Source: Sphingosinicella sp. CPCC 101087
GTDB lineage: Bacteria > Pseudomonadota > Alphaproteobacteria > Sphingomonadales > Sphingomonadaceae
Length of the DNA stretch: 64,000 bases
Direction of reading: 5' to 3'
NCBI RefSeq assembly: GCF_004151485.1
Contig: NZ_SBFF01000001.1
Location: 1 to 64,000, forward strand
Below the pieces are notes generated by a model that did no database searches, was not told the DNA's origin, and saw nothing but the letters and a program-made list of their open reading frames with translations. A program made the translations under genes and the position numbers. The first letter of the stretch is position 1. Every line of letters begins with the position of its first letter. Below, one piece after another: positions 1 through 64,000 of the stretch.

Positions 1-1
1 A

Positions 2-21
2 AAATGTGAGCGCTCACATTT
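2..21. promoter_or_regulatory. LacI-family operator, perfect 20-bp palindrome
   Basis: The 20 bases are a perfect palindrome centred on AGCGCT. Their core TGTGAGCGCTCACA is identical to the core of the symmetric lac operator. The site lies about 85 bases upstream of the chosen start of the TonB-dependent receptor, where sphingomonads and Caulobacter often carry LacI-type sites controlling carbohydrate receptors. The regulator gene is not in the window. Confidence 0.8.
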
Positions 22-104
22 GCAGATGGAGCGTCGATTCAGGCCGAGCCAGTGCGCGGCCGGGATCCTCGAATGCGCAACAAGACGCACCGGGGGAGGA
101 GCCG

Positions 105-3100
105 ATGACCTACCGAACGATACGCCGCTCGCGTACGCAGATCCTGCTGCGCACCGCCACCATCCTTGCCGGAGGCGTGTTTGCCGCTGCCGGCGCGGCA
201 GCATCGGCCCAACCGGCGCTGCCGGACCAGACGGAACCCGGCACCGAGCCGGCGCCCCTCGCGCAGAACGAGGAGGCGATCGTCGTCACCGGCATCCGCG
301 CCAGCCTCGCCAATGCGGCGACGGCCAAGCGGGAGTCGGTCGGCTTCACCGAGTCGGTATTCGCCGAGGACATTGGCGACTTTCCCGACACGAACCTGGC
401 CGAGTCGTTCAACCGGGTCCCCGGCATCACCATCACCCGCGAGATCACCGGCGAAGGCCTCAACATCGCCATTCGCGGCCTCGGCACCAACTTCACCCGA
501 ATCCTCCTGAACGGTGCGCCGGTGGCGATCGCGTCGAGCGGCCGAACCGATTCGCAGAACACCAACAGGGAGGTCGACCTCGACCTGTTCCCGAGCGAGT
601 TGTTCACCCAGCTGACGGTCAACAAGAGCGCGCTTGCCAGCATGGTCGAGGGCGGCGCCGCCGGCACGGTGAACATGCGCACCGCCCGGCCGTTCGACCG
701 GCCCGGCATGCGCCTCACTTATTCCGGCCAGCTCACCAACAACAACAATACCGATCGCTGGGGCGGGCGCGCCTCGATGATCGCCAGCGGCACCTGGGGC
801 GATTTCGGCGCCTTGGTGGGTGTCGCTGCCGTGCGCAACGAAGTGCGCGTGCGCGGCTTCGAGACGATCGGCTGGACCAACGCTAACCTAACCACCCCCC
901 AGTCGCTCGCCATTGCGCGGCGGGGCCCGGACGCCGTGCCGAACGCCCAGGATATTGCCGACGCGCAGTGCCGCGCGGGCAGCGGCTGCAACAGCACCGG
1001 CGGCGGGAACTGGTCCATCCCCGGCGTCGTTCCTCCCAATGCCGGCAACGGCCTGGTCCCTGGCACTGTGATCAATCAGGAATTCCTGCTGGCCAACAAC
1101 CCCGGCCTCTCGCTGCAGCAGCTCGACAACGCCATCATCCCGCGGCTCGGGCGCCCGGCCGAGGAGTTCGGCCGCAAGGACCGGATCAGCGCCATCCTCG
1201 CGCTGGAATGGCGGCCGAGCGACGACCTCCATTTCTATCTCGACTCGATGTACGGCCGGCGCGAGAACGATCTCGAGCGGATCGATATGAACTGGGTCGG
1301 CCGCAACGGCGCGATGGTGCCGATCAATCTCCAGGTCGACCGCGAGGATTGCGACGGCGGCTGCGTCGTCACCAGCGGCACCTTTGCCAACTCGCAATGG
1401 TTCCTCGAATATCGGCCCTTCCTCGAGGACGTCGAGTTCTGGGGCGTGAACCCCGGCATGGAATGGCAGATCGGCGACCGCACCCGCATCGATCTGCAGG
1501 CGAACTGGACCGAAAGTACCTTCCATCGCGAATCGCCGACGGTGCTGGTGACGACGCCCGCAAGCTCGGGCGTGACGGTCGAATATACCAATGACGGCAC
1601 GACCCCCGTGATCGATACCAATGTCGACCTCAACGATCCGGCCAATTTCGGCTGGGCCGGCGGCCGCGTGAACATCCAGGACGAGCGGCGCAAGACCAGC
1701 ACCCGCGGCATCCGGGGCAATCTCTTCTGGGGCGAGGACGAGTTCAACATCCGCATCGGCGGTGCGTATGACGACGTCCGCCGCCGAATCCGCGCCTTCG
1801 ACAACAGCCAGGCGTGGCAGAATGCGGTGTGCGGAAATCAGCCGAACGTCTTCGTGCCGGGGCCGAACTCGCAGCCGCCCTGCCAAGGCCTCAATCAGCC
1901 GGGCGCCGCCCCGCCCGGCTATCCTACCTACCCTGCCCTGGGCACCGGCTTCAGCGCGGGGATGTCCGGGCCAGTGAGCTATGGTGGATCGCTGATCCCG
2001 CAATCAGCCCTCTCTTCCTATCTCGTGCCAGGGCCGAGCGGGTTCGTCACCGTCGACTGGGACCGGTTCCGGGCGGATTCGAACTATGACGAATTCCATG
2101 ACGCGGCGCCGGAAGTGGTCGGCGCCAATACCGGCGCGAGCGCCGGCTCGGTCCGCGAGCAGACCCTGGGCTTCTATGGCGAGTTCAACGGCGACACGAT
2201 GTTCCTGGACCGCCGCTTCCGATGGAATATCGGCCTGCGCTGGGTGCGGACGGACCAGACGATCGGCGGCTTCACCTCGATTCCCGATCCGCGCAATGCC
2301 GATTTCCCGAGCAACGATCCCGCGACCGACGGCGCCCGCTATCCGAACATCCTCAGCTTCGTGTTCAGCGAGAATCGTTACGAGAATTGGCTGCCGGCGG
2401 CGAACTTCGCTTACAACGTGCTCGAGAACGGCGTTCTCCGGCTCGCACTGTCGCGCACCATGACCCGGCCCAACCCGAACGCGATGCTTCCGGGCGTCAA
2501 TTTCACCAATCCCTCGGCCGACGTCGGCACCCGCGGCAATCCCGCGCTCGATCCCTTCATCTCGGACAATATCGACCTGGGATTCGAATATTATCTCGGC
2601 GCCGAGAGCTATTTCGCGCTCGCGGCTTTCCAGAAGAAGGTCGAAGGCTTCACCGTCAATGGCAGCGTCACTCTGCCGTTTCGCGATCTCGAGCCGTTCG
2701 GAATCACCTTCGACACGCTGACTCCGACCCAGCAGGTGGCGATCAATTCGCGCGGCGGTCCCGACGTCGCCACGGTCGTCCTCACCCAGCAGGTCAATGC
2801 CGAAGGAGAGCTGAGAGTCCGGGGTCTCGAGGCGACCTGGGTCCAGTCGCTGGATTTCGTGACCCGCGGCATGGGCATCGAGGGCTTCGGCTTCTCGGCC
2901 AACGGCACCTATATCGACCAGGACGGCGAAGGCGCCGCGCCGGCCGTTGCCGTGGGAGTCGCGCGCTATTCCTACAATGCCAGCTTCTATTACGAGAATC
3001 ACGGCATCAGCGCGCGGATCTCGACGACCTGGAACGAAGGCTCGCAATCGACCAACCCGAACCAGAACGGGATCACCGATGCCGCCTTGTTTACCAACGA

Positions 3101-3296
3101 CTATCAACAGTGGGACTTCTCGTCGAGCGTCGACCTCGCCGAGATCCTCGATACACCGAACCTGCCCGAGCTGACCTTCGACGTGGTCAATATCTTCGAG
3201 GCGGAGCAGCGTTCCTATTTCCAGTTCGATAATGCGGCCTTCACCGTCTACCAGCCCGGCCGCACCGTGCTGATCGGCCTCAGAGGAAGCTTCTGA
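105..3296 (+). CDS. TonB-dependent receptor (Xanthomonas/Caulobacter type)
   Basis: Outer-membrane, TonB-energised importer of about 1063 residues, longer than siderophore receptors and typical of the TIGR01782-like group often tied to carbohydrate uptake. A signal peptide (about residues 1-35) is followed by a TonB-box-like stretch EEAIVVTGIR (57-66), a plug domain (AESFNRVPGITITRE, AIRGLGTNFTRILLNG) and a long beta-barrel that ends in the expected C-terminal Phe (GLRGSF). I chose the ATG at 105 because GGGGGAGGA lies 6 bases upstream. The frame is open back to a GTG at 6, but that GTG lies inside the palindromic operator. A terminator follows. The LacI-type operator suggests sugar-inducible expression. 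The substrate cannot be read from sequence. Confidence 0.93.
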   Translation: MTYRTIRRSRTQILLRTATILAGGVFAAAGAAASAQPALPDQTEPGTEPAPLAQNEEAIVVTGIRASLANAATAKRESVGFTESVFAEDIGDFPDTNLAESFNRVPGITITREITGEGLNIAIRGLGTNFTRILLNGAPVAIASSGRTDSQNTNREVDLDLFPSELFTQLTVNKSALASMVEGGAAGTVNMRTARPFDRPGMRLTYSGQLTNNNNTDRWGGRASMIASGTWGDFGALVGVAAVRNEVRVRGFETIGWTNANLTTPQSLAIARRGPDAVPNAQDIADAQCRAGSGCNSTGGGNWSIPGVVPPNAGNGLVPGTVINQEFLLANNPGLSLQQLDNAIIPRLGRPAEEFGRKDRISAILALEWRPSDDLHFYLDSMYGRRENDLERIDMNWVGRNGAMVPINLQVDREDCDGGCVVTSGTFANSQWFLEYRPFLEDVEFWGVNPGMEWQIGDRTRIDLQANWTESTFHRESPTVLVTTPASSGVTVEYTNDGTTPVIDTNVDLNDPANFGWAGGRVNIQDERRKTSTRGIRGNLFWGEDEFNIRIGGAYDDVRRRIRAFDNSQAWQNAVCGNQPNVFVPGPNSQPPCQGLNQPGAAPPGYPTYPALGTGFSAGMSGPVSYGGSLIPQSALSSYLVPGPSGFVTVDWDRFRADSNYDEFHDAAPEVVGANTGASAGSVREQTLGFYGEFNGDTMFLDRRFRWNIGLRWVRTDQTIGGFTSIPDPRNADFPSNDPATDGARYPNILSFVFSENRYENWLPAANFAYNVLENGVLRLALSRTMTRPNPNAMLPGVNFTNPSADVGTRGNPALDPFISDNIDLGFEYYLGAESYFALAAFQKKVEGFTVNGSVTLPFRDLEPFGITFDTLTPTQQVAINSRGGPDVATVVLTQQVNAEGELRVRGLEATWVQSLDFVTRGMGIEGFGFSANGTYIDQDGEGAAPAVAVGVARYSYNASFYYENHGISARISTTWNEGSQSTNPNQNGITDAALFTNDYQQWDFSSSVDLAEILDTPNLPELTFDVVNIFEAEQRSYFQFDNAAFTVYQPGRTVLIGLRGSF

Positions 3297-3320
3297 GGCG
3301 CTGAGCTCCCCGGGGGAATG

Positions 3321-3356
3321 GCGGGCGGGCGCCGCAAGGCACCGCCCGCTCTTTTT
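3321..3356 (+). terminator. Rho-independent terminator after TonB receptor
   Basis: GCGGGCGG (3321-3328) pairs perfectly with CCGCCCGC (3342-3349) around a 13-base loop, and is followed by CTC and five T residues. It sits 24 bases after the receptor stop codon. Confidence 0.85.
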
Positions 3357-3398
3357 GGGAGCATGAAAGTCGAGGGGGCGCGAAAAGGAGGAATTCCG

Positions 3399-3794
3399 AT
3401 GCGCACCACGGCAATGGCGGCCGCCCTTCTGGTCCTGACGCAATGCGCGCCTGCGCAAGATCCGATGACGGCCGCGAGTGGAAACGAGTCGGCGATCGAC
3501 TGCATCGATCTGGGCGCGGTCACGAGCCGCGCTGCCGAGGACGAGCGGACCATCCGTTTCGACATGATCGGCGGCGCCGTCTACCGCAACCGCCTGCCCG
3601 GCCGCTGTCCGGGCCTGCAGAGCAGCAGCCGCGGCTTCGGCACCCTCGCCTTCGACGTCCAGGGCAATCGCCTGTGCCGCGGCGACCTCCTGCGCGTGGT
3701 CGACTCGGCACGCGGAAGCGGCGGCTATCGCAGCGCCGTCCCCTGTCCGCTGGGGGACTTCATCCCCGCCGAGCCGGCGCCAGGGGCACGATGA
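3399..3794 (+). CDS. Small putative lipoprotein of unknown function
   Basis: A 131-residue exported protein that I do not recognise by family. The N-terminus MRTTAMAAALLVLTQC has a short charged region, a hydrophobic core and a lipobox-like LTQC with Cys16, so it is probably a lipoprotein or at least secreted. The mature part has four further Cys residues, which could form disulfides in the periplasm, and no recognisable catalytic motif. The start at 3399 is supported by AAGGAGG at 3385-3391. An upstream in-frame start at 3318 would run through the preceding terminator. The gene stands alone between that terminator and a tRNA. Confidence 0.72.
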   Translation: MRTTAMAAALLVLTQCAPAQDPMTAASGNESAIDCIDLGAVTSRAAEDERTIRFDMIGGAVYRNRLPGRCPGLQSSSRGFGTLAFDVQGNRLCRGDLLRVVDSARGSGGYRSAVPCPLGDFIPAEPAPGAR

Positions 3795-3837
3795 CGGGGC
3801 TGGACCTTGCCGCCGGCATGCACCATTTGGGCAGCGG

Positions 3838-3913
3838 GCCGGGTTAGCTCAGCTGGTAGAGCAACCGCCTTGTAAGCGGTAGGTCGTCGGTTCGAGTCCG
3901 ACACCCGGCACCA
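3838..3913 (+). tRNA. tRNA-Thr (anticodon TGT)
   Basis: Full cloverleaf of 76 bases with encoded CCA. The acceptor stem GCCGGGT pairs with ACCCGGC. The D-arm is AGCTCAGCTGGTAGAGC, the anticodon stem-loop is ACCGC-CTTGTAA-GCGGT with anticodon TGT, and the T-arm contains GGTTCGAGTCC. It reads ACA threonine codons. Confidence 0.97.
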
Positions 3914-4232
3914 TCAGCCCATGATCACGCCTTCGCTCCCGGGCGTTTGGGCCCGGAAGCGCCCGACGCCTTTGCAACCTCTCCTCATGCCATGCTGCTA
4001 CGCTGGTGGATGATCTCCACGGCTGGATGAGGTTGATGCGCCCGATAGTCGCGAGGCCCATCGACAATGCTGTCATGCCTCATCAATTTCAGGCCCTTAG
4101 CGGATCGCGAACCAAGGAACGGAGGGCCAGGCGGGACGTTCTTGATCTTTGGCGCGCGCACGAAGAGCGGACGCTGGGGTCGTGTATCGCGAGCCTCTCC
4201 TTCCGGCGATCTTCGCAAGATGGAGAGCAATT
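3914..4232. other. Intergenic stretch, no gene seen
   Basis: 319 bases between tRNA-Thr and catalase. The open frames here are shadows, including one antisense to the tRNA. It should hold the catalase promoter, but I could not identify a convincing promoter or OxyR box by eye. Confidence 0.5.
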
Positions 4233-5945
4233 GTGGATCACGAGCGTGAGAATGGCAAAGACTCCCGCGTCCTGACGAACCGTCAAGGGCATCCTATCAC
4301 CGATAACCAGTCTACCCGCACCGTGGGCTCGCGTGGCCCCGCAACGCTCGAAAATTACCAGTTTCTCGAAAAGATCACCCACTTCGACCGGGAGCGTATC
4401 CCGGAGCGCGTCGTCCATGCGCGCGGTTTCGTCTGTTATGGCGAGCTCGAGGTGACGGGAAAGATCGGTGACGAGCCGGCATCGAAATATACGCGCGCGA
4501 AGCTGTTCCAAGCAGCAGGCAAGAAGACGCCATTGGCGATCCGCTTCTCGACCGTCATCGGCGGCCGCGACTCTTCCGAAACCGCACGCGATCCTCGCGG
4601 CTTCGCCGTCAAGTTCTACACCGAGGACGGCAATTGGGATCTCGTCGGCAACAATCTCGCCATTTTCTTCATCCGGGATGCGATCAAATTTCCGGACGTG
4701 ATCCACTCACTGAAGCCTGACCCGGTCACGTTCCGGCAGGACCCGAACCGCATCTTCGACTTCATGAGCCAGACGCCCGAATCGATGCACATGCTTACCC
4801 ACTTGTTCAGTCCGCGCGGGATCCCGGCGAGCTACCGGCACATGGAGGGATTCGGCGTCAACACCTACAAGATGGTCAACGAGGCCGGCGACACCGTCCT
4901 GGTCAAATACCATTTTCACCCACGCTGCGGGATCGCCAGCCTGACGGCGGAGGAAGCAGCCAAGGTGCAGGGGCAGGACCTCGGCTCGGCTTCCAGGGAC
5001 CTCTACGAGGCGATCCAACGCGGCGAGTACCCGCAATGGGATATGTACGTACAGATCATGGAGGACCATGAGCATCCGGAGCTCGATTGGGATCCGCTCG
5101 ACGACACAAAGATTTGGCCGGAGCACGATTTCCCGCTTCGTCACGTCGGCGTGATGACGCTCAACCGCAACGTCGAGGATCATCACAACGAGAATGAGCA
5201 GATCGCCATGGGTACCGGCGTGCTCGTCGACGGCCTCGATTTTTCCGACGACAAGATGCTGGTCGGACGAACCTTCTCCTATTCGGACACGCAGCGCTAC
5301 CGGGTCGGCTCCAACTATCTCCAGTTACCGGTGAACCAGGCGAAGAATGCGAGGGTCGCCACCAACCTCACCGGCGGGCAGATGTCGTACCGCCGCGACC
5401 TGGCCGAGGGGCAGAACCCCCACATCAACTTTGAACCCTCCATTCACGATGGCCTGCGCGAGAGCGAGCGCGAGGAGCCGAACAACCCGCCCGAGATTCG
5501 CGGTCGGCTTACCCGCAACGTCCTCGAGCGGCGCAACGACTATGTCCAGGCACGCGGTCGCTTCAATACGATGATGGAATGGGAGCGCGACGATCTCGTC
5601 TTCAACATGGGTGACCTGCTCGGCCAATGCGAGCGTGACGTGCAGGAGCGGATGCTCTGGCACTTCTTCCTGATCCACGATGAGTATGGCGATGGCGTTG
5701 CCCGAAGGCTCGGGATGTCCGCGGACGACGTTCGCCACTTGGAGCCGCTGCCGGGTCAGGTGCTCACCGACGAGGATCAGCGGCGCCTCCAGAACTTCGG
5801 GCGCAATGGTGACAGGATTGATCCCACCGTTTGGGGCCAGTGGACGAGTTCCGTGAAGAACCACCGCGCAACGGCAGAGGAGGTCCTGGGAGGCATGACA
5901 AGCGCACCCACGACTTCGCCCGGAATGGCGACCGCGGCCGAGTGA
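4233..5945 (+). CDS. Monofunctional haem catalase
   Basis: Breaks down hydrogen peroxide to water and oxygen. About 570 residues. The distal haem region has the catalytic His in [13 protein letters not shown] (His62) and the GNN-x-FFIRD segment near residue 140. The proximal haem ligand is Tyr350 in the signature [12 protein letters not shown]. The usual TP after GNN is replaced by LA. The C-terminal tail beyond the approximately 480-500-residue core is longer than in small-subunit catalases and shorter than in the large ones with a flavodoxin-like domain. The GTG at 4233 is preferred because GGAG lies 7 bases upstream. An in-frame start at 4149 would add 28 residues that do not look like catalase. 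It is monocistronic and far from oxyR, which lies at 28.5 kb. Confidence 0.95.
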
Positions 5946-6153
5946 AGCCCGCGCACCGTCTGATCAGGTTGCGGGCATTCGAAAGGACGAGCGGACTGCT
6001 CCGGCCGACACGCTGAGCGGCCGCGACGAGCGGCATCTTTAGCTTGATAGAAGCTTGATTTTCAATCGGAATTCACCCGGAACGCACCGCTTCCCGACCC
6101 GTTGGCAAATCGAGCGCGGCGCCACCGCCTCCCCCCATCGAAAGGAGCAGCGC

Positions 6154-7206
6154 ATGAAACTGAAGCCTCTGGAAGAGCAGACCTTCGTCATCACCGGCGG
6201 CTCGTCGGGGATCGGTCTCGCCACCGCGAGGATGGCGGCTGAGCGCGGCGCCACGGTCGTGATCGTCTCTCGGGACGAGGAGGGCATGCGCCGCATATGC
6301 GATGAGCTACGCGAGCATGGCGGCCGCTGCGACTATGTCGCCGCCGATGTGGGCGAACGCGACCAGGTGCGTCGCGTCGTCGCATCGGTGATCGAACGTC
6401 ACGGCGGCTTCGACACCTGGGTCAACAATGCCGGCGTCGGCGCCTACGCCAAGCTGGAGGAGCTGTCGGACGAGGACCATGAGCGGATCTTCAAGACCAA
6501 CTATTGGGGCGTCGTCTACGGTTCGACGGAGGCGCTGAAGCACCTGAAGGAGAGAGGCGGCGCGCTGATCAACACCGGCTCGATCTCGTCGGAAATGCCC
6601 GCGCCGCTCCTGTCCGCCTACACCGCCTCGAAGTTCGCGGTGAAGGGCTTCACCGACTCGCTGAGGCTGGAGCTGATGCACGACGAGGCGCCGGTCTCGG
6701 TGACGCTCATCCAGCCGAGCGGGATCCATACGCCGTTCGGCTATCATGCGAAGAATTATATGGACGCCGCCTCGAAAGTGCCGCCGCCTGTCTATGCGCC
6801 GGAGCTGGTCGCCGAGGCGATCTGCAGTGCGGCGGAGCATCCGGCCCGCGATGTCATCATCGGCGGCGCGGGACGGATCATGACTACCGCGTCGCGGCTG
6901 TTTCCCCGCCTCACTGACAAGCTCTACTCCAACCTGTTCTTCGTCACGGCGAAGGACAAGAGCCGCCCGCCGCGCGAGCATCACGGCGGGTTCGCCGAGG
7001 CAGGCAGCTCGGGCGAGCTATATGGCGACCAGCAGGACAGCATGAGGAAAACCAGTTTCTATACGGCGTTCCAGAACAAGCCGGCGAGGACCCTCGCCAC
7101 CGTCGCCGCAGTGGGCGTAGCGGGGGCGGCAGTGACTGGTTTTCTGTTGCGGCCGAGGGCGGTTGGCGAACAGCAGCCCACCGTTTCCAAGCGCGAGCCC
7201 GCATGA
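6154..7206 (+). CDS. Short-chain dehydrogenase/reductase with C-terminal membrane segment
   Basis: NAD(P)-dependent oxidoreductase of 350 residues. The cofactor motif TGGSSGIG starts at residue 14, NNAG is near 91, and the catalytic Ser-Tyr-Lys are about Ser143, Tyr156 and Lys160 (SAYTASK). The SDR fold ends near residue 250. An extension follows with a hydrophobic segment at about 318-336 (TLATVAAVGVAGAAVTGFLL) and a short charged tail, so the enzyme is probably anchored to the inner membrane. Start chosen for AAAGGAG just upstream of the ATG at 6154. The substrate is unknown. The extended classical SDRs of this type often sit near stress genes, as here after catalase. Confidence 0.88.
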   Translation: MKLKPLEEQTFVITGGSSGIGLATARMAAERGATVVIVSRDEEGMRRICDELREHGGRCDYVAADVGERDQVRRVVASVIERHGGFDTWVNNAGVGAYAKLEELSDEDHERIFKTNYWGVVYGSTEALKHLKERGGALINTGSISSEMPAPLLSAYTASKFAVKGFTDSLRLELMHDEAPVSVTLIQPSGIHTPFGYHAKNYMDAASKVPPPVYAPELVAEAICSAAEHPARDVIIGGAGRIMTTASRLFPRLTDKLYSNLFFVTAKDKSRPPREHHGGFAEAGSSGELYGDQQDSMRKTSFYTAFQNKPARTLATVAAVGVAGAAVTGFLLRPRAVGEQQPTVSKREPA

Positions 7207-7614
7207 CCGCAGCCGACTGGAAGATCGGGTAAGGTGCAACGGCCCCGACACCATCGCGGCCGCGCCGCGCTTCGAAGCAGGCAGCCATGGCCGGCGGGGC
7301 ATCGATGCGACGAAACTCGGGTAGGGCGATTTCTTCTTCCTGTGTCGGCCGAAGGTCGAATGGCACGAGCGGGAAGCACTCGCCTTGTGGAGAGCGAGGA
7401 TTGCGGATCAGCGGCCGCCAATGCTCGATCCGCGATGCGCCGCCCGGCGAGCCTCCTGGGAGCGACGAACTCGAGAATTCGCCGGGTTGGCGCGGCGCGT
7501 GGACGGAAAGGCGATTGCGACAGATCCGATCCGCCCCGGGCAAGGGAACTGATCGGCGAATGACCCTGGTTCGAAGGCTTGCCTTCCGCTCCGCCGACGT
7601 CTCTTAAGCGCGGA
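7207..7614. other. Intergenic stretch, no convincing gene
   Basis: 408 bases between the SDR and the antiporter. Open frames on both strands are Arg/Pro-rich and show no family-like pattern or ribosome-binding site, so I see no supportable gene here. Confidence 0.45.
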
Positions 7615-8865
7615 ATGCCTTCCGTCAGCCCCGAAATCGCCCTGCTCGCCATTGGGGGTCTCCTCCTCGCCACCGTGCTGGCCGGGACGCTGTCGAGCCG
7701 GTTCGGACTGCCGGCTTTGATAGGCTTTCTCGGCTTGGGGATGCTCGCGGGTGTGGACGGCCCCGGTGGGATCGGCTTCGACAATTACCTGCTGACCCAA
7801 GGCGTCGGCGTCGCCTGCCTCATCTTCATCCTCTTTTCGGGCGGACTCGACACGGACTGGCGGGACGTTCGGCGCGTCGCGGCCCCGGCGCTGATCCTGG
7901 CCACTCTGGGGGTGGTGCTAAGTGCCGGCATCACCGGCCTCGCCTCGATGCTCATTCTCGGCTTCGGGCCGTTCCAGGGCTTCCTCCTCGGCGCAGTCAT
8001 CGCCTCGACGGACGCGGCCGCGGTATTCGCTATCCTCCGTTCGACCGGCCTCGACCTGCATGGCGACGTACCGGCGTTGATCGAGGTCGAATCCGGGTCC
8101 AACGATCCGATGGCGATCTTCCTCGTTGGCGCCGCGCTGCTGTTCCTGTCGGCGCCCGGCACCTCCCCTTTCGCACTCGTCCCGCAATTCTTCGTCCAGA
8201 TGACGTTGGGCGGTGGGATCGGTTTCGGAGTCGGGTGGCTGATGCCCGAAATCCTGAAGCGCTCCCAGTTTCGGCGTGGCGGCCTTGCCTTCGTCGTCTC
8301 GATCGCCGGCGCCTTGATCGCTTATGGTCTCGCCGAGACGTCCGGCGGTAACGGCTTTCTCGCCGCCTATGTGGCGGGCCTGGTCGCCGGTAACCGCTCC
8401 TATGCGGCCAAGCGGATCGTCTCCACCTTCCAGGACGGAATGGCCTGGCTCTCGCAGGTGGTGATGTTTCTCACGCTAGGGCTTTTGGTCGCCCCTTCGA
8501 ACCTCGTGGACGTGATTGCTCCCGGGTTGGCCATCACCTTCGTCCTGATGCTGGTTGCGCGACCGCTCAGCGTCTTCATCTGCCTCGCGCCCTTCCGCCG
8601 CTTCGGCTGGCGCTCGAAGCTGTTCGTCTCCTGGGCAGGCCTCCGCGGCGCCGTGCCGATCGTCCTCGCCACCTTCCCCATCGTCGCCGGAGTGCCGGGG
8701 GCGTTCGCCATCTTCAACATCGTGTTCTTCGTCGTTCTGCTTTCGAGCGTGATTCAGGGACCAACGATCAACTGGATGGCAGAACGCCTGGGCATCGGCT
8801 CTCGGGAGGAGTTGCGCGAACTGGCCCCGGATCCGGGATCCATGACAATGGAGGGTGAAAACTGA
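7615..8865 (+). CDS. Cation:proton antiporter, CPA1 (NhaP-like) family
   Basis: Inner-membrane exchanger of Na+ or K+ for protons, 416 residues, almost wholly hydrophobic with about 12 membrane segments. Family features are FILFSGGLDTDW early, the ASTDAAAVFAILR segment, ESGSNDPMAIFLV (the conserved Asn-Asp pair of the ion site) and SWAGLRGAVPIVLA late. NhaP2/CvrA-type proteins continue with a cytoplasmic regulatory TrkA-C domain of about 150 residues. Here the protein ends shortly after the last helix, so that domain is absent. ATG at 7615 chosen over an upstream TTG at 7579. The next lipoprotein gene overlaps its end by 11 bases. Confidence 0.92.
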   Translation: MPSVSPEIALLAIGGLLLATVLAGTLSSRFGLPALIGFLGLGMLAGVDGPGGIGFDNYLLTQGVGVACLIFILFSGGLDTDWRDVRRVAAPALILATLGVVLSAGITGLASMLILGFGPFQGFLLGAVIASTDAAAVFAILRSTGLDLHGDVPALIEVESGSNDPMAIFLVGAALLFLSAPGTSPFALVPQFFVQMTLGGGIGFGVGWLMPEILKRSQFRRGGLAFVVSIAGALIAYGLAETSGGNGFLAAYVAGLVAGNRSYAAKRIVSTFQDGMAWLSQVVMFLTLGLLVAPSNLVDVIAPGLAITFVLMLVARPLSVFICLAPFRRFGWRSKLFVSWAGLRGAVPIVLATFPIVAGVPGAFAIFNIVFFVVLLSSVIQGPTINWMAERLGIGSREELRELAPDPGSMTMEGEN

Positions 8866-9406
8866 TAGGCTCGCTTTGCAGGAGAGGAGGGAAGGTCGGA
8901 TCACGAGTCGCGCGCTCCTCGCGCTTCTAGCGTCCGGACTTGCCGGCTGCGGTGGAACCGGCGATGCCGACCCCTCGCCGAAGATGACCCACTTCCAGAT
9001 CGACGGCACGCATTTTGCGGTGCCCTCGCGGCGCGTCGTCTCGATCAACCGAGATCCTCCGGGGTTCGTCCGCATCAAGGATTCCGTGTCTCCGGTCGAG
9101 ATCGTTTACCACTCGAGTCTCCAGGGGAAGACTGACCCGCACGGAGCGCCCGTGCTGTTTTCGATCAACGATGGCGCCTATCCCCGCATCGTCTACGGCC
9201 GCACGGTCGGAGGCGCGCTCGTGGTCTGCCGCGTCGCTCTTGCTGCGCCGGTGGGCGGGTGCGCTTCAGCCGTTGAATTCGAAGGCAGCGTCTGGACGGT
9301 CCTTTTCCCGGAAGGCCGAGTCGGCGAGGCGGACGCGTTCCGCCGGAGGGCCGAGGCACTCCTCCGAACGTTTGCCGACGCGAGTGAGCGGCCGGACCGG
9401 CAATGA
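8855..9406 (+). CDS. Putative lipoprotein, unknown function
   Basis: 183 residues, family not recognised. A basic N-terminus is followed by a hydrophobic stretch and lipobox LAGC at about residues 29-32, so it is predicted to be anchored in a membrane. The rest is soluble with scattered aromatics and ends in an amphipathic helix. The GTG at 8855 overlaps the end of the antiporter gene by 11 bases, implying co-translation. The Shine-Dalgarno-like GGAGG touches that GTG, so the true start is uncertain; a TTG at 8876 is the other in-frame option. A role accessory to the antiporter is only a guess from the overlap. Confidence 0.65.
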   Translation: MKTDRLALQERREGRITSRALLALLASGLAGCGGTGDADPSPKMTHFQIDGTHFAVPSRRVVSINRDPPGFVRIKDSVSPVEIVYHSSLQGKTDPHGAPVLFSINDGAYPRIVYGRTVGGALVVCRVALAAPVGGCASAVEFEGSVWTVLFPEGRVGEADAFRRRAEALLRTFADASERPDRQ

Positions 9407-9450
9407 CCAACGGAACGGACTTCGACTGCGCATATGCATGGCATCAGCCC

Positions 9451-9717
9451 TCAGCCGCCAAGCACGGCCGCCATCGCGAACGGCGCCGCGATCAGCCCGC
9501 TGAGCGAACTAAGGACAAGAAGCATGGCAGTGGTGCTGTCACGGCCTGAGCGCCGCCACTGCCTTAGCGACAACCCAAAGCTGGTTGCCGCAAGCACGAG
9601 CCATGCGAACGGGACGATCCGCGCGGCTGCCGGTGGGAAGGAAACCCACACGAGATAGCTGTAGTAGGCCGCTCCGAGGATGATCGACGCAACCAGCAGG
9701 GCAGCGGGGATGCGCAT
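9451..9717 (-). CDS. Small integral membrane protein
   Basis: 88 residues with three predicted membrane segments: about 4-24 (AALLVASIILGAAYYSYLVW), 33-52 (IVPFAWLVLAATSFGLSL) and 66-88 (AMLLVLSSLSGLIAAPFAM). No catalytic motif and no family recognised. The ATG at 9717 is preferred because GGAGGGAAG lies just upstream on the minus strand; the frame is open to 9906 but that part is Arg-rich and not protein-like. It is divergent from the alpha/beta hydrolase that begins at 9905. Confidence 0.68.
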   Translation of the reverse strand: MRIPAALLVASIILGAAYYSYLVWVSFPPAAARIVPFAWLVLAATSFGLSLRQWRRSGRDSTTAMLLVLSSLSGLIAAPFAMAAVLGG

Positions 9718-9904
9718 ATATTCTTCCCTCCTTCGGAAGCGCCCGGACGAGCTGCGGGGCGCACGGAGGGAAACCGCATTCCGCCGTCGGGGCCGGATGA
9801 CGAACGATGCCGCGGGCGTTGAACGAAGCTCTGGCCGACGAGGACCCGAAGCGAATTGCCGGAGTTGCTCACCTAGACGCCCTCGGCAGAAGGAGAAAGG
9901 TGGC

Positions 9905-10777
9905 ATGCTGAACGTTCAGAAAGCCAAGCATCGTACGATCGAAGTGGACGGGGTGAACCTGTTCTACCGCGAGGCGGGAAAGCCCGACGCGCCCGGCGTG
10001 CTGCTGCTCCACGGTCAGCCAAGCTCATCGTACAGCTTCCGCGCCGTCATCAGTCCCCTGGCGGAGGTAGCGCGGGTCGTGGCGCCCGATCTGCCCGGAT
10101 TCGGCTTCACGCAGGCGCCGGCCGACTACGAATATACGTTCGACGCTATGGCGAGGACGATCGACGCTATGGCGCGGAAGATCGGGCTCGATCAGTTCTT
10201 CCTCTACGTCCACGACTTTGGGGCGCCGGTGGCCTACTATCTGGCGCTGGCGCGTCCCGATCGTGTGCTGGGCCTCATCATTCAGAACGGCAATTGCCAT
10301 GAAGAGGGCCTCGGCCCGGACTGGGACGCACCCAAGGCCTATTGGTCGAATCCCACGCCCGAGACCCGCGAGAAGCTCCCGGAGTGGCTGAACTTCGAGG
10401 GGGTGCGGCATACCTATGTCGGCGACATTCCCGATCGGCTCATACCGCAATTCCCGCCAGAAGGTTGGCATCTCGACTGGGAACGAATGAGCCGGCCGGG
10501 CCTCGTCGACATACAGTTCCGGATCTTCGAGGACTATGGGCGTTACGTCGCCCGTTTCCCCGAAATCTCAGCCTATCATCGCGAGCATCAGCCGCCCGCG
10601 CTGCTGCTCTGGGGCCGGCACGATCCCTATTTCGAGATCGACGAGGTACTCGCTTACGCCCGCGAGCTCGACCGGCTCGACATGCACATCTACGACGCGG
10701 CGCACCTCCTGCTCGAGACGCACCATCAGGAATGCGCGACGCTCATGCGCGAGTTCATTCTGGACGTGCAGGCGTGA
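9905..10777 (+). CDS. Alpha/beta hydrolase with Asp nucleophile (dehalogenase or epoxide-hydrolase type)
   Basis: 290 residues. HGQP (36-39) supplies the oxyanion hole. The nucleophile elbow reads VHDFGAP with Asp104 where esterases have Ser, which points to haloalkane/haloacetate dehalogenase or epoxide hydrolase chemistry. WGRHDPYF carries the likely acid and DAAHLLLE the catalytic His. The cap domain between about 130 and 210 is Trp-rich. A 21-bp in-frame tandem duplication at 10142-10183 gives DAMARTI-DAMARKI just before the elbow. Start at 9905 follows GAAGGAGAAAGG. The substrate is not decided by sequence. Confidence 0.87.
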   Translation: MLNVQKAKHRTIEVDGVNLFYREAGKPDAPGVLLLHGQPSSSYSFRAVISPLAEVARVVAPDLPGFGFTQAPADYEYTFDAMARTIDAMARKIGLDQFFLYVHDFGAPVAYYLALARPDRVLGLIIQNGNCHEEGLGPDWDAPKAYWSNPTPETREKLPEWLNFEGVRHTYVGDIPDRLIPQFPPEGWHLDWERMSRPGLVDIQFRIFEDYGRYVARFPEISAYHREHQPPALLLWGRHDPYFEIDEVLAYARELDRLDMHIYDAAHLLLETHHQECATLMREFILDVQA

Positions 10778-10960
10778 TGGCCAGGCCGATCGGCGCCATT
10801 TCGGCAGCCTGCAAGCTCAGCAAAAGCTGATCGCCGCGGCCGGCAATCGCCGTCAGGCGCACGTCTCGCAATGCCCGGCGTGGCCGTCGCGAGGGCCTCG
10901 GAGCTCAAGGAGCCGACCGGAAGCAGACCTCGCCCGTTCGGGAGAACCAGGAGGCACGTG

Positions 10961-12100
10961 TCAGCGATGCGCGGTGACGCCGCCGTCCTGTTGGATCGCG
11001 GCTCCGTCGCGACACGCCTGCGGAACGAGCCCGAGCACCGACTCGGCGAGCGGCACCAGTTCGGACCTGAACCGCTCCGTCCTAGTCGTCAGCGCGGCCA
11101 CGGCGCGCCGCCGGCGCGGATCATAGTAGACCAGCGTTCCCCAAAAGCCGCTGTGCGAGTAGACCTCGCGTCCATCGACAGCCTGGGCGAAGAGACCCAG
11201 CCGATAGCGTTCGGCCCCAACATGCGTGCCCGCCTTGGTCATCGTCCTCAACGTCTCTGGCCGATCGAAGATTTGCCCCTCGAACAAGGCCGCGAACCAG
11301 GTTGCCAGGTCGCGCGCCGACATCACCAAGCCGCCGCCTCCGAAAAGGTCGAAAGAAGGATGCACGTCCGTGGCGTCCTGCCCCTGAAAATATTGCCGCG
11401 CGCGCGGTGCGACGCCGGCAGGCGCGTTTTCGGCTGTTTCCCACCAGGTCGATTGCAGTCCGAGGGCATCGAAACGCAGGAGCTCGCGAACGGCGGCCGC
11501 AAGGGGCCGGCCGGTCCTGCGCTCGACGATATCGCCGAGCAGCACGTAGCCGATATCGGAATAGAGGAACATTTCCCCCGGCTCGCCCTGCGGATCGTCA
11601 TACTCTGCCATGAGCTGGACGAGCTCATGCCGGGTCCAGCGATGATCGGGCGCGGCGAGCACGGTAGTGATGAAGCGGCGGTCTCCTCCCTGGTCATAGA
11701 GACCCGCGCTGTGGCTGAGCAGATGGCGCACGGTGATGCGGTCCGGATCGTACCCGTCGGATCTTAGAATAGCGATGAGTTTAGGATCGACGAGCCCAGG
11801 AATCGCCGCGTCGAGCTCGATCAGCTCTTGCTCGTACAGCCGCAGCACAGCGGCGGCGACAAAAGTCTTGGTGTTACTCGCGATCCGTACCGGCGTGTCG
11901 ACGCTCATCGGTCGCCCGGTGGCGGGATCGGCGGCCCCTGCGGCGATAGCCAAGGGACGCGGAACCCCCTCCCCCGTCACGTAGAGCGCCATGGGCGCCT
12001 CGACGGCTTGGCGCAGCTGATCGATCGCGTCCTGCTGGGCCTCGGCGGGCAGGCCCCCGATGGGTGCGCAAAGGGAGAGGAGGAGCGAGGGAAGGATCAT
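10961..12100 (-). CDS. Secreted serine hydrolase, beta-lactamase/DD-peptidase (class C) family
   Basis: 379 residues with an N-terminal signal peptide (about 1-21, ending AEA). The active-site SxxK motif is SNTK with Ser75 and Lys78. The second motif is in FLYSDIGY, and a late HSGFWG corresponds to the KTG/HxG box. The family includes esterases, D-aminopeptidases and penicillin-binding proteins, and the substrate cannot be assigned. GGGAG precedes the ATG at 12100. It is the last gene of a minus-strand group with the Tat amidohydrolase and the SnoaL-like protein, separated by a 239-base gap, so it may have its own promoter. Confidence 0.88.
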   Translation of the reverse strand: MILPSLLLSLCAPIGGLPAEAQQDAIDQLRQAVEAPMALYVTGEGVPRPLAIAAGAADPATGRPMSVDTPVRIASNTKTFVAAAVLRLYEQELIELDAAIPGLVDPKLIAILRSDGYDPDRITVRHLLSHSAGLYDQGGDRRFITTVLAAPDHRWTRHELVQLMAEYDDPQGEPGEMFLYSDIGYVLLGDIVERRTGRPLAAAVRELLRFDALGLQSTWWETAENAPAGVAPRARQYFQGQDATDVHPSFDLFGGGGLVMSARDLATWFAALFEGQIFDRPETLRTMTKAGTHVGAERYRLGLFAQAVDGREVYSHSGFWGTLVYYDPRRRRAVAALTTRTERFRSELVPLAESVLGLVPQACRDGAAIQQDGGVTAHR

Positions 12101-12339
12101 GCAAGGAACTCCCGTTGATTTCAGACCATCGACCGTTGGGCGCCGCTCGGCGTCGCAGTCCCTCGCCCATCGGGCGGCTAGAACGCGAAGCTGACTATCT
12201 CGACCTTCATATAGGCCTCAACGGCCAATCGTCCGCTCTCGCATCGGATACCGGATGCCACGATCTGGCCCCTCCGGCCGAAACGTGCGCGAGCGAAACG
12301 GGTGTACGGCATCGCCGCGAGCGTGGGGACGTCGGCGCG

Positions 12340-13698
12340 TCAGGGCTCTCCCACCCAGTGGCCGTCGTGGACGAATAGAGCCCCAGCCTTCGCAACGGTT
12401 CGAATCCGGCTGGGATCGAGGGGACCGACACCGATCTCTCCTTCATAGAGGATGAAGTCGGCATGGCTTCCGACACGCAGGTTCCCTGCCGAAAGGTCGC
12501 CCAATGCCTGTGCGCCGGTTTGCGTGGCGGCACGAAGCGCCGACTCCACGTCGAGCCCAAAGGTACGCCAGGCATTCAGCTCCCACCAGATTCCCGCGGC
12601 CTGAAAATGGGCGGGCGATCCGACGTCGGAGGCAATAGCGATGGGAGCGCCGGTTCCGCGAAGTTGAGCGAACTTGCGCGCAAGCCGAGGGTAAGCATCG
12701 AGCGTCGCCGCGACATAAGGAAGCTCGGCCAGCTCACGACGAGCCGTCGCGAGCACCGCCGCCGCGTCGGGCGGTGCCATGAACTCGAAATGCTCCGGCG
12801 CCTGGACCAGGGCAGGATCGTCGAAGAACGCGCGTAGCCGGTGTGCATATCCGAGGGTGGGCGCCAGCGTCGCTCCACTCGACGCCACTCTCGCCAGAAG
12901 GTCCGGAGGATAATCCGCTGCGGAAAGGTCGATATAGTCGAGCGTGTCGGGTCGGATCGTCAGGACCGCAGCAAGTTCCTCGAAATCGGCACCCGAGCCC
13001 ATGATGCGCAGGCCGCGCCTGCGGGCCGCGCTCGCAAGTGCCTGCAGAACGCCTGGCCCGAAACGATGTGCCTCATGTATCGGAATCCAGTCGAGGCCCG
13101 CAGCCCATATCCGGTCTATCTTCGCGGCTGCGTCCTCCGGAGACCTGACGCCCCAAAATGCGCTTTCCTCGCGCTCGGGCGTAGCGCCGCCGAGACGCGG
13201 GCCGCCGACCTGCAGGCGCGGCAACGGTGCGCATGGGTGCGCCGCCCGCCGCTTAAGGTCTGCGCCGGTCTCCAGGCTGGAGAGGTGAAGGCGACCACTC
13301 GTAACGCCGGACCGCAACAACTGGCGGCCGCTTAGAGCGGCAGTGTCCCGCGGCTCCGGTCCCTGCGAAGGCAGCCCACGAACCGAGAAATGTATGTGCA
13401 GATCGACGAAGCCGGGGAGCAGCGTATGATTGCGAGCCTCGATCAGCCGTGCGCCAGCCGGCGGCCGCAGCGAACCTGCCTGGCCGACACGCACGACGCG
13501 ACCGTCCGCGAACAGCACGTCGCGATGCTGAACGCCGTCGCCGGCCGCCCAGAGCATGGCGTTGCGCACAAGTATCGGCGATGTGTCGCAAGTCGGATTT
13601 GCCATTCCCGACGACGCGGTCAAGGCGACAAGGCCCGGCGCCATGAGACGTGCGGCGAGCATGCCAAGGCGCCGCCGGGACCATCCCGTGAAATTCAT
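12340..13698 (-). CDS. Tat-exported metal-dependent amidohydrolase
   Basis: 452 residues. The N-terminus has a twin-arginine-like motif SRRRLGML followed by a hydrophobic stretch to about residue 33, so a folded, metal-loaded enzyme is probably exported. The amidohydrolase fold is shown by GFVDLHIHF (His101, His103 metal ligands), a later HEAH, and IASDVGS with the likely catalytic Asp. The C-terminal region GSHADFILYEGE is the family's closing beta-sandwich. Start 13698 has GGAG 8 bases upstream; the open frame extends to 13890 without family similarity. It is related to imidazolonepropionase/prolidase-like hydrolases. Substrate unknown. Confidence 0.87.
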   Translation of the reverse strand: MNFTGWSRRRLGMLAARLMAPGLVALTASSGMANPTCDTSPILVRNAMLWAAGDGVQHRDVLFADGRVVRVGQAGSLRPPAGARLIEARNHTLLPGFVDLHIHFSVRGLPSQGPEPRDTAALSGRQLLRSGVTSGRLHLSSLETGADLKRRAAHPCAPLPRLQVGGPRLGGATPEREESAFWGVRSPEDAAAKIDRIWAAGLDWIPIHEAHRFGPGVLQALASAARRRGLRIMGSGADFEELAAVLTIRPDTLDYIDLSAADYPPDLLARVASSGATLAPTLGYAHRLRAFFDDPALVQAPEHFEFMAPPDAAAVLATARRELAELPYVAATLDAYPRLARKFAQLRGTGAPIAIASDVGSPAHFQAAGIWWELNAWRTFGLDVESALRAATQTGAQALGDLSAGNLRVGSHADFILYEGEIGVGPLDPSRIRTVAKAGALFVHDGHWVGEP

Positions 13699-13886
13699 CT
13701 GTCCGGCTCCAGCGTCACCTCCCGAACGATCGTTCGACGGGACAAACGTCCCTCGTCGAGAACTGCGTCGAAGCAGACGTGCGACGCCCAGGGATGGCAG
13801 CCGATCCCGGCCGGGAAAGGACTGAGCCAATGCCTCAGAGATCCGCCGCCAGGTTCGATCGACGAGAGCTGCCATGGCCGTGGCGC

Positions 13887-14354
13887 TCAATCCCGCTGCT
13901 GCTCGACATCCCAGATGTCGAGGATGCGTCCATCGTGCACCCTGTAGATCGTCAGCGTCTGGATCGGCCCCGTGGGAGCATGAAATACGCCCCGGGAGAC
14001 AACGAGTTCGCCCAGCGACAGCATCCCGAGAATCTCCGCGCGTGTCTTGTCGGGACGCGAGAAGATCTCTTCGTAGACCCTCCGCCGGCTAGCGGCATCA
14101 GTGACGGTCGCGCTGGGGCGATCGGCGAGCCGGTGCGGGTCCTCGGATCTGCGAAATTGTCGGGCGTCCGGATGGAACAGGCAGAGCCAGGTCTCGAGGT
14201 CGGACCGATTGCCGGCGTCGAGCAGCTTGCGCACCACTTGCTCGGGCGCTGCTTCAGGGTGCGTGCATTCACCCGGACCCTGCAACGGCGCGGCTGCGGA
14301 CGAGACCGTGGCGAGAGAGACTGCGGCCATAAGCGAAAACCCAACCCACGGCAT
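13887..14354 (-). CDS. Secreted SnoaL-like (NTF2 fold) protein
   Basis: 155 residues with a signal peptide (MPWVGFSLMAAVSLATVSSAAA). The mature domain has the SnoaL/NTF2 pattern: helix EQVVRKLLDAGNRSDLETWLCLFHPDARQ, then strands with a polar pocket, ending LTIYRVHDGRILDIWDVEQQ. These small cone-shaped domains act as isomerases, lyases or ligand binders, and no catalytic set is clear here. GGGAG lies 7 bases before the ATG at 14354. It is upstream of the exported amidohydrolase on the same strand, so a shared periplasmic pathway is possible. Confidence 0.75.
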   Translation of the reverse strand: MPWVGFSLMAAVSLATVSSAAAPLQGPGECTHPEAAPEQVVRKLLDAGNRSDLETWLCLFHPDARQFRRSEDPHRLADRPSATVTDAASRRRVYEEIFSRPDKTRAEILGMLSLGELVVSRGVFHAPTGPIQTLTIYRVHDGRILDIWDVEQQRD

Positions 14355-14651
14355 CGATTCACTCCCAAGCGTCAGGGGCGTGCTCAGACATCGGCCAGGG
14401 CGAAGGGCGAGAAAACCGGAAAATAGTCGGCAAGGGCAAGGCCGGCTTAGTCTTCGATGGATCGATCGTCGGCGGGAGGTGGGCGATACACATCGTGCAG
14501 CCACTATGTGGAGCGCGTGGCGGCCAGGCGACAGGCGTCAAGGAATGTTCTTCTAGTCCGGGCGACGTTCACTTTCCGGGTGATGCTGGTGATGTCTCTG
14601 CACGGCAGGACGGCAATGCACCGACACGGGCAGTCTCGCATCGGCCGCTCG

Positions 14652-15596
14652 TCATTCCGCCGGAATAGGCGCGACCTCGACAGTCCTCGTCAGCAGTGGG
14701 CGGGCGGCCTCCACGTCGGCCGCAGCCTCTTCGAGGAGCCATTCTCTGAAGGCGCGGACCTTCGCGATCGCGGCCTGCGTGCGCGGATAGGTGAGCCAGT
14801 AGCCGCGGCCGTCGCTCGCCACCAAGTCCAAAGGCATGGCGAGGCTCCCGGAGAAGATCTCCCTCTGGAAGAATATCGGGGAGACCATCGCAATACCGTG
14901 CCCTGCCACGGCGGCCGACACATAGAGATGCTCGGCGCCCAGATGCGTTCCAATCGCGCGGTCCAGGTCGACATCGGGCCGCGCGACGGCACCGAACCAC
15001 ATCTGCCACCAGTTGCGCCGTCCGAGCAAAGGGACCGCCGGGCCCTCACCCTTGAGGAAGGCCGACGCCTGGGAGATGATGGCGGGGCTGCAGACCGGAG
15101 TGAACAGGTTCGGCATGAGGAAATCGCTGCGCAAGCCGGGCCACGTGCCGAGGCCGCTGCGTATCGCAACGTCGAAATCCAGAGCGGCGAGGTCCGCAAC
15201 CGGCACGCTCATGTCGAGCTGCACCCGCACGGCGGAATGGCGCGCCCTGAAGCGCCCGAGCTTCGGGACCAGCCACGACGCCCCTACGGTTGGCAGGGTT
15301 GTGATCGAAAGTTCGTCCTGTGCCCGATCGGCGACTTGAGCGATGCCGGTCCGCATCGTCGTGAAGGCTGCAATGATCGCGGACGCGAGCAACTCGCCGT
15401 TGGCTGTCAGCTCCACCCGTCGCGGAAAGCGTTTGAACAGCGGCAGTCCGAGCCGCGCCTCGAGTTGCTTCACCTGATAGCTGACCGCCGCCGGGCTCAT
15501 GTGGAGCTCGGCCGCTGCACGCGAGAAGCTGCCGAGCCGGGCTGCGGCCTCGAAGGCCCGCAAGCTGGGAAGCGGAGGAAGGGCCGGCACGGACAT
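14652..15596 (-). CDS. LysR-family transcriptional regulator, GcvA-like
   Basis: 314 residues. The N-terminal winged helix-turn-helix covers about residues 8-65 (LRAFEAAARLGSFSRAAAELHMSPAAVSYQ split over two helices), followed by the effector-binding domain. The HTH sequence with AAVSYQVKQLEARLG is the GcvA/AmpR subgroup pattern. It is transcribed in the same direction as the SnoaL-amidohydrolase-serine hydrolase genes but 297 bases upstream of them, so control of that group is possible but not shown. Confidence 0.9.
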   Translation of the reverse strand: MSVPALPPLPSLRAFEAAARLGSFSRAAAELHMSPAAVSYQVKQLEARLGLPLFKRFPRRVELTANGELLASAIIAAFTTMRTGIAQVADRAQDELSITTLPTVGASWLVPKLGRFRARHSAVRVQLDMSVPVADLAALDFDVAIRSGLGTWPGLRSDFLMPNLFTPVCSPAIISQASAFLKGEGPAVPLLGRRNWWQMWFGAVARPDVDLDRAIGTHLGAEHLYVSAAVAGHGIAMVSPIFFQREIFSGSLAMPLDLVASDGRGYWLTYPRTQAAIAKVRAFREWLLEEAAADVEAARPLLTRTVEVAPIPAE

Positions 15597-15703
15597 GAAG
15601 TTGGAGAATCTAGCTTGGACGCCAGGATTCGCATAGGCTCCGAACGGCTCCTGACGCGTCAGCGGCCAGACCGGACAGGCATATATCGTTCGTGCCGGCG
15701 CTA

Positions 15704-16612
15704 TCAGCCGGACTCGCAGGCGCGAATGCCGGCGGCCAGGTCACGTTCCGTCGAGAGCGCCCGTACGACATCCAGGTGACGATCGCTGGGGATGACGTCG
15801 ACGCCCATGTCCGCAAGCTCGCGCCACAGCGAGCCATCGTCCGACTGCCGGTCCGCGACGAACAGGGTGCCGAACATGGCGGGAATGCCGCGCCGGCCGA
15901 GTTCGGCCCAGAGCGCCGGCGCGCGCTCGTCTATCCCCTCCAGACCCGTCCAGGCGGCAAGCTGATCGACATTGACCCCCACCAGCCGGAGTACCTCCAG
16001 ATCTTCGAGCGACTGGACAGGGAGGGTGACGGCAATCTCCGGGTCGATTCGGTGGAGCGTCCGCGCCTGCGACGGGCGGTAGAGGTTCACCATGGTATAA
16101 GCGCGCGCGTCAGCCGCCGCGATGGCGCGAGCGATGCCGGGAAGCGTCCGGTCTTCCTTGACGTCGATGACGAGGATCCCGCGCCCGCGTATCGCCGCGA
16201 TCGCCGCTTCCAACGTGGGCACGCGAAACGCGGTTTCCCTCCCGTCATTGTCGACGAGGCGGAGCGCCTGGATTTCGCTCCACGAGCGATCGGCGACCTT
16301 CCCTTCGCCGGTGGTCGTTCGGTCGAGCGTGCTGTCGTGCATCAGCACGAGCACCCCGTCGCGAGTAGCACGAACGTCCACCTCGATCAGCACCGGCGCC
16401 TGCGCCAACGTCCGGGTGAAGGTCTCGATCGCATTCTCCGGGTAGCCCGGCGCCGGACCGCCGCGATGGCCGCTGGAGAGCACGACCTTGTTGTCGGCCA
16501 GGCATTTCAGCAGCCCGATGGCGGAAGCATGGCCGTTGCTCAGCGGTACTGCGGGCTGGACGGAGACAGGGGCGGCAGCGAGGAATACCGCCAGGACAGC
16601 GTTGAACGTCAT
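15704..16612 (-). CDS. Glycerophosphodiester phosphodiesterase, periplasmic
   Basis: Hydrolyses glycerophosphodiesters to an alcohol and glycerol 3-phosphate. 302 residues with a signal peptide (MTFNAVLAVFLAAAPVSVQPA). GDPD hallmarks are GHRGG with catalytic His49, PENAIETF (metal-binding Glu59), IEVDV (Glu77, Asp79) and LMHDSTLDRTT (His92). Start at 16612 lies 13 bases after the stop codon of the TonB receptor with AAGGCGG as ribosome-binding site, so the two genes form one operon. The frame is open upstream to 16762 within the receptor gene, but that part is not protein-like. Confidence 0.92.
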   Translation of the reverse strand: MTFNAVLAVFLAAAPVSVQPAVPLSNGHASAIGLLKCLADNKVVLSSGHRGGPAPGYPENAIETFTRTLAQAPVLIEVDVRATRDGVLVLMHDSTLDRTTTGEGKVADRSWSEIQALRLVDNDGRETAFRVPTLEAAIAAIRGRGILVIDVKEDRTLPGIARAIAAADARAYTMVNLYRPSQARTLHRIDPEIAVTLPVQSLEDLEVLRLVGVNVDQLAAWTGLEGIDERAPALWAELGRRGIPAMFGTLFVADRQSDDGSLWRELADMGVDVIPSDRHLDVVRALSTERDLAAGIRACESG

Positions 16613-16625
16613 GATCCGGCCGCCT

Positions 16626-18590
16626 TCAGAACGTTGTCGTGAGCCGCAGCAGCGCGGTGCGGCCGTAGGTGGAGTCGCCGAGCTTCTCCTCGTAGAATTT
16701 GTCGAAGAGGTTACGAACGCTGGCGTCGAGCCGGACTCGCTCGGTGAGCTCCCATGACGCACTGACGTTCAGCAAGCCGTAGCCGGGCATGCGATAACTG
16801 GTCGGATAGTCGCTGAAGAAACGGCCGCGCCAATAGGCGTCCGCCGTGACGCTGAACCGCTCCGTCGGCCGAATGGTCACCGCCGCGCTTCCTTCGTTCC
16901 GCGGCCGGCCGAACAGTTGGGTCGAGGACGAGACCAGTCGGACCGACATGTTGGTATAGTTGAAGGTGAAGTCGATCCAGCGGGCCGGACGCACCGCCAT
17001 CTCGACCTCGATGCCGCGCATGCGCACCGGACTGTCCACGTTCTGCGGCGAGCTGATCCCGGTCGCCGGATCGGTGATGTTGAAGATGCCGTCGGTGGCC
17101 TTGCCGCGATAATAAGTGAGGCTGAGGCTCGCCAGGTTGCTGGCGAGACGCAGGTCGACGCCGGCGTCCCACATCCAGCTGCTCTCGGGCTGGAGGTCGG
17201 GATTGCCCTGGAAGGTAGGCGAGGATCCGAGCAACTGACGCAGGCCCGGTGCTTCGGCCCCCGTCCCGTAGCTCGAACGGAGCTTGACGCCGATGCCCGG
17301 CAGCCAGGCGCCCGGCAGGTTATAGGCCCCCGATGCCCGCCAAGTCGTGTTGCCGCCGAACAGCTCGTTGTCGTCGTGGCGGATCGCGCCCGAAAGATAG
17401 GCGCCCTGGAACAATCTCAGATGGGCGGTGGCGAAGAGGCCGGTCTCGGAGATGGAATCGTTCACGGTCGCAAATCCGCCGCCGGTCGGCTGCTCGAAGC
17501 GCCCCTCCTCCCGCTTGCGCTCGATCCCGCCGAGCAGATAAGCGCCCGCACCGAGATCGTAGGTTGCGTAATAGGCCGCCTCGGTCGTCTGGCCGTCGCT
17601 TTCCTGGCGCGACTCCGGCGCCAGGGAGAGCGAGGAAGCATCGACATAGGAGAGCTGCGCAGTGTGGGTGAGACGCCCGTCCAGCGTCTCCAGATTCGCC
17701 CTTACGACCCCGAACAACTGCTCCGTCTGCACTTCGCCGGGGCTGTCCTGGAACAGGAATGCCGGCAGACCGTCGGGATTGTCCGCAGGCAGAAAACCGT
17801 TGTCGACCTCGTTCGTGCTGTCGATATATTGAAGCCAGCCTTCGACACGCAGCGTCTCGGTCACGTCCCATTCCACGCGCCCGCTCAGGGTGAGATTCTC
17901 GTAGCCGTCGCGCTCGACATTGCCGGGCGGGCGACTGGCGAGCGAGATGCCGTCGGTCCGGTAATAGGTGGCCCCGAGCGAATAGCCGACGTCGCTCAGG
18001 CGCCCCGCCGACGAGGCGGTCAGCTGGGCGCTGTCGTGGCTGCCATACATTCCGGAGATGCGCAGATAGGGATCGCCCTGCGGCCGGCGCGTGATGATGT
18101 TGATCACCCCCGCCGACGCATCGCCGCCATAGAGGCCCGACTGCGGCCCCCGCAGGACCTCGACCCGCTCCACGCCATCGAGGAAGAGGTGCTCGAGCCC
18201 ATATTGATTGTCGGCCTCCGAGGGATTGTTGAGCCTGATTCCATCGATCATCACCAGCACGTGCTTGGTCGTGAAGCCGCGCATTCGCACCTGGGTGTTC
18301 TGGCCGATTCCGCCCGACCGGGTGATAGCGACGCCGGGCACGCGCTGGAGCACCTCGTCGACCGTGGTCAGCTGCTGCCGTTCGATCATCTCGGCCGTGA
18401 AGACGCTTATCGCGGCGCCCTGCTGCTCGATCGGCTGCTCGCGACGTCCGGCCGTCACCACGATCTCTTCTCCGAGGGGGTCGTCGGGCCCTGCCCCCTC
18501 GCTCTGCGCGTCGGCCGGAGCGGGTGCGACCAACATGAGTGCGAGCAAGGATGAGCCTGCCGGGAGGCAGAAGCGAAGCTTATCGATCAT
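16626..18590 (-). CDS. TonB-dependent receptor, BtuB-like size
   Basis: Outer-membrane receptor of about 654 residues. Signal peptide to about residue 28 (APADA), TonB box GEEIVVTAGRREQ, plug domain with VPGVAITRSGG, RMRGF, LVMIDGIRLNNPSE and VERVEVLRGPQSGLYGGDASAGVINIITR, then a beta-barrel ending in Phe (LRLTTTF). The ATG at 18590 has GAAGGGG upstream; a TTG two codons earlier is less likely. It is coupled to a periplasmic glycerophosphodiesterase, which suggests import of phosphodiester compounds and cleavage in the periplasm. A divergent HTH gene 165 bases away may regulate it. Confidence 0.94.
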   Translation of the reverse strand: MIDKLRFCLPAGSSLLALMLVAPAPADAQSEGAGPDDPLGEEIVVTAGRREQPIEQQGAAISVFTAEMIERQQLTTVDEVLQRVPGVAITRSGGIGQNTQVRMRGFTTKHVLVMIDGIRLNNPSEADNQYGLEHLFLDGVERVEVLRGPQSGLYGGDASAGVINIITRRPQGDPYLRISGMYGSHDSAQLTASSAGRLSDVGYSLGATYYRTDGISLASRPPGNVERDGYENLTLSGRVEWDVTETLRVEGWLQYIDSTNEVDNGFLPADNPDGLPAFLFQDSPGEVQTEQLFGVVRANLETLDGRLTHTAQLSYVDASSLSLAPESRQESDGQTTEAAYYATYDLGAGAYLLGGIERKREEGRFEQPTGGGFATVNDSISETGLFATAHLRLFQGAYLSGAIRHDDNELFGGNTTWRASGAYNLPGAWLPGIGVKLRSSYGTGAEAPGLRQLLGSSPTFQGNPDLQPESSWMWDAGVDLRLASNLASLSLTYYRGKATDGIFNITDPATGISSPQNVDSPVRMRGIEVEMAVRPARWIDFTFNYTNMSVRLVSSSTQLFGRPRNEGSAAVTIRPTERFSVTADAYWRGRFFSDYPTSYRMPGYGLLNVSASWELTERVRLDASVRNLFDKFYEEKLGDSTYGRTALLRLTTTF

Positions 18591-18755
18591 CGGCAATTTC
18601 CCCTTCGAATGTCGAAGGGGCGGCTAGCCGCGTTTAGTGACTCTCCGCGGTCGGATTGGTGCAGCCGATGCGACGGCTCCACCTGAGAACGCATATTCTG
18701 TCACCGGATTGACCCGGAAGGCCGCTAGCCTCCGACACGACAGAGGTGGCATCGG

Positions 18756-19382
18756 GTGTCCCAGGCGAGAGACGAATATTGGCCGCGCCTGCTGCGGTCC
18801 TTCCGTGCCCGCGAGGGGCTCACCCAGGCCGCGATCGCCGACCGGCTGGGCGTGGATCAATCGACCGTATCCCGATGGGAGCGAGGCGTGGACCAGCCTG
18901 CGCTGGCCGCAAGGCGAAACCTGCGCGACACGTTCCGCATGTCGTTCGCGGGTCGGCAGGATCGCGCGATCCGCTCGCGCATCCGTCACAGCGCCTGGCC
19001 GCAGACCTTGCTCCGCAAGGGCGCGGTGTTCCTGGAGGCGAGCAGCGCGCTGATAATCGAGGCCAGGGTTCCGCTGCCCGACTTGCGGGGTCGTGCAATC
19101 TACGGCGTGTTCGGCCCGCAGACGGACCAGGTGACCGAGCAATGGGAAAGAAGCGGATTGTTCCAGGGCGAGCTCGCCTTGTGCATGACCGTCAACGCAC
19201 TGGAGGTCGGCGCGCCCGGCGAACATATCTACATCCGTAGCCTCGATGCCCCGCATTTCTCGAACGACGATGGAATCTGGAGCGTCTCGGAGGTCAAGCA
19301 GATCAGTCGCGCCGAATATGATGCCTTCATCCGTGATTACGGCGGAGCGATGATGTCGATCCCGTTCGAGACGCTGTCCTGA
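18756..19382 (+). CDS. XRE-type helix-turn-helix regulator
   Basis: 208 residues. An N-terminal HTH (about 12-52: REGLTQAAIADRLGVDQSTVSRWERG) is a typical Cro/CI-type DNA-binding domain. The C-terminal 150 residues look like a sensor domain of PAS-like character (VFLEASSALIIEARVPLPDLRG...), which I cannot assign firmly. It starts with GTG at 18756 after GGTGGCATCGG, a weak ribosome-binding site. It is divergent from the TonB receptor-GDPD operon, the usual position of a local regulator. Confidence 0.8.
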   Translation: MSQARDEYWPRLLRSFRAREGLTQAAIADRLGVDQSTVSRWERGVDQPALAARRNLRDTFRMSFAGRQDRAIRSRIRHSAWPQTLLRKGAVFLEASSALIIEARVPLPDLRGRAIYGVFGPQTDQVTEQWERSGLFQGELALCMTVNALEVGAPGEHIYIRSLDAPHFSNDDGIWSVSEVKQISRAEYDAFIRDYGGAMMSIPFETLS

Positions 19383-19537
19383 GACGTGGAGGCTGCACGC
19401 CGCGCCATCCCGCATCGAGATGATCACGGCCCCGCCCGTGTCGGAGATCACGCGGATCTTCGTCGGGGCGATACGGAAGATTAACCGGCCGGTGGCACGT
19501 CGCAGGCGACTGTGAACGGCGTCCCGATTGTGCAAAC

Positions 19538-20086
19538 ATGCGGCGGGCGGTGAAGAGGGAGGGGAAAACGGCGACGGCGGGAGGCCTCGACGGCGAGACG
19601 CCGCCGTTCGAGCGGATCGTGTCGGATCACGGCCCGCTCATCTCGCGCATAGCCATGTCCTACGAGGCCGATCCGGCCCTGCGCGAAGATTTGACCCAGC
19701 AGATCTTCCTCGCCGTCTGGCAGGCGCTGCCGAGCTACCGCGCCGACGCCTCGCTGAAAACGTTCATCGCCCGGATCGCCCAGAACCGCGCCATCTCCTT
19801 CGTGACCCGCCAGGTCCGGCAGCCTCCGGTGGCCGAAATGCCCGAACGAGTCGAATCCGATCAGCCGACCCCGGAAGACAAGGCCATCGTCGCGAGCGAG
19901 CGGCGCAGGCTGATCGAAGCGACGCGGCGGCTGCCGCTGCCTCAGCGCGAGGTGATCATCCTCGTGCTCGAAGGATTCAGCTATGCCGAGATTGCCGACA
20001 TGCTGAACATCGCCCCCAACGCCTTGGCGCTGCGGCTTTCGCGCGCCAAGGCCGCACTCAAGAAGATGCTGGAGGGGACGCCATGA
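19538..20086 (+). CDS. ECF-type RNA polymerase sigma factor
   Basis: 182 residues with both sigma-70 domains of the extracytoplasmic-function class. Region 2 is around 28-95 (DPALREDLTQQIFLAVWQALPSY, with the conserved DLTQQIFL pattern). Region 4 is around 125-178 (LPLPQREVIILVLEGFSYAEIADMLNIAPNALALRLSRAKAAL). Region 3 is absent, as expected. No clear ribosome-binding site precedes the ATG at 19538. Its stop overlaps the next start as ATGA, so the following membrane protein is translationally coupled and is the candidate anti-sigma factor. Confidence 0.92.
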   Translation: MRRAVKREGKTATAGGLDGETPPFERIVSDHGPLISRIAMSYEADPALREDLTQQIFLAVWQALPSYRADASLKTFIARIAQNRAISFVTRQVRQPPVAEMPERVESDQPTPEDKAIVASERRRLIEATRRLPLPQREVIILVLEGFSYAEIADMLNIAPNALALRLSRAKAALKKMLEGTP

Positions 20087-20703
20087 GCGACCTCGATCTC
20101 GAGCATCTCGGCGACGTCTGGCGCCAGCGCCCCGATCCGGCGGAGCTGGCCGAGCTGAGGCGAACGGCCGAGACGGTACGCCGCCGCGCCAAATGGGGGC
20201 AACGCGTCGATACGGCCGCGGCCGTGGTCGTAGCGGGCGTCGTCGCCTTGCTCGTCCTCCGGAACCCGAAGCTCGACACTTTGCTGGTCGGCGGTGGAGC
20301 GATCCTGCTTCTGTTGGTCAGCCAGGTCCGCCAGCGCCGGCTGCGCGCTGCGGAGATGCGCAGCCTGACCGGAACCACCGAAGAGATGCTCGACCAGACC
20401 ATCGATCGCGTCAGCCAGACCTTGAAGCGGAGCCGGCTGGGCCTTTTCCTTGCCGGACCCGCGATCCTGATGGGACTCCTTCTCGCCTACGTGGTCGAGG
20501 GTAGTTCGGGCGGCGAAATCTCGTCGCGCATCGACGCCGTTCCGGGGCTCGGCACGCTGATACAGGTGGTGGCCGGCTTAGGCTTCGCAGCGATGGCGGT
20601 CCGGATCTTCCGGCAATATCGCAGGAGCCAGCGCGAACTGGAGCGACTGTCCGCGCTGCGGGAGGCCTATCGCCACGAAGGCGATTCCACGACCGAGGCG
20701 TGA
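20083..20703 (+). CDS. Membrane protein coupled to ECF sigma factor, candidate anti-sigma factor
   Basis: 206 residues. A charged N-terminal cytoplasmic part (about 1-42: LEHLGDVWRQRPDPAELAELRRTAE) precedes two closely spaced membrane segments (about 45-61 and 66-80), a soluble stretch (LTGTTEEMLDQTIDRVSQTLKRSR), then two more (about 120-138 and 153-172) and an Arg-rich tail. It lacks a zinc-binding HxxxCxxC motif, so it is not a ZAS-type anti-sigma factor. The role is proposed from the ATGA overlap with the sigma gene and the membrane layout. The unknown peptide locus begins 88 bases downstream. Confidence 0.72.
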   Translation: MSDLDLEHLGDVWRQRPDPAELAELRRTAETVRRRAKWGQRVDTAAAVVVAGVVALLVLRNPKLDTLLVGGGAILLLLVSQVRQRRLRAAEMRSLTGTTEEMLDQTIDRVSQTLKRSRLGLFLAGPAILMGLLLAYVVEGSSGGEISSRIDAVPGLGTLIQVVAGLGFAAMAVRIFRQYRRSQRELERLSALREAYRHEGDSTTEA

Positions 20704-20791
20704 CGCACGGACCCCGCCGTTTAGCGAAGTGTCAACGTTTGGGTGCCAGACGATCCTCCCTAACATGCGTCAATTCGAGGAGGGCATAAAA

Positions 20792-20947
20792 GTGAACCGT
20801 GCACCGGAACATGTCGGCATCAAGGTCGAAGACCTCCCTGAACTCGAAACCGAGGTTTCGATCTCCGGATCGTGCAAGCAGCAGGAAGTCGGTGGAATCG
20901 TCTGCATGGGGATTGCCGCCGGAGTTGCCATCTACGTTGCCAACTAG
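20792..20947 (+). CDS. 51-residue peptide, candidate precursor of a modified peptide
   Basis: Small gene with a strong GAGGAGGG at 20777-20784 just before GTG 20792. The product has an acidic leader-like half (VEDLPELETEV, residues 12-22) and a hydrophobic, Gly/Ala-rich C-terminal half with Cys28 and Cys38 and a Gly34-Gly35 pair followed by IVCMGIAAGVAIYVAN. The layout of charged leader, double Gly and Cys-containing hydrophobic core resembles precursors of ribosomally made modified peptides or bacteriocins. In-frame ATGs at 20765 and upstream are alternatives, but the ribosome-binding site favours 20792. A stem-loop follows, then two unknown genes that could encode modifying enzymes. No transporter or peptidase gene is adjacent. 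Precursor status is an inference. Confidence 0.68.
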   Translation: MNRAPEHVGIKVEDLPELETEVSISGSCKQQEVGGIVCMGIAAGVAIYVAN

Positions 20948-20958
20948 ACGCTGATACT

Positions 20959-20991
20959 TCCTCGCGCTGTGCCTGGCCGGCCGCGCGAGGA
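20959..20991 (+). promoter_or_regulatory. Stem-loop between peptide gene and downstream genes
   Basis: TCCTCGCGC (20959-20967) pairs perfectly with GCGCGAGGA (20983-20991) over nine base pairs around a 15-base loop. It begins 11 bases after the peptide stop codon and has no T tract. A partial terminator or mRNA-protecting hairpin here would allow more peptide than enzyme to be made, as in many bacteriocin operons. Confidence 0.6.
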
Positions 20992-21074
20992 GGGCAAGAT
21001 CATTCGGTGGCCCGGAGGGGCGGCCGCACCGCCCGGTGAGCGGCACCGCCGCGTCAGGGGATCGGGGTCTGAAG

Positions 21075-22058
21075 ATGATAGTCGGAGACGATCTTCGGGC
21101 ATGGCTGAGCGACGGGGCAGCGCAACGACGCACCCGCAAGGAGATCGACACTTTCGCCGCCCAATGGCGCGGGGGAACGGTCCGCCGGTCGCTCGCGGCG
21201 CAGATGGCCTTGCCGCCCCACGCAAGCGCAGAGCAGGTGCGGGACGCGGCCTGCCGGCTGTTCGCCGAACCTTCATGGGTCGATAGGCTGATCGGCAACC
21301 TCGCCGCGGCGCTGCGGCACGACCCGTTCTTCGAGCCTCCTTTCCAGGACATTCACGGCGACATCCACCGGGGACTCGTGCTGCTCGAGGACGATCTCGT
21401 GTCGATCGCGATGGGCGTCACCAACATTGCCTCCCTCGCGGCCAGGAAGATCGGCAAGAGCGCGCGCGCCTCGGTCGCCTTCTCGGGCCATGTCGAGGTG
21501 TTCAAGTTCGTAAAGGCGGGCGGCGCCCGCCTCTCCTTCTGGACCGCGCCGTTGATCGGCGAAGACTTCATGGCAGCCGAGGCGGGCCGCTGTCGGCGCG
21601 CCGGCGAACGGCGCATCGAAGACGGCGAGATCCTCGTGCTCGACGGACGGTGCGAAAGCTTCGTCGTAGAGCATGCAACGAGCAACCTGCTCCTTCTTCA
21701 GGCGACGGCAAAGCCGGACCGTGCGCCGGTCAGCGTCGAATATGATTCGGAGAGCCACGAATATGTCGGCTGCAGCGCGGCCGACGACAGTGCGTCGCGA
21801 ATCCAGATGTTGACGACACTGCTGCGCAAGCTGGGGCACGACGCCGCAGTTCCGGCCATGGCGGAATTCCTGGATCATCCAAACTTCTTCGTCCGCTGGC
21901 ACGTGATGCGCGAACTCCTCGGCCTCGACGTGGTTGCGGCGATGCCGCACCTCAAGCGGATGGCCGCGCGCGATCGCCATCCGGAGACCCGGCGGGCGGC
22001 GCGCGCCGTTCTCGATCAAATCGAAGCGCCGCGCGTGGCGCCGCGCAAGGTGGCCTGA
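21075..22058 (+). CDS. Unknown protein with cupin-like core and C-terminal HEAT-like repeats
   Basis: 327 residues, family not recognised. The middle (about 75-215) is strand-rich with regularly placed hydrophobics (VEVFKFVKAGGARLSFWTAP, GEILVLDGRCESFVVEH), reading like a degenerate cupin. The C-terminal part (about 235-315) has paired helices of HEAT type (DHPNFFVRWHVMRELLGLD, MAARDRHPETRRAARAVL), often used for protein or peptide binding. The start is uncertain: ATG 21075 or GTG 21036. It follows the small peptide gene and a stem-loop, and its TGA overlaps the next ATG by one base. A role in binding or processing the peptide is inferred from position only. Confidence 0.72.
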   Translation: MIVGDDLRAWLSDGAAQRRTRKEIDTFAAQWRGGTVRRSLAAQMALPPHASAEQVRDAACRLFAEPSWVDRLIGNLAAALRHDPFFEPPFQDIHGDIHRGLVLLEDDLVSIAMGVTNIASLAARKIGKSARASVAFSGHVEVFKFVKAGGARLSFWTAPLIGEDFMAAEAGRCRRAGERRIEDGEILVLDGRCESFVVEHATSNLLLLQATAKPDRAPVSVEYDSESHEYVGCSAADDSASRIQMLTTLLRKLGHDAAVPAMAEFLDHPNFFVRWHVMRELLGLDVVAAMPHLKRMAARDRHPETRRAARAVLDQIEAPRVAPRKVA

Positions 22059-23086
22059 TGGCACGGGTCGTCGCCTGCGAGGCCATGGAGGCGATCGAGC
22101 TCGGGGACCTCGTTCAGGCGCTCAACGATGAGTCGTTTGACCCTGCCGAAGAGGAGAGCTTCGCGGCCGTCGCGCCGCTGCTGAAGCGGCTGGCCAACAA
22201 CCGCCATTTCCTCGCCGAAATGGCGGTCGCCGAGCTCAAGGATCGCTGCCATCGGCAGACTCTTGAAAATCGCTACAGCGCCCAGGTGCTGATCCTGCAT
22301 CGGGCCACCGAGAAATTCTTCATTCGCGCCAATTTTTGGCCTTCCGAGCGCGACAGCGTGCTGAAGGCGAGCGGTACGTCGCCCTTCTTCTACCACGTGC
22401 CGCACGACCACAATTTCTCCTTCCTCACCGTCGGCTATTTCGGCCCCGGCTACTGGAGCGAATATTACGAGTATGATTACAGCCGGGTCGTCGGCCTGCC
22501 CGGCGAGAAGGTCGACCTGACCTTCGTCGAAAAGACGCGTCTCGAGACCGGCAAGATCATGCTTTACCGTGCCCATCGCGACGTCCACGACCAGCTGCCT
22601 CCCGACGATCTTTCGGTGTCGATCAACATCATGGAAGCCTCGAACCGGCTGCCTTTTCTCAGCCAGTATCGGTTCGACGTGAAAAGATGCGAGATTGCAG
22701 GCATCCTCACGCACACGTCCAGCGAGGCGTTGCTCGCGCTGGCCGCCAATCATGACGGGGCGAATTCCCGCGACCTGGTCGAGAGCTTCGCCGCGCACCA
22801 TCCCTGCGACCGCATCCAGTTCGCCGCCATTCGCGAGCTGGCGGGCTCGGCCGCGGATGCGGATCAAGGACTCGAGACGCTGGCCCGCGGCGCGGCATCG
22901 GGCAACGCCTTCGTCGCCGGGATGAGCCGCCGCGAAATGGAGAAACTTCAGGCGAACCGGAGCTGGATCGAGGGCAGTCGCCCGCGCGAGAAGCGGCCCG
23001 AACTCAGCCCCGCCGCGGCGGAATGTCGCGATAATTGCCCTGCAAGCGAAGCATCCAGCCTGGATATTCGTCCGCAAGCTTGCTGA
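22058..23086 (+). CDS. Unknown cupin/2-oxoglutarate-oxygenase-like protein
   Basis: 342 residues, family not recognised. A double-stranded beta-helix core is suggested by HDHNFSFLTVGY with His116 and His118, an acidic run ending YYEYDY (Glu135, Glu138), and a second His pair in LYRAHRDVHDQLPP (His173, His177) followed by SVSINI. This matches the usual order of iron ligands in cupin-type oxygenases. The N-terminal 80 and C-terminal 130 residues are helical. TGATG coupling to the upstream HEAT-like gene. The last 27 codons overlap the convergent aldo/keto reductase gene by 83 bases, and that tail is low-complexity. Enzyme activity and substrate are not known. Confidence 0.75.
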   Translation: MARVVACEAMEAIELGDLVQALNDESFDPAEEESFAAVAPLLKRLANNRHFLAEMAVAELKDRCHRQTLENRYSAQVLILHRATEKFFIRANFWPSERDSVLKASGTSPFFYHVPHDHNFSFLTVGYFGPGYWSEYYEYDYSRVVGLPGEKVDLTFVEKTRLETGKIMLYRAHRDVHDQLPPDDLSVSINIMEASNRLPFLSQYRFDVKRCEIAGILTHTSSEALLALAANHDGANSRDLVESFAAHHPCDRIQFAAIRELAGSAADADQGLETLARGAASGNAFVAGMSRREMEKLQANRSWIEGSRPREKRPELSPAAAECRDNCPASEASSLDIRPQAC

Positions 23087-24035
23087 CCTCGTCGAGCCGC
23101 GCAACTTCCTCGGCGGTAAGCTCGACCTCCACGGAGGCAAGATTGTCGTCGAGCTGCTCCCGGCGCCGCGCGCCGATGATCACCGTCGATACCGCTGGCT
23201 GGTGGAGCAGCCAGGCGAGCGCCATCTGGGCGACGCTGCGCCCCTTGGCGGCTGCCAGTTCGTCCAGCACGTCGACGACCGCATATCCGCGCTCCAGGTC
23301 GACCGGCGGAAAGTCGAAGGTGGCGCGGCGGCCATCGGTGTCGGCGCCGCGCCGATACTTTCCCGAGAGGAACCCGCCGGCGAGCGGGCTCCACACCATC
23401 AGCCCGACGCCCTCCGAGGCGAGCATCGGCACGATCTCCCGCTCGAGGTCGCGGCCGACCAGGGAATAATAAGCCTGGAGCGAGGCGACCCGCGCAAGCC
23501 CGCGCCGTTCGGCGATGCCGACTGCCTTGGCGACCTGCCAGGCCGCCCAGTTGGAGACGCCGACATAGCGCACGATGCCGCGGCGGACGAGACTGTCGAG
23601 CGCTTCCAGCGTCTCCTCGATGGGCGTGGTCGGATCGAAGCCGTGGATCTGGTAGAGGTCGATATAGTCGAGCTGAAGCCGCTCCAGACTGGCTTCGACC
23701 TGGGCCATGACATGGTGGCGCGACGCACCCGCCCCATTCGGCCCCTGTCCCATCCGTCCGTAGACCTTGGTCGCGACCAGCACCTCGCCGCGGCTCACGC
23801 CGAGGTTGCGCAGCGACTGACCGAGGATGCGCTCGGACAGGCCTTTCGAATAGACATTGGCCGTATCGATGAAGTTGATGCCCGCGTCGATGGACGCCTT
23901 CACCAGCGAATCCGCCTCCTCCTGCTGGACGCGGCCGATATTGCCCCACATGCCTTCGTCGCCGCCGAATGTCATGGTGCCGAGGCAAAGCTCCGAGACG
24001 TAGAGGCCGGTGCGGCCGAGCGGATTGTAGCGCAT
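23004..24035 (-). CDS. Aldo/keto reductase
   Basis: NADPH-dependent reductase of 343 residues, about the size of the YajO/Tas-like bacterial AKR group. Start RYNPLGRTGLYVSELCLGTMTFG is the family N-terminus. The catalytic tetrad is visible as Asp and Tyr in FIDTANVYSKG, Lys in LVATKVYG and His in LYQIHGFD. The cofactor segment includes GVSNW and IIGARRREQLDDN. It converges on and overlaps the preceding cupin-like gene. Physiological substrate unknown. Confidence 0.93.
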   Translation of the reverse strand: MRYNPLGRTGLYVSELCLGTMTFGGDEGMWGNIGRVQQEEADSLVKASIDAGINFIDTANVYSKGLSERILGQSLRNLGVSRGEVLVATKVYGRMGQGPNGAGASRHHVMAQVEASLERLQLDYIDLYQIHGFDPTTPIEETLEALDSLVRRGIVRYVGVSNWAAWQVAKAVGIAERRGLARVASLQAYYSLVGRDLEREIVPMLASEGVGLMVWSPLAGGFLSGKYRRGADTDGRRATFDFPPVDLERGYAVVDVLDELAAAKGRSVAQMALAWLLHQPAVSTVIIGARRREQLDDNLASVEVELTAEEVARLDEVSKLADEYPGWMLRLQGNYRDIPPRRG

Positions 24036-24099
24036 GCGAAGAGCTCCGTCTGGTATGGGCGGAACGACGGAATCACCGAGGGGCGGGATCGGCCGCCGA

Positions 24100-25761
24100 T
24101 CAGGCCTCCCGCCGTTCGAGCGCGTCGTTCATCTCGCCGATGCGGTACCAGCGATAGCCATAAGGTTCGATGACGATCGTGTGACGACCCGCCTCGTCGC
24201 CGTCGTCGTGATCGCCGTCGAGCAGGTCGACCAGCTTGCGCTTCGTGCCGCCGGTCGCGTCGAGGCCGAACGTGATCTCGCGCGGCCGGTCGCTGAAATT
24301 GTGGACGATGAGGACGGAGGCGCCGCGCCACTCGTAGCGCAGCGCCAATATGTCCTTGGGCGACCTGACGATATCGAAATCGCCATAGCCGATCTCCGGG
24401 GTCTCGCGCCGAAGGCGGATCAGGCGCTCGGTCCAGTTGAGCAGCGAATCGGGATCACGTCGCTGCTCGGCGACATTGATGTGGCGATACCCATATGGTC
24501 CGTCGGCGATGACGGGACACGCGCTGCTTTCGTTCAGCGTGAAGCCGCCGTTCGGCGCATTGTCCCACTGCATCGCGGTGCGGACGGACTCGCGCTCCGG
24601 CAGAGCCAGGTCGTCGCCCATGCCGATCTCGTCTCCGTAGCGGATCACCGGCGTTCCGGGCAGGCTCATCAGCACGCTGTTGGCAAGCTCGACCCGACGT
24701 CGGTCGCCGCGCAGCATGGGCGCGAGCCGGCGGCGGATGCCCCGATCGAAGAGGCGCATTTCCGGGTCCGGCGCGAAGGCGGCGAACGTCGCCTCCATCT
24801 GCTCCTCGGTAAGATTGCTGAGGTCGAGCTCGTCATGGTTGCGCAGGAAATGGCACCACTGGCCGGTCTCCGGTCGATTGCGGGTGTCCTTCAGCGCTTT
24901 CTTGAGCGCGCTCGCATCGCCGGAGGCATGGGCATAGAAATGGGTCCGGTTGGCCGGAAAGTTGAACATCATGTGCAGTCGGTCGGCATCGCGGCCGAAA
25001 TATTCGAGGCTTTCCTTCGGCGGGACGTTGGCTTCGGCCAGCATGACGCACTCGCCGTTGCGCCACTGCGCGAACGCCCGGAAATCGCGCAGCATCTGAT
25101 ATTTCAGCTCCGGCTCGCCCGCTCGAGGGCTGTCTTCGGCGATGATGAAGGGAACCGCATCCATCCGGAAGCCGGATACGCCGAGTTCGATCCAGAAGCC
25201 GATGATCCGGAAGATTTCGGCGCGGACATCGGGATTGGCATAGTTGAGATCGGGCTGAAACTTGAAGAATCGGTGGAAATACCAGGCCTTGGCCTCGTCG
25301 TCATAGTCCCAGGTGGCGTCCTGGAAGCCGGGAAACACCATGCCCTTGTGAGCATCCTTGGGCTTCGTCTCGGACCAGATATACCAGTCGCGATAGGGCG
25401 ATTCCGGGTCGCTGCGCGAGGCCTGGAACCAGGGATGCTGATCGGACGTGTGGTTGATGACCAGATCCATGAGCACCCGCATGCCGCGTTCCTTGCAGCC
25501 ATGGGTGAATTCGACGAAGTCGCCGAGCGTGCCGTAGCGCGGATCGACCGAATAATAGTCGGTGATGTCGTAGCCGTGGTCCTTCCGCGGCGACGGCTGG
25601 AAAGGCATCAGCCAGAGAGCGCGCACCCCAAGGCCATGAAGATAATCGAGGCGGCGTGCGAGCCCGTCGAAATCGCCGACTCCGTCGCCATTGGCGTCCA
25701 TGAAGCTGTCGACCGACAGGCAGTAGATCAGAGCGTTCTTGTACCAGAGTGTTCGGATCAT
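24100..25761 (-). CDS. GH13 alpha-glucosidase family, trehalose-synthase-like
   Basis: 553 residues. The N-terminus MIRTLWYKNALIYCLSVDSFMD..., DFVEFTHGCKERGMRVLMDLVINHTSDQHPWF and RNHDEL follow the maltose/trehalose interconverting enzyme TreS (GH13 subfamily 16) closely. Catalytic residues: nucleophile Asp in GFRMDAVPF, acid/base Glu in VMLAEANV, and the third Asp in LRNHDEL. A C-terminal beta domain is present. No maltokinase domain is fused. The following LLM-type enzyme overlaps it by four bases, so both are made from one mRNA. Actual activity (isomerase or hydrolase) cannot be decided from the sequence. Confidence 0.9.
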   Translation of the reverse strand: MIRTLWYKNALIYCLSVDSFMDANGDGVGDFDGLARRLDYLHGLGVRALWLMPFQPSPRKDHGYDITDYYSVDPRYGTLGDFVEFTHGCKERGMRVLMDLVINHTSDQHPWFQASRSDPESPYRDWYIWSETKPKDAHKGMVFPGFQDATWDYDDEAKAWYFHRFFKFQPDLNYANPDVRAEIFRIIGFWIELGVSGFRMDAVPFIIAEDSPRAGEPELKYQMLRDFRAFAQWRNGECVMLAEANVPPKESLEYFGRDADRLHMMFNFPANRTHFYAHASGDASALKKALKDTRNRPETGQWCHFLRNHDELDLSNLTEEQMEATFAAFAPDPEMRLFDRGIRRRLAPMLRGDRRRVELANSVLMSLPGTPVIRYGDEIGMGDDLALPERESVRTAMQWDNAPNGGFTLNESSACPVIADGPYGYRHINVAEQRRDPDSLLNWTERLIRLRRETPEIGYGDFDIVRSPKDILALRYEWRGASVLIVHNFSDRPREITFGLDATGGTKRKLVDLLDGDHDDGDEAGRHTIVIEPYGYRWYRIGEMNDALERREA

Positions 25762-26738
25762 TCGGCCAGGCTCCGCGACAAGGAAGGAAGAACGCGCTCG
25801 CCAAAGGCCAGGATGAAGTCGCGCTGGTTACGGCCGACATTGTGCAGGTAGATCTCGTCGAACCCGCAGGCGAGGTCCTCGTTCAGCCACGCGACGTGGC
25901 GCTCCGGATCGGCGGAAATGCGGACATGTGAGTCCATGTCCTCCGCCCTCACCTCGGCCGTCGCGCTCTCGAAGGCCTCGGGCGTGCGCAAAGTCTCCGA
26001 CTGGACAGGCGTGATCGCATTGCTGCGCCACTGGTCGAAGGCCCACTCGCGCGCTTCCGCGTCGCTCGAGCCCCAGGAGAGATGTACCTGCAGGGCTATC
26101 GGCTTGCCCTCGCCTCCGCCCGAGCGAAACGCGTCGACGATGGCGACGAGGTCTTTCCGCGGAGCGGAGATGGTTATGAGGCCGTCGGCCCAGCGGCCCG
26201 CCCACGCGGCCGTTTCGGGAGTGAGCGCAGGCGCCACGAGCCGGGGCGGCTTCAGCGGGCGGCTGTAGAGCGTCGCATCCCGCACCGGGATCGGGGTGTC
26301 GGCATTGACCGTCTCGCCCGCCCAGAGGCGCCGCATGATGTCGGCGGCGGCGCCGAGCCGTGCCCGCCGCAGATCCTTGTCCGGCCAGCCGCACCCGATC
26401 ACCGCTTCGTTGAGCGCCTCGCCGCTGCCCGGCGCAAGCCACTGCAGGCGGTCGGGAAAGAGCCGGTCGAGCGTCGCCGCAGCCTGGGCGACGACCGCCG
26501 GGTGGTAACGCCAGCCACCGGGAATGCACAAGGTGCCGAACGGCAAGGTGGTTGCCTGCATGGCGGCGCCGAGCCAGGCCCAGACGAAGCCGGAATGGCC
26601 CTGTGCCCGACTCCAGGGATGGAAGTGGTCCGAGGACATGACCGCCTGAAAGCCGGCGGCCTCGGCCTCGCGGACATGATCGAGCAGCGCCTCGGGCGCG
26701 AACTGCTCGTGCGACGCGTGATAGCCGATCAGAGCCAT
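25758..26738 (-). CDS. LLM-class flavin-dependent oxidoreductase (TIGR03885-like)
   Basis: 326 residues with the luciferase-like monooxygenase TIM-barrel pattern: IGYHASHEQFAPEALLDHVREAE at the start, SSDHFHPWSRAQGHSGFVWAWLGA, and GRWADGLIT. This matches the non-F420 group often found beside trehalose-synthase-like genes in Proteobacteria. Its stop overlaps the TreS-like start codon as ATGA, with this gene upstream. The electron donor and substrate are unknown. Confidence 0.88.
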   Translation of the reverse strand: MALIGYHASHEQFAPEALLDHVREAEAAGFQAVMSSDHFHPWSRAQGHSGFVWAWLGAAMQATTLPFGTLCIPGGWRYHPAVVAQAAATLDRLFPDRLQWLAPGSGEALNEAVIGCGWPDKDLRRARLGAAADIMRRLWAGETVNADTPIPVRDATLYSRPLKPPRLVAPALTPETAAWAGRWADGLITISAPRKDLVAIVDAFRSGGGEGKPIALQVHLSWGSSDAEAREWAFDQWRSNAITPVQSETLRTPEAFESATAEVRAEDMDSHVRISADPERHVAWLNEDLACGFDEIYLHNVGRNQRDFILAFGERVLPSLSRSLAE

Positions 26739-26926
26739 GCGGGCCCGACCAGCGCAGCAGGCGCGGCAGCACCACCGAACTTCCTTGAACCGTGCCTGCC
26801 CTTTCGCCGCATCTCATGTCTCCGCCGGGAAAATCTCCCAACGGGGCGGCGCGCCCGACGTTCCACCGACCGGCTCGCCGGACGGCGCGTCCTCGGCCGT
26901 CCGGTCGAGCCTCCGCGGCCGGATGT

Positions 26927-27448
26927 TCAGAGCGTCGCGTGAACCGTCGCGACCGCCTTCATCACTGCGGCGACCCTGGCGGCCGTCTGGATGATCTCGG
27001 CGTTGACGCCGTGCTGGGAGAGCACGCGTTCATGGCTGTCGATGCACATTCCGCAACCGTTCTGGGCGCTCACCGCCAGGCTGAACAGCTCGAAATCGGC
27101 CTTGTCGATGCCGGGGTTGCCGATCGCGTTCATCCTGAGCTTGGCGGGAAGCGTGCCGTACACAGGGTTGGAGGCGAGGTGGACGAAGCGGTAATAGACG
27201 TTGTTCATCGCCATGACCGCCGCGGCCGAACGGGCGGCATTGGCATAAGCGTCGTCGATCTTGCCTTCGACCTCCGCCTCGGCGGCGGCGACGAGCGGCC
27301 GATAGCCGGTGCCGTGCGCACAGGCGAGGATCAGGCCGAGCTTGCGATTGTCGCCGAGCGTCTGGTCGTTGAGCAGCGAGCTGACATTGAGCCGCAGATC
27401 CTTCGCATATTCAGGAAGGGTGTCGGCGAATTCCTTTAGCGAATGCAT
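26927..27448 (-). CDS. ahpD: Alkyl hydroperoxidase AhpD
   Basis: Peroxidase with a thiol centre that works with AhpC. 173 residues with the active-site CxxC...H motif in NGCGMCIDSHE (Cys132, Cys135, His139) and the proton-relay Glu and His typical of AhpD. I prefer the ATG at 27448 because GAGG lies six bases before it; an ATG at 27460 is also in frame. It is downstream of ahpC on the same strand, separated by a strong terminator, so expression from ahpC would require read-through. Confidence 0.94.
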   Translation of the reverse strand: MHSLKEFADTLPEYAKDLRLNVSSLLNDQTLGDNRKLGLILACAHGTGYRPLVAAAEAEVEGKIDDAYANAARSAAAVMAMNNVYYRFVHLASNPVYGTLPAKLRMNAIGNPGIDKADFELFSLAVSAQNGCGMCIDSHERVLSQHGVNAEIIQTAARVAAVMKAVATVHATL

Positions 27449-27576
27449 GGGGTTCCTCATTCCTAGCGACCCCCTCCCGCGCGGGCAGGGGTCAGGGTTG
27501 GCGGGTCCACCGGCAGCGAGGCTCCCGATAGAGATCCGCCCGCGCCTCCCTGCGTGCAGGAAGGGTGGATCGAATG

Positions 27577-27611
27577 AAAAAGGGGCGCGGCAACCTGGGT
27601 CGCCGCGCCCC
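27577..27611 (-). terminator. Rho-independent terminator between ahpC and ahpD
   Basis: On the minus strand GGGGCGCGGC pairs perfectly with GCCGCGCCCC over ten base pairs with a 10-base loop and is followed by a run of five T. It lies 56 bases after the ahpC stop and upstream of ahpD. Confidence 0.88.
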
Positions 27612-27666
27612 TCCTCAGAGGTCCGAACGCCTGGTTCGGGACTTGCCGGAGCGCTAGGGGCGACGC

Positions 27667-28209
27667 TCAGGCCGCAGGCTTCAGGACCTCTTCACCGGCC
27701 GTCCAGTTGCACGGGCACAGCTCGTCGGTCTGCAGCGCGTCGAGAACGCGAAGCGTCTCCTGCGGGTTGCGGCCGACATTGAGGCCGTTCACCGTGACGT
27801 GCTGAATGACGTTGTCGGGATCGATGATGAAGGTGGCACGATAGGCGACCCCTTCCTCACGATCCAGGATCCCGAGCGCGGAGGCGAGATCCTTCTTGTT
27901 GTCCGCGATCCACGGGAAGTCCGCATTGGCGAGCTGCTCGTCCGAGCGGCGCCAAGCGAAGTGGACATGAGCGGTGTCGGTCGAGGCGCCGATCAGGACG
28001 GCGTCGCGATCCGCAAAATCCTGCTTCAGCTCGCCATAGCCCACGATTTCGGTCGGGCAGACGAAGGTGAAATCCTTGGGCCAGTAGAAGAGGATCTTCC
28101 ACTTGCCGTTGGTCTCGGCAAGATCGATCGTCTCGCCAGCCGGAAGGGCGGACGTGCCCTGCTGAACCGGAAGCGTGAGATCGGGAAGCTTGTCGCCAAC
28201 GGTAAGCAT
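27667..28209 (-). CDS. ahpC: Peroxiredoxin AhpC
   Basis: Reduces hydrogen peroxide and organic hydroperoxides. 180 residues of the 2-Cys type: peroxidatic Cys51 in DFTFVCPTE and resolving Cys in DELCPCNW near the C-terminus. The HFAWRR and ADNKKDLA segments match the AhpE/AhpC-like group that pairs with AhpD. GGAG lies before the ATG at 28209. It is divergent from oxyR with 253 bases between, so OxyR control is expected. A terminator follows. Confidence 0.95.
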   Translation of the reverse strand: MLTVGDKLPDLTLPVQQGTSALPAGETIDLAETNGKWKILFYWPKDFTFVCPTEIVGYGELKQDFADRDAVLIGASTDTAHVHFAWRRSDEQLANADFPWIADNKKDLASALGILDREEGVAYRATFIIDPDNVIQHVTVNGLNVGRNPQETLRVLDALQTDELCPCNWTAGEEVLKPAA

Positions 28210-28462
28210 GCAGCTTTTCTCCTGTTTTCTTGATTGATGACGCGCGGTCTGTCGTCGAGGCCGCCATATAGGGGCTGGATTCGATCGTGCCAATTGATTA
28301 GATCGCTGGTATTGATCGATTGAGGCGATGAGCTCATGTCGAGCCAGCCGCCGGGAAGGCCGCGATGTCGACTTGCCTGTCCGTGCCCGAGCCGCTCATG
28401 GTCGAAGAAGGTTTCCGGCTGCTTCCCCGGCAACCGAGCGAGCCTTCGGGAAGGCGGCCGCT

Positions 28463-29362
28463 ATGAGCTCGTACCTGCCCACGCTCAAGCAGCTCCAATA
28501 TCTGGTCGCGCTCAAGAATCATGGCCATTTCGGTCGCGCCGCCGAAGCCTGCTTCGTCACCCAGTCGACCTTGTCGGCGGGCATCAAGGAGCTGGAATCG
28601 CTGATCGGCGTCACGCTGGTGGAACGCACCCGGAGGGTGGTCCGCTTCACGCCGCTGGGGTTGCGCGTCGCGGAAAAGGCGCAGCGCATCCTGCGCGAGA
28701 CCGAGGATCTCGCCGACATGGTGCGGGCATCGGGCAAGCCACTGGCGGGCGAGCTCAGGATGGGCGTGATTCCGACCATTGCGCCATTCCTGCTGCCCAC
28801 GCTGCTGCCCAAGCTGCGGAGCGAATGGCCCGATCTCAAGCTCTACCTCCGCGAGGAGACCAGCCAGTCGGCCTGCGATTCGCTGCGCCGGGGCCAACTC
28901 GACTGCGTTCTGCTCGCCCTTCCTTATGCCTGCGGCGACGTCGAAACGGCCGAGCTGTTCGAGGACCGGCTAATGGTCGCCTTCCCTTCCGGAATGGCCG
29001 ACGGGCTGCCCTCCGCCGTGCCGCCCGGATCGATCGACGAGGACAAGCTGCTTCTGCTCGAGGACGGCCACTGCCTCAAGGACCATGTCCTGTCCGCCTG
29101 CAACCGGCCCGAGCTCAGGGCGCAGGCTTCGATCCTGGGCACGTCGCTGCACACCATGGTGCAGATGGTCGACAACGGCCTCGGTCTCACGATCATTCCC
29201 CAAATGGCGGTGGACGCCGGCATCCTCGAGGGCACCAGCGTCGAAGCCCGGCCGCTCGACGCGGATCACCCGACGCGGCTCATCGCCTTGGTGTGGCGCC
29301 GGGGCAGCCCGCGCGAGAAGGAATTCCGGCTGCTCGCCGACGCGCTCAAGGCTGCGGCCTGA
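28463..29362 (+). CDS. oxyR: Hydrogen-peroxide-sensing LysR regulator OxyR
   Basis: 299 residues. HTH at about 5-62 (LKQLQYLVALKNHGHFGRAAEACFVTQ...). The redox centre is preserved: Cys204 and Cys213 in DGHCLKDHVLSAC, nine residues apart as in E. coli OxyR. It is divergent from ahpC and likely controls it and itself through the 28210-28462 region. The AT-richer part around 28285-28325 is the probable operator, but no clean OxyR repeat is readable. ATG at 28463 chosen since the frame further upstream is Arg-rich. Confidence 0.95.
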   Translation: MSSYLPTLKQLQYLVALKNHGHFGRAAEACFVTQSTLSAGIKELESLIGVTLVERTRRVVRFTPLGLRVAEKAQRILRETEDLADMVRASGKPLAGELRMGVIPTIAPFLLPTLLPKLRSEWPDLKLYLREETSQSACDSLRRGQLDCVLLALPYACGDVETAELFEDRLMVAFPSGMADGLPSAVPPGSIDEDKLLLLEDGHCLKDHVLSACNRPELRAQASILGTSLHTMVQMVDNGLGLTIIPQMAVDAGILEGTSVEARPLDADHPTRLIALVWRRGSPREKEFRLLADALKAAA

Positions 29363-29365
29363 GAC

Positions 29366-29764
29366 TTACCGCCACCGACCGGTACCGTCGGCCAGCACAT
29401 CCTTTCGCCAGAACGGGGCGCGCGTGCGTATCTGCGCGACCAGCCAGGCGCAGGCGGCCAGAGCCTGATCGACGTCCGGCGCGGCGACCCCGACGAACAG
29501 GGCGCGTTCGCCCGGCGCGATCCGGCCGTGCCGGTGAATGAGGATGATAGCCGCGAGCGACCAGCGCGCCTCGGCTTCCTCGGCGATGGCCTGCAGCTCG
29601 GACCGGGCGAGGCCGGCATGATGATCGACCCAGACATGCTCAACGTCCTCGTCGGTCTCGATCTGCCCGGCGAAGCCGGTCACCGCCGTCTTCTTGAGCT
29701 CGCCCAGCCGGGCGAGCTGGCGGCCGGGATCGAAGTCGCCGGCCTGTACCCTGATGTCGATCAT
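29366..29764 (-). CDS. moaE: Molybdopterin synthase catalytic subunit MoaE
   Basis: Converts precursor Z (cPMP) to molybdopterin together with MoaD. 132 residues with the family pattern GAFAGQ-like VTGFAGQIE, VDHHAGLARSEL, IIHRHGRIAPGE and the lysine-bearing FWRKDV segment near the C-terminus. It lies 13 bases downstream of moaD, and moaD follows pgsA by 7 bases, so pgsA-moaD-moaE form an operon. This pgsA-moaDE order is common in alphaproteobacteria. Confidence 0.95.
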   Translation of the reverse strand: MIDIRVQAGDFDPGRQLARLGELKKTAVTGFAGQIETDEDVEHVWVDHHAGLARSELQAIAEEAEARWSLAAIILIHRHGRIAPGERALFVGVAAPDVDQALAACAWLVAQIRTRAPFWRKDVLADGTGRWR

Positions 29765-29777
29765 GGCGCCCTGACCC

Positions 29778-30038
29778 TTACAACACGCCTACCGGCGGAA
29801 ACAGGGCCACCTCGACCGCCCCGAACAGGCTATCGCCGCGCTCGGCCCATTCTCCGGCGATCGCGGCCCGAAAGTCCTCGCTTCGGGCGAGCGCAGACGC
29901 GTGCGGCTCGCCCCGGTCGCGCAGCCAGGCCAGGAGATCCTCGACCGTCAGCACATGGCTTGGAAGGTCGACATGCTCGCGGTCGCGCCCGATATCGTCC
30001 CGGAACCGGCCGTAATAAAGGATCTCCAGCGCCGCCAT
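29778..30038 (-). CDS. moaD: Molybdopterin synthase sulfur carrier subunit MoaD, C-terminus atypical
   Basis: Ubiquitin-fold sulfur carrier, 86 residues, with the family ending ALFPPV in VALFPPVGVL. Functional MoaD normally ends in Gly-Gly, which is thiocarboxylated by MoeB. Here the protein ends Gly-Val-Leu, and no reading-frame change in the short spacer restores Gly-Gly. The rest (EILYYGRFRDDIG, LLAWLRDRG) is typical. It sits between pgsA and moaE. Confidence 0.9.
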   Translation of the reverse strand: MAALEILYYGRFRDDIGRDREHVDLPSHVLTVEDLLAWLRDRGEPHASALARSEDFRAAIAGEWAERGDSLFGAVEVALFPPVGVL

Positions 30039-30045
30039 TAAGCCC

Positions 30046-30612
30046 TCAATCCATGTGCCTCAGGCCGACGCGCAGATAGTCCCAGCCGGTGAGCAGGGTC
30101 AGCGCCGCCGCCGCCCAAAGGCAGACGACCCCGAACAGATAGACCCATGACCAGCTCGGCAACGCGCCGGCGAGGATCAGCGCGCCGAGCGACACGAGCT
30201 GCAAGGTCGTCTTCCATTTGGCCAACTGGCTGACCGGAACCGAGATGCGCAGGCCGGCGAGGAATTCGCGAAGGCCCGACACGATGATCTCGCGAAGCAG
30301 GATGACCAAGGCCGGGATGAGATGCCAGTCGGCAATGATGGGAGTCCCGTCGGAACCGGGACGGGCGGCCAGCATCACGATCACCGCCGCCACCATGATC
30401 TTGTCTGCGATCGGATCGAGGAAGACGCCCAGCCTCGACACCGTTCCTTGAGCGCGGGCGAGATAGCCATCGAAATAATCGGTGATTCCCACGAGGCAGT
30501 AGAGGACGAAGGTGACCGCATAGTCGTACCATCCCGGCTTCCACAGCAGGAAGACGAGGATCGGCACCGCCAGGATCCGCGACAGGGTCAGCAGGTTCGG
30601 CAGGGTCAGCAT
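30046..30612 (-). CDS. pgsA: CDP-diacylglycerol-glycerol-3-phosphate 3-phosphatidyltransferase
   Basis: Commits CDP-diacylglycerol to phosphatidylglycerol synthesis in the inner membrane. 188 residues with the CDP-alcohol phosphotransferase motif DYFDGYLARAQGTVSRLG-x-FLDPIADK, which carries the metal-binding aspartates Asp45, Asp48, Asp66 and Asp70. There are about five or six membrane segments. MLTLPNLLTLSRI is the usual PgsA start. It heads the moaDE operon. Confidence 0.95.
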   Translation of the reverse strand: MLTLPNLLTLSRILAVPILVFLLWKPGWYDYAVTFVLYCLVGITDYFDGYLARAQGTVSRLGVFLDPIADKIMVAAVIVMLAARPGSDGTPIIADWHLIPALVILLREIIVSGLREFLAGLRISVPVSQLAKWKTTLQLVSLGALILAGALPSWSWVYLFGVVCLWAAAALTLLTGWDYLRVGLRHMD

Positions 30613-30879
30613 CGGCGTCCGCCCTTACCCTGCCCCGCCGCCAAGGCCAATGGCCGGCTGCGACCAGGTCCCCGAGGAACAGGTTGCCCCCGTTATGCCG
30701 GCCTGCGTAGGACGCAGGCAGGCGTGTGACCGGTCCGCGACAATTTCGCGACCGGCTGCCCGGCGAACCGATGACAGGACGTTTCATGCGCTCGCAGCGA
30801 CCGTTCGCCCGGCGCACGTCGGGCTTGTGCGGCTCTGCTCGGTCGGCCAAACAGTCGTCCGAACTCTCACGGAGACACC

Positions 30880-32445
30880 ATGCGCCGCCTCCTCACCTTT
30901 GCCCTTCTCGCCGCCAGTGCCCTCAGCGCCGCACCAGCCGCCCGCCCGATCCAGTTCGCCGAGCAGGCACCCGCAGGCGGTGCCCTCGTCCTTCCGCTCG
31001 GCAGCGCCGACGAACTGGCGACGAGGGGCACGATGCTGGACGGCGCGACCCGCGAGGCCGTCAGCCGGGCGCTCGCCTCTGCCGACTTCCGCTATCGTGC
31101 CGGCGACACGCTGGCGCTGCGCGGGCTTGGACCGTGGACCCAGATCCTGATCCTCGGCACGACCGGCGAAGGCGACCAGGCGGTACGGCTCCAGACGCTC
31201 GGCGGCACCGCAGCGCAGGAGACGGCACGCGAGAACGGGCCGGTGGCGATCGCCGCGACCGGCCTCGGCACCGGCGCCGCCGCCGCGGCGCAGATCGGCG
31301 TCGGCGCCCGCCTCGGCGGCTATCGCTTCGATCGATATCGCAGCGCGGATCCGGAACATCCGCGGCGTCCCGGCGAGGACGCGCCGCTGACCATCCTCAC
31401 CGACGATGCCGCGGCGGCCCGCGCGGCGTGGCAACGCGACGGCGAGGCGATGGCCGAAGCGGTATATTTCGCGCGCGACCTGATCACCGAACCCGCCAAC
31501 ATCATCTATCCCGAATCGTTCGTCGAGCGGACCCGAGAAGCGTTCCGGGGGATCGACGGCGTGCGAATCGAGGCGCTCGACGTGCCGGCGATGGAGCAGC
31601 TCGGCATGAACGCCATATTGAGCGTCGGCCGCGGATCGGCGCGCCCGCCGCGAATGCTGATCGTCGAATATCGCGGCCCCGGCTCGCAAGATGCGCCGGT
31701 CGTGCTCGCCGGCAAGGGCATCACCTTCGACTCCGGCGGCATCTCGCTGAAGCCCGGCAGCGGAATGTGGGCGATGAAGGGGGACATGGGCGGCGCCGCC
31801 GCCGCGGTTGCGACGGTGCTCAGCCTGGCGAAGTCGCGCGCGCCGGTCCACGCCGTGGCGATCGCCGCCCTGGCCGAGAACATGCCCAGCGGCACCGCGA
31901 GCCGCCCCGGGGACGTGGTCCGGGCGATGAACGGGCGAACGATCGAGATACTCAACACCGACGCCGAAGGGCGGCTGGTGCTCGCCGACGCGGTCGCGCT
32001 CGCCGAACAGCGCTTCCGGCCGGCGGCGATCGTCGACATCGCCACGCTGACCGGAGCCGTCAGCACGGCGCTGGGCGACGAATATGCCGGACTGTTCAGC
32101 CGCAGCGATGCGCTCGCAGACCAGCTCCTCTCCGCCGGCCGCGCCGCCGGCGAGGAATTGTGGCGGCTACCGCTCCACAAGAATTATGCCGAGGACATGC
32201 AGTCGGACATTGCCGACATCAAGAACGTCGTCGAAGGCGGCGGTCCAGGCGCGGGCCTCGGCGCCCACTTCATCGGCTCCTTCATCGCCGACACCCCCTG
32301 GGCGCATCTCGATATTGCCGGCGTGGATGTGAGAAGCAGCGCGACGCCTACCGTTCCCGAAGGCATGGCCGGTTTCGGCATACGCCTGCTCGATCGCTTC
32401 ATACGAGATTTCCGCCCCGTCGCCGACACCAGCAGGCGCGACTGA
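30880..32445 (+). CDS. Leucyl aminopeptidase family protein (M17), exported
   Basis: Two-metal aminopeptidase of 521 residues. The catalytic domain carries VVLAGKGITFDSGGISLKPG (metal Lys and Asp), MKGDMGGAAA, and the M17 signature NTDAEGRL. Arg in the same loop is the catalytic Arg. The N-terminal domain is shorter than in cytosolic PepA, and it starts with a signal peptide (MRRLLTFALLAASALSAAPA), so it is probably periplasmic. GGAG precedes the ATG. It is followed 31 bases later by an LplT-like transporter gene, with no obvious functional link. Confidence 0.93.
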   Translation: MRRLLTFALLAASALSAAPAARPIQFAEQAPAGGALVLPLGSADELATRGTMLDGATREAVSRALASADFRYRAGDTLALRGLGPWTQILILGTTGEGDQAVRLQTLGGTAAQETARENGPVAIAATGLGTGAAAAAQIGVGARLGGYRFDRYRSADPEHPRRPGEDAPLTILTDDAAAARAAWQRDGEAMAEAVYFARDLITEPANIIYPESFVERTREAFRGIDGVRIEALDVPAMEQLGMNAILSVGRGSARPPRMLIVEYRGPGSQDAPVVLAGKGITFDSGGISLKPGSGMWAMKGDMGGAAAAVATVLSLAKSRAPVHAVAIAALAENMPSGTASRPGDVVRAMNGRTIEILNTDAEGRLVLADAVALAEQRFRPAAIVDIATLTGAVSTALGDEYAGLFSRSDALADQLLSAGRAAGEELWRLPLHKNYAEDMQSDIADIKNVVEGGGPGAGLGAHFIGSFIADTPWAHLDIAGVDVRSSATPTVPEGMAGFGIRLLDRFIRDFRPVADTSRRD

Positions 32446-32476
32446 TCCGCGTGACGAAACGCTCCAAGCGCCTCGC

Positions 32477-33814
32477 ATGACCCCGTCGCTTTACCTGCTC
32501 GGCCGGCGCCGCTTCCTGCCGCTCTTTGCCACGCAGCTGCTCGGCGCGTTCAACGACAATCTGTTCAAGAACGCGATGGTCCTGTTCGTCGTCTACCAGG
32601 TCTATAATGACGAGCAGTCGGAGACGTGGTTCAGCGCGATCGCGACCGGCGTGTTCATCCTGCCCTTCTTCCTCCTTTCGGCGCTCTCGGGGCAGCTCGC
32701 CGACGCCCGCGACAAGGCGAAGATCATCCGCCTGGTGAAGCTCGCGGAGATAGCGATCATGGTCGTGGGCGCCGCCGGCCTGTTTCTCGCGTGGATGGGC
32801 CTCGCCACGAGCACGGTCGCCATCCCGATGATGCTCCTCGCCTTGTTCGCGATGGGGGTGCATTCGACCTTCTTCGGCCCCATCAAATATGCGATCCTGC
32901 CCCAGCATCTGCGCCCCAACGAGGTGCTTGGGGGCACCGGCCTGGTCGAGGCGGGCACCTATATCGCCATCCTCGGCGGCACCATTCTTGCGGGCGTCAT
33001 ACCCGTCGAAGCTTCCGCAATCGCCGTCATCCTGGTCGCGCTGGTCGGCTACCTTTCCGGCCGCCAGGTGCCGCCGGCGCCGGCACTCGAGGAAGGCCAC
33101 AAGATCGACCTCAACATCATCCGGTCCTCGATCCGCCTAGTCGGCGCGACGATGCACATTCCGCGCCTGTTCCTGGCGATCGTGGCGATCAGCTTCTTCT
33201 GGACGATCGGAGCGGTACTGTTCATCCAGTTCCCACCCCTGGTGAAGAACGTGCTGACCTCCGACCGCGCCGTCGCCAGCCTCTTCCTCGCCATCTTCTC
33301 GGTCGGCGTCGCGATCGGATCGGTAGCCATCAACCGGCTTCTCAAGGGCCAGGTCTCGGCGCGCTACGCCGCGCCCTCGGTGATCATGATGGGGCTGTTC
33401 GTCGTCGCCTTCCACTTCAGCGCGGCAAGCTGGGTCGGCGCGCCGGGCGACGAGCTCTACGACATCGGCGCCTTCCTCGATCATCCCGGAGTGCTGCCCC
33501 TGGTCGGTGCGCTGCTCGGAATCGCTGTGGCCGGGGGCATGTTCGTCGTGCCCCTCTACGCCTTCCTCACCACCACGGTGCGCAAGTCGGAGGCTGCGCG
33601 CACCGTGGCCGCGAACAATATCGTCAATTCGGGCGCGATGGTCGGCGGATCGCTGATCGCGATCGCCTTGTCGCTCGCCGGTGTGGCGACGGCGGACCAA
33701 CTGCTGCTGGCGGCCGCCATGTGCCTCGTCTCGGCCTGGCTAGCCTGGCGCCTGCACAAGGCCTGCGTCGACAATGACTGCGCCGACACCGAAGGCTTGC
33801 CGCCGACGGTCTGA
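32477..33814 (+). CDS. MFS transporter, LplT (lysophospholipid transporter)-like
   Basis: 445 residues with 12 membrane segments. The N-terminal FLPLFATQLLGAFNDNLFKNA is the hallmark of the LplT group that flips lysophospholipids across the inner membrane for re-acylation. In many bacteria LplT is fused or adjacent to an acyltransferase/acyl-ACP synthetase (Aas). No such gene is seen here, and the protein stops after the transporter core. It could be a partner of an enzyme encoded elsewhere. Confidence 0.87.
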   Translation: MTPSLYLLGRRRFLPLFATQLLGAFNDNLFKNAMVLFVVYQVYNDEQSETWFSAIATGVFILPFFLLSALSGQLADARDKAKIIRLVKLAEIAIMVVGAAGLFLAWMGLATSTVAIPMMLLALFAMGVHSTFFGPIKYAILPQHLRPNEVLGGTGLVEAGTYIAILGGTILAGVIPVEASAIAVILVALVGYLSGRQVPPAPALEEGHKIDLNIIRSSIRLVGATMHIPRLFLAIVAISFFWTIGAVLFIQFPPLVKNVLTSDRAVASLFLAIFSVGVAIGSVAINRLLKGQVSARYAAPSVIMMGLFVVAFHFSAASWVGAPGDELYDIGAFLDHPGVLPLVGALLGIAVAGGMFVVPLYAFLTTTVRKSEAARTVAANNIVNSGAMVGGSLIAIALSLAGVATADQLLLAAAMCLVSAWLAWRLHKACVDNDCADTEGLPPTV

Positions 33815-34281
33815 GGCTCTCCGGCGGCGCCTGGATTCGACGGACCCCTCGACGAGGCCGCCGTTCGCATGACGCCGTGCGGCTCCGGCGCCCCTGCGAA
33901 TTTGACGAAATTGACAGTCGCCATGCGCGCGCTCGTATCGCGCGCGCGTACGCACGCACGCCCCGGCGCGACGGCCCGAACGGCGCCGCGTCGGCCGCAT
34001 GACGGGCCGGTCGTCGGACGAGTGCGCGAACGCACCATCATGCTTCGCACCTCACGATTTCAAAGAGCGCCGAGCTTCCGCGTCCGGAAAGCGTCCGGTC
34101 GGCTCCAGTACCCCGCCTCGTACAAAATGTCAAGAACAAATGGAGAACTGCAGTTCGCAGTAACTCACACAGAGAATGAAGCACGGGTCCCAAATATCGG
34201 AATGATCGCCGAATAATTCATAGATCGGCAATTGGACGTGCAGGCCGCGCCCGCATGCTCACAGCGGGCGTTGCGGCCGAT
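33815..34281. other. Long intergenic stretch, AT-rich in its right half, no gene seen
   Basis: Positions 33925-33945 form a hairpin of alternating G and C (GCGCGCG / CGCGCGC). The right half, about 34110-34250, is clearly less GC-rich than the neighbourhood and contains the perfect 12-bp palindrome GAACTGCAGTTC (34145-34156). I see no convincing open frame. Confidence 0.5.
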
Positions 34282-34437
34282 TCAGCCGATCAGGGTTCCG
34301 AAAAAGATCAGGCCGCCGATCCAACCGGTGGCGACGAGCCGGAGGTCGTCCAGCCAGCTTTCCCGGTCTCCGGCGGAGCGGCCGCGCGCGGAGGCAGGCA
34401 GCGTAGCCGAAGCCGACTTCTTGACCATGTCCAGCAT
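34282..34437 (-). CDS. Small hypothetical membrane protein
   Basis: About 51 residues ending in a hydrophobic segment (LRLVATGWIGGLIFFGTLIG) after a polar, partly basic N-terminus (MVKKSASATL...WLDD). It resembles short single-span proteins often seen in sphingomonads, but I cannot name a family. Start is uncertain: ATG at 34437, or further upstream at 34512. No strong ribosome-binding site. Confidence 0.4.
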   Translation of the reverse strand: MLDMVKKSASATLPASARGRSAGDRESWLDDLRLVATGWIGGLIFFGTLIG

Positions 34438-34682
34438 GGTGGCCCCCGATCCGGGGAAACAGGGTTCGGCACGGCGCACGATCAAAGGCGACAGGCGGTT
34501 CATGCCCGTCATTAAGATTTCATTTACCAGAAAGTTGCAAGGGCCCCACCCCGCTCCGCCGTCCGCCGTGCCGTGGCGGGACAGGTCCTGTCCCTTCGCT
34601 CATCCAGGCGCATCGGCTCGCAACCGTTCGCCGCCGGTCCGTTTCGCCCGCAAGGGCCAGCCGGCGCGATACCGGTCGAGTC

Positions 34683-34700
34683 CGGCCCCCTAGGGGGCCG
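34683..34700. repeat. Perfect 18-bp palindrome over stop codon
   Basis: CGGCCCCCTAGGGGGCCG is a perfect palindrome with the hydrolase stop codon TAG in its centre on the minus strand. It could act as a transcript-end hairpin, although there is no T run. Confidence 0.55.
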
Positions 34701-36108
34701 TCGGCACAGGAAGCGAAAGCTCGGTCACGGCCACCCGGCGGCCGGAGAAAAAGTCGACGAGCAAAGGTGCCACGTCCGGATGCGCCTCGAACAGATCGTG
34801 GCCGCCGTTGCGGACGACGATCCGGTGCCGATTGCGAAGCCCGGCGGCGGCGATCTCCTGCTCCTCCAGCGGCGTGCGCACATCGAGCTCACCAGCCAGC
34901 CAAAGGACCGGATGCCCTGCCCCGACCTCGCGGCGGAACGCTTCGCCCAGCTCCAAGCCCGGCACCGCGCCTCGCAGCTGCGGCATGGGAAAGTTGAGCG
35001 CCGTGCCGGAGATGGAGCGGGGCGCCTGCCGGAGCACCTCGGCCAGCCGCGCCTCGCCGATCCCGGAGGCGACGTCCATCAACTCGGGCATTCCGGACAG
35101 GGTCAGCGGCCGGCGGTAGAAGAATTGCGCCAGTAGCGGCGCGAGCGGTTCGGTCCGGCCGACCTCCAGCGCGGAATAGAGCCTCGCCAATTCGGCCAAA
35201 CCGCTTGGATTCTTTGCGAGAAATCCCGCCATCATCCGGAGCGTGAAGGAGTCGGCTCGAACAGCGATCTCCCTGCCCTGGCTGCTGAGCGCGACGGACT
35301 GCGGCTCCGTATCGAAGCGGGCATGAACGCGGCGCATCAGGGCCGGAAGATCGGAGCCGAGGGCGGCGCCGATCCTCGCGAACGCGGCATCGGCATGGGC
35401 CGGCAGCTTGACCGTCTGGTGCATCCCCTCGATCGAGGCCAAAGCGACGCGGCCGATCGAGCCCGGGTGGCGACGCATCGCTGCCAGAGCGAGATGGGTG
35501 CCGTAGGAGATCCCCCAGAGGTCGATTCGCTCGGCTCCCAGCGCCCGACGCAGATCCTCGAGATCGTCGGCGCTCTGCTCGGTCGTATAGCGTTCGATCG
35601 CGACGCCGGCCGCACGCCAGCGCCCGACACAGGCGACGAATGTGTCGCGATAGTAAGCGGCCAGAGTCTGCTCGTTCAGGATTCGCTCGGGATCGAGGGC
35701 CTGCTCGGCCGTGCAGGGCGGCACATGGTTGGACAAGCCGACGCCGCGTTGGTCGAGGGCGATGACATCGGCGACCTGCCGAAGCGCGAGGAAGATCGGC
35801 TGCCTCGGCCCGCGTGCGGTGTCGACTCCCGATCCGCCCGGCCCGCCGGCGAGATAGACGATCGGAGCGCCTGGATTCGGATTGGTCGAGCGGAAGCGCA
35901 CGAAACCGATTTCGATCGGGCGGGAGGCTGCGTCATTGCGATCCTCGGGCACCGAGAATGTGCCGCGCTCGGCCGCCATCTCGGCGCCGTCGGCAAGCCG
36001 GAAGGCATAGGGTTCGAGACGCAGTTCCGGAGCCGGCGCCTGCGCCGCGGCCGATGCGCCCGATGCGGCAAGCATGAGCGGGGCGAGCACTCCGATCCGC
36101 CATGTCAT
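34690..36108 (-). CDS. Secreted alpha/beta hydrolase, proline-iminopeptidase/tripeptidyl-aminopeptidase-like
   Basis: 472 residues with a signal peptide (MTWRIGVLAPLMLAASGASAAAQA). APIVYLAGGPGGSG is the oxyanion-hole loop of this family, DQRGVG precedes the nucleophile, the elbow is LWGISYGTH (Ser), AGELDVRTP supplies the Asp and GGHDLF the His. It matches the S33-like group of exported peptidases/esterases. ATG 36108 has GGAGGG upstream; an earlier ATG at 36132 is possible. It is divergent from a membrane LytTR regulator with paired repeats between them. Confidence 0.88.
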   Translation of the reverse strand: MTWRIGVLAPLMLAASGASAAAQAPAPELRLEPYAFRLADGAEMAAERGTFSVPEDRNDAASRPIEIGFVRFRSTNPNPGAPIVYLAGGPGGSGVDTARGPRQPIFLALRQVADVIALDQRGVGLSNHVPPCTAEQALDPERILNEQTLAAYYRDTFVACVGRWRAAGVAIERYTTEQSADDLEDLRRALGAERIDLWGISYGTHLALAAMRRHPGSIGRVALASIEGMHQTVKLPAHADAAFARIGAALGSDLPALMRRVHARFDTEPQSVALSSQGREIAVRADSFTLRMMAGFLAKNPSGLAELARLYSALEVGRTEPLAPLLAQFFYRRPLTLSGMPELMDVASGIGEARLAEVLRQAPRSISGTALNFPMPQLRGAVPGLELGEAFRREVGAGHPVLWLAGELDVRTPLEEQEIAAAGLRNRHRIVVRNGGHDLFEAHPDVAPLLVDFFSGRRVAVTELSLPVPTAP

Positions 36109-36176
36109 CGTCAATCCAGCCCTCCTCGTCATCTCTGGCTGCGACGTGCATCGCGACGGCGGAAGGCGTCCAGACG

Positions 36177-36211
36177 GCGTCGGTGAACGACGGCGCGCGT
36201 CGGTAAACGAC
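36177..36211. promoter_or_regulatory. Paired direct repeats, likely LytTR binding site
   Basis: GCGTCGGTGAACGAC (36177-36191) and GCGTCGGTAAACGAC (36197-36211) are direct repeats with one mismatch and a 20-base period. LytTR proteins bind such same-face direct repeats. They lie between the divergent hydrolase and LytTR genes, 38 bases before the LytTR start. Confidence 0.7.
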
Positions 36212-36249
36212 AACGACAGGGCCGAGCCGGGGAATTATAGTCGCAAGCC

Positions 36250-37704
36250 ATGAAAGCGATCGTGGCGATACTCGCGCTGCTGCTGCTGGCTGCAGCCACG
36301 CCGCCGCCGGTCGCCAACGGCCCGCTTCGCCAATGCCAAGGCCCGGACGGTCCGTGCCGCGAGATCTCCTGGTTCGCGCTGAGGATCGCCGGGCGCGAGA
36401 TCCATATCGAACGCCGCGTGACGGTCGCTCCCGAGGCGCTGCCGCTGTCGCGTCCCCTGATGGTCTGGGTCAATGCCCTCGCAAGCTCCGAAGTGCGCTG
36501 GAACGGCGTGCCGATCGGGCGCAACGGCCAGCCGGGCGCGAGCCGTGCCAGCGAGCGGCCGGGCCGCTACGTCGCCAGCATCCCCGTGCCGATCGCGCTG
36601 GTTCGGCCGGGCGAGAATGTCGTGTCGCTCCGCCTATCGGCGCATCATCTCCCGCTTCCGGTCCGGCATGCCCTCCATCGATTCGACGTGACGCCATATG
36701 AGACCCCGTCGCTGGGCCTCATCGACTATCTGCCGGCGCTGCTGACCATCGGCGCCCTCGCCGCGGCCTTCGTCTATTTCGCCGCTGCCGCGGCACTCGA
36801 CCGGAGCAGCCGCGATGCCTGGCTGATAGCGGCGATAGCCGGGTTCGCGATCTTGCAACTCGTCGTTGAGGTGGTCCGCGGATTCGTCGCTTATGCCTAT
36901 CCGTGGCACGTCGCGAGGGTGTCCGCCATCGCGCTGCTGGCGGCGATGACCGCCGTGTTCGCCGCCGCCTATGCGGCGCGCCGGTTCGCGCCCAAGTGGC
37001 GCCGGAAGGCGCCCGCGCTCAGCGGCGCAGCGGCGGCGGCCGCCCTCGTCCTGATCTCGTCGTTCGACCTCAAGGCGATGGCGGCGATCCTCGCCGGGCT
37101 GCTCGCGCTGGCGGGCTGCGCCGCCGTGGGCCTGCGCGGCGGTCGGCAAGGCGCCGTTGCGGTCCTTGCCGGATCCCTGCTCCTGATCGGGCTGATGGCC
37201 TGGCAGCTCACCACCTTCCTCGACCGAACCTACTATTTCGGGGTCGCCGCTTTCCTGGTCCTGCTGGTGGCGGAGCAGGTCGCCATCCTGCGGGGCGAGC
37301 GCCGACGCCACGATACCGAGGCGCAACGCGCGGCGGCGCTGCAGGCGCGGCTGCGCCAGGCGAGCGAGGTCGGCGAGGCGATCGTGGAGTTGAGGAACGG
37401 CGGCCGGATCGATCGGGTTGCCGAAGGAGACATTCTCTACGTCAGGGCCGCCGACGATTATTGCGATGTCATACTCGCCGACGGACGCACCCTGCTGGTA
37501 ACCGCAAATCTCGCAAAGCTCCTCACCGGGCTCTCCGATCATTTCGTGCGGGTCCACAAGAGCTACGCGGTCAACCGCCGTCACGTCTCGCGGGTGGCGC
37601 CGAAAGCGGGCGGCGGACGCCAGCTCCTGCTTGGCGAAGGGGCGACGATCCCGGTCGGCCGGCGCTATGCCGAGGCGGTCGCGGGGCTGAACGCGGGTGC
37701 TTGA
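36250..37704 (+). CDS. Membrane-bound LytTR-family transcriptional regulator
   Basis: 484 residues. A signal-like N-terminus, then a periplasmic strand-rich domain (about 25-150, including VWVNALASSEVRWNGVPIGR), seven membrane segments between about 160 and 350, a short linker (EAQRAAALQARLRQASEV) and a C-terminal LytTR DNA-binding domain (about 380-484: GDILYVRAADDYCDVILADGRTLLV...RVHKSYAVNRRHV). This is a one-component membrane sensor-regulator that reads a periplasmic or membrane cue. The direct repeats upstream suggest self-control or control of the divergent hydrolase. Confidence 0.9.
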   Translation: MKAIVAILALLLLAAATPPPVANGPLRQCQGPDGPCREISWFALRIAGREIHIERRVTVAPEALPLSRPLMVWVNALASSEVRWNGVPIGRNGQPGASRASERPGRYVASIPVPIALVRPGENVVSLRLSAHHLPLPVRHALHRFDVTPYETPSLGLIDYLPALLTIGALAAAFVYFAAAAALDRSSRDAWLIAAIAGFAILQLVVEVVRGFVAYAYPWHVARVSAIALLAAMTAVFAAAYAARRFAPKWRRKAPALSGAAAAAALVLISSFDLKAMAAILAGLLALAGCAAVGLRGGRQGAVAVLAGSLLLIGLMAWQLTTFLDRTYYFGVAAFLVLLVAEQVAILRGERRRHDTEAQRAAALQARLRQASEVGEAIVELRNGGRIDRVAEGDILYVRAADDYCDVILADGRTLLVTANLAKLLTGLSDHFVRVHKSYAVNRRHVSRVAPKAGGGRQLLLGEGATIPVGRRYAEAVAGLNAGA

Positions 37705-37734
37705 GACGTTCGGCGTTTCGAGCGAAGAACGTCC

Positions 37735-38265
37735 ATGCCTCCACCGATCCCTGTCAGACTCGTGCCGCACGATCCGCGCTGGGCCTCGCTGGCCGAGGCC
37801 GAAGCGGACCGTATCCGGCGGGCATTCGATCCGGTCCCCCTGCACGTTCATCATATCGGCTCGACCGCGATCCCCGGCATCGCCGCCAAGCCGATCATCG
37901 ACCTGCTGGCGGTCGCACCGAGCCTTGCCGCACTGGACGCGGCGAAAGCGGCGCTGGAGGCGCTCGGCTATGCCTGGCACGGCGAATACGGCCTGACGGG
38001 GCGGCGCTACTGCACGCTCACCCATCCGGCGACCGGCACACGACAGGTCCAGCTGCACGGCTATGGCCGGAGCGATCCGGCCGTCCGTCGCCATCTCGCC
38101 TTCCGCGACATCTTGCGCGCCCGGCCCGAGCTTGCCGCGGAATATGAGCAAGAGAAAGCGCGCTGCGCGGCGCTGCACGCCGACGACAGCCACGCTTATA
38201 CAGACTGCAAGAGCGCCTGGATCAAGCGCGTGGAGACCCGGGCGCTGGAAGGCGCGACGACCTGA
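37735..38265 (+). CDS. GrpB/UPF0157 family protein, nucleotidyltransferase fold
   Basis: 176 residues. The family hallmark [20 protein letters not shown] gives the GS and Asp pattern of the nucleotidyltransferase superfamily, and [11 protein letters not shown] and [22 protein letters not shown] complete the fold. The cellular function of these proteins is not known. It lies 30 bases after the LytTR gene on the same strand. Confidence 0.92.
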
Positions 38266-38368
38266 GGCCGCTGACCCGGACTCCTGGGCGACCTGCACCC
38301 TCGCCAGCAGCCATGCGAAGGGCAGTCCTGGGCGTGTACCCGTAGCGGGCGGACCTTGGCGGCATGCC

Positions 38369-39091
38369 CTATCGGGCAGGGCCCATCAGCTTGCCAAGCC
38401 ATGCGACGATCACTTCGGACAGTGCAGCAGGCGCTTCCAGAGGGATCATATGCCCCGAGCCGGCGATGGTGACCAACGTCGAGCGTGGGATGCCGCTGTG
38501 GAGCTCTCGAGCCTCATCCAGACTGCGCAGTCGGTCTTCGGTCGCGGCGACGACGAGAGTCGGACATTCGATCTCTGCCAAACGATCCCGATCGCTGGCT
38601 CGAACCAGCCTGGATTGGCGCTCGAAGACGTCTCCGCCCAGCCGGTCGCCCATGGCGCGGATGCGAGCGACCATCGCGTCATCCGCATGGTCGGGAGCCA
38701 AAGAGGAGAGAATGGCCGAGCGGCTCAAGCCGGTGAACTTCGACACGTTCGATGCACCGGCGACGGTCGCCTTGCGCCGGGCCTGAATTTCGGTGTCCCC
38801 GCGAGAAGAGGTGGCAATCAGGACCATTGCCCGGACGCGGTGGGGCGCGCGGCGAGCCGCCTCCCTGGCGACGTAGCCTCCCAGGGAGAAGCCGATCAAG
38901 ACGATTTGGGCTGGAGCATTGTCCAACAGCCTGCTTGCCATGGCTTCGATGCTCTCATCCCGAGAGAGGTCGGCGTAAGTGAGCCTACCCACCGCCGAGA
39001 GACTATTCTCGACGTCGGCCCACAAGTCGCGGTCCAGCATGTAGCCCGGCGCTAGGACGATGTTCACGCCTTCATCATCGCAATTCTGCAT
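38369..39091 (-). CDS. Alpha/beta hydrolase
   Basis: 240 residues, cytosolic. The nucleophile elbow is LIGFSLGGYVA (Ser), VVAATEDRL supplies the Asp and GSGHMIPLE the His. The N-terminus NIVLAPGYMLDRDLW lacks the usual HG, which is replaced by PG. Closest in appearance to the small esterase/acyltransferase-like hydrolases. Divergent from no obvious partner; substrate unknown. Confidence 0.87.
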   Translation of the reverse strand: MQNCDDEGVNIVLAPGYMLDRDLWADVENSLSAVGRLTYADLSRDESIEAMASRLLDNAPAQIVLIGFSLGGYVAREAARRAPHRVRAMVLIATSSRGDTEIQARRKATVAGASNVSKFTGLSRSAILSSLAPDHADDAMVARIRAMGDRLGGDVFERQSRLVRASDRDRLAEIECPTLVVAATEDRLRSLDEARELHSGIPRSTLVTIAGSGHMIPLEAPAALSEVIVAWLGKLMGPAR

Positions 39092-39160
39092 GGCGCGAGC
39101 TTTAGCTAATTATCGAAAACGATTCAGTGGAAGCGCCCACCCCCGGCCGGCGAGGGCGGG

Positions 39161-39421
39161 CTAGCGCGACCAGTCCAGCGAATCGATGCCGATCCAGCCG
39201 TAAAGGTAATTGGCGTAGAACAGACCGAACAGGACCGTCGCGACGATCGTCGTTCGCAGTGCGATCCGACCGAAGCTGAAGCTGTGCGGCGCGCTGTCGG
39301 CATGGCCGGGCTCCGGTTTCCCGCCCTCTTCCTCGCTGGTGCGCACGCCCCAGGGCAGGACGAGGAACAGGCTCAACGTCCAGAACAGGACGTAGATGGC
39401 GGCGATCGAGGTGAGCTGCAC
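39161..39421 (-). CDS. DUF1467 family membrane protein
   Basis: 86 residues with two membrane segments (about 5-25 and 56-76) and the DUF1467 pattern WTLSLFLVLPWGVRT. GTG start at 39421, 7 bases after the rnj stop, so it is translated with rnj. The coaX-rnj-DUF1467 order is conserved in alphaproteobacteria. Function unknown. Confidence 0.88.
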   Translation of the reverse strand: MQLTSIAAIYVLFWTLSLFLVLPWGVRTSEEEGGKPEPGHADSAPHSFSFGRIALRTTIVATVLFGLFYANYLYGWIGIDSLDWSR

Positions 39422-39428
39422 GGCTGGA

Positions 39429-41066
39429 CTAGACCCTGACGAGAAGGACGCTGACGACCGGCTTCTTGCCGGTCCATTCGGTCGCGGTGCGGCGGACGGC
39501 GAGGCGGACGGCTTCCTTAAGCTTGTCTTCGCTGCCGGACGCCCGGCCCGCCGCTTCGGCCGCGGCGGCGCAGGCGGCCTTGAGGAAGGCCTCGCGATCC
39601 TCCTCGACCGGGATCCCCTGCATGTCGATCTCGACCTCGCCGGCTAGCCGTCCGTCATGGCCGATCCCGACCGCGACCGAGATCAGGCCGGCAAAGGCGA
39701 TGCGCCGGCGCTCGTTGATCGTCGTGCCGTCGGCGGGAAGAATGATGTCGCCGTCGAGCACGAAGCGCCCGACTTTCTCCTCGCCGATCTTCTCGGGACC
39801 GTCCGGTGCGAGGCGGACCACGTCGCCATTCTTCTGGACGATGCCGTGCGGGATGCCGCGGGCTCGGGCGAAGCGGGCGTGCTCCGTCATGTGGCGCATC
39901 TCGCCGTGGACCGGAACGATGATCTCCGGCCGGATCCATTCGTACATGGAGGCAAGCTCGGGCCGGCCGGGATGGCCGGAGACGTGGACCGGCGCCTGGC
40001 GCTCGGTGATCATCTCGATCCCCTTGCCGGCCAGCTCGTTCTGAATCCGGGCGATCGCGATCTCGTTGCCCGGTATCTGCTTGGAGGAGAAGATGACGAG
40101 ATCGCCGCGGTCGAGCTTCAGCTTGTGCTGCTCGAAGGCGATTCGGGCGAGCGCGGCCCGGCTCTCGCCCTGGCCCCCGGTGGCGATGATCATCACCTCG
40201 CGGCGCGGCAGCCGCATCGCCGTCTCGAAGTCGATCGTCTCGGGAAAATCGGTGAGATAGCCGACGCTCTTCGACACGCGCAGGATCCGGTCGAGGCTGC
40301 GCCCGGCGACGCAAACCTGCCGCCCCGTGTCCTGGGCGACATGACCGAGCGTCTTCAGGCGCGCGGCGTTGGAGGCGAAAGTCGTGACGAGCACGCGACA
40401 GTCCGCGCCCTGGATCACTTCGTCCAGACCCGCGCGCACGCCGAGCTCGGAGCCGGACGGCGTCTCGACGAAAACGTTGGTGGAGTCGCAGACCAAGGCG
40501 AGCACGCCGCTATCCCCAATCGCACGCAACTCGGCCTCGGTGGACGGATCCCCGAGCTGGGGGCTGTCGTCGAGCTTCCAGTCGCCGGTATGGAAGACGC
40601 GCCCATAGGGCGTGTCGATCAGCAGCGCATTCCCTTCCGGGATCGAATGGGCGAGCGGGATGTAGCGAAGGCCGAACGGGCCCAGAGCGAAGTCGTTCAG
40701 CATGTCGACGACTTCGAGCTTCACTTCCCCTGTGAGTCCCTCCTCCTCGAGCTTGCCGGCGATGAGGCCCGCGGTGAACGGGGTCGCATAGAGCGGAACA
40801 CCGAGTTCCCCGGCGAAATAGGGGATGGCGCCGATATGGTCCTCATGGCCGTGGGTGAGGACGATGCCGAGCAGGTCCTGGCGCCGTTCCTCGATGAAGG
40901 ACAAGTCGGGCAAGACAAGCTCGACCCCGGGATAGGCCGGATCGGCGAAGGTCATGCCGAGATCGACCATGATCCACTTGCCCTGGCAGCCGTAAAGGTT
41001 GACGTTCATGCCGATCTCGCCGGAGCCGCCGAGCGCAAGGAAGAGCAATTCGTTTCCGGGCTTCAT
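39429..41066 (-). CDS. rnj: Ribonuclease J
   Basis: Metallo-beta-lactamase-type RNase with 5' exonuclease and endonuclease activity. 545 residues. LALGGSGEIGMNVNLYG is the RNase J start, and the zinc motif is VLTHGHEDHIGA (His72, His74, Asp76, His77). The beta-CASP and the C-terminal domains follow (VSGHPGRPELASMYEWIRP). The ATG at 41066 is preferred; the frame extends to 41123 with a non-homologous prefix. It follows coaX by 102 bases. Confidence 0.95.
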   Translation of the reverse strand: MKPGNELLFLALGGSGEIGMNVNLYGCQGKWIMVDLGMTFADPAYPGVELVLPDLSFIEERRQDLLGIVLTHGHEDHIGAIPYFAGELGVPLYATPFTAGLIAGKLEEEGLTGEVKLEVVDMLNDFALGPFGLRYIPLAHSIPEGNALLIDTPYGRVFHTGDWKLDDSPQLGDPSTEAELRAIGDSGVLALVCDSTNVFVETPSGSELGVRAGLDEVIQGADCRVLVTTFASNAARLKTLGHVAQDTGRQVCVAGRSLDRILRVSKSVGYLTDFPETIDFETAMRLPRREVMIIATGGQGESRAALARIAFEQHKLKLDRGDLVIFSSKQIPGNEIAIARIQNELAGKGIEMITERQAPVHVSGHPGRPELASMYEWIRPEIIVPVHGEMRHMTEHARFARARGIPHGIVQKNGDVVRLAPDGPEKIGEEKVGRFVLDGDIILPADGTTINERRRIAFAGLISVAVGIGHDGRLAGEVEIDMQGIPVEEDREAFLKAACAAAAEAAGRASGSEDKLKEAVRLAVRRTATEWTGKKPVVSVLLVRV

Positions 41067-41168
41067 CTCTCTTTGTCTCTTTTTGTCGTCGCTCCCGAAT
41101 GCGGGAGCCTGATGCGCCGGCAATGATTCCGGCAGGAAAGCGGCTTCCCACCTTCGCGGGAAGGACGG

Positions 41169-41954
41169 TCAGGCGGGCGAAAGGCTTTGCCGGTAGAGCA
41201 TCGCCAGGCCCTGGATTGTGAGATCGCCCTCGATCTCGTCGAACAGCTCGGTATGCTTGTCGAACAGGGTCGCGAGGCCGCCGGTGGCGACGACGGTGAC
41301 GGGACGGCCGATCTCCGCGCGCATTCGGGCGACCAGGCCCTCCATCATCGCGACATAGCCCCAGTAGATGCCGATATGCATCTGGTCCTCGGTCGTGCGC
41401 CCGATCACGGAAAGATTGCCCTTCGGCGCCTCCATCGCGATCCGCGGCAGCCGCGCGGCGGCTGCAACGAGGGCGTCGAGCGACAGATTGATGCCGGGAG
41501 CGATGATGCCGCCTTTATAGGCGCCCGAATAATCGACCACGTCGAACGTCGTCGCCGTGCCGAAATCGACGACGATCAGGTCGCCTCCATAGAGCGTATG
41601 GGCAGCGATGGCGTTGAGCGCGCGATCGGCGCCGACCGAGCCCGGCTCGACGACGTCGAGCTCGATGCCCCATTCGACCGGCGGCCGCCCGGCGACAAGC
41701 GGCTCGACGCCGAAATATTTGGTCGCGAGGACCTCGAGATTGTGCAGCGCTCGCGGCACGACGGTGCCAATGATCACCGCCTTCACATCGTCCTTGCCGA
41801 ACCCTTCGAGCGCGAGCAACTGGTGCAGCCAGACGGCATATTCGTCGGCGGTGCGCCGCGGATCGGTGGCGATCCGCCAGCGCGCGCGGATCACGCCGTC
41901 TTCGACCAAGGCGAAGACGAGGTTGGTGTTGCCGGCATCGATGGCGAGAAGCAT
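41169..41954 (-). CDS. coaX: Type III pantothenate kinase
   Basis: Phosphorylates pantothenate in CoA synthesis. 261 residues of the ASKHA fold: [10 protein letters not shown] at the start (phosphate-binding Asp and Asn), [21 protein letters not shown], and [16 protein letters not shown] before the ATG is strong. It heads the coaX-rnj-DUF1467 block. Upstream lies the LysR gene of the aromatic island, which marks the island's left edge; birA, the common neighbour in sphingomonads, is not present. Confidence 0.95.
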
Positions 41955-42031
41955 GGCGCCTCCTTAGGGCGGCGGCAGCGAAAAGGCGAGGCTGGGCTGG
42001 CTGCCGCCGACCAATTCACGACACGAGCCGG

Positions 42032-42928
42032 TCAAGGCGCGCAGGCCTTCCCCAGCGCCTCCACGAAACGCGTGACGGCCGGCGGAACGAAGCCGCGGCG
42101 ACGGTAGACGTGGAATTTGCGGACGACGACCAGCTCCGGAACGTCGAGTTCGACCAGCATTCCGGCCCGCCGGTCGGGAAGCGTGAGCGGCTCCGGCAGC
42201 CAGGCGAGCAGCCCGCCTTGCGCGACCAAAGCCTTGACCGTCGCCGTCGACCGGCTCTCGATCACCACCCGGGGCGGCGGTTCGCCCAGCGACGCGGCGA
42301 GATCGTGGAATTGCCGGCGCGGCGGCGCGTCGAGGGGCGGCATCACCCAGCGCTCGGCAGCCAGGCGGCGCAGCGGGATCGACCCCTGCCCCGCCAGCCA
42401 ATGGTCCGGCGCGGCGACGACCTGATAGCGGTCATGCAGGCCCGGGGCGCTCATCCGAACGATTCCCTCCTGCTCGATCTCGCCCGCGATCAGCAGGTCG
42501 ACCTCGCGCGCGAGCAAGGCGTCGGCCAGCCGGTCCTCGACCGCTTCCATCACTTCGATCTTCAGGGACGGCCAGCGCCGGAGCATGACCTCGATCGCCG
42601 GCGGCGCCAGGCTGATCGCGGCGCTCGCAACGGCGCCGATCCTCAGCTCGCCCTTGCCGAGGCCGCGGAGGGCCTGGATCTCTTCCATCGCCTCGCGGGA
42701 CTGCTCCCGGATCAGGCGCGCATGAGGAAGCAGGGCCTCGCCGAAGGTCGTCAGGTCCATACCCTTCGCCTCGCGCGAGAAAAGCTCCGCCCCGGCGGCC
42801 GACTCGAGGCGCCGGATGATCCGGCTGAGCGCCGGCTGCGTCACGCCCAAGGCACGCGCCGCGCGGCCGAGGCTGCCCCCTTCCACGACGGCCAGGAAGG
42901 CATCGAGATGCCGAGGATCCAGACTCAT
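42032..42928 (-). CDS. LysR-family regulator of the aromatic island
   Basis: 298 residues. HTH at about 4-62 (LDAFLAVVEGGSLGRAARALGVTQPALSR) and an effector-binding domain. It is divergent from the benzoylformate decarboxylase gene. Two symmetric boxes lie at or next to its start, one of the ATAC-N7-GTAT type known from BenM/CatM/ClcR regulators. It is therefore likely to respond to an aromatic acid, but the inducer is not known. Confidence 0.92.
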   Translation of the reverse strand: MSLDPRHLDAFLAVVEGGSLGRAARALGVTQPALSRIIRRLESAAGAELFSREAKGMDLTTFGEALLPHARLIREQSREAMEEIQALRGLGKGELRIGAVASAAISLAPPAIEVMLRRWPSLKIEVMEAVEDRLADALLAREVDLLIAGEIEQEGIVRMSAPGLHDRYQVVAAPDHWLAGQGSIPLRRLAAERWVMPPLDAPPRRQFHDLAASLGEPPPRVVIESRSTATVKALVAQGGLLAWLPEPLTLPDRRAGMLVELDVPELVVVRKFHVYRRRGFVPPAVTRFVEALGKACAP

Positions 42929-42941
42929 ACCGATATGGTAT
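42927..42941. promoter_or_regulatory. LysR box ATAC-N7-GTAT at the regulator start codon
   Basis: ATACCGATATGGTAT is a symmetric 15-mer with ATAC-N7-GTAT, the consensus site for BenM/CatM/ClcR-type LysR proteins. It overlaps the start codon of the minus-strand LysR gene. Confidence 0.65.
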
Positions 42942-42947
42942 GGATGA

Positions 42948-42972
42948 TTGCCGAGATGACAATATTCGGCAA
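42948..42972. promoter_or_regulatory. Inverted repeat TTGCCGA-N11-TCGGCAA
   Basis: Seven-base arms separated by 11 bases, between the LysR gene and the decarboxylase start (70 bases from the ATG). Inverted repeats of this size are typical LysR recognition sites. Confidence 0.65.
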
Positions 42973-43041
42973 GCCCCTGCCCCGCTATGAAAAGGACGTC
43001 GACCCCGGCGAGCGGGGCGGAACAGGAGAGGCCGGGACATC

Positions 43042-44613
43042 ATGCAAGCCTCCGGGCAAACGACGGTTCGTGAGGCGGTGCTGCACCTGCTCCGGTCGTT
43101 CGGAATGACGACGATCTTCGGCAATCCCGGTTCGACCGAACTGCCGATGTTCCGCAACTTCCCAGACGATTTTCGCTATGTGCTCGGCCTGCAGGAATCG
43201 ATCTCGCTCGGGATGGCCGACGGTTTCGCCCAGGCGACGCGAAACGCCGCCCTGGTCAACCTCCATTCCGCGGTCGGGGTCGGCCATGCGCTCGGCAACC
43301 TCTTCACCGCCTACAAGAACGGCACGCCCCTGGTCGTCACGGCCGGCCAGCAGGCCCGCTCGATCCTTCCCTACGAGCCGTTCCTGTTCGCGCAGCAGCC
43401 CGCCGAATTCCCCAAACCCTATGTCAAATGGAGCTGCGAGCCGGCGCGCGCCGAGGACGTTCCCGGCGCCATCGCCCGCGCTTATTATATCGCGATGCAG
43501 CCGCCGAGAGGGCCGACCTTCGTCTCGATCCCGGTCGACGATTGGGACCGGCCATGCGAGCCGGTCGAGCCGCGCCGCGTCAGCCGGACGATCAGGGGCG
43601 ATTCCGAGATGCTCGCCGAGATCGGCGAAGCGCTGAGCCTGGCGGAGCGGCCCGCCTTCGTCGTCGGCGCGGGACTGGCGCGCGACGACGGCTGGGACGA
43701 GGTGGTCGCGCTTGCCGAGCGGCACCAGGCCGCCGTGTGGGTAAGCCCGATGGCGGCGCGAAATGCCTTCCCCGAAGACCATCCGCTGTTCGCCGGCTTC
43801 CTTGTGGCGGGACGCGAGCGGATCGTGTCCGCGCTCGCCGGCCACGACCTCGTCCTGGCGCTGGGCGCGCCGCTCTTCGTCTATCATGTCGAAGGCTTCG
43901 GTCCGCACCTGCCCCACGGCACGCGCCTGTTCCAGCTGGTCGACGATCCGTCGGCCGCGTCCTGGTTGCCGGTCGGGACGTCGGTCGTTACCAACGTGAA
44001 GCTCGGCCTCGCCGAGCTGCTGGAGGGCCCGGCGCCGCGCCGGCGCGAGCCGCCGGCGCCGATCCGCCGGCCAGATCGCCTGACCGGCATGCCGTTCAGC
44101 GACGGCTATCTGCTCCAGCAGGTCGCCGCATCGATGCCGAAGGGCGCCATCGTCGTCGAGGAAGCGCCGAGCAGCCGCGGCCCGATGCACGACCATCTGC
44201 CGATCACGACGCGCGACGGCTTCTACACCTGCGCGAGCGGCGGCCTCGGCCACGGCCTGCCGGCGGCGATCGGCGTCGCGCTCGGCCGGCCCGGAGAGAA
44301 GGTCGTCGCGATCCTCGGCGACGGATCGGCCATGTACGCCATACAGGGCCTGTGGACCGCCGCGCAGCTCCAGCTTCCGATCAGCTTCGTCATCGTCAAC
44401 AATCGCCGCTACGAGGCGCTGATCGGCTTCGGCAGGCTGTTCGGCCTGCAGCAGACGGTGGGCACCGATCTGCCCGGGATCGACTTTTGTGCGATCGCCG
44501 AGGGCCAGGGAGTCGCGGCGCAGCGAGTCGCTTCGCCGACCGAGCTCGACCAGGCCCTGGCTCGATCGTTCGGAGCGTCGGGGCCGAGCCTGGTCGAGGT
44601 GGTCGTCGATTGA
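43042..44613 (+). CDS. mdlC: Benzoylformate decarboxylase-like ThDP enzyme
   Basis: Decarboxylates benzoylformate (phenylglyoxylate) to benzaldehyde in the mandelate pathway. 523 residues. Catalytic positions of the Pseudomonas enzyme are kept: Ser31 in GNPGSTE, Glu52 in GLQES, His75 in NLHSAVG and His282 in VYHVEG. The ThDP/metal motif is GDGSAMYAIQGLWTAAQLQLPISFVIVNN in the C-terminal third. AGGAG lies 13 bases before the ATG. It is divergent from LysR and starts the island. Related 2-keto acid decarboxylases have similar motifs, so the exact substrate may differ. Confidence 0.9.
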   Translation: MQASGQTTVREAVLHLLRSFGMTTIFGNPGSTELPMFRNFPDDFRYVLGLQESISLGMADGFAQATRNAALVNLHSAVGVGHALGNLFTAYKNGTPLVVTAGQQARSILPYEPFLFAQQPAEFPKPYVKWSCEPARAEDVPGAIARAYYIAMQPPRGPTFVSIPVDDWDRPCEPVEPRRVSRTIRGDSEMLAEIGEALSLAERPAFVVGAGLARDDGWDEVVALAERHQAAVWVSPMAARNAFPEDHPLFAGFLVAGRERIVSALAGHDLVLALGAPLFVYHVEGFGPHLPHGTRLFQLVDDPSAASWLPVGTSVVTNVKLGLAELLEGPAPRRREPPAPIRRPDRLTGMPFSDGYLLQQVAASMPKGAIVVEEAPSSRGPMHDHLPITTRDGFYTCASGGLGHGLPAAIGVALGRPGEKVVAILGDGSAMYAIQGLWTAAQLQLPISFVIVNNRRYEALIGFGRLFGLQQTVGTDLPGIDFCAIAEGQGVAAQRVASPTELDQALARSFGASGPSLVEVVVD

Positions 44614-44720
44614 GGCGGGGCGCTTCCGCCGGCCCGCCCGTTGCGTGGGCGCGCGATGGGCGCGGCGGCCTTGCGTTGGATCGTCGGACCAACCATGCGT
44701 CGGCCCGGGAGTAGGCAAAT

Positions 44721-46070
44721 ATGGTACGGTACGAGCTGGGTGAATTGATCGACGACCGGCCGGCGGACGGCATCTTCCGAGTCAGCCGGGCCATTTTCGA
44801 CGATCCCGCGATCTTCGACCTCGAGATGGAGCGTATCTTCGAAGGCGGATGGGTCTTCCTCGGAATCGCCGACCAGGCCCGGGCACCCCACGACTTCTTC
44901 ACGAGCTGGATCGGCCGGGTACCCATCCTGGTCAGCCGCGACGGCGAGGGCATGCTCGGCGGCTTCGTCAACTCCTGTCCGCACAAGGGATCGCGAGTCG
45001 CGCAGACGATGAGCGGCAATGCGCGCGTTCATGTCTGCCCGTATCACAGCTGGTCGTTCGACAGTGCGGGCCGCAACAAGGCGATCAAGCTCAAGAAGGC
45101 GGGTTGCTACGCCGAGGCCTTCGACGGGCAAAGCCACGATCTCGCGCGCCTCCCCGCCTTCGAGGAATATCGGGGATTCCTGTTCGGCAGCGTGAGCGCC
45201 GACGTTCCGCCGCTGGCCGAATATCTCGGCGAAGCGGCCAAATTGCTCGACCTCGTCGCGGACCAGAGCGAGGAAGGCGTCGAGCTGGTGCCCGGTGGCG
45301 TCACGTTCACCTATGACGGCAACTGGAAGCTCCAGCTGGAGAATTGCTCAGACGCCTACCACTTCACCTCGGCGCACCCGTCCTACATAAGGCTGCTCGA
45401 CCAGCGCCAGAAATCCAACAGCCAGTCGGCGGTAAAGTCGGTCTGGGAAAAGACCGACTATTGGAAGGAAGATGCCGAAGGCGACGTGCAGGGCGGCAGC
45501 TTCAGCTTCGATCACGGCCATGTCCTGAACTGGGGCCGTTTCGGGATCACGGATGCGCTGCCCCTGTACGAAAGCGCGGAGCGCCTGGCGGAACGGCATG
45601 GCGAGGCGAAGCGCGACTGGATGTTCAACATGCGCAACCTGACGATCTTCCCCAATCTTCAGATCGCCGAGAATGCATCCAGCCAGCTGCGCGTGATCCG
45701 TCCGATCAGCGCCGACCGCACCGAGATGCGGACCTGGTGCATCGCGCCAAAGGGTGAGAGCGGAGACGCGCGACGACTGCGCATCCGCCAATATGAGGAT
45801 TTTTTCAATCCGAGCGGAATGGCGACGCCCGACGACACGGTCAGCTACGAGAATTGCCAGCGCGGCTTCGCCAGCCGGGTCGAACCCTGGCTGCAGGGTT
45901 ATTCCCGCGGGATGAGCGCGAGCCGCACGGGCGGCAATGCCTTTTCCTCGGTCATAGGGCTGGCGCCGGCGCGCAGCGTCCTGGCCGACGCGCAGCTGGG
46001 CGACGAGACCTTATTCCACTCTTATTACCGCGCGTGGGCGCAGCGCATGGTCGGGGCCCTCGGCGCATGA
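44721..46070 (+). CDS. Rieske aromatic ring-hydroxylating oxygenase, alpha subunit
   Basis: 449 residues. Rieske [2Fe-2S] ligands: Cys86, His88 in NSCPHKG and Cys106, His109 in VCPYHSW. Mononuclear iron site: Asp211, His214, His219 in NCSDAYHFTSAHPSY. The architecture and length are those of benzoate/anthranilate/2-halobenzoate-type oxygenases. The beta gene overlaps as ATGA. No reductase or ferredoxin gene is in the window. It follows the decarboxylase by 107 bases on the same strand. Confidence 0.93.
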   Translation: MVRYELGELIDDRPADGIFRVSRAIFDDPAIFDLEMERIFEGGWVFLGIADQARAPHDFFTSWIGRVPILVSRDGEGMLGGFVNSCPHKGSRVAQTMSGNARVHVCPYHSWSFDSAGRNKAIKLKKAGCYAEAFDGQSHDLARLPAFEEYRGFLFGSVSADVPPLAEYLGEAAKLLDLVADQSEEGVELVPGGVTFTYDGNWKLQLENCSDAYHFTSAHPSYIRLLDQRQKSNSQSAVKSVWEKTDYWKEDAEGDVQGGSFSFDHGHVLNWGRFGITDALPLYESAERLAERHGEAKRDWMFNMRNLTIFPNLQIAENASSQLRVIRPISADRTEMRTWCIAPKGESGDARRLRIRQYEDFFNPSGMATPDDTVSYENCQRGFASRVEPWLQGYSRGMSASRTGGNAFSSVIGLAPARSVLADAQLGDETLFHSYYRAWAQRMVGALGA

Positions 46071-46564
46071 GCGCGATCGACCGGGAAGGCGCCGAAGAAC
46101 TGCTCTATCGCGAGGCCCTCGCCCTCGACAGCGGCGCGTGGGACGACTGGCTGGCGCTCTATACGGAGGACGCGACATTCTGGGTCCCGGCCTGGCGCGA
46201 CGAGGAGAATGTCACCCAGGATCCCGATTCCGAGCTGTCGCTCATCTACTATCAGGGGCGGCGGAACCTGGAGGACCGGGTCTGGCGCGCGCGGTCCGGC
46301 CTTTCGGTGGCCTCGAAGCCCCGGCCCCGCGTCGTGCACGCGATCACCAACGTGCTGCTGCTCACGGCGAACGATGCGCAGGCGCGCACCTCGTCCAGCT
46401 TTGCGGTGCACCTCTACGACAAAAGAAGCGAGCGAACGCATGTCTTCTTCGGCCGGTACGAGCACGCGCTTCGAAACGAAGCCGGCGATTGGCGAATCGC
46501 CGCAAAGAAGATAGTGCTGCTCAACGACGTGATACCGACGGTTCTGGACTTCTATTCGATCTGA
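46067..46564 (+). CDS. Rieske oxygenase beta (small) subunit
   Basis: 165 residues of the SnoaL/NTF2-like fold typical of ring-hydroxylating oxygenase beta subunits: DREGAEELLYREALALDSGAWDDWLALYTEDATFWVPAWRD, then a beta-sheet with RHVFFGRYEHAL-like VFFGRYEHAL and IAAKKIVLLND. It overlaps the alpha gene as ATGA, and the pair make an alpha-beta hexamer in this family. The alpha/beta pair without an electron-transfer gene implies that reductase comes from elsewhere. Confidence 0.92.
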   Translation: MSAIDREGAEELLYREALALDSGAWDDWLALYTEDATFWVPAWRDEENVTQDPDSELSLIYYQGRRNLEDRVWRARSGLSVASKPRPRVVHAITNVLLLTANDAQARTSSSFAVHLYDKRSERTHVFFGRYEHALRNEAGDWRIAAKKIVLLNDVIPTVLDFYSI

Positions 46565-46811
46565 AGCCGGATGAAGACCTTCCTCGTTGACGTTGCAACG
46601 ACCGGGACATAGTTTCCGTGCCGCCGGGCGCATGTTCGGGCATGCGAAATCCACCCGGGCTGCGCTTCGGTCCCGGGCCCGAGCAGCGGGGGTTTGGCCG
46701 GAGCCGAGGCGGCAGGTCGGCCGGCGGGACCTCGGATCGACAAATCCGGAGAATCGACGGATGACCGGCGTGCCCGCCCAGCGCGGGACGCCTGAGGAGG
46801 GGATTGACGCA

Positions 46812-47357
46812 ATGGCGAGCGAGAGCGCTCAACGCGCGAAGGCCGACGGGGTGGTTCGCCCTGCCCCGCGCTCGGCCGCCGCGGGAGGAAGACCGGAACA
46901 GCCCAGGTTCGGCGCGCTGGACGATATACTGGGCCTTCACGTCAGCCTCGGCAACATGGCGATCGTGCAGCATTTCAAGCAGACGCTCGAACCGCTGAAG
47001 CTGACCCAGAAGCAGACCGCCGTCCTTTGGCTGGCGTCGGATAATCCGGGCGTGGTCCAGATCGAGCTCGCAGCCCTGCTGAGGGTGGATCGCGCGACCA
47101 TGCTCGGCATCACCAACAATCTGGCAAGGCGCGGCCTGATAGAGCGAAGGCCGGTCGCCTATCACGGCCGGCGCCGCGGACTGCACCTGACGGAGAAAGG
47201 CGCGGCGCTGCTGGCCGAGGCGCAGGTCGCGGTCCGGACCCACGAGAAATGGGTCAAGGGCCACTTTTCGGCGCAGGAACGGGCGCTCATCGTGAAGCTG
47301 ATGAAGAGGCTCTATGCCGATGCGCCGCCCTTCAAAGGCGACGATTCCGAGATCTAG
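46812..47357 (+). CDS. MarR-family regulator (first of three)
   Basis: 181 residues. Winged HTH core at about 60-145: LTQKQTAVLWLASDNPGVVQIELAALLRVDRATMLGITNNLARRGLIERRP..., with the wing YHGRRRGLHLTEKG. The N-terminal 40 residues are an additional low-complexity part. GAGGAGGGG lies about nine bases before the ATG. It is downstream of the Rieske genes and may control the aromatic cluster. Confidence 0.88.
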   Translation: MASESAQRAKADGVVRPAPRSAAAGGRPEQPRFGALDDILGLHVSLGNMAIVQHFKQTLEPLKLTQKQTAVLWLASDNPGVVQIELAALLRVDRATMLGITNNLARRGLIERRPVAYHGRRRGLHLTEKGAALLAEAQVAVRTHEKWVKGHFSAQERALIVKLMKRLYADAPPFKGDDSEI

Positions 47358-47496
47358 GGCAGCTTCCGCCGGGCAAGCATGTGGGTCGAAGCGCCGCGGG
47401 GCCTTCGTCACGTTCCCCGCCGGCCCCGCTTCTGCAAAAGAAACCGGGTGCCGATCGCGCGGGCCTGTCCCGGCGCTTCGAGCCTTGAAAAGGCGC

Positions 47497-48030
47497 CTAT
47501 CGCGGCTCTTCCAGGCAGCCCTGCGTGACCGTCCAAAGGACCCGATTGGCGGCCTTCATATCCTCGTCCGTGGTCCCTTTGGCGAGATCCTGGATGAAAC
47601 GGCTGATCGGCCGCCGCGTGATCTCGAACTGCTTCATTCCTTGCTCCGTCAGGGAAAAAGTCGGGCTGCGGCGATCCTGCGGATTCTCGCTGCGCGCGAC
47701 GTAAGAGCGCCCTTCGAGATCCTTGAGCGCCCGGCTCGCCTCGGACCTGTCGACCACCGCGCCGTCGGCCAGTGAACGCACGGTTCCGGTCCCCATCAGG
47801 CCGAGCTGCGCCAGGACCCGCCATTGCGGCAGAGTCAGGCCGCCATGACCGGCCAGGATCTGCGCAATGCGCCGATCGAACAGGCGGGCGGCAATAGCCA
47901 TCCGATAGCCGAAATAGGCGCCGCCGCCGATGTCCCAGAACGGAAGCACGTGATTCTGGTGAACCGCGGGCCGTCGTCCGTTCCGCTCGGCCGGCACGCC
48001 GCGCCGCCCATCCGATTGGCCGCTGCTCAT
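47497..48030 (-). CDS. MarR-family regulator (second of three), divergent from carotenoid oxygenase
   Basis: 177 residues. Winged HTH around 60-130 (LTLPQWRVLAQLGLMGTGTVRSLADGAVVDRSEASRALKDLEGRSYVARSE...). The ATG at 48030 has GGGAG eight bases upstream. A symmetric MarR-type operator lies 27 bases before the start, in the region shared with the divergent carotenoid oxygenase operon, so it is the best candidate for that operon's repressor. Confidence 0.9.
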   Translation of the reverse strand: MSSGQSDGRRGVPAERNGRRPAVHQNHVLPFWDIGGGAYFGYRMAIAARLFDRRIAQILAGHGGLTLPQWRVLAQLGLMGTGTVRSLADGAVVDRSEASRALKDLEGRSYVARSENPQDRRSPTFSLTEQGMKQFEITRRPISRFIQDLAKGTTDEDMKAANRVLWTVTQGCLEEPR

Positions 48031-48056
48031 CCGAACGCTCCCGTTTTCAGCTTGAC

Positions 48057-48076
48057 TTCGTTGAATTATCAACGAA
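48057..48076. promoter_or_regulatory. Symmetric MarR-type operator TTCGTTGA-N4-TCAACGAA
   Basis: Perfect eight-base arms around ATTA (the central four bases are not symmetric). The TTGA-N4-TCAA core is the form bound by many MarR proteins. It lies between the divergent MarR gene and the carotenoid oxygenase operon. Confidence 0.75.
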
Positions 48077-48258
48077 TGGTCGCGACCACAATGACAACCA
48101 CCCAAAAGTCAGGTGGAGGAGAGGCGCGATGAGACAGCGGAGCATGACCGTCGTCAATCCCCACACCGGCGAGGCCCGCCCGCAGGCTTTCCCAACGACC
48201 GGAGGACGCCGCCCGCCGTGCGGCCGAACTTCCCAGGGCCGCTGAACAGGAGAGGGAA

Positions 48259-49701
48259 ATGGAAATCGTCTTCCCGAAGATCCCGCTCTACGAAGGCTGG
48301 GGCAAGCCGCTCCGGACCGAAAGCAACGTCGAAGGGCTGGAACTGGTCGAAGGCCATGTCCCGGAAGGGCTGAACGGAACCTGGTACCGCGCCGGCCCCG
48401 ATCGCCAGTTTGCGCCCAAGGACGGCGACGACATCTTCATCGACGGCGAGGGCATGGCGCACATGCTCCGCTTCGACCGGGGTCACGTCACCTATCGCAG
48501 CCGCTGGGTACGCACCGAGCGCTTCGTCGCCCAGGAGAAAGCCAGACGGACGCTGTTCGGCCGCTACCGCAACCGCTACACCGCCGATCCGGAAGCGCAG
48601 GGACTCAATCCCGGCACGGCCAACACGAACATGCTGTTCCACGCGGGCAAGCTCACCGTCCTCAAGGAGGACGATCTTCCCTACGAGATCGACCCGGACA
48701 CGCTGGAGACGGGCAAGCGCACCGATCTGGACGGCCAGGTCTCCGCCGTGAGCCTGTCGGCCCATCCGAAGCTCGACCTCATCCGCAACGAATATGTCAC
48801 CTATTCATTCCAGGCGAAGGGCGACGCCTCGCGCGAGATGGCCGTCTATATCTTCGGGCCGGACGGAAAGAAGGTGCACGAGCTGTGGTTCGAGGCGCCC
48901 TGGGCCGGAGTTGTGCACGACTTCGCGGTGACGGAAGAGCATATCGTCATCCCCTTCTTCCCGCTCATCACGGACCTCGATGTGCTGAAGGAAGGCGGCC
49001 CCTTCTATCAGTGGCACGACGACAAACCCTGCATGGTCGCGGTCGTCCCGCGCCGGGGCACGGCCGATCAGCTGCGCTGGTTCAAGGGGCCGACGGTCAG
49101 CGCCGGCCACATGATGAACGCCGTCACCGACGGCACGAAGGTCCATCTCGACGTCGTCCTCTATCACGGCAACTGCTTCCCCTTCTTCGCGACGCCGGAC
49201 GGCCGCACGTGCGATTCCGGGCCGCCGCAGCTCACGCGCATGACGATGGATCTCGCCCGCAATTCGGACGAAATCCAGCTTGCGCCCCTCACCCGCCGCT
49301 CGGGCGAGATGCCGCGGACCGACGACCGCTATCAGGGCCGCCCCTACCGCCACGGATTCATGATCCTGCGCGAGCCCGACGGGACCAGCAGCGTGTCGCG
49401 CGCCGACCTCGAGACGGGCGTGATCGACGTCTGGGCCCATGGCGATGCGATTTCCGTGCACGAGCCCCAGTTCGTCCCGCGCTCGCCCGATTCCCCCGAG
49501 GCGGACGGCTGGCTGCTCGTCATTCTCAATCGGCTCGACAAGGGCCATAGCGAACTCGCCATCTTCGACGCGCTCAAGCTGGCGAACGGGCCGATCGCGC
49601 GCCTGCACCTGCCGGTGCGCGTCCGTTCCACCTTTCACGGAAGCTGGGTCCCGGCCGAAACGCTGAAGACCGGGCGCTATCATATGGAGATCGCTGCATG
49701 A
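48259..49701 (+). CDS. Carotenoid/lignostilbene cleavage oxygenase family protein
   Basis: Non-haem Fe(II) dioxygenase that cleaves a C=C bond, in this group the central bond of 4-hydroxystilbenes to two aldehydes. 480 residues. Four iron-ligand His are visible: His169 (LSAHPK), His220 (VVHDFA), His284 (SAGHMMNA) and His460 (TFHGSW). Residues corresponding to those which hold the 4-hydroxyl in NOV1/LsdA (Phe59, Tyr101, Lys134) seem to be Phe60, Tyr103 and Lys136. That favours a hydroxystilbene over a carotenoid. GGAGAGGGAA precedes the ATG. It begins an operon with overlapping SnoaL, ADH and esterase genes. Confidence 0.9.
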   Translation: MEIVFPKIPLYEGWGKPLRTESNVEGLELVEGHVPEGLNGTWYRAGPDRQFAPKDGDDIFIDGEGMAHMLRFDRGHVTYRSRWVRTERFVAQEKARRTLFGRYRNRYTADPEAQGLNPGTANTNMLFHAGKLTVLKEDDLPYEIDPDTLETGKRTDLDGQVSAVSLSAHPKLDLIRNEYVTYSFQAKGDASREMAVYIFGPDGKKVHELWFEAPWAGVVHDFAVTEEHIVIPFFPLITDLDVLKEGGPFYQWHDDKPCMVAVVPRRGTADQLRWFKGPTVSAGHMMNAVTDGTKVHLDVVLYHGNCFPFFATPDGRTCDSGPPQLTRMTMDLARNSDEIQLAPLTRRSGEMPRTDDRYQGRPYRHGFMILREPDGTSSVSRADLETGVIDVWAHGDAISVHEPQFVPRSPDSPEADGWLLVILNRLDKGHSELAIFDALKLANGPIARLHLPVRVRSTFHGSWVPAETLKTGRYHMEIAA

Positions 49702-50222
49702 GCTGCTGGCCGAACGGAGTTCCCACGACGATGCCGGCGCAGGACCGCGGCGACATCATCGAAACCTATGCCCGCTACGCCTGGGGCATCGACCTGGCCG
49801 ACGAGGAGATGGTGATTTCCGCCTTCGCCGAGGACGGCGCCTTCGACCATCTCTGGCAGGGCCGCGCCGTGGGCCATGCAGCCATCCTCGAAAATCTGCG
49901 CGAGCTCTGGCTGGACCGGCAGCATTGGTGGCTCGGCCGGCAGCATCTGTTCGATCACTATATCATGACGCCGACCGAGGACGGCGCGACGGTGCGCTGC
50001 TTCTTCCAAATCCTGCAGTTCAACACCGAATATAAGACCAACTTCGTCTTCGGTATCGGGACGCGGGTCGACCAGCTGGTCAAGCGCGACGGACGCTGGC
50101 TGTTCAAGGAGCTGTTCGTGAATGCCTGGCGGAGCCTGGCCGACGTCCCCTGGAAGGGCGAGCTTCGCCTCGTCGACAATCGCGCCTCCCCGCCGAGCCA
50201 TCCGGACCAGGCCAAGGCATGA
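49698..50222 (+). CDS. SnoaL-like (NTF2) protein, LdpA-type candidate
   Basis: 174 residues, NTF2 fold: helix DIIETYARYAWGIDLADEEMVISAFAEDGAFDHL, then a beta-sheet with pocket-lining aromatics (LWLDRQHWWLGRQHLFDHYI) and a closing segment WLFKELFVNAWR. It overlaps both neighbours by four bases. LdpA, a cofactorless lyase of this fold, releases formaldehyde from a beta-1 lignin dimer to make lignostilbene, the substrate of the neighbouring enzyme class. The adjacency fits that model, but the catalytic residues have not been checked. Confidence 0.85.
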   Translation: MSCWPNGVPTTMPAQDRGDIIETYARYAWGIDLADEEMVISAFAEDGAFDHLWQGRAVGHAAILENLRELWLDRQHWWLGRQHLFDHYIMTPTEDGATVRCFFQILQFNTEYKTNFVFGIGTRVDQLVKRDGRWLFKELFVNAWRSLADVPWKGELRLVDNRASPPSHPDQAKA

Positions 50223-51316
50223 GGATCCTGGCCGGCGTGTCGCGCGAGGGCGCGCCCGCCCCCGTGCTCGAGGAGCTGGAGCTTTCCGAACCGCGGGCCG
50301 GCGAGGTGCTCGTCCGGATCATGGCGACCGGGATCTGCCACACCGACCTGCGCGCCCATGGCGGGCAGAACCTGCCGACGCCGCGTCCGGTCGTCCTCGG
50401 CCATGAAGGCGCGGGGATCGTCGAGAAGGTGGGCGAAGGCGTCCGCCACGTGAAGCCCGGCGACCATGTCGCACTCTCGGGGTCGAGCTGCGGCGTCTGC
50501 CCCTCCTGCCTGCAAAGCTATCCCAGCTACTGCCGCGAGTTCATGATGCGCTGCTTCGGCGGCCGCAGAAGCGACGGCAGCACCGCCTTGTCGCGCGACG
50601 GAGAGGCGATCCACAGCCACTTCTTCGGCCAGTCTAGCTTCGCCACCTGGGCGGTCGCCGACGCGAGCGGCGCGGTTCCGATCCCGAAGGACGTGCCGTT
50701 CGAGGTCGCGGCGCCGCTCGGCTGCGGAGTCATTACCGGCGCGGGCGCGATCTTCTACAGCTTCGGCCTCAGGCCCGGTCAGAGCATCGCCATCTTCGGC
50801 GCGGGCGGCGTCGGCCTGAGCGCGGTCATGGCGGCCAAGCTGAGCGGCGCGCGGCATATCGTCGCCGTCGACCCGCAGGCGGACCGCCGCGCCCTGGCCC
50901 TCGAGCTGGGCGCGACGCTGGCGCTCGATCCGGACGACGGGGACGTCGCCGAAGCGATCCTCGGCGCCATTCCCAGCGGCGTCGACTTCACGCTCAACAC
51001 GACGACGGCGGCGCCGGTCTACGACGCGGCCATCCGGGTGCTGGCGATGCGCGGCACGGCCGGATTCGTCTCCGTGCCCTCCCAACCGTGGACACCGCAA
51101 ATGTTCACGCTGCACGGCAAGGGAATGCGGGGGATATTGGGCGGAGACGCCAATCCCCAGGTGGCGATCCCGATGATGCTCGACTATTGGCGGCAGGGCC
51201 GCTTCCCGATCGACCGGCTGGTCACGCCCTTCGCCTTCGAGGCGATCGGCGAGGCCTTCGCCGCCTGCGGCCATGGCGGGATCATCAAACCCGTGCTGAA
51301 GATGGAGTCCGCCTGA
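50219..51316 (+). CDS. Zinc-dependent alcohol dehydrogenase (aryl-alcohol type)
   Basis: Oxidises primary or aryl alcohols to aldehydes with NAD+. 365 residues. Catalytic zinc ligands: Cys40 (GICHTD), His62 and Glu63 (LGHEGAG) and a later Cys in PLGCGVITG. Structural zinc: Cys91, Cys94, Cys97 and Cys105. The Rossmann motif is IFGAGGVGLSAVMAAK. FFGQSSFATWAVADASG is the class III/aryl-alcohol pattern. ATGA overlap with the SnoaL gene and TGATG overlap with the esterase. Confidence 0.93.
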   Translation: MRILAGVSREGAPAPVLEELELSEPRAGEVLVRIMATGICHTDLRAHGGQNLPTPRPVVLGHEGAGIVEKVGEGVRHVKPGDHVALSGSSCGVCPSCLQSYPSYCREFMMRCFGGRRSDGSTALSRDGEAIHSHFFGQSSFATWAVADASGAVPIPKDVPFEVAAPLGCGVITGAGAIFYSFGLRPGQSIAIFGAGGVGLSAVMAAKLSGARHIVAVDPQADRRALALELGATLALDPDDGDVAEAILGAIPSGVDFTLNTTTAAPVYDAAIRVLAMRGTAGFVSVPSQPWTPQMFTLHGKGMRGILGGDANPQVAIPMMLDYWRQGRFPIDRLVTPFAFEAIGEAFAACGHGGIIKPVLKMESA

Positions 51317-52188
51317 TGGACCGAAGGACCTTGTTCGACCGCCTCGCCGTCTGGGGCAATGCCTTCACCATGGACATGATCCAGGGCACGCATGCTCTCT
51401 TCGCGCCGCTGGTCGATCGGCAGGACGAATCCCGGGTCGTCCGCGACCTTGCTTATGGCGATCATGAGCGGCACCGGCTCGACCTCTTCCGTCCGACAGG
51501 GGACGCGGCGGGCGCACCCGTGCTCGTATTCGTCCATGGCGGCGGCTTCGTGCGCGGCGACAAGGGCGCTTCCGACGCACCGTTCCACAACAATATCGGC
51601 GCCTGGGCGGCGAGGCGGGGCTATGTCGGCGTCACGCTGAACTACCGCCTGGCCCCCGCGTCGCAATGGCCGTCCGGGGCCGAGGATGTCGGCCGCGCCG
51701 TCGCCTGGCTCGCGGCCAATGTCGAAGCCCATGGCGGCGATCCGCGCCGCATCTTCATCATGGGCCAGTCGGCCGGCGCGACGCACGTGGCCGACGTCGT
51801 CGCCCGGCCCGAGCTGCTCGGCGAAGCCTCGCTTGCGGGAGCGATCATGATCTCCGGCGTCTACGACGTGGGCCGGGCCGACCGGAACGACTTCCAGCGC
51901 GCTTATTATGGCGAGGATGAATCGGGCTGGCCGCGCTGCTCCACGCTGGACGCGCTCGCCGACTCCGCCTTGCCCTGCTTCCACGCCGTGGCGGAATATG
52001 ATCCGCCCGATTTCCAGCGCCAGGCCGCCTGGCTGGTGGAGACTCATGTCTCCCGTCACGCGCGCTGGCCGGAAATTCACTGGCTGAAGGGCCACAACCA
52101 CCTTTCGACGGTGGCGCAGATCGGCAGCGCGCACGACACGCTGGGCCCACTCGTCGGAGCCTATATCGAGGGCCGGAGCCGCGTCTGA
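51316..52188 (+). CDS. Alpha/beta hydrolase, HSL-like esterase
   Basis: 290 residues. Oxyanion motif HGGGF at 74-78 and nucleophile elbow GQSAG with Ser152; HNHLST near the end contains the catalytic His. This is the hormone-sensitive-lipase/BD-FAE-like esterase layout, which in aromatic clusters often removes acyl groups from phenolic esters. TGATG coupling to the dehydrogenase. Substrate unknown. Confidence 0.9.
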   Translation: MDRRTLFDRLAVWGNAFTMDMIQGTHALFAPLVDRQDESRVVRDLAYGDHERHRLDLFRPTGDAAGAPVLVFVHGGGFVRGDKGASDAPFHNNIGAWAARRGYVGVTLNYRLAPASQWPSGAEDVGRAVAWLAANVEAHGGDPRRIFIMGQSAGATHVADVVARPELLGEASLAGAIMISGVYDVGRADRNDFQRAYYGEDESGWPRCSTLDALADSALPCFHAVAEYDPPDFQRQAAWLVETHVSRHARWPEIHWLKGHNHLSTVAQIGSAHDTLGPLVGAYIEGRSRV

Positions 52189-52311
52189 GCGGGGCGGCGC
52201 ACAGGTTCGTCGCGCGTCCGTTCGCCCGCATGCGGTTGACACCGCTGTCTTTCCCGCCAAGCTTCCCGAAAGCCGCGGACGGGCCGCGGAAGGCATGCAG
52301 GGGGCTGCGGA

Positions 52312-52836
52312 TTGACGAACGCCGATGAACCGGGCGCCGCCAAGGCGGAAAGCGACGAGGGGGCCGAGCTCGCCGGCTGGGTCGTGCCCCAGCTCGACTA
52401 CCCAACCTTCCGGATCGCCCTGGTCGCGAAGGTCATCGACCGGATGTCGATCCGGCGCCTCAACGAGCGGGGGGAACTGAGCTTCGCCGAATGGCGGGTC
52501 CTGGCGCGGCTGGCTTCGGCGCCGGCGCTGACCGTGCGCCAGATCGCCGACCTGGCCTGGGTCGACCGGGCCGAAGTGAGCCGGGCGGCGACGGCGCTCG
52601 AGAAGCGCGGCCTCACCACCCGCAAACCCAATCCCCAGGACGCGCGCACGCCTCTGCTGTCCTGCACGCCGAAGGGCCTCAGCGTCCATGCGGACTATCT
52701 CAAGGACCGGCAGCGGTTCCACGAAGAGCTCACCGCCGACCTGGCGCCCGACGAAATCGCGCTGCTCGACCGCATCCTGAAGCGGATCGCCCAGCGGGTC
52801 GTCCGGCTGAACAGCGGCCAGAGCGCGGAGAAATAG
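52312..52836 (+). CDS. MarR-family regulator (third of three)
   Basis: 174 residues from a TTG start at 52312. Winged HTH around 55-120: LSFAEWRVLARLASAPALTVRQIADLAWVDRAEVSRAATALEKRGLTTRKP. It follows the carotenoid oxygenase operon by 123 bases. The start is uncertain, as no strong ribosome-binding site is visible. It resembles the second MarR in helix composition. Confidence 0.85.
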   Translation: MTNADEPGAAKAESDEGAELAGWVVPQLDYPTFRIALVAKVIDRMSIRRLNERGELSFAEWRVLARLASAPALTVRQIADLAWVDRAEVSRAATALEKRGLTTRKPNPQDARTPLLSCTPKGLSVHADYLKDRQRFHEELTADLAPDEIALLDRILKRIAQRVVRLNSGQSAEK

Positions 52837-52863
52837 CCCCTTCCCGCAGCTTGCCCCGGATCG

Positions 52864-53391
52864 TCAGATGATCGCGTAGTAGCGGAACAGCGAATGGTCC
52901 GGCTCGTCCTCGGGATTCACCTTCGGCCGACGCTGCCCGACGCCGACGATCACGGTCCGGTTCAGCCAGTCGTGCGGGCCGACGGGCGCCCGGAAATAAG
53001 GCGTGCAGCGGAAATAGCGGGGAATGGCGGGCGGATCGTCCGGGCCCTGATCGGGGGTCCGCAGCGGACCGTGAACATAGCCCATGTTGCGGATGTAGAT
53101 GAGCGCGCCGTCGTCGGCCTCGATCATGTAATGGGCGTTGAGCTCCACCACGCCGTCGGTGCGGACGACCGGCCAGTCGGCGCCGCTATGGTCGACGAGG
53201 CGTCCGTTGAGCCGGGGCCCGCTGACCGTGCAGCCCTCCCCCACCGACGTATAGCCATGCATGGGACCACCCGAGATGGGGCCGAACGTCCACCTCTTGT
53301 CGAAGTTGATCCGGATGTCGAAGACATGTTCGTAGGCGAGTGCCAATGGATCGTCGCTCAGAATGACCTCCCTCGTTCGTCCCGCCCTCAT
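52864..53391 (-). CDS. DUF3237 family protein
   Basis: 175 residues. The pattern YEHVFDIRINFD, GPMHGYTSVGEGCTVSGPRLNG, GADWPVVRTDGVVELNAHYMIEADDGALIYIRNMGYVHGP, and FRCTPYFRAPVGPHDWLNRTVIVGVGQRR matches DUF3237 along its full length. My recollection is that sphingomonad decarboxylases for dehydrodiconiferyl alcohol acids (PhcF/PhcG) belong here; this needs checking. It is on the opposite strand from its neighbours. The start at 53391 lacks a clear ribosome-binding site. Confidence 0.88.
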   Translation of the reverse strand: MRAGRTREVILSDDPLALAYEHVFDIRINFDKRWTFGPISGGPMHGYTSVGEGCTVSGPRLNGRLVDHSGADWPVVRTDGVVELNAHYMIEADDGALIYIRNMGYVHGPLRTPDQGPDDPPAIPRYFRCTPYFRAPVGPHDWLNRTVIVGVGQRRPKVNPEDEPDHSLFRYYAII

Positions 53392-53499
53392 GCCGGTTTG
53401 CGGCGGACACGCAAGAATTCATTGATCATGCAACGATAGCGCCTATCGTGACACCAGGGGCCGCGAGAGCCCGTCCGCCGTTCAGCGAGTAGGTTGCCA

Positions 53500-54855
53500 A
53501 TGTCCCAGTTCGACGTCGAAGCTTTCATCGACCGGCAGAAGATCGGTCCGCGCCAGATCCTCATCCTCGCCATCTGCACGCTCTTCTGCTTCATCGACGG
53601 CTTCGACATCTTCATGATAGGCAAGATCGCCCCCGCCATTGCCGAGGGCTTCGACGAACCGCCGGCGGCGATGACCCAGCTATTCCTCTACCAGCAGATC
53701 GGCCTGGCGGTCGGCGCCTTCCTCGTCGCCCCGCTCGGAGACCGGTTCGGGCGAAGGACCATGCTGGTCGTCTCCGCCATCCTGTTCGGCACGCTCTCGC
53801 TGGTCAGCATCTGGGCGCAATCGCTCCACCAGCTTTCGATCCTGCGTGGCGTCGGCGGCATCTTCATGTCGGCCGGCCTGCCGCTGGCGGTGGCGCTCAT
53901 CGCCGAGACGACGCCCAAGCCGCGCCGGGCGACCTTCATCGCCATCGCCATGGCCGGCTATTCGACGGGCAGCGCCGCGAGCGGCGCGGTGGCCGCCTTC
54001 CTGCTCGACGATTATGGCTGGCAGAGCGCCTTCTGGATCGCCGGCCTGGTCCCCCTGCTCTGCGTGCCCCTGCTGCTCCTGTTCGTTCCCGAATCGATCA
54101 AGTTCAGGACCGAGCGCAATGCCCGGGATCCGGCCATCGCGCGCACCATCGCTCGCCTCTATCCCGCGGCGGACCTGACCGGGGTCGACAGCTTCGCGCT
54201 CGGGACGTCCCGCGAGAAGCCGAAGAAGGCGCGCTTGCTCGACATCTTCGCGGACGGGCGCGGCTTCTCGACGACAATCCTGTGGATCTGCTGCTTCCTC
54301 AGCATGTCGAACATCGCCTTGCTCGGCGCCTGGCTTCCGACCTTCTTCCAGGAGATGGCGGGCGTGCCGATCCAGCGCTTCGCCATCGTCGCGATGATCG
54401 CCTTCAGCGGCGGCTTCGCGGGCACGCTGATCATGGGCTATCTGATGGACCGCTTCCGGCCGGCCCCGGTCATCGCCTGCGCCTATGTCGTGCTCGCAGC
54501 CGCGCTCGTCACGCTGGGTTATGTGCCGTTCGAGGCGCCGCTGTTCATCGCCGTGCTGATCCTTTGGAGCTTCTGCCAGTCGGGCGGGCAGTCCGGGCTC
54601 AACACCTTCATCACTTACGCCTATCCGCCTCGGATGCGCAGCACCGGACTGGGCTGGTCCGGCGGCGCCGGCAGGATCGGCGGCATCCTGATCGCGCCGA
54701 CCTTCGGCGGGTTCGCGCTCCAGCAGGGTCTCACATTGCAGACGACCCTGCTGTGCGTCGCCGTCTCGCCGCTGATCGTCGCGGCCTTGATTCTGCTGCT
54801 GGGCTATCGCCAGTCGCGCCGCCCGGAATCGTCGCTCCAGCCGGCGACGGCGTAG
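53500..54855 (+). CDS. MFS transporter, aromatic acid:H+ symporter (AAHS) family
   Basis: 451 residues with 12 membrane segments. ILAICTLFCFIDGFDIFMIGKIAPAI at helix 1 with the DGFD motif is the AAHS signature, and PLGDRFGRRTMLV is the loop-2/3 motif. Members import benzoate, 4-hydroxybenzoate, vanillate and related acids. ATG at 53500; a TTG two codons upstream is less likely. Context suggests that it brings in the aromatic substrate of the island. Confidence 0.93.
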   Translation: MSQFDVEAFIDRQKIGPRQILILAICTLFCFIDGFDIFMIGKIAPAIAEGFDEPPAAMTQLFLYQQIGLAVGAFLVAPLGDRFGRRTMLVVSAILFGTLSLVSIWAQSLHQLSILRGVGGIFMSAGLPLAVALIAETTPKPRRATFIAIAMAGYSTGSAASGAVAAFLLDDYGWQSAFWIAGLVPLLCVPLLLLFVPESIKFRTERNARDPAIARTIARLYPAADLTGVDSFALGTSREKPKKARLLDIFADGRGFSTTILWICCFLSMSNIALLGAWLPTFFQEMAGVPIQRFAIVAMIAFSGGFAGTLIMGYLMDRFRPAPVIACAYVVLAAALVTLGYVPFEAPLFIAVLILWSFCQSGGQSGLNTFITYAYPPRMRSTGLGWSGGAGRIGGILIAPTFGGFALQQGLTLQTTLLCVAVSPLIVAALILLLGYRQSRRPESSLQPATA

Positions 54856-54991
54856 GCCAATTACCGACGATCGACCGCCCTGCGCTCGTGCCGAGCAGGA
54901 CTGGGCAGGGCTAGGACCGGATGACCAGGGCTGCGGCTGTCCGAAGTAGGCCGCGCGTGGACGTTTCGACAGGGTCAGCGGCCGGGTGGCT

Positions 54992-55813
54992 TCACGATGA
55001 TCGGGGCTGCCCGGAGGCGAACTTGACCGGTTCGCCGGCGCGCACGCCGTGGATGGAAGCGATGAGTCCGCCCCGCAGGCGGTAATGGACGTAGAGGTCC
55101 ACTTCGACCGCCTCGCCGCGCGCGAGCGGCATCACGCTGAAATCCGGCGCATCCTCGATCGCCGTGAAGCGACTGGTGAGATCGATGGCGATCGCCTCGT
55201 CGTCGGCCAGCGCCTTGCGCACCAGCAGGTCCTCGCGAACCTTCGGGAACATGGCGCGATAGAAATCGGCGATCGCCTGCTTGCCCCGGATGGGCGGCAG
55301 CGCGCGCAGCTGGAGCGTGACGTCGTCGGTGTAGAAAGCGGTGAAGCGGTCGAAATCGCCATGGCTGAAGGCTGCGGCATAAGCGTGGAAGGCGGCGACC
55401 TGGCTGGGATGGCCGCCCAGGCGCGGGATCGTCGTGACGCCACGCCCGGCCGGCCAGGTCATCGACTTCAATTCGACGATGCGGTCGTCCTTGAGACGGT
55501 AGGTGACGAAGAACTTCACGGTGATCGAATCGCCGGGATAGAGGTGACCGAAAGGGAAATCCGGCCGCTCCTTCGTGGCATGGAAATCCATGTCGATGTC
55601 GGCGAAGATGAGATCGCCCTGCTGCAGGAAGTTCTGCAGGCGGATCACTTCGCGCACGCCGTCATGCGCCCAGTTCAGGAAAGCGAGCAGGCCCTCCTTG
55701 CCCGGGTGTCGGCGGGTGCCGCCGGTGAAGACGATCTCGTCGTGGAAATAGCGATCGACGAGGGCCGCGTCGTCGCCCGTGTTGAACAGATCGACATAGT
55801 CCAGATAGTTCAT
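54992..55813 (-). CDS. Tandem SnoaL-like (NTF2) domain protein
   Basis: 274 residues with two NTF2-type domains: residues about 1-125 (MNYLDYVDLFNTGDDAALVDRYFHDEIVFTGG...) and about 130-265 (AYAAAFSHGDFDRFTAFYTDDVTLQL...). The second domain is similar to the single-domain protein encoded at 57370-57774 (GDFDRFTAFYTDDV versus KDFDRFSAFYAEDV). CAGGAGGGGCGCC precedes the ATG at 55813. It is the last gene of the long minus-strand operon, 35 bases after an ALDH gene. Function unknown; an isomerase or lyase is likely from the fold. Confidence 0.85.
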   Translation of the reverse strand: MNYLDYVDLFNTGDDAALVDRYFHDEIVFTGGTRRHPGKEGLLAFLNWAHDGVREVIRLQNFLQQGDLIFADIDMDFHATKERPDFPFGHLYPGDSITVKFFVTYRLKDDRIVELKSMTWPAGRGVTTIPRLGGHPSQVAAFHAYAAAFSHGDFDRFTAFYTDDVTLQLRALPPIRGKQAIADFYRAMFPKVREDLLVRKALADDEAIAIDLTSRFTAIEDAPDFSVMPLARGEAVEVDLYVHYRLRGGLIASIHGVRAGEPVKFASGQPRSS

Positions 55814-55848
55814 GGCGCCCCTCCTGCGGTCGCGAAGCGGATCGCGGG

Positions 55849-57351
55849 TCAAAGCGCCACGGTGACGGCCTTCAACTCGGTATAGGCCTCGACGCCGGCG
55901 CGGCCATTCTCGCGGCCCCAGCCCGATTGCTTGTAGCCGCCGAGCGGAAGCCCCGGATCGACGCCCGCGCCGCCATTGATGCGCACGGTGCCCGCCTTGA
56001 GCCGACGGCACAGCTTCAGGGCGGTGGACAGGTCGCGGGTCCAGATGGCCGACGACAGGCCATATTCGGTCGAGTTGGCCTGTGCCGCGACGGCGTCGAG
56101 ATCGTCGCCCTCGCCGAATTTCATCGCGCACAGAACAGGGCCGAAAATCTCCTCCTCGACCACGCGCATTCCCGATACGGTGCCGGTGAGGACGGTCGGC
56201 TGGATGAAATAGCCGGCATCCTGGTCCGACAGGCGCTGCCCGCCGACACTGATCGTCGCCCCCTCGCCCGCGCCACTCTCCACATAGGAAAGCACGCGGT
56301 CGAGCTGCTCCTGGCTGACGAGCGGGCCCATCTCGGTGCCCGGCGCGAGGCCCGGCCCGACCTTCAGCGTCCGCGCCCGTTCCTTGATGCCTTCCACCAC
56401 TTCGTCGAACACGGCTTCGTGGACGAAGAGGCGCGATCCGGCGGCGCAGACCTGGCCGGCATTGCCGAATATCCCCATCGCCGCGCCGGGTATCGCCTTA
56501 GAAAGGTCGGCGTCGGCGAAGATGATGTTGGGCGACTTGCCGCCCAGTTCGAGCGTCACGCGCTTGAGATTGCCGGTCGATGCCCGGACGATCGCCTTGC
56601 CCACCGCGGTCGAGCCGGTGAAGCTGACCTTGTCGACGCCCGGATGGTCGACGATGGCCGCGCCCGCGGTCTCGCCATATCCGGTGACGATGTTGACGAT
56701 TCCTGCGGGGAAGCCGGCCTCCAGAAGCAGCTCGCCCAGGATGACGGCGGTAAGCGGGGTCTGCTCGGCGGGCTTCAGCACCACGGTGCAGCCGGCCGCG
56801 AGCGCCGGCGCGATCTTGGCGACCGACATGACGAAGGGGAAGTTCCAGGGCACGATGGCGCCGACGACGCCGACCGGCTCGCGCAGCGTGAAGGCGTGCC
56901 ATTCGCCCGGGGCGGAGGGCTGGACCGTCTCGCCGGTGATCTTGGTCGCCCAGCCGGCATTGTAGCGAAGCTGATCGGCCGCACCCATCACCCCGGCGAA
57001 TTTGGCCATCATGAAGGGCATGCCGTTGTCGAGGCTCTCGGTGAGCGCGATACGCTCGCCATGCGCCTCGATCAGGTCGGCCAGCCTGAGCAGAAGCCGG
57101 GCGCGCTGTGCCGGGGGCGTCGCCGCCCAGCCGTCAAAGGCCCGGCGCGCCGCCTGGGCCGCCCGGTCGACATCCTCGCGGCCGCCGCTCGCCGCGCTCG
57201 CGAACACCTGGCCGGTGGCGGGATCCACGACATCGAACGTCTCGCCGGACGCGGCGGGAACGAAACGGCCGTCGATCAGCAGCTGGCGCGGACCGGAGGC
57301 GAGCTCCGAGCGGATCTGGTCGAGGGCAGCGGCGGCGAAGGGGGCGTTCAT
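55849..57351 (-). CDS. Aldehyde dehydrogenase
   Basis: NAD(P)-dependent oxidation of aldehydes to acids. 500 residues. Catalytic Cys in NAGQVCAAGSR, general-base Glu in TLELGGKSP, and cofactor segments PWNFPFVM and GSTAVGKAI. The end SGWGRENGRAGVEAYTE is typical of aldehyde dehydrogenases acting on phenylacetaldehyde or aromatic aldehydes. 18 bases after the SnoaL gene in the minus-strand operon. Confidence 0.95.
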   Translation of the reverse strand: MNAPFAAAALDQIRSELASGPRQLLIDGRFVPAASGETFDVVDPATGQVFASAASGGREDVDRAAQAARRAFDGWAATPPAQRARLLLRLADLIEAHGERIALTESLDNGMPFMMAKFAGVMGAADQLRYNAGWATKITGETVQPSAPGEWHAFTLREPVGVVGAIVPWNFPFVMSVAKIAPALAAGCTVVLKPAEQTPLTAVILGELLLEAGFPAGIVNIVTGYGETAGAAIVDHPGVDKVSFTGSTAVGKAIVRASTGNLKRVTLELGGKSPNIIFADADLSKAIPGAAMGIFGNAGQVCAAGSRLFVHEAVFDEVVEGIKERARTLKVGPGLAPGTEMGPLVSQEQLDRVLSYVESGAGEGATISVGGQRLSDQDAGYFIQPTVLTGTVSGMRVVEEEIFGPVLCAMKFGEGDDLDAVAAQANSTEYGLSSAIWTRDLSTALKLCRRLKAGTVRINGGAGVDPGLPLGGYKQSGWGRENGRAGVEAYTELKAVTVAL

Positions 57352-57369
57352 GAGGCTTTGTCCTGATTG

Positions 57370-57774
57370 TCAGAAGGTCGAGGGGCCGGTGGTCGCGTCC
57401 TGGACGCGGCGGGCGACGATGTCGGTGAAGCGGCCGTCCTTCACCGTGTAGAAGATGACGCTCTTGATGAAGATCGACTGGCCGGGGACGAGCGGGCCGG
57501 CGATGAAGCCGGGATCGTCCTTCAGCGCCTTGAACTCGGTATCGAGCTCGACCGCTATTCCTTCTTCGTCGGCGACGAGGCGGACGACCTCGAGCCGCTC
57601 GTCGCAGCGGGTGGCGACGTCGCGATAGAAGTCGACGATCTCCCGGCGGCTGGTGAGCATCCGCTTGCCGGAAAGGCTGAGCCTCACGTCCTCGGCATAG
57701 AAGGCGCTGAAGCGGTCGAAATCCTTCGCGTTGAAGCCGCCGATATAGTCGCGGACGAAGATCTCCTTGTTCAT
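57370..57774 (-). CDS. SnoaL-like (NTF2) protein
   Basis: 134 residues, one NTF2 domain: FVRDYIGGFNAKDFDRFSAFYAEDVRLSLSGKR, REIVDFYRDVATRCDERLEVVRLVADEEGIAVELDTEFKA and the closing VIFYTVKDGRFTDIVARRV. Its ATG overlaps the stop of the second GMC gene as ATGA. It is a paralogue of the second half of the tandem SnoaL protein in the same operon. LdpA-type lyases share the fold; function here is not known. Confidence 0.87.
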   Translation of the reverse strand: MNKEIFVRDYIGGFNAKDFDRFSAFYAEDVRLSLSGKRMLTSRREIVDFYRDVATRCDERLEVVRLVADEEGIAVELDTEFKALKDDPGFIAGPLVPGQSIFIKSVIFYTVKDGRFTDIVARRVQDATTGPSTF

Positions 57775-59432
57775 GCGAGCATCCTTTCCTGCGCCCGGGC
57801 CGGGGCGAGTTCGTGTTCCGGCGCGAGCGCCGGCCGTCCGAGGATCAGGTCGGCCGCTTTCTCGGCGATCATGATGGTCGGCGCGTTGGTGTTGCCGCCG
57901 GGCACGGTCGGCATGACCGAGGCGTCGACGACGCGAAGCCCCTCGACACCGCGAACGCGCAGCTGCGGATCGACGACGCTGTCCGGGCGGCCGCCCATCG
58001 CGCAGGTCCCGACCGGATGCTGGGTCACCTGGCTGTGCTGCCGGATATGGTCGTCGAGCGCCTCGTCGGTCGTGGCCTGCCCGCCGGGCTGGATCTCCTC
58101 GCCGATCAGCTCGGCCTGCGGCGGCGTGCGGTAGATGCGCCGAACGATCTCGATGCCGCGCCGGGCCGTCTCGAAATCCTCTGCTTCCGAGAAGATGTTC
58201 AGCGTGATCGCCGGCGGATCGGCCGGATCGGCCGAGCGCAACTTCAGGAAACCGTGGCTTCGCGGATGGAGCAGGATCACGTCCGCGGTGACCCGATGCT
58301 CCTGGCGCTTGCCGATGCCGGGAAACCAGATCTTCGCGTCCATGCGGATCGGATTGCTCCAGATCTGTATGTCCGGCTGGGCGAGGTCGGGGCGGGTGCG
58401 GAGCACCGGATTGCAGCTGTTGACCTGGCTCGAGAAGGTGCCCTTGCCGGTCAGAGCCCATTGCGTCACGGCGAGCGCGACGCGGTCGAAGCGAAGCTGG
58501 TTCAAGAAGCTGACCGGCTGCTTCAAGGCGAAGTGGACCGGCACGCGCGGATGTTCGTACAGGTTGCGGCCGACATTGGGACTGTCGACGCGCGTCTCGA
58601 TCCCATGCTCGGCGAGATGCTCGCGCGGCCCGATGCCGGAGAGCATCAGCAGCTGCGGGCTGTTATAGGCGCCGCCGGAGAGGATCACCTCCCGCCCCGC
58701 ATGCGCCACGACCGTCTTGCCGTCGCGCACATATTCGATCCCGACGGCGCGCCCCTGCTCGATGATCACCCGCCGGGTCAGCGCATCGGTGACGACGTGG
58801 AGATTCCGCCGGGCGAGCGCGGGCACCAGATAGGCCCGGGCGGTGCTCGATCGCCGGCCCCTCCGGTCGATGGTGAGCTCGCCCCGGGCGAAGCCTTCCT
58901 CGACCGGCCCGTGCAGGTCGTCGGTGACGTTGAAGCCGGCGGCTTCGGCGGTCGCCATGAGCGGCTCGTGGAGCCGGTGCTCGGTCGCGACCGGCACGAC
59001 GCTGAGCGGGCCGCTGTCGCCATGATAGGGCCCGGCGCCGCGCCAGCTCGTCTCCATCTTCTTGAAGTAGGGAAGAACGTCGGCGAAGCTCCAGCCCTCG
59101 CAGCCCATCTGCCGCCAGGTGTCGAAGTCGAGGCTGTGGCCCCGCATGTAGAACATGCCGTTGATCGACGACGAGCCGCCGAGCACCCGCCCGCGCGGAA
59201 GCATGATCTGGCGGCCGCCGAGTTGCGGCTCCGGCTCGGACTTGTAGGGCCAGACGAAACGCGGATTGAACAAAGCGCGCAGGAAGCCGAGCGGCATGTC
59301 GAGCAGGAAATGCCGGTGGCTCCCGCCTGCCTCGACCAGCAGGACGCGATTGGCGGGATCCTCGCTCAGCCGGTTGGCGAGCACGCATCCGGCGGAGCCG
59401 GCACCGACGATGATATAGTCGAAGCGCTCCAT
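57771..59432 (-). CDS. GMC-family FAD-dependent oxidoreductase (second of pair)
   Basis: 553 residues. FAD-binding FDYIIVGAGSAGCVLANRLSED at the N-terminus, PRGRVLGGSSSINGM, GAYNSPQLLMLSGIGP and the active-site His in QHPVGTCAMGG. Length and pattern match the choline/alcohol-dehydrogenase branch. Starts one base after the stop of the other GMC gene, so the two are translated together. Such enzymes oxidise primary alcohols, here perhaps side-chain alcohols of aromatic dimers. Confidence 0.93.
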   Translation of the reverse strand: MERFDYIIVGAGSAGCVLANRLSEDPANRVLLVEAGGSHRHFLLDMPLGFLRALFNPRFVWPYKSEPEPQLGGRQIMLPRGRVLGGSSSINGMFYMRGHSLDFDTWRQMGCEGWSFADVLPYFKKMETSWRGAGPYHGDSGPLSVVPVATEHRLHEPLMATAEAAGFNVTDDLHGPVEEGFARGELTIDRRGRRSSTARAYLVPALARRNLHVVTDALTRRVIIEQGRAVGIEYVRDGKTVVAHAGREVILSGGAYNSPQLLMLSGIGPREHLAEHGIETRVDSPNVGRNLYEHPRVPVHFALKQPVSFLNQLRFDRVALAVTQWALTGKGTFSSQVNSCNPVLRTRPDLAQPDIQIWSNPIRMDAKIWFPGIGKRQEHRVTADVILLHPRSHGFLKLRSADPADPPAITLNIFSEAEDFETARRGIEIVRRIYRTPPQAELIGEEIQPGGQATTDEALDDHIRQHSQVTQHPVGTCAMGGRPDSVVDPQLRVRGVEGLRVVDASVMPTVPGGNTNAPTIMIAEKAADLILGRPALAPEHELAPARAQERMLA

Positions 59433-59433
59433 A

Positions 59434-61053
59434 TCAGGCGGCTTCGGCCATCGACTCGCGCTCGCGGATCAGGTCGGCCGCCTTCTCCGCGATCATGATG
59501 GCCGGCGCGTTGGTGTTGCCGCCGACGATGGTCGGCATGATCGAGCAGTCGACGACTCGCAGGCCCTCGATGCCGTGCACCTTCAGCCGCTCGTCGACCA
59601 CGGCCTCGGGCCCGGTCCCCATCGCGCAGCTGCTGGTCGGGTGCATGGCGGTGCCGACCCGGCTGCGGACGAAGGCGTCGATCTCTGCATCCGTCTCGAC
59701 CGACGGACCCGGCACCAGCTCGCCGCGCACGATGCCGCGCGCCGGGTCGATCTCGAAGAAGCGGCGGGTGAAGCGGACGAAGCGGCGGAAGGACGCGCGG
59801 TCGCCCTCCGTCGACAGCAGGTTGAACAGGATCCTGGGCTTGTCGTGCGGATCGGCCGAGCGAAGCGTGACGCTGCCGCGGCTCTCGGGATGGAGCAGCA
59901 CGTTCGAGATGGAGAAGATGTCGCCGCGGCGGGCGCGGATGCCCGGGAACCAGATTTTCGCATCCATCGCGACCGGGCTGATGAGAATCTGGTCGTCGGG
60001 GCGGTCCAGCCCTTCGCGCGTGCGGATGAACCCCTGGGCGCCCACCGGCAGGCCGGCCACCGGGCCGGTGCCGAAAAGCTGCCAGCGAAGCACCGCCAGG
60101 GCCATCCGGTCGAAGCGCAGCTGCCGGTCGAAGGTGAAGGGCCCGCTCGCTTCGAAGAGCATCGGGATCGAGGCGTGGTCCTGCAGGTTGCGTCCGACGC
60201 CGGGCAGGTCGAGGACGACGTCGATCCCGTGCGAACGCAGTTCGTCCGCCGGGCCGATGCCGGACAGCAAGAGGATCTGGGGCGAGTTGAACGCGCCCGC
60301 TGACAGGATCACCTCGCGATCCGCATGCACGGTCTCGATCCGCCCGTCTTTCTCGTAGGACAGGCCGATCGCCCTTCCCTTCTCGACCAGGACGCGGGTG
60401 GTGAGCGCTTGGCTGATGACGGTGAGGTTCGGCCGGGACAAAGCCGGCTTGAGGTAGCGCGCGGCGGTACTCGCCCGGCGGCCGCGATGAACGGTGAAAT
60501 CGGGTGCGCTGAAGCCTTCCCGCTCGTCGCCGTGAAAATCGTCCAGGTGGGGAAAGCCGAGCCTCCCCGCCGTCTCGATGAGGCGCGGATAGACATAGTC
60601 GTCGGTGAGGTGCCGGGCGACGCTGATCGGACCCGATCCGCCGTGATGCGGCGACTCGCCGCGCCAGTTCGCCTCCGACCGGCGGAAGTAGGGCAGCACG
60701 TCGTCATGGCTCCAGCCGCGCGCGCCCATCTGCGCCCACTGGTCGTAATCGGCCGGATGCCCGCGCGAATACATCATGCCGTTGATCGACGAGCAGCCGC
60801 CGATCACCTTGCCGCGCGGCGCGGGGATCGAGCGGCCGTCGGCGTGCGGCTCGGGCTCCGATGCATAGCCCCAGCCGATCCCGGGATCGTGCATCGTCCG
60901 GAACCAGGCGAGGGGCATGCTGATCTGCGTCTTCGCGTCGCTGCCGCCCGCCTCGAGCAGCAGCACGCGAACCGACGGGTCCTCCGACAGGCGCGCGGCA
61001 AGCACGCAGCCGGAGGAACCGGCGCCGGCAATCACATAATCGTAAGCGGGCAT
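59434..61053 (-). CDS. GMC-family FAD-dependent oxidoreductase (first of pair)
   Basis: 539 residues. YDYVIAGAGSSGCVLAARLSED, PRGKVIGGCSSINGM, GAFNSPQILLLSGIGP, and MHPTSSCAMGT with the catalytic His. It is clearly homologous to the next gene but not a recent copy, given the many differences. The ATG at 61053 is preferred; the frame continues to 61164 into the decarboxylase gene. It is 8 bases after the LigW-like gene. Confidence 0.93.
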   Translation of the reverse strand: MPAYDYVIAGAGSSGCVLAARLSEDPSVRVLLLEAGGSDAKTQISMPLAWFRTMHDPGIGWGYASEPEPHADGRSIPAPRGKVIGGCSSINGMMYSRGHPADYDQWAQMGARGWSHDDVLPYFRRSEANWRGESPHHGGSGPISVARHLTDDYVYPRLIETAGRLGFPHLDDFHGDEREGFSAPDFTVHRGRRASTAARYLKPALSRPNLTVISQALTTRVLVEKGRAIGLSYEKDGRIETVHADREVILSAGAFNSPQILLLSGIGPADELRSHGIDVVLDLPGVGRNLQDHASIPMLFEASGPFTFDRQLRFDRMALAVLRWQLFGTGPVAGLPVGAQGFIRTREGLDRPDDQILISPVAMDAKIWFPGIRARRGDIFSISNVLLHPESRGSVTLRSADPHDKPRILFNLLSTEGDRASFRRFVRFTRRFFEIDPARGIVRGELVPGPSVETDAEIDAFVRSRVGTAMHPTSSCAMGTGPEAVVDERLKVHGIEGLRVVDCSIMPTIVGGNTNAPAIMIAEKAADLIRERESMAEAA

Positions 61054-61061
61054 TCGCCGTC

Positions 61062-62114
61062 CTACAGCTTGAACACGCGCTCCGCGTTGGTCTGGAAGAA
61101 TTTCTTCTTCGTTTCCAGCGGCATGTCCATATTGTCGAGGATCGTCACTTCCTCGGGCGGGCATTGATAGGGGAAGTCCATGGCGTAAAGGACGCGATCC
61201 TCGCCGATCACCTGCTGGGCGAACTTGATCGCCGGTTCCCAGGCGACGCCGCTGTTGGTGATGTAGAAATTCTCCTTCAGATAGTTGGAGACCTTCTCCT
61301 TCTTCAGCGGCTTGAGGAAGTCGTAGCGCGCCGCCCGGATTCCGGCCTGATGCATGAAGTCGAGCCGGTACATCCAGTAAGGCAGCGCCTCGCCCATGTG
61401 GCCGATGATCACCTGGAGCTTCGGGTAGCGATCGAAGACACCTTTCACGATCAGCCGAAGCGCATGCATGCCGGTTTCGACGCCGAATCCGAAGATGGCG
61501 CCGTCGAGGCCGCTTTCCAGCATAGGCCGGATCATGTCGGCGGGCGGCGTCTGCGGATGAAGATAGATGGGAACGTCCATCGCCTCGGCCGCCTCCAGCG
61601 TGGCGCCGAACTTCGGATCGTCCAGATACTCGCCGTGAATGTGCGAGTTGATCACCACCGCCTTCATGCCGAGCTTCGAGACGGCGCGCTCGATCTCCTG
61701 GCCCGCTTTCTCGCCGGCGTGCGGCGCAACCGCGGCCATGCCGGTGAAGCGGTCGGGATATTTGCGGCAGGCCTCGGACAGCCGGTCATTGGCGAGGATC
61801 GACAAGGCATGGCCGTCCTCCGCGGTCATCACCTGGGTGCCCGGCGCGGTGAGGCCGATCACCTGGCGATCGATGCCGCGCGCATCCATGTCGGCGAGGC
61901 GAAGCTCGCCCAGGTCCTGGAGGCGATCGAAGATGAAGCGCGGCCGCTCGGCCTGGCTGTTGATGTAGAATCCCATGAGGCTGTAGAAACCGGGATCGAC
62001 GTCCCCGGCCGCGAGCAGCTTGCGATAAGCCTCAATCATCTCGGGCGGCGCGAACGCCTCCTCGGTCGCGATGCGAAGATAGCCCTGGCTGCCGCCGGTC
62101 TTGAGTTCGGTCAT
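61062..62114 (-). CDS. ligW: LigW-type 5-carboxyvanillate decarboxylase (amidohydrolase family)
   Basis: 350 residues. It follows LigW of lignin-degrading sphingomonads along its full length: TGGSQGYLRIATEEAFAP, DGAIFGFGVETGMH, GHMGEALPYWMYRLDFMHQAG and TNSGVAWEPAIKF. Metal and catalytic residues correspond: Glu19, His186, His239, Asp313, with Arg250 and Tyr316. LigW removes the carboxylate of 5-carboxyvanillate without oxygen or organic cofactor. A related aromatic acid could be the substrate here. It is 9 bases after an ALDH gene and 8 before the GMC pair. Confidence 0.88.
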   Translation of the reverse strand: MTELKTGGSQGYLRIATEEAFAPPEMIEAYRKLLAAGDVDPGFYSLMGFYINSQAERPRFIFDRLQDLGELRLADMDARGIDRQVIGLTAPGTQVMTAEDGHALSILANDRLSEACRKYPDRFTGMAAVAPHAGEKAGQEIERAVSKLGMKAVVINSHIHGEYLDDPKFGATLEAAEAMDVPIYLHPQTPPADMIRPMLESGLDGAIFGFGVETGMHALRLIVKGVFDRYPKLQVIIGHMGEALPYWMYRLDFMHQAGIRAARYDFLKPLKKEKVSNYLKENFYITNSGVAWEPAIKFAQQVIGEDRVLYAMDFPYQCPPEEVTILDNMDMPLETKKKFFQTNAERVFKL

Positions 62115-62123
62115 TGTCTTTCC

Positions 62124-63575
62124 TCAGGCTTGGTGGATGGCTTTGGTGACGAGAAAGGCGGACAGGCCCTCGGGTCCGTCCTCGGAGCCGTGGCCGCTCT
62201 CCTTGACCCCGCCGAACGGGGAATCGGGCGCGGCCATCATGACCGAATTGATCCCGACCATGCCGACCTCGAGCGCATCGGCGATGAGGTTGGCGGTCCG
62301 GCCATTTTCGGTGAAAGCGTAGCCGGCAAGGCCGTAGGGCAGCCGGTTGGCCTGCTCCACCACCTCGTCGAGCGTGGAGAAGCGCTGGGTCGCGACGACG
62401 GGGCCGAACGGCTCTTCGTTCATGATCCGCGCGGACAAGGGCACGTCGGTCAGCAGCGTCGGCCTGAAGAAAAAGCCCTCCTCGCCGTGCCGTTCGCCGC
62501 CGCTGCGCAAGGTCGCCCCCTGCTCGACCGCGTCCCTGACGAAAGCCTCGACCGCCTCCGGCCGCCGGGGATTGGCCATCGGACCCATATGGGTCGTATC
62601 GAGCAGGCCATCGCCCAGATTCATGCGCTCGAGGCGCTTCTGGAAGGCGTCGATGAAGCGGTCGTGAATCCCCTCCTGGACGTAGAAGCGGGTGGGCGAC
62701 ACGCAGACCTGGCCGGCATTGCGGCACTTGGATATGGCCAGCAGCTCCACCGCCCGATCGAGGTCGCAATCGTCGAAGACGATGACGGGCGCGTGTCCGC
62801 CCAGCTCCATCGTCGTCACCATCATCGTCTCGGCCGCGAGCTTCATCAGATGCTTGCCGACCGGAACCGAGCCGGTGAACGTGATCTTGCGGGTGACCGG
62901 GCTGGCGAGCAGGCGGCGCGACACTTCGTCCGGCACGCCGAAGACGAGCTGGACGACGCCCGGCGGGATCCCCGCGTCGATCACCGCCTGGACGATCGCC
63001 ATCGCCGAGGCGGGGGCTTCCTCCGCCGGCTTCAAGATGACCGAGCAGCCCGCGGCGATCGCCGGAGCGATCTTGCGGGCCGGATTGTGGATCGGGAAGT
63101 TCCATGGCGCGAAGGCGGCGACCGGGCCGACCGGCTCCTTCATCACGAGCGAACGCGTCCCGGTCGGACGCATCAGAACGCGGCCGTAGATCCGCTTCGT
63201 CTCCTCACCCATCCATTCGAACAGGCCGGCGGCGCCCATCGTCTCGGCGCGCGTCTCGGGCAAGGTCTTGCCTTCCTCCATCGTGGCCAGGCGCGCGATC
63301 GTGTCCGCCCGCTCGCGGATCAGCCGGGCCGCACCCTTGAGCACCGCCGCCCGCTGGTCCGCGCTGGCCTTGCGCCATTCGCGAAAGCCGCGATCCGCGG
63401 CATCGAGTGCGCGATCGAGGTCGGCCGCGTCGGCCAGCGGGAGCTCGCCCAGCGGCTTCCCGGTGGCCGGATTGAGCACCGGCTGAGTGCGGCGCTGGTC
63501 GGCGCCGACCCACTCTCCATCGATGTGCAGGCCCAGCTTCGGATATTGGACGGTCGAGTTTTCCTGATCAGCCAT
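62124..63575 (-). CDS. Aldehyde dehydrogenase, SSADH-like
   Basis: 483 residues. Catalytic Cys in NAGQVCVSPTR, Glu in MELGGHAP, PWNFPIHN and GSVPVGKHLMK at the cofactor site. This is the succinate-semialdehyde/aromatic-aldehyde branch and not the same branch as the other ALDH of the operon. The ATG at 63575 (MADQENS) is preferred; the open frame further upstream runs into the carotenoid oxygenase gene. 9 bases separate it from the LigW-like gene. Confidence 0.95.
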   Translation of the reverse strand: MADQENSTVQYPKLGLHIDGEWVGADQRRTQPVLNPATGKPLGELPLADAADLDRALDAADRGFREWRKASADQRAAVLKGAARLIRERADTIARLATMEEGKTLPETRAETMGAAGLFEWMGEETKRIYGRVLMRPTGTRSLVMKEPVGPVAAFAPWNFPIHNPARKIAPAIAAGCSVILKPAEEAPASAMAIVQAVIDAGIPPGVVQLVFGVPDEVSRRLLASPVTRKITFTGSVPVGKHLMKLAAETMMVTTMELGGHAPVIVFDDCDLDRAVELLAISKCRNAGQVCVSPTRFYVQEGIHDRFIDAFQKRLERMNLGDGLLDTTHMGPMANPRRPEAVEAFVRDAVEQGATLRSGGERHGEEGFFFRPTLLTDVPLSARIMNEEPFGPVVATQRFSTLDEVVEQANRLPYGLAGYAFTENGRTANLIADALEVGMVGINSVMMAAPDSPFGGVKESGHGSEDGPEGLSAFLVTKAIHQA

Positions 63576-63612
63576 GAAGGATTCCTGTGTTGGGAAAGGG
63601 GGGAGTAGGGGG

Positions 63613-64000
63613 CTAGCCGGCAATCTGCGCGGCGGTCGCCCAATTGCCGTGAAGGCCGGGCCGGATCCGGAAGGGAATGCCGAGCGTCGCGATCGGACCC
63701 TTGGCGACGTGCCGCGCCTCGAAGAGGAGCAGGCGCGAGCTTTGGGTATCGAGGCGGTTCTCGATCGCGACGAGATAGCCGTCGCCTTCCTCGGTCGAGC
63801 CGGGCCGCGGGACGAAAGCGGGCTCCTGAAGCGAGGAGACCGGGCCGAGCCAGTAGGTGTCCTTCTCCCCCGTCTCGAGGTCGATATGGGCAAGCGTGTT
63901 CATCAGCATGCCCGAGGCGCTGCGGCCGCCGGGCAGGTCCACCGGCTTGCTGAAGTCCTGCACGAGCAGGAAGCCATGACGGTTCTTGAGGCCGGTGAAC
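63613..64000 (-). CDS. Carotenoid oxygenase family protein, C-terminal part (cut by window edge)
   Basis: The last 128 or so residues of a lignostilbene-type oxygenase. NRHGFLLVQDF, NTLAHIDLETGEKDTYWLGP, LQEPAFVPRPGSTEEGDGYLVAIENRL and the final iron-ligand His in PGLHGNW are visible. It is the first gene of the minus-strand operon within the window, 37 bases before an ALDH. The N-terminal three iron ligands lie outside the window. Confidence 0.88.
   Translation of the reverse strand, partial: FTGLKNRHGFLLVQDFSKPVDLPGGRSASGMLMNTLAHIDLETGEKDTYWLGPVSSLQEPAFVPRPGSTEEGDGYLVAIENRLDTQSSRLLLFEARHVAKGPIATLGIPFRIRPGLHGNWATAAQIAG

Follow-up and report, generated by a model that had tools for sequence, protein, structure and literature searches.

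Judged by gene content and order, the aromatic-catabolism island that begins at position 42032 of the window (the whole 64-kb stretch of DNA analysed) is a syntenic homolog of the β-5 (phenylcoumaran, phc) cluster of Sphingobium SYK-6 and additionally incorporates genes of the lsdD, ferD and ligW types. It quite likely encodes the uptake and breakdown of β-5 (phenylcoumaran) lignin dimers, e.g., dehydrodiconiferyl alcohol (DCA), along the route known from SYK-6; the β-5 bond is the second commonest linkage of lignin (PMC11323797). A reading of the sequence alone had listed the aromatic-catabolism parts, which gene calling and Pfam searches confirmed across 42032–64000, and had found the gene set unfamiliar. 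By homology, most of it matches a pathway known from another bacterium (the SYK-6 phc cluster plus lsdD/ferD/ligW), and a conserved set of partner genes comes in addition. The comparison yields two testable questions, namely the role of the conserved partner genes (LSD-A, SnoaL4a, alcohol dehydrogenase and hydrolase) and the reason why benzoylformate decarboxylase (BFDC) recurs with lsdD. The analysis establishes which genes are present, how they are related and in what order they lie; from this we infer the substrate and activity of every enzyme, the functions of phc-, LSD-, FerD- and LigW-type enzymes being taken from published work (PMC11323797, PMC12997858, PMC12607616, PMC8191317).

Synteny with known lignin dimer loci

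The island continues beyond the window to about C1:77151, where it comprises a CocE hydrolase, a second DUF3237 protein, an MFS protein, a TonB receptor, a MarR regulator, a SnoaL_4 protein, two MFS proteins and ApbA. The SYK-6 region compared with it (about 991–1015 kb) contains phcF (SLG_09360), phcG (SLG_09370), lsdB (SLG_09440), phcC (SLG_09480) and phcD (SLG_09500). Synteny with SYK-6 had been proposed as a check. Of the 21 genes called in this region, 18 have a counterpart among the island proteins at E 1e-8, including a weak one for an ALDH (29%), and three have none; the sharing exceeds chance. Both clusters hold the same families in mostly the same sub-blocks: TonB-CocE, the DUF3237 pair, SnoaL4-ADH-hydrolase-LSD, AAHS, the GMC pair with SnoaL and ALDH, MarR, and the tandem SnoaL gene. 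The BFDC gene and the Rieske pair of the island, in contrast, are absent from the SYK-6 cluster region read.

The arrangement also differs. SYK-6 keeps lsdD, ferD and ligW2 about 390 kb from phc, so that the same steps are split over two loci, whereas the island holds PhcC, PhcD, PhcG, LSD, FerD and LigW types in one minus-strand run of 11 genes spaced −4 to 37 bases apart. Identities to the SYK-6 lsdD locus are 58% (LsdD), 61% (FerD) and 52% (LigW2). Such a run would constitute a compact cassette for β-5 dimer conversion.

Three further systems share part of this design. LsdD, FerD and LigW are grouped, as in the island, at the Novosphingobium lsdD-ferD-ligW locus (PcfL route, Saro_0796-0802; read in N. 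subterraneum, L046), but the formaldehyde lyase PcfL is used there, in whose place the island, without a close PcfL homolog, has its GMC and DUF3237 pairs. The BFDC-bearing lsdD loci of Erythrobacteraceae type, of which 16 were read, resemble the island in combining LsdD and BFDC, often with LigW, a FerD-type ALDH and a related MarR; however, their DUF3237 proteins (sampled in L029 and L025) fall on another branch, and the GMC protein of L029 is HpvZ-like. In Novosphingobium rhizosphaerae LY, the pin pathway for pinoresinol follows the same logic of GMC oxidase, DUF3237 decarboxylase and LSD (PMC12607616), although its substrate differs and the PinX and PinY counterparts of SYK-6, assigned by position, lie outside the clades of the island proteins.

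Proposed route for β-5 dimers

Import of the dimer would be mediated by the TonB receptor (68901–71888, outside the window; 55% to the SYK-6 cluster TonB) and MFS proteins, among them one at 67268–68677, also outside the window, and a predicted AAHS-like importer (53500..54855, plus strand; TIGR00895 273 bits, under the cut-off of 418.6; 60% to the SYK-6 cluster protein). The ring-side allyl alcohol may then be oxidised by the alcohol dehydrogenase and an ALDH, a step whose enzymes are called unidentified in SYK-6 (PMC8191317). One ALDH encoded in the minus-strand run is ALDH-a (55849..57351); it is StyD/BADH-like but under those cut-offs, and shares 63% identity with the SYK-6 gene adjoining phcD.

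Conversion of the γ alcohol to the carboxylate would fall to two minus-strand GMC oxidoreductases: GMC-a (57771..59432), in the PhcD clade with support of 97/96 and 62% identical to SYK-6 PhcD, and GMC-b (59434..61053), in the PhcC clade with support of 99/99 and 54% identical to PhcC (tree of 25 rows, 24 different proteins, one being present twice). PhcC and PhcD are each stereoselective in SYK-6. Two DUF3237 proteins are predicted to decarboxylate the acid and open the ring, giving the stilbene DCA-S: DUF3237-a of PhcF type (52864..53346, minus strand; PhcF clade 96/93) and DUF3237-b of PhcG type (C1:66792–67271, outside the window; PhcG clade 97/98; 72% to PhcG). By homology to PhcF and PhcG, the stilbene-forming decarboxylase step is that of the DUF3237 proteins and not of the SnoaL proteins, whose fold the sequence-only reading had linked to one way of making a stilbene. 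DUF3237-a shares only 46% identity with PhcF, a weak point of the β-5 reading.

The stilbene would be cleaved to vanillin and 5-formylferulate by LSD-B, which starts at 63613 on the minus strand and runs to C1:65082. Both lignostilbene oxygenases placed in the window from the letters are real, although only the last 388 bases of this one (63613..64000) lie inside. LSD-B retains Phe59, Tyr101, Lys134 and Ser283 of LSD4 and falls within the LSD1-LSD4/NOV1 clade that holds LsdD (support 100/100; tree of 33 rows, in which G117_C135 is a long branch). Within that clade it is sister to LSD1-LSD4 together, outside the LsdD branch, and its identities to LSD3 and LSD4 are 60% and 58%; DCA-S may therefore not be its sole or best substrate. 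Finally, 5-formylferulate would be converted to ferulate by ALDH-b, a FerD-type 5-formylferulate dehydrogenase (62124..63575, minus strand; 60% to the N. subterraneum protein), and a LigW/LigW2-type aromatic decarboxylase (61062..62114, minus strand; best PDB match 4inf, 467.6 bits; 60% to the LigW protein at the lsdD locus of N. subterraneum), the FerD and LigW types being assigned by identity and SYK-6 FerD itself named by position. For the lower pathway, the genome has a match to the LigB family on C34 (286.7 bits). Homology to SYK-6 phc, the trees and the LSD scores agree with the proposal in the sequence-only reading of a sphingomonad β-5 pathway in which a stilbene is formed and then cleaved.

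Other members of the block have SYK-6 relatives as well: the tandem SnoaL protein that ends the 11-gene run (54992..55813, minus strand; Pfam; 53% to the SYK-6 cluster protein), a SnoaL_2 protein (57370..57774, minus strand; Pfam; 36–42% to three SYK-6 cluster genes) and the CocE hydrolase (65079–66779, outside the window; 62% to the SYK-6 cluster CocE).

A conserved partner-gene unit

On the plus strand lies a second oxygenase, LSD-A (48259..49701), a lignostilbene dioxygenase of LsdB/LSD7 type (60% to SYK-6 LSD7, tree support 100/100), whose best NCBIfam matches are lignostilbene models, yet under their cut-offs. Like LSD-B, it keeps the four His ligands and Tyr101/Lys134. It is followed by SnoaL4a, a small SnoaL_4 (NTF2-fold) protein (49731..50222; Pfam; 63% to its SYK-6 counterpart), a zinc alcohol dehydrogenase (ADH; 50219..51316; Pfam, NCBIfam; 57% to the SYK-6 cluster ADH) and an α/β hydrolase of BD-FAE/Abhydrolase_3 type (51316..52188; Pfam; 52% to SYK-6), all on the plus strand. 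SnoaL4a is present in 16 genomes of a 148-genome draw, and the neighbours could be read in 14 of these (source genome included; G032 and G069 left out). All four families lie near one another in 14 of 14, counting G014, where the position of SnoaL4a comes from a search separate from the neighbourhood gene call, which missed it. Across 13 orthologs, 59 residues of SnoaL4a are invariant.

This unit, together with BFDC, probably serves a side branch or a related dimer. With somewhat less than even probability, two different dimers are handled by the island: β-5 DCA by the run on the minus strand, and another stilbene precursor (e.g., a β-1 type or γ-acylated dimer) by the plus-strand unit, ending in lignostilbene. 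Consistent with two substrates, 8 of the 13 further genomes that could be read show no GMC or DUF3237 match around the unit (stretches of about 17–20 kb read), and its LSD belongs to another group in 6 of 14. Moreover, SYK-6 LSD7 prefers lignostilbene and acts poorly on DCA-S, although it is located beside the phc genes and is induced on DCA, and the roles of the SYK-6 LSDs are said to need further work (PMC8191317); among six locus tags in or beside the SYK-6 module, our literature search found SLG_09440 alone mentioned, in two papers. On the other hand, the unit sits inside the phc cluster in SYK-6 and G076, PhcG- or PhcF-type genes lie close to it in G066 and G117, and its ADH would suit the first step of DCA conversion.

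The sequence-only reading had also considered C1 release by an LdpA-type enzyme of SnoaL fold. No close LdpA/PcfL homolog was found among the island SnoaL proteins, and we rejected the assignment as close homology: the best match, SnoaL4a, shares 25% identity over 165 aa at E 7e-4 in a small database and is absent at E 0.01 in another search. Against an LdpA/PcfL profile SnoaL4a reached 88% probability (23% identity, 122 columns), compared with 99% against the SnoaL_4 protein SnoaL4b; a PDB search gave weak matches only, and a single-sequence AlphaFold model (mean pLDDT 41) was not used. Two LdpA/PcfL homologs (45–50%) are encoded elsewhere in the genome, on C2, and may provide a further stilbene-forming route alongside this one. 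It is conceivable, if unlikely, that SnoaL4a is a new stilbene-forming dehydratase or lyase of SnoaL_4 fold without close kinship to LdpA/PcfL, and that the adjoining LSD cleaves its product; with the ADH and hydrolase it would provide another route to lignostilbene-type intermediates, and BFDC would take part in the same dimer metabolism. If true, this would explain the induction of SYK-6 LSD7 on DCA despite its poor activity on DCA-S.

Formaldehyde detoxification by the ADH and hydrolase was considered and rejected. The ADH is not FdhA, scoring far under the cut-off of TIGR02818 (class III/glutathione-dependent formaldehyde dehydrogenase; 205 vs 544), for which the genome has one match over the cut-off (C6:25207, 620 bits). 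Nor does the hydrolase match the model for S-formylglutathione hydrolase, a model that an lsdD neighbour in L026 passes.

Benzoylformate decarboxylase and the Rieske pair

BFDC (43042..44613, plus strand) passes its NCBIfam equivalog cut-off (NF005485, 797.8 bits vs 493), and its best PDB matches are named BFDC. The two genes that follow on the same strand encode a BenA/AntA-like Rieske oxygenase alpha subunit (44721..46070; Pfam; TIGR03229 432 bits, under the cut-off of 781) and a BenB-like beta subunit (46067..46564; Ring_hydroxyl_B 133 bits; TIGR03232 137 bits, under the cut-off of 225.6). The SnoaL genes counted from the letters stand, and this beta subunit adds another SnoaL-fold protein to them.

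BFDC, the Rieske subunits and ApbA could form a separate branch of mandelate-to-benzoate type that is a neighbour only, which we consider a credible but minority reading. The BFDC score and the BenAB/AntAB-like nature of the Rieske pair fit such a branch, even though the pair fails both BenAB equivalog cut-offs and the scanned island genes included no recognisable reductase partner for it. The ApbA/PanE family includes some D-mandelate dehydrogenases, and ApbA adjoins the Rieske pair in three of five other genomes read (G076, G117 and G114, not SYK-6 or G050); in G050 BFDC is itself close to the Rieske pair, and in G111 it adjoins ApbA. No BFDC was found in the 13 further SnoaL4a stretches that could be read. 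Against a mere neighbour, 16 of 80 named loci have BFDC within 10 kb of lsdD, and all 16 SnoaL4a-bearing genomes of the draw contain it. Fisher p values computed over the draw carry no correction for common descent. The sequence-only reading had taken BFDC and the Rieske enzyme to suggest a different substrate; for BFDC, which other Sphingomonadales also carry next to lsdD, this does not follow by itself, while for the Rieske pair the doubt stands. Among the entries listed in our literature search on BFDC and lignin in Sphingobium, none ties BFDC to lsdD.

That the oxygenases are carotenoid/apocarotenoid enzymes and the GMC proteins choline or PEG oxidases in a cluster unrelated to lignin, one outcome that the sequence-only reading had named as refuting it, is highly improbable: generic family names (RPE65; PRK02106, the choline dehydrogenase subfamily and best-fitting curated name of both GMC proteins at 594.6 and 605.7 bits, of which only GMC-b just passes the cut-off of 605) would allow it, but the best PDB relatives of both LSDs cleave stilbenes and score >250 bits above carotenoid/apocarotenoid oxygenases (by comparison of scores), and E. 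coli choline dehydrogenase (BetA) forms a long branch outside the PhcC and PhcD clades.

Regulators

The three MarR regulators have relatives in other genomes: MarR1 (46761..47357, plus strand; Pfam) is 39% identical to the MarR next to SYK-6 lsdD, MarR2 (47497..48030, minus strand; Pfam), divergent from LSD-A, is 55% identical to a MarR encoded directly upstream of the unit with the LSD in G117 and G138, and MarR3 (52312..52836, plus strand; Pfam) is 37% identical to a MarR in the SYK-6 phc cluster. A LysR regulator (42032..42928, minus strand; Pfam) marks the left edge of the island, where it adjoins CoaX, whose neighbours differ in three relatives.

Counterparts of the phc cluster and the lsdD locus of SYK-6 are joined in one island

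Gene calling and Pfam searches bore out the parts list of the aromatic island that starts at 42032 of the window (G000:C1:1-64000, on contig C1 of the 4.70 Mb, 44-contig host genome). The second lignostilbene dioxygenase (LSD) gene, LSD-B (63613 to C1:65082, minus strand), extends past the window end, beyond which CocE, a second DUF3237 gene (DUF3237-b, C1:66792-67271), MFS, a TonB receptor, MarR, SnoaL_4, two further MFS and ApbA follow, to about C1:77 kb. The Rieske beta subunit adds one more SnoaL-fold protein to those within the window.

A genome scan with the LSD4 (LsdD) sequence of Sphingobium SYK-6, taken from a PDB alignment, returned as top match SYK-6 itself, which is of the same family as the host, since its matches share their coordinates with those of G144 in our 148-genome same-family draw. 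We looked along the chromosome of SYK-6 for genes of the GMC and DUF3237 families and read the stretch from 988 to 1028 kb; 18 of the 21 genes called at 991-1015 kb match an island protein (E 1e-8). With SYK-6 gene names given by position and order relative to Table 1 of PMC12997858, identities in the phc (β-5, phenylcoumaran dimer) cluster are 55% for TonB, 62% for CocE, 46% for PhcF, 72% for PhcG, 36-42% for three SnoaL_2 proteins, 63% for SnoaL4, 57% for the ADH, 52% for the hydrolase, 60% each for LSD7/LsdB and AAHS, 54% for PhcC, 62% for PhcD, 63% for one ALDH and just 29% for the second, 37% for MarR and 53% for the tandem SnoaL protein. The lsdD locus, which in SYK-6 lies about 390 kb from the phc cluster, adds LsdD (58%), FerD (61%) and LigW2 (52%). 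The gene set, which the sequence-only reading had not recognized, is largely that of these two SYK-6 loci; its outline of a stilbene-type dimer pathway was right, and two points fell away, that this set is new and the role given to the SnoaL proteins. In the SYK-6 cluster, one protein chain (L095:10654-11556) carries two MarR matches.

Eleven minus-strand genes, running from C1:68677 down to 54992 with gaps of -4 to 37 bases, encode, in order, MFS, DUF3237-b, CocE, LSD-B, ALDH-b, LigW, GMC-b, GMC-a, SnoaL_2, ALDH-a and the tandem SnoaL protein; we infer that they form a single transcript. A TonB gene lies 223 bases upstream, DUF3237-a is isolated on the minus strand, and the unit containing the other dioxygenase, LSD-A, is on the plus strand. 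For comparison we used the 80 lsdD loci closest to SYK-6 LsdD among 206 candidates, a non-random sample in which some loci end at contig ends, so that counts are lower bounds. By identity thresholds, at least 48 of these 80 have LigW near lsdD, at least 40 a FerD-type ALDH and at least 36 PcfL, and a PhcC/PhcD-type GMC occurs in at least two (Aurantiacibacter xanthus and A. rhizosphaerae), in both of which LigW is absent from the available stretch. As far as these 80 loci show, what is new is having the genes together in a single run. A conserved block precedes lsdD in 12 of 18 lsdD loci read (e.g., L026, L029, L047), and that of L026 holds FdhA and S-formylglutathione hydrolase (NCBIfam).

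Pathway assignment and the stilbene-forming step

In SYK-6, according to the available parts of PMC12997858 and PMC11323797, the gamma alcohol is oxidised by PhcC/PhcD before PhcF/PhcG convert the product by decarboxylation to the stilbene DCA-S, a lignostilbene dioxygenase cleaves this to vanillin and 5-formylferulate, and FerD with LigW/LigW2 yields ferulate. The pinoresinol pathway likewise includes a DUF3237 protein, PinX (42% identical to PhcG, 38% to PhcF), and a GMC protein, PinY (39% to PhcC; available part of PMC12607616). The island has homologs for every one of these steps. In trees, GMC-b falls within the PhcC clade (support 99/99) and GMC-a within the PhcD clade (97/96), with E. 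coli choline dehydrogenase as a long branch outside both; among curated families, the two GMCs score highest against a subfamily of choline dehydrogenase, at 594.6 and 605.7 bits where the cut-off is 605. DUF3237-a groups with PhcF (96/93) and DUF3237-b with PhcG (97/98). LSD-B belongs to the LSD1-LSD4 clade (100/100), sister to all four together and outside the LsdD branch, and retains four LSD4 residues, Phe59, Tyr101, Lys134 and Ser283, the last of which binds DCA-S. LSD-A (48259-49701, plus strand) groups with LSD7/LsdB (100/100) and has Ile, Tyr, Lys and Gly at these positions; both keep the four His ligands. SYK-6 LSD7 favours lignostilbene and is poor on DCA-S, its gene, induced on dehydrodiconiferyl alcohol along with other LSD genes, lies about 5 kb or less from phc genes, and the physiological roles of SYK-6 LSDs are said to need further work (all from the available part of PMC8191317). 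A further host LSD homolog (G000:C41:216459-217943) is 61% identical to SYK-6 LSD5/LsdF, the counterpart of PinU (PMC12997858, available part).

The stilbene had been proposed to arise by decarboxylation or LdpA-type deformylation; of these, the sequence comparisons favour decarboxylation by DUF3237 proteins. The LdpA/PcfL route may also be present in the strain, as two homologs lie about 5 kb apart on contig C2 (G000:C2:234402-240575), one 50% identical to PcfL and the other 46% to LdpA (range 45-50%). SYK-6 LdpA, in locus L118, was named from its position following an SDR gene of ldpB type and from an identity of 43% with N. subterraneum PcfL; it is identical to PDB 8abv, titled just SnoaL-like domain-containing protein.

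A doubtful but specific alternative, to which we give a minor share of our confidence, is that SnoaL4a, a small SnoaL_4 protein (49731-50222), is a new stilbene-forming enzyme supplying the adjacent LSD, as suggested by linkage and conservation alone. Its orthologs occur in 16 of the 148 genomes, host counted (E 1e-20), and in all 14 with a readable neighbourhood LSD, ADH and hydrolase homologs are nearby; in the host the four genes are contiguous, in 10 of the 13 others the three homologs lie within 2.6 kb, and G136, G102 and G014 have them at greater distances of at most 12 kb. Among 13 orthologs 59 of 163 residues are invariant, including Asp21, His40 and His72, and some enzymes with this fold use an Asp-His pair. 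The nearby LSD is just 39-41% identical to LSD-A in six of the 14 genomes (G147, G008, G014, G079, G136, G102), and these six LSDs form a separate clade (100/100) in which Arg replaces Lys134, a key stilbene-LSD residue. GMC or DUF3237 had no match within the stretch read around SnoaL4a in 8 of 13 other genomes. Island SnoaL proteins as close LdpA/PcfL homologs are ruled out by weak sequence and profile matches: one search gave no match at E 0.01, another gave SnoaL4a at E 7e-4 (25% identity), SnoaL4a reached 88% probability (23% identity) against an LdpA/PcfL profile and 99% against SnoaL4b, another SnoaL_4 protein, and a further four SnoaL-fold proteins of the island, each compared as a single sequence, stayed below 3% against that profile.

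Genomic setting

The island is bordered on the left by CoaX, which in G053 and G129 (same genus) and in G117 is instead followed by one or two small genes and a nuo-type gene set; this set was called by Pfam in G129 and equated by gene sizes and order in the other two. GMC, Rieske, SnoaL4a and BFDC had no match in the two same-genus genomes at the thresholds used. The different genes after CoaX, together with these two genomes, would fit acquisition or rearrangement. Elsewhere in the window, at 3838-5945, a tRNA-Thr gene is followed by a 598-codon ORF and makes a candidate integration site.

Benzoylformate decarboxylase and the Rieske pair

The island BFDC is a full-score benzoylformate decarboxylase by profile match. 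A homolog (at least 50% identity) lies within 10 kb of lsdD in at least 16 of the 80 closest loci among 206 candidates, frequently in the order LsdD-DUF3237-BFDC-MFS-LigW-FerD; none was seen in the other 64, SYK-6 included, some of which end early. SYK-6 has BFDC at another place, adjoining a pair of ADH-like genes, one 46% and the other 25% identical to the ADH of the island. Across the 148 genomes BFDC (E 1e-120) occurs in 25, comprising all 16 that carry SnoaL4a and 9 of the 132 that lack it (Fisher 1.9e-15, uncorrected for shared ancestry). Its absence from all 13 other readable SnoaL4a stretches counts against a direct link to the LSD-A unit, and the two together pose a well-defined question. 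The Rieske pair is BenAB/AntAB-like, with scores under both cut-offs; its alpha subunit has matches (E 1e-60) in 9 of 148 genomes, six at 57% or more, and ApbA (C1:76219 in the island) adjoins the pair in three of five other genomes read. BFDC, the Rieske pair and ApbA could possibly constitute a mandelate-like branch.

A second host locus (G000:C12:353142-368912) encodes an ALDH, an LSD 69% identical to LSD7, a LigW-like protein (41%), a VanA-type Rieske oxygenase (Pfam) and two SnoaL proteins. Possibly another dimer pathway, it also holds, farther along, a PhcF-clade DUF3237 and a PhcD-clade GMC.
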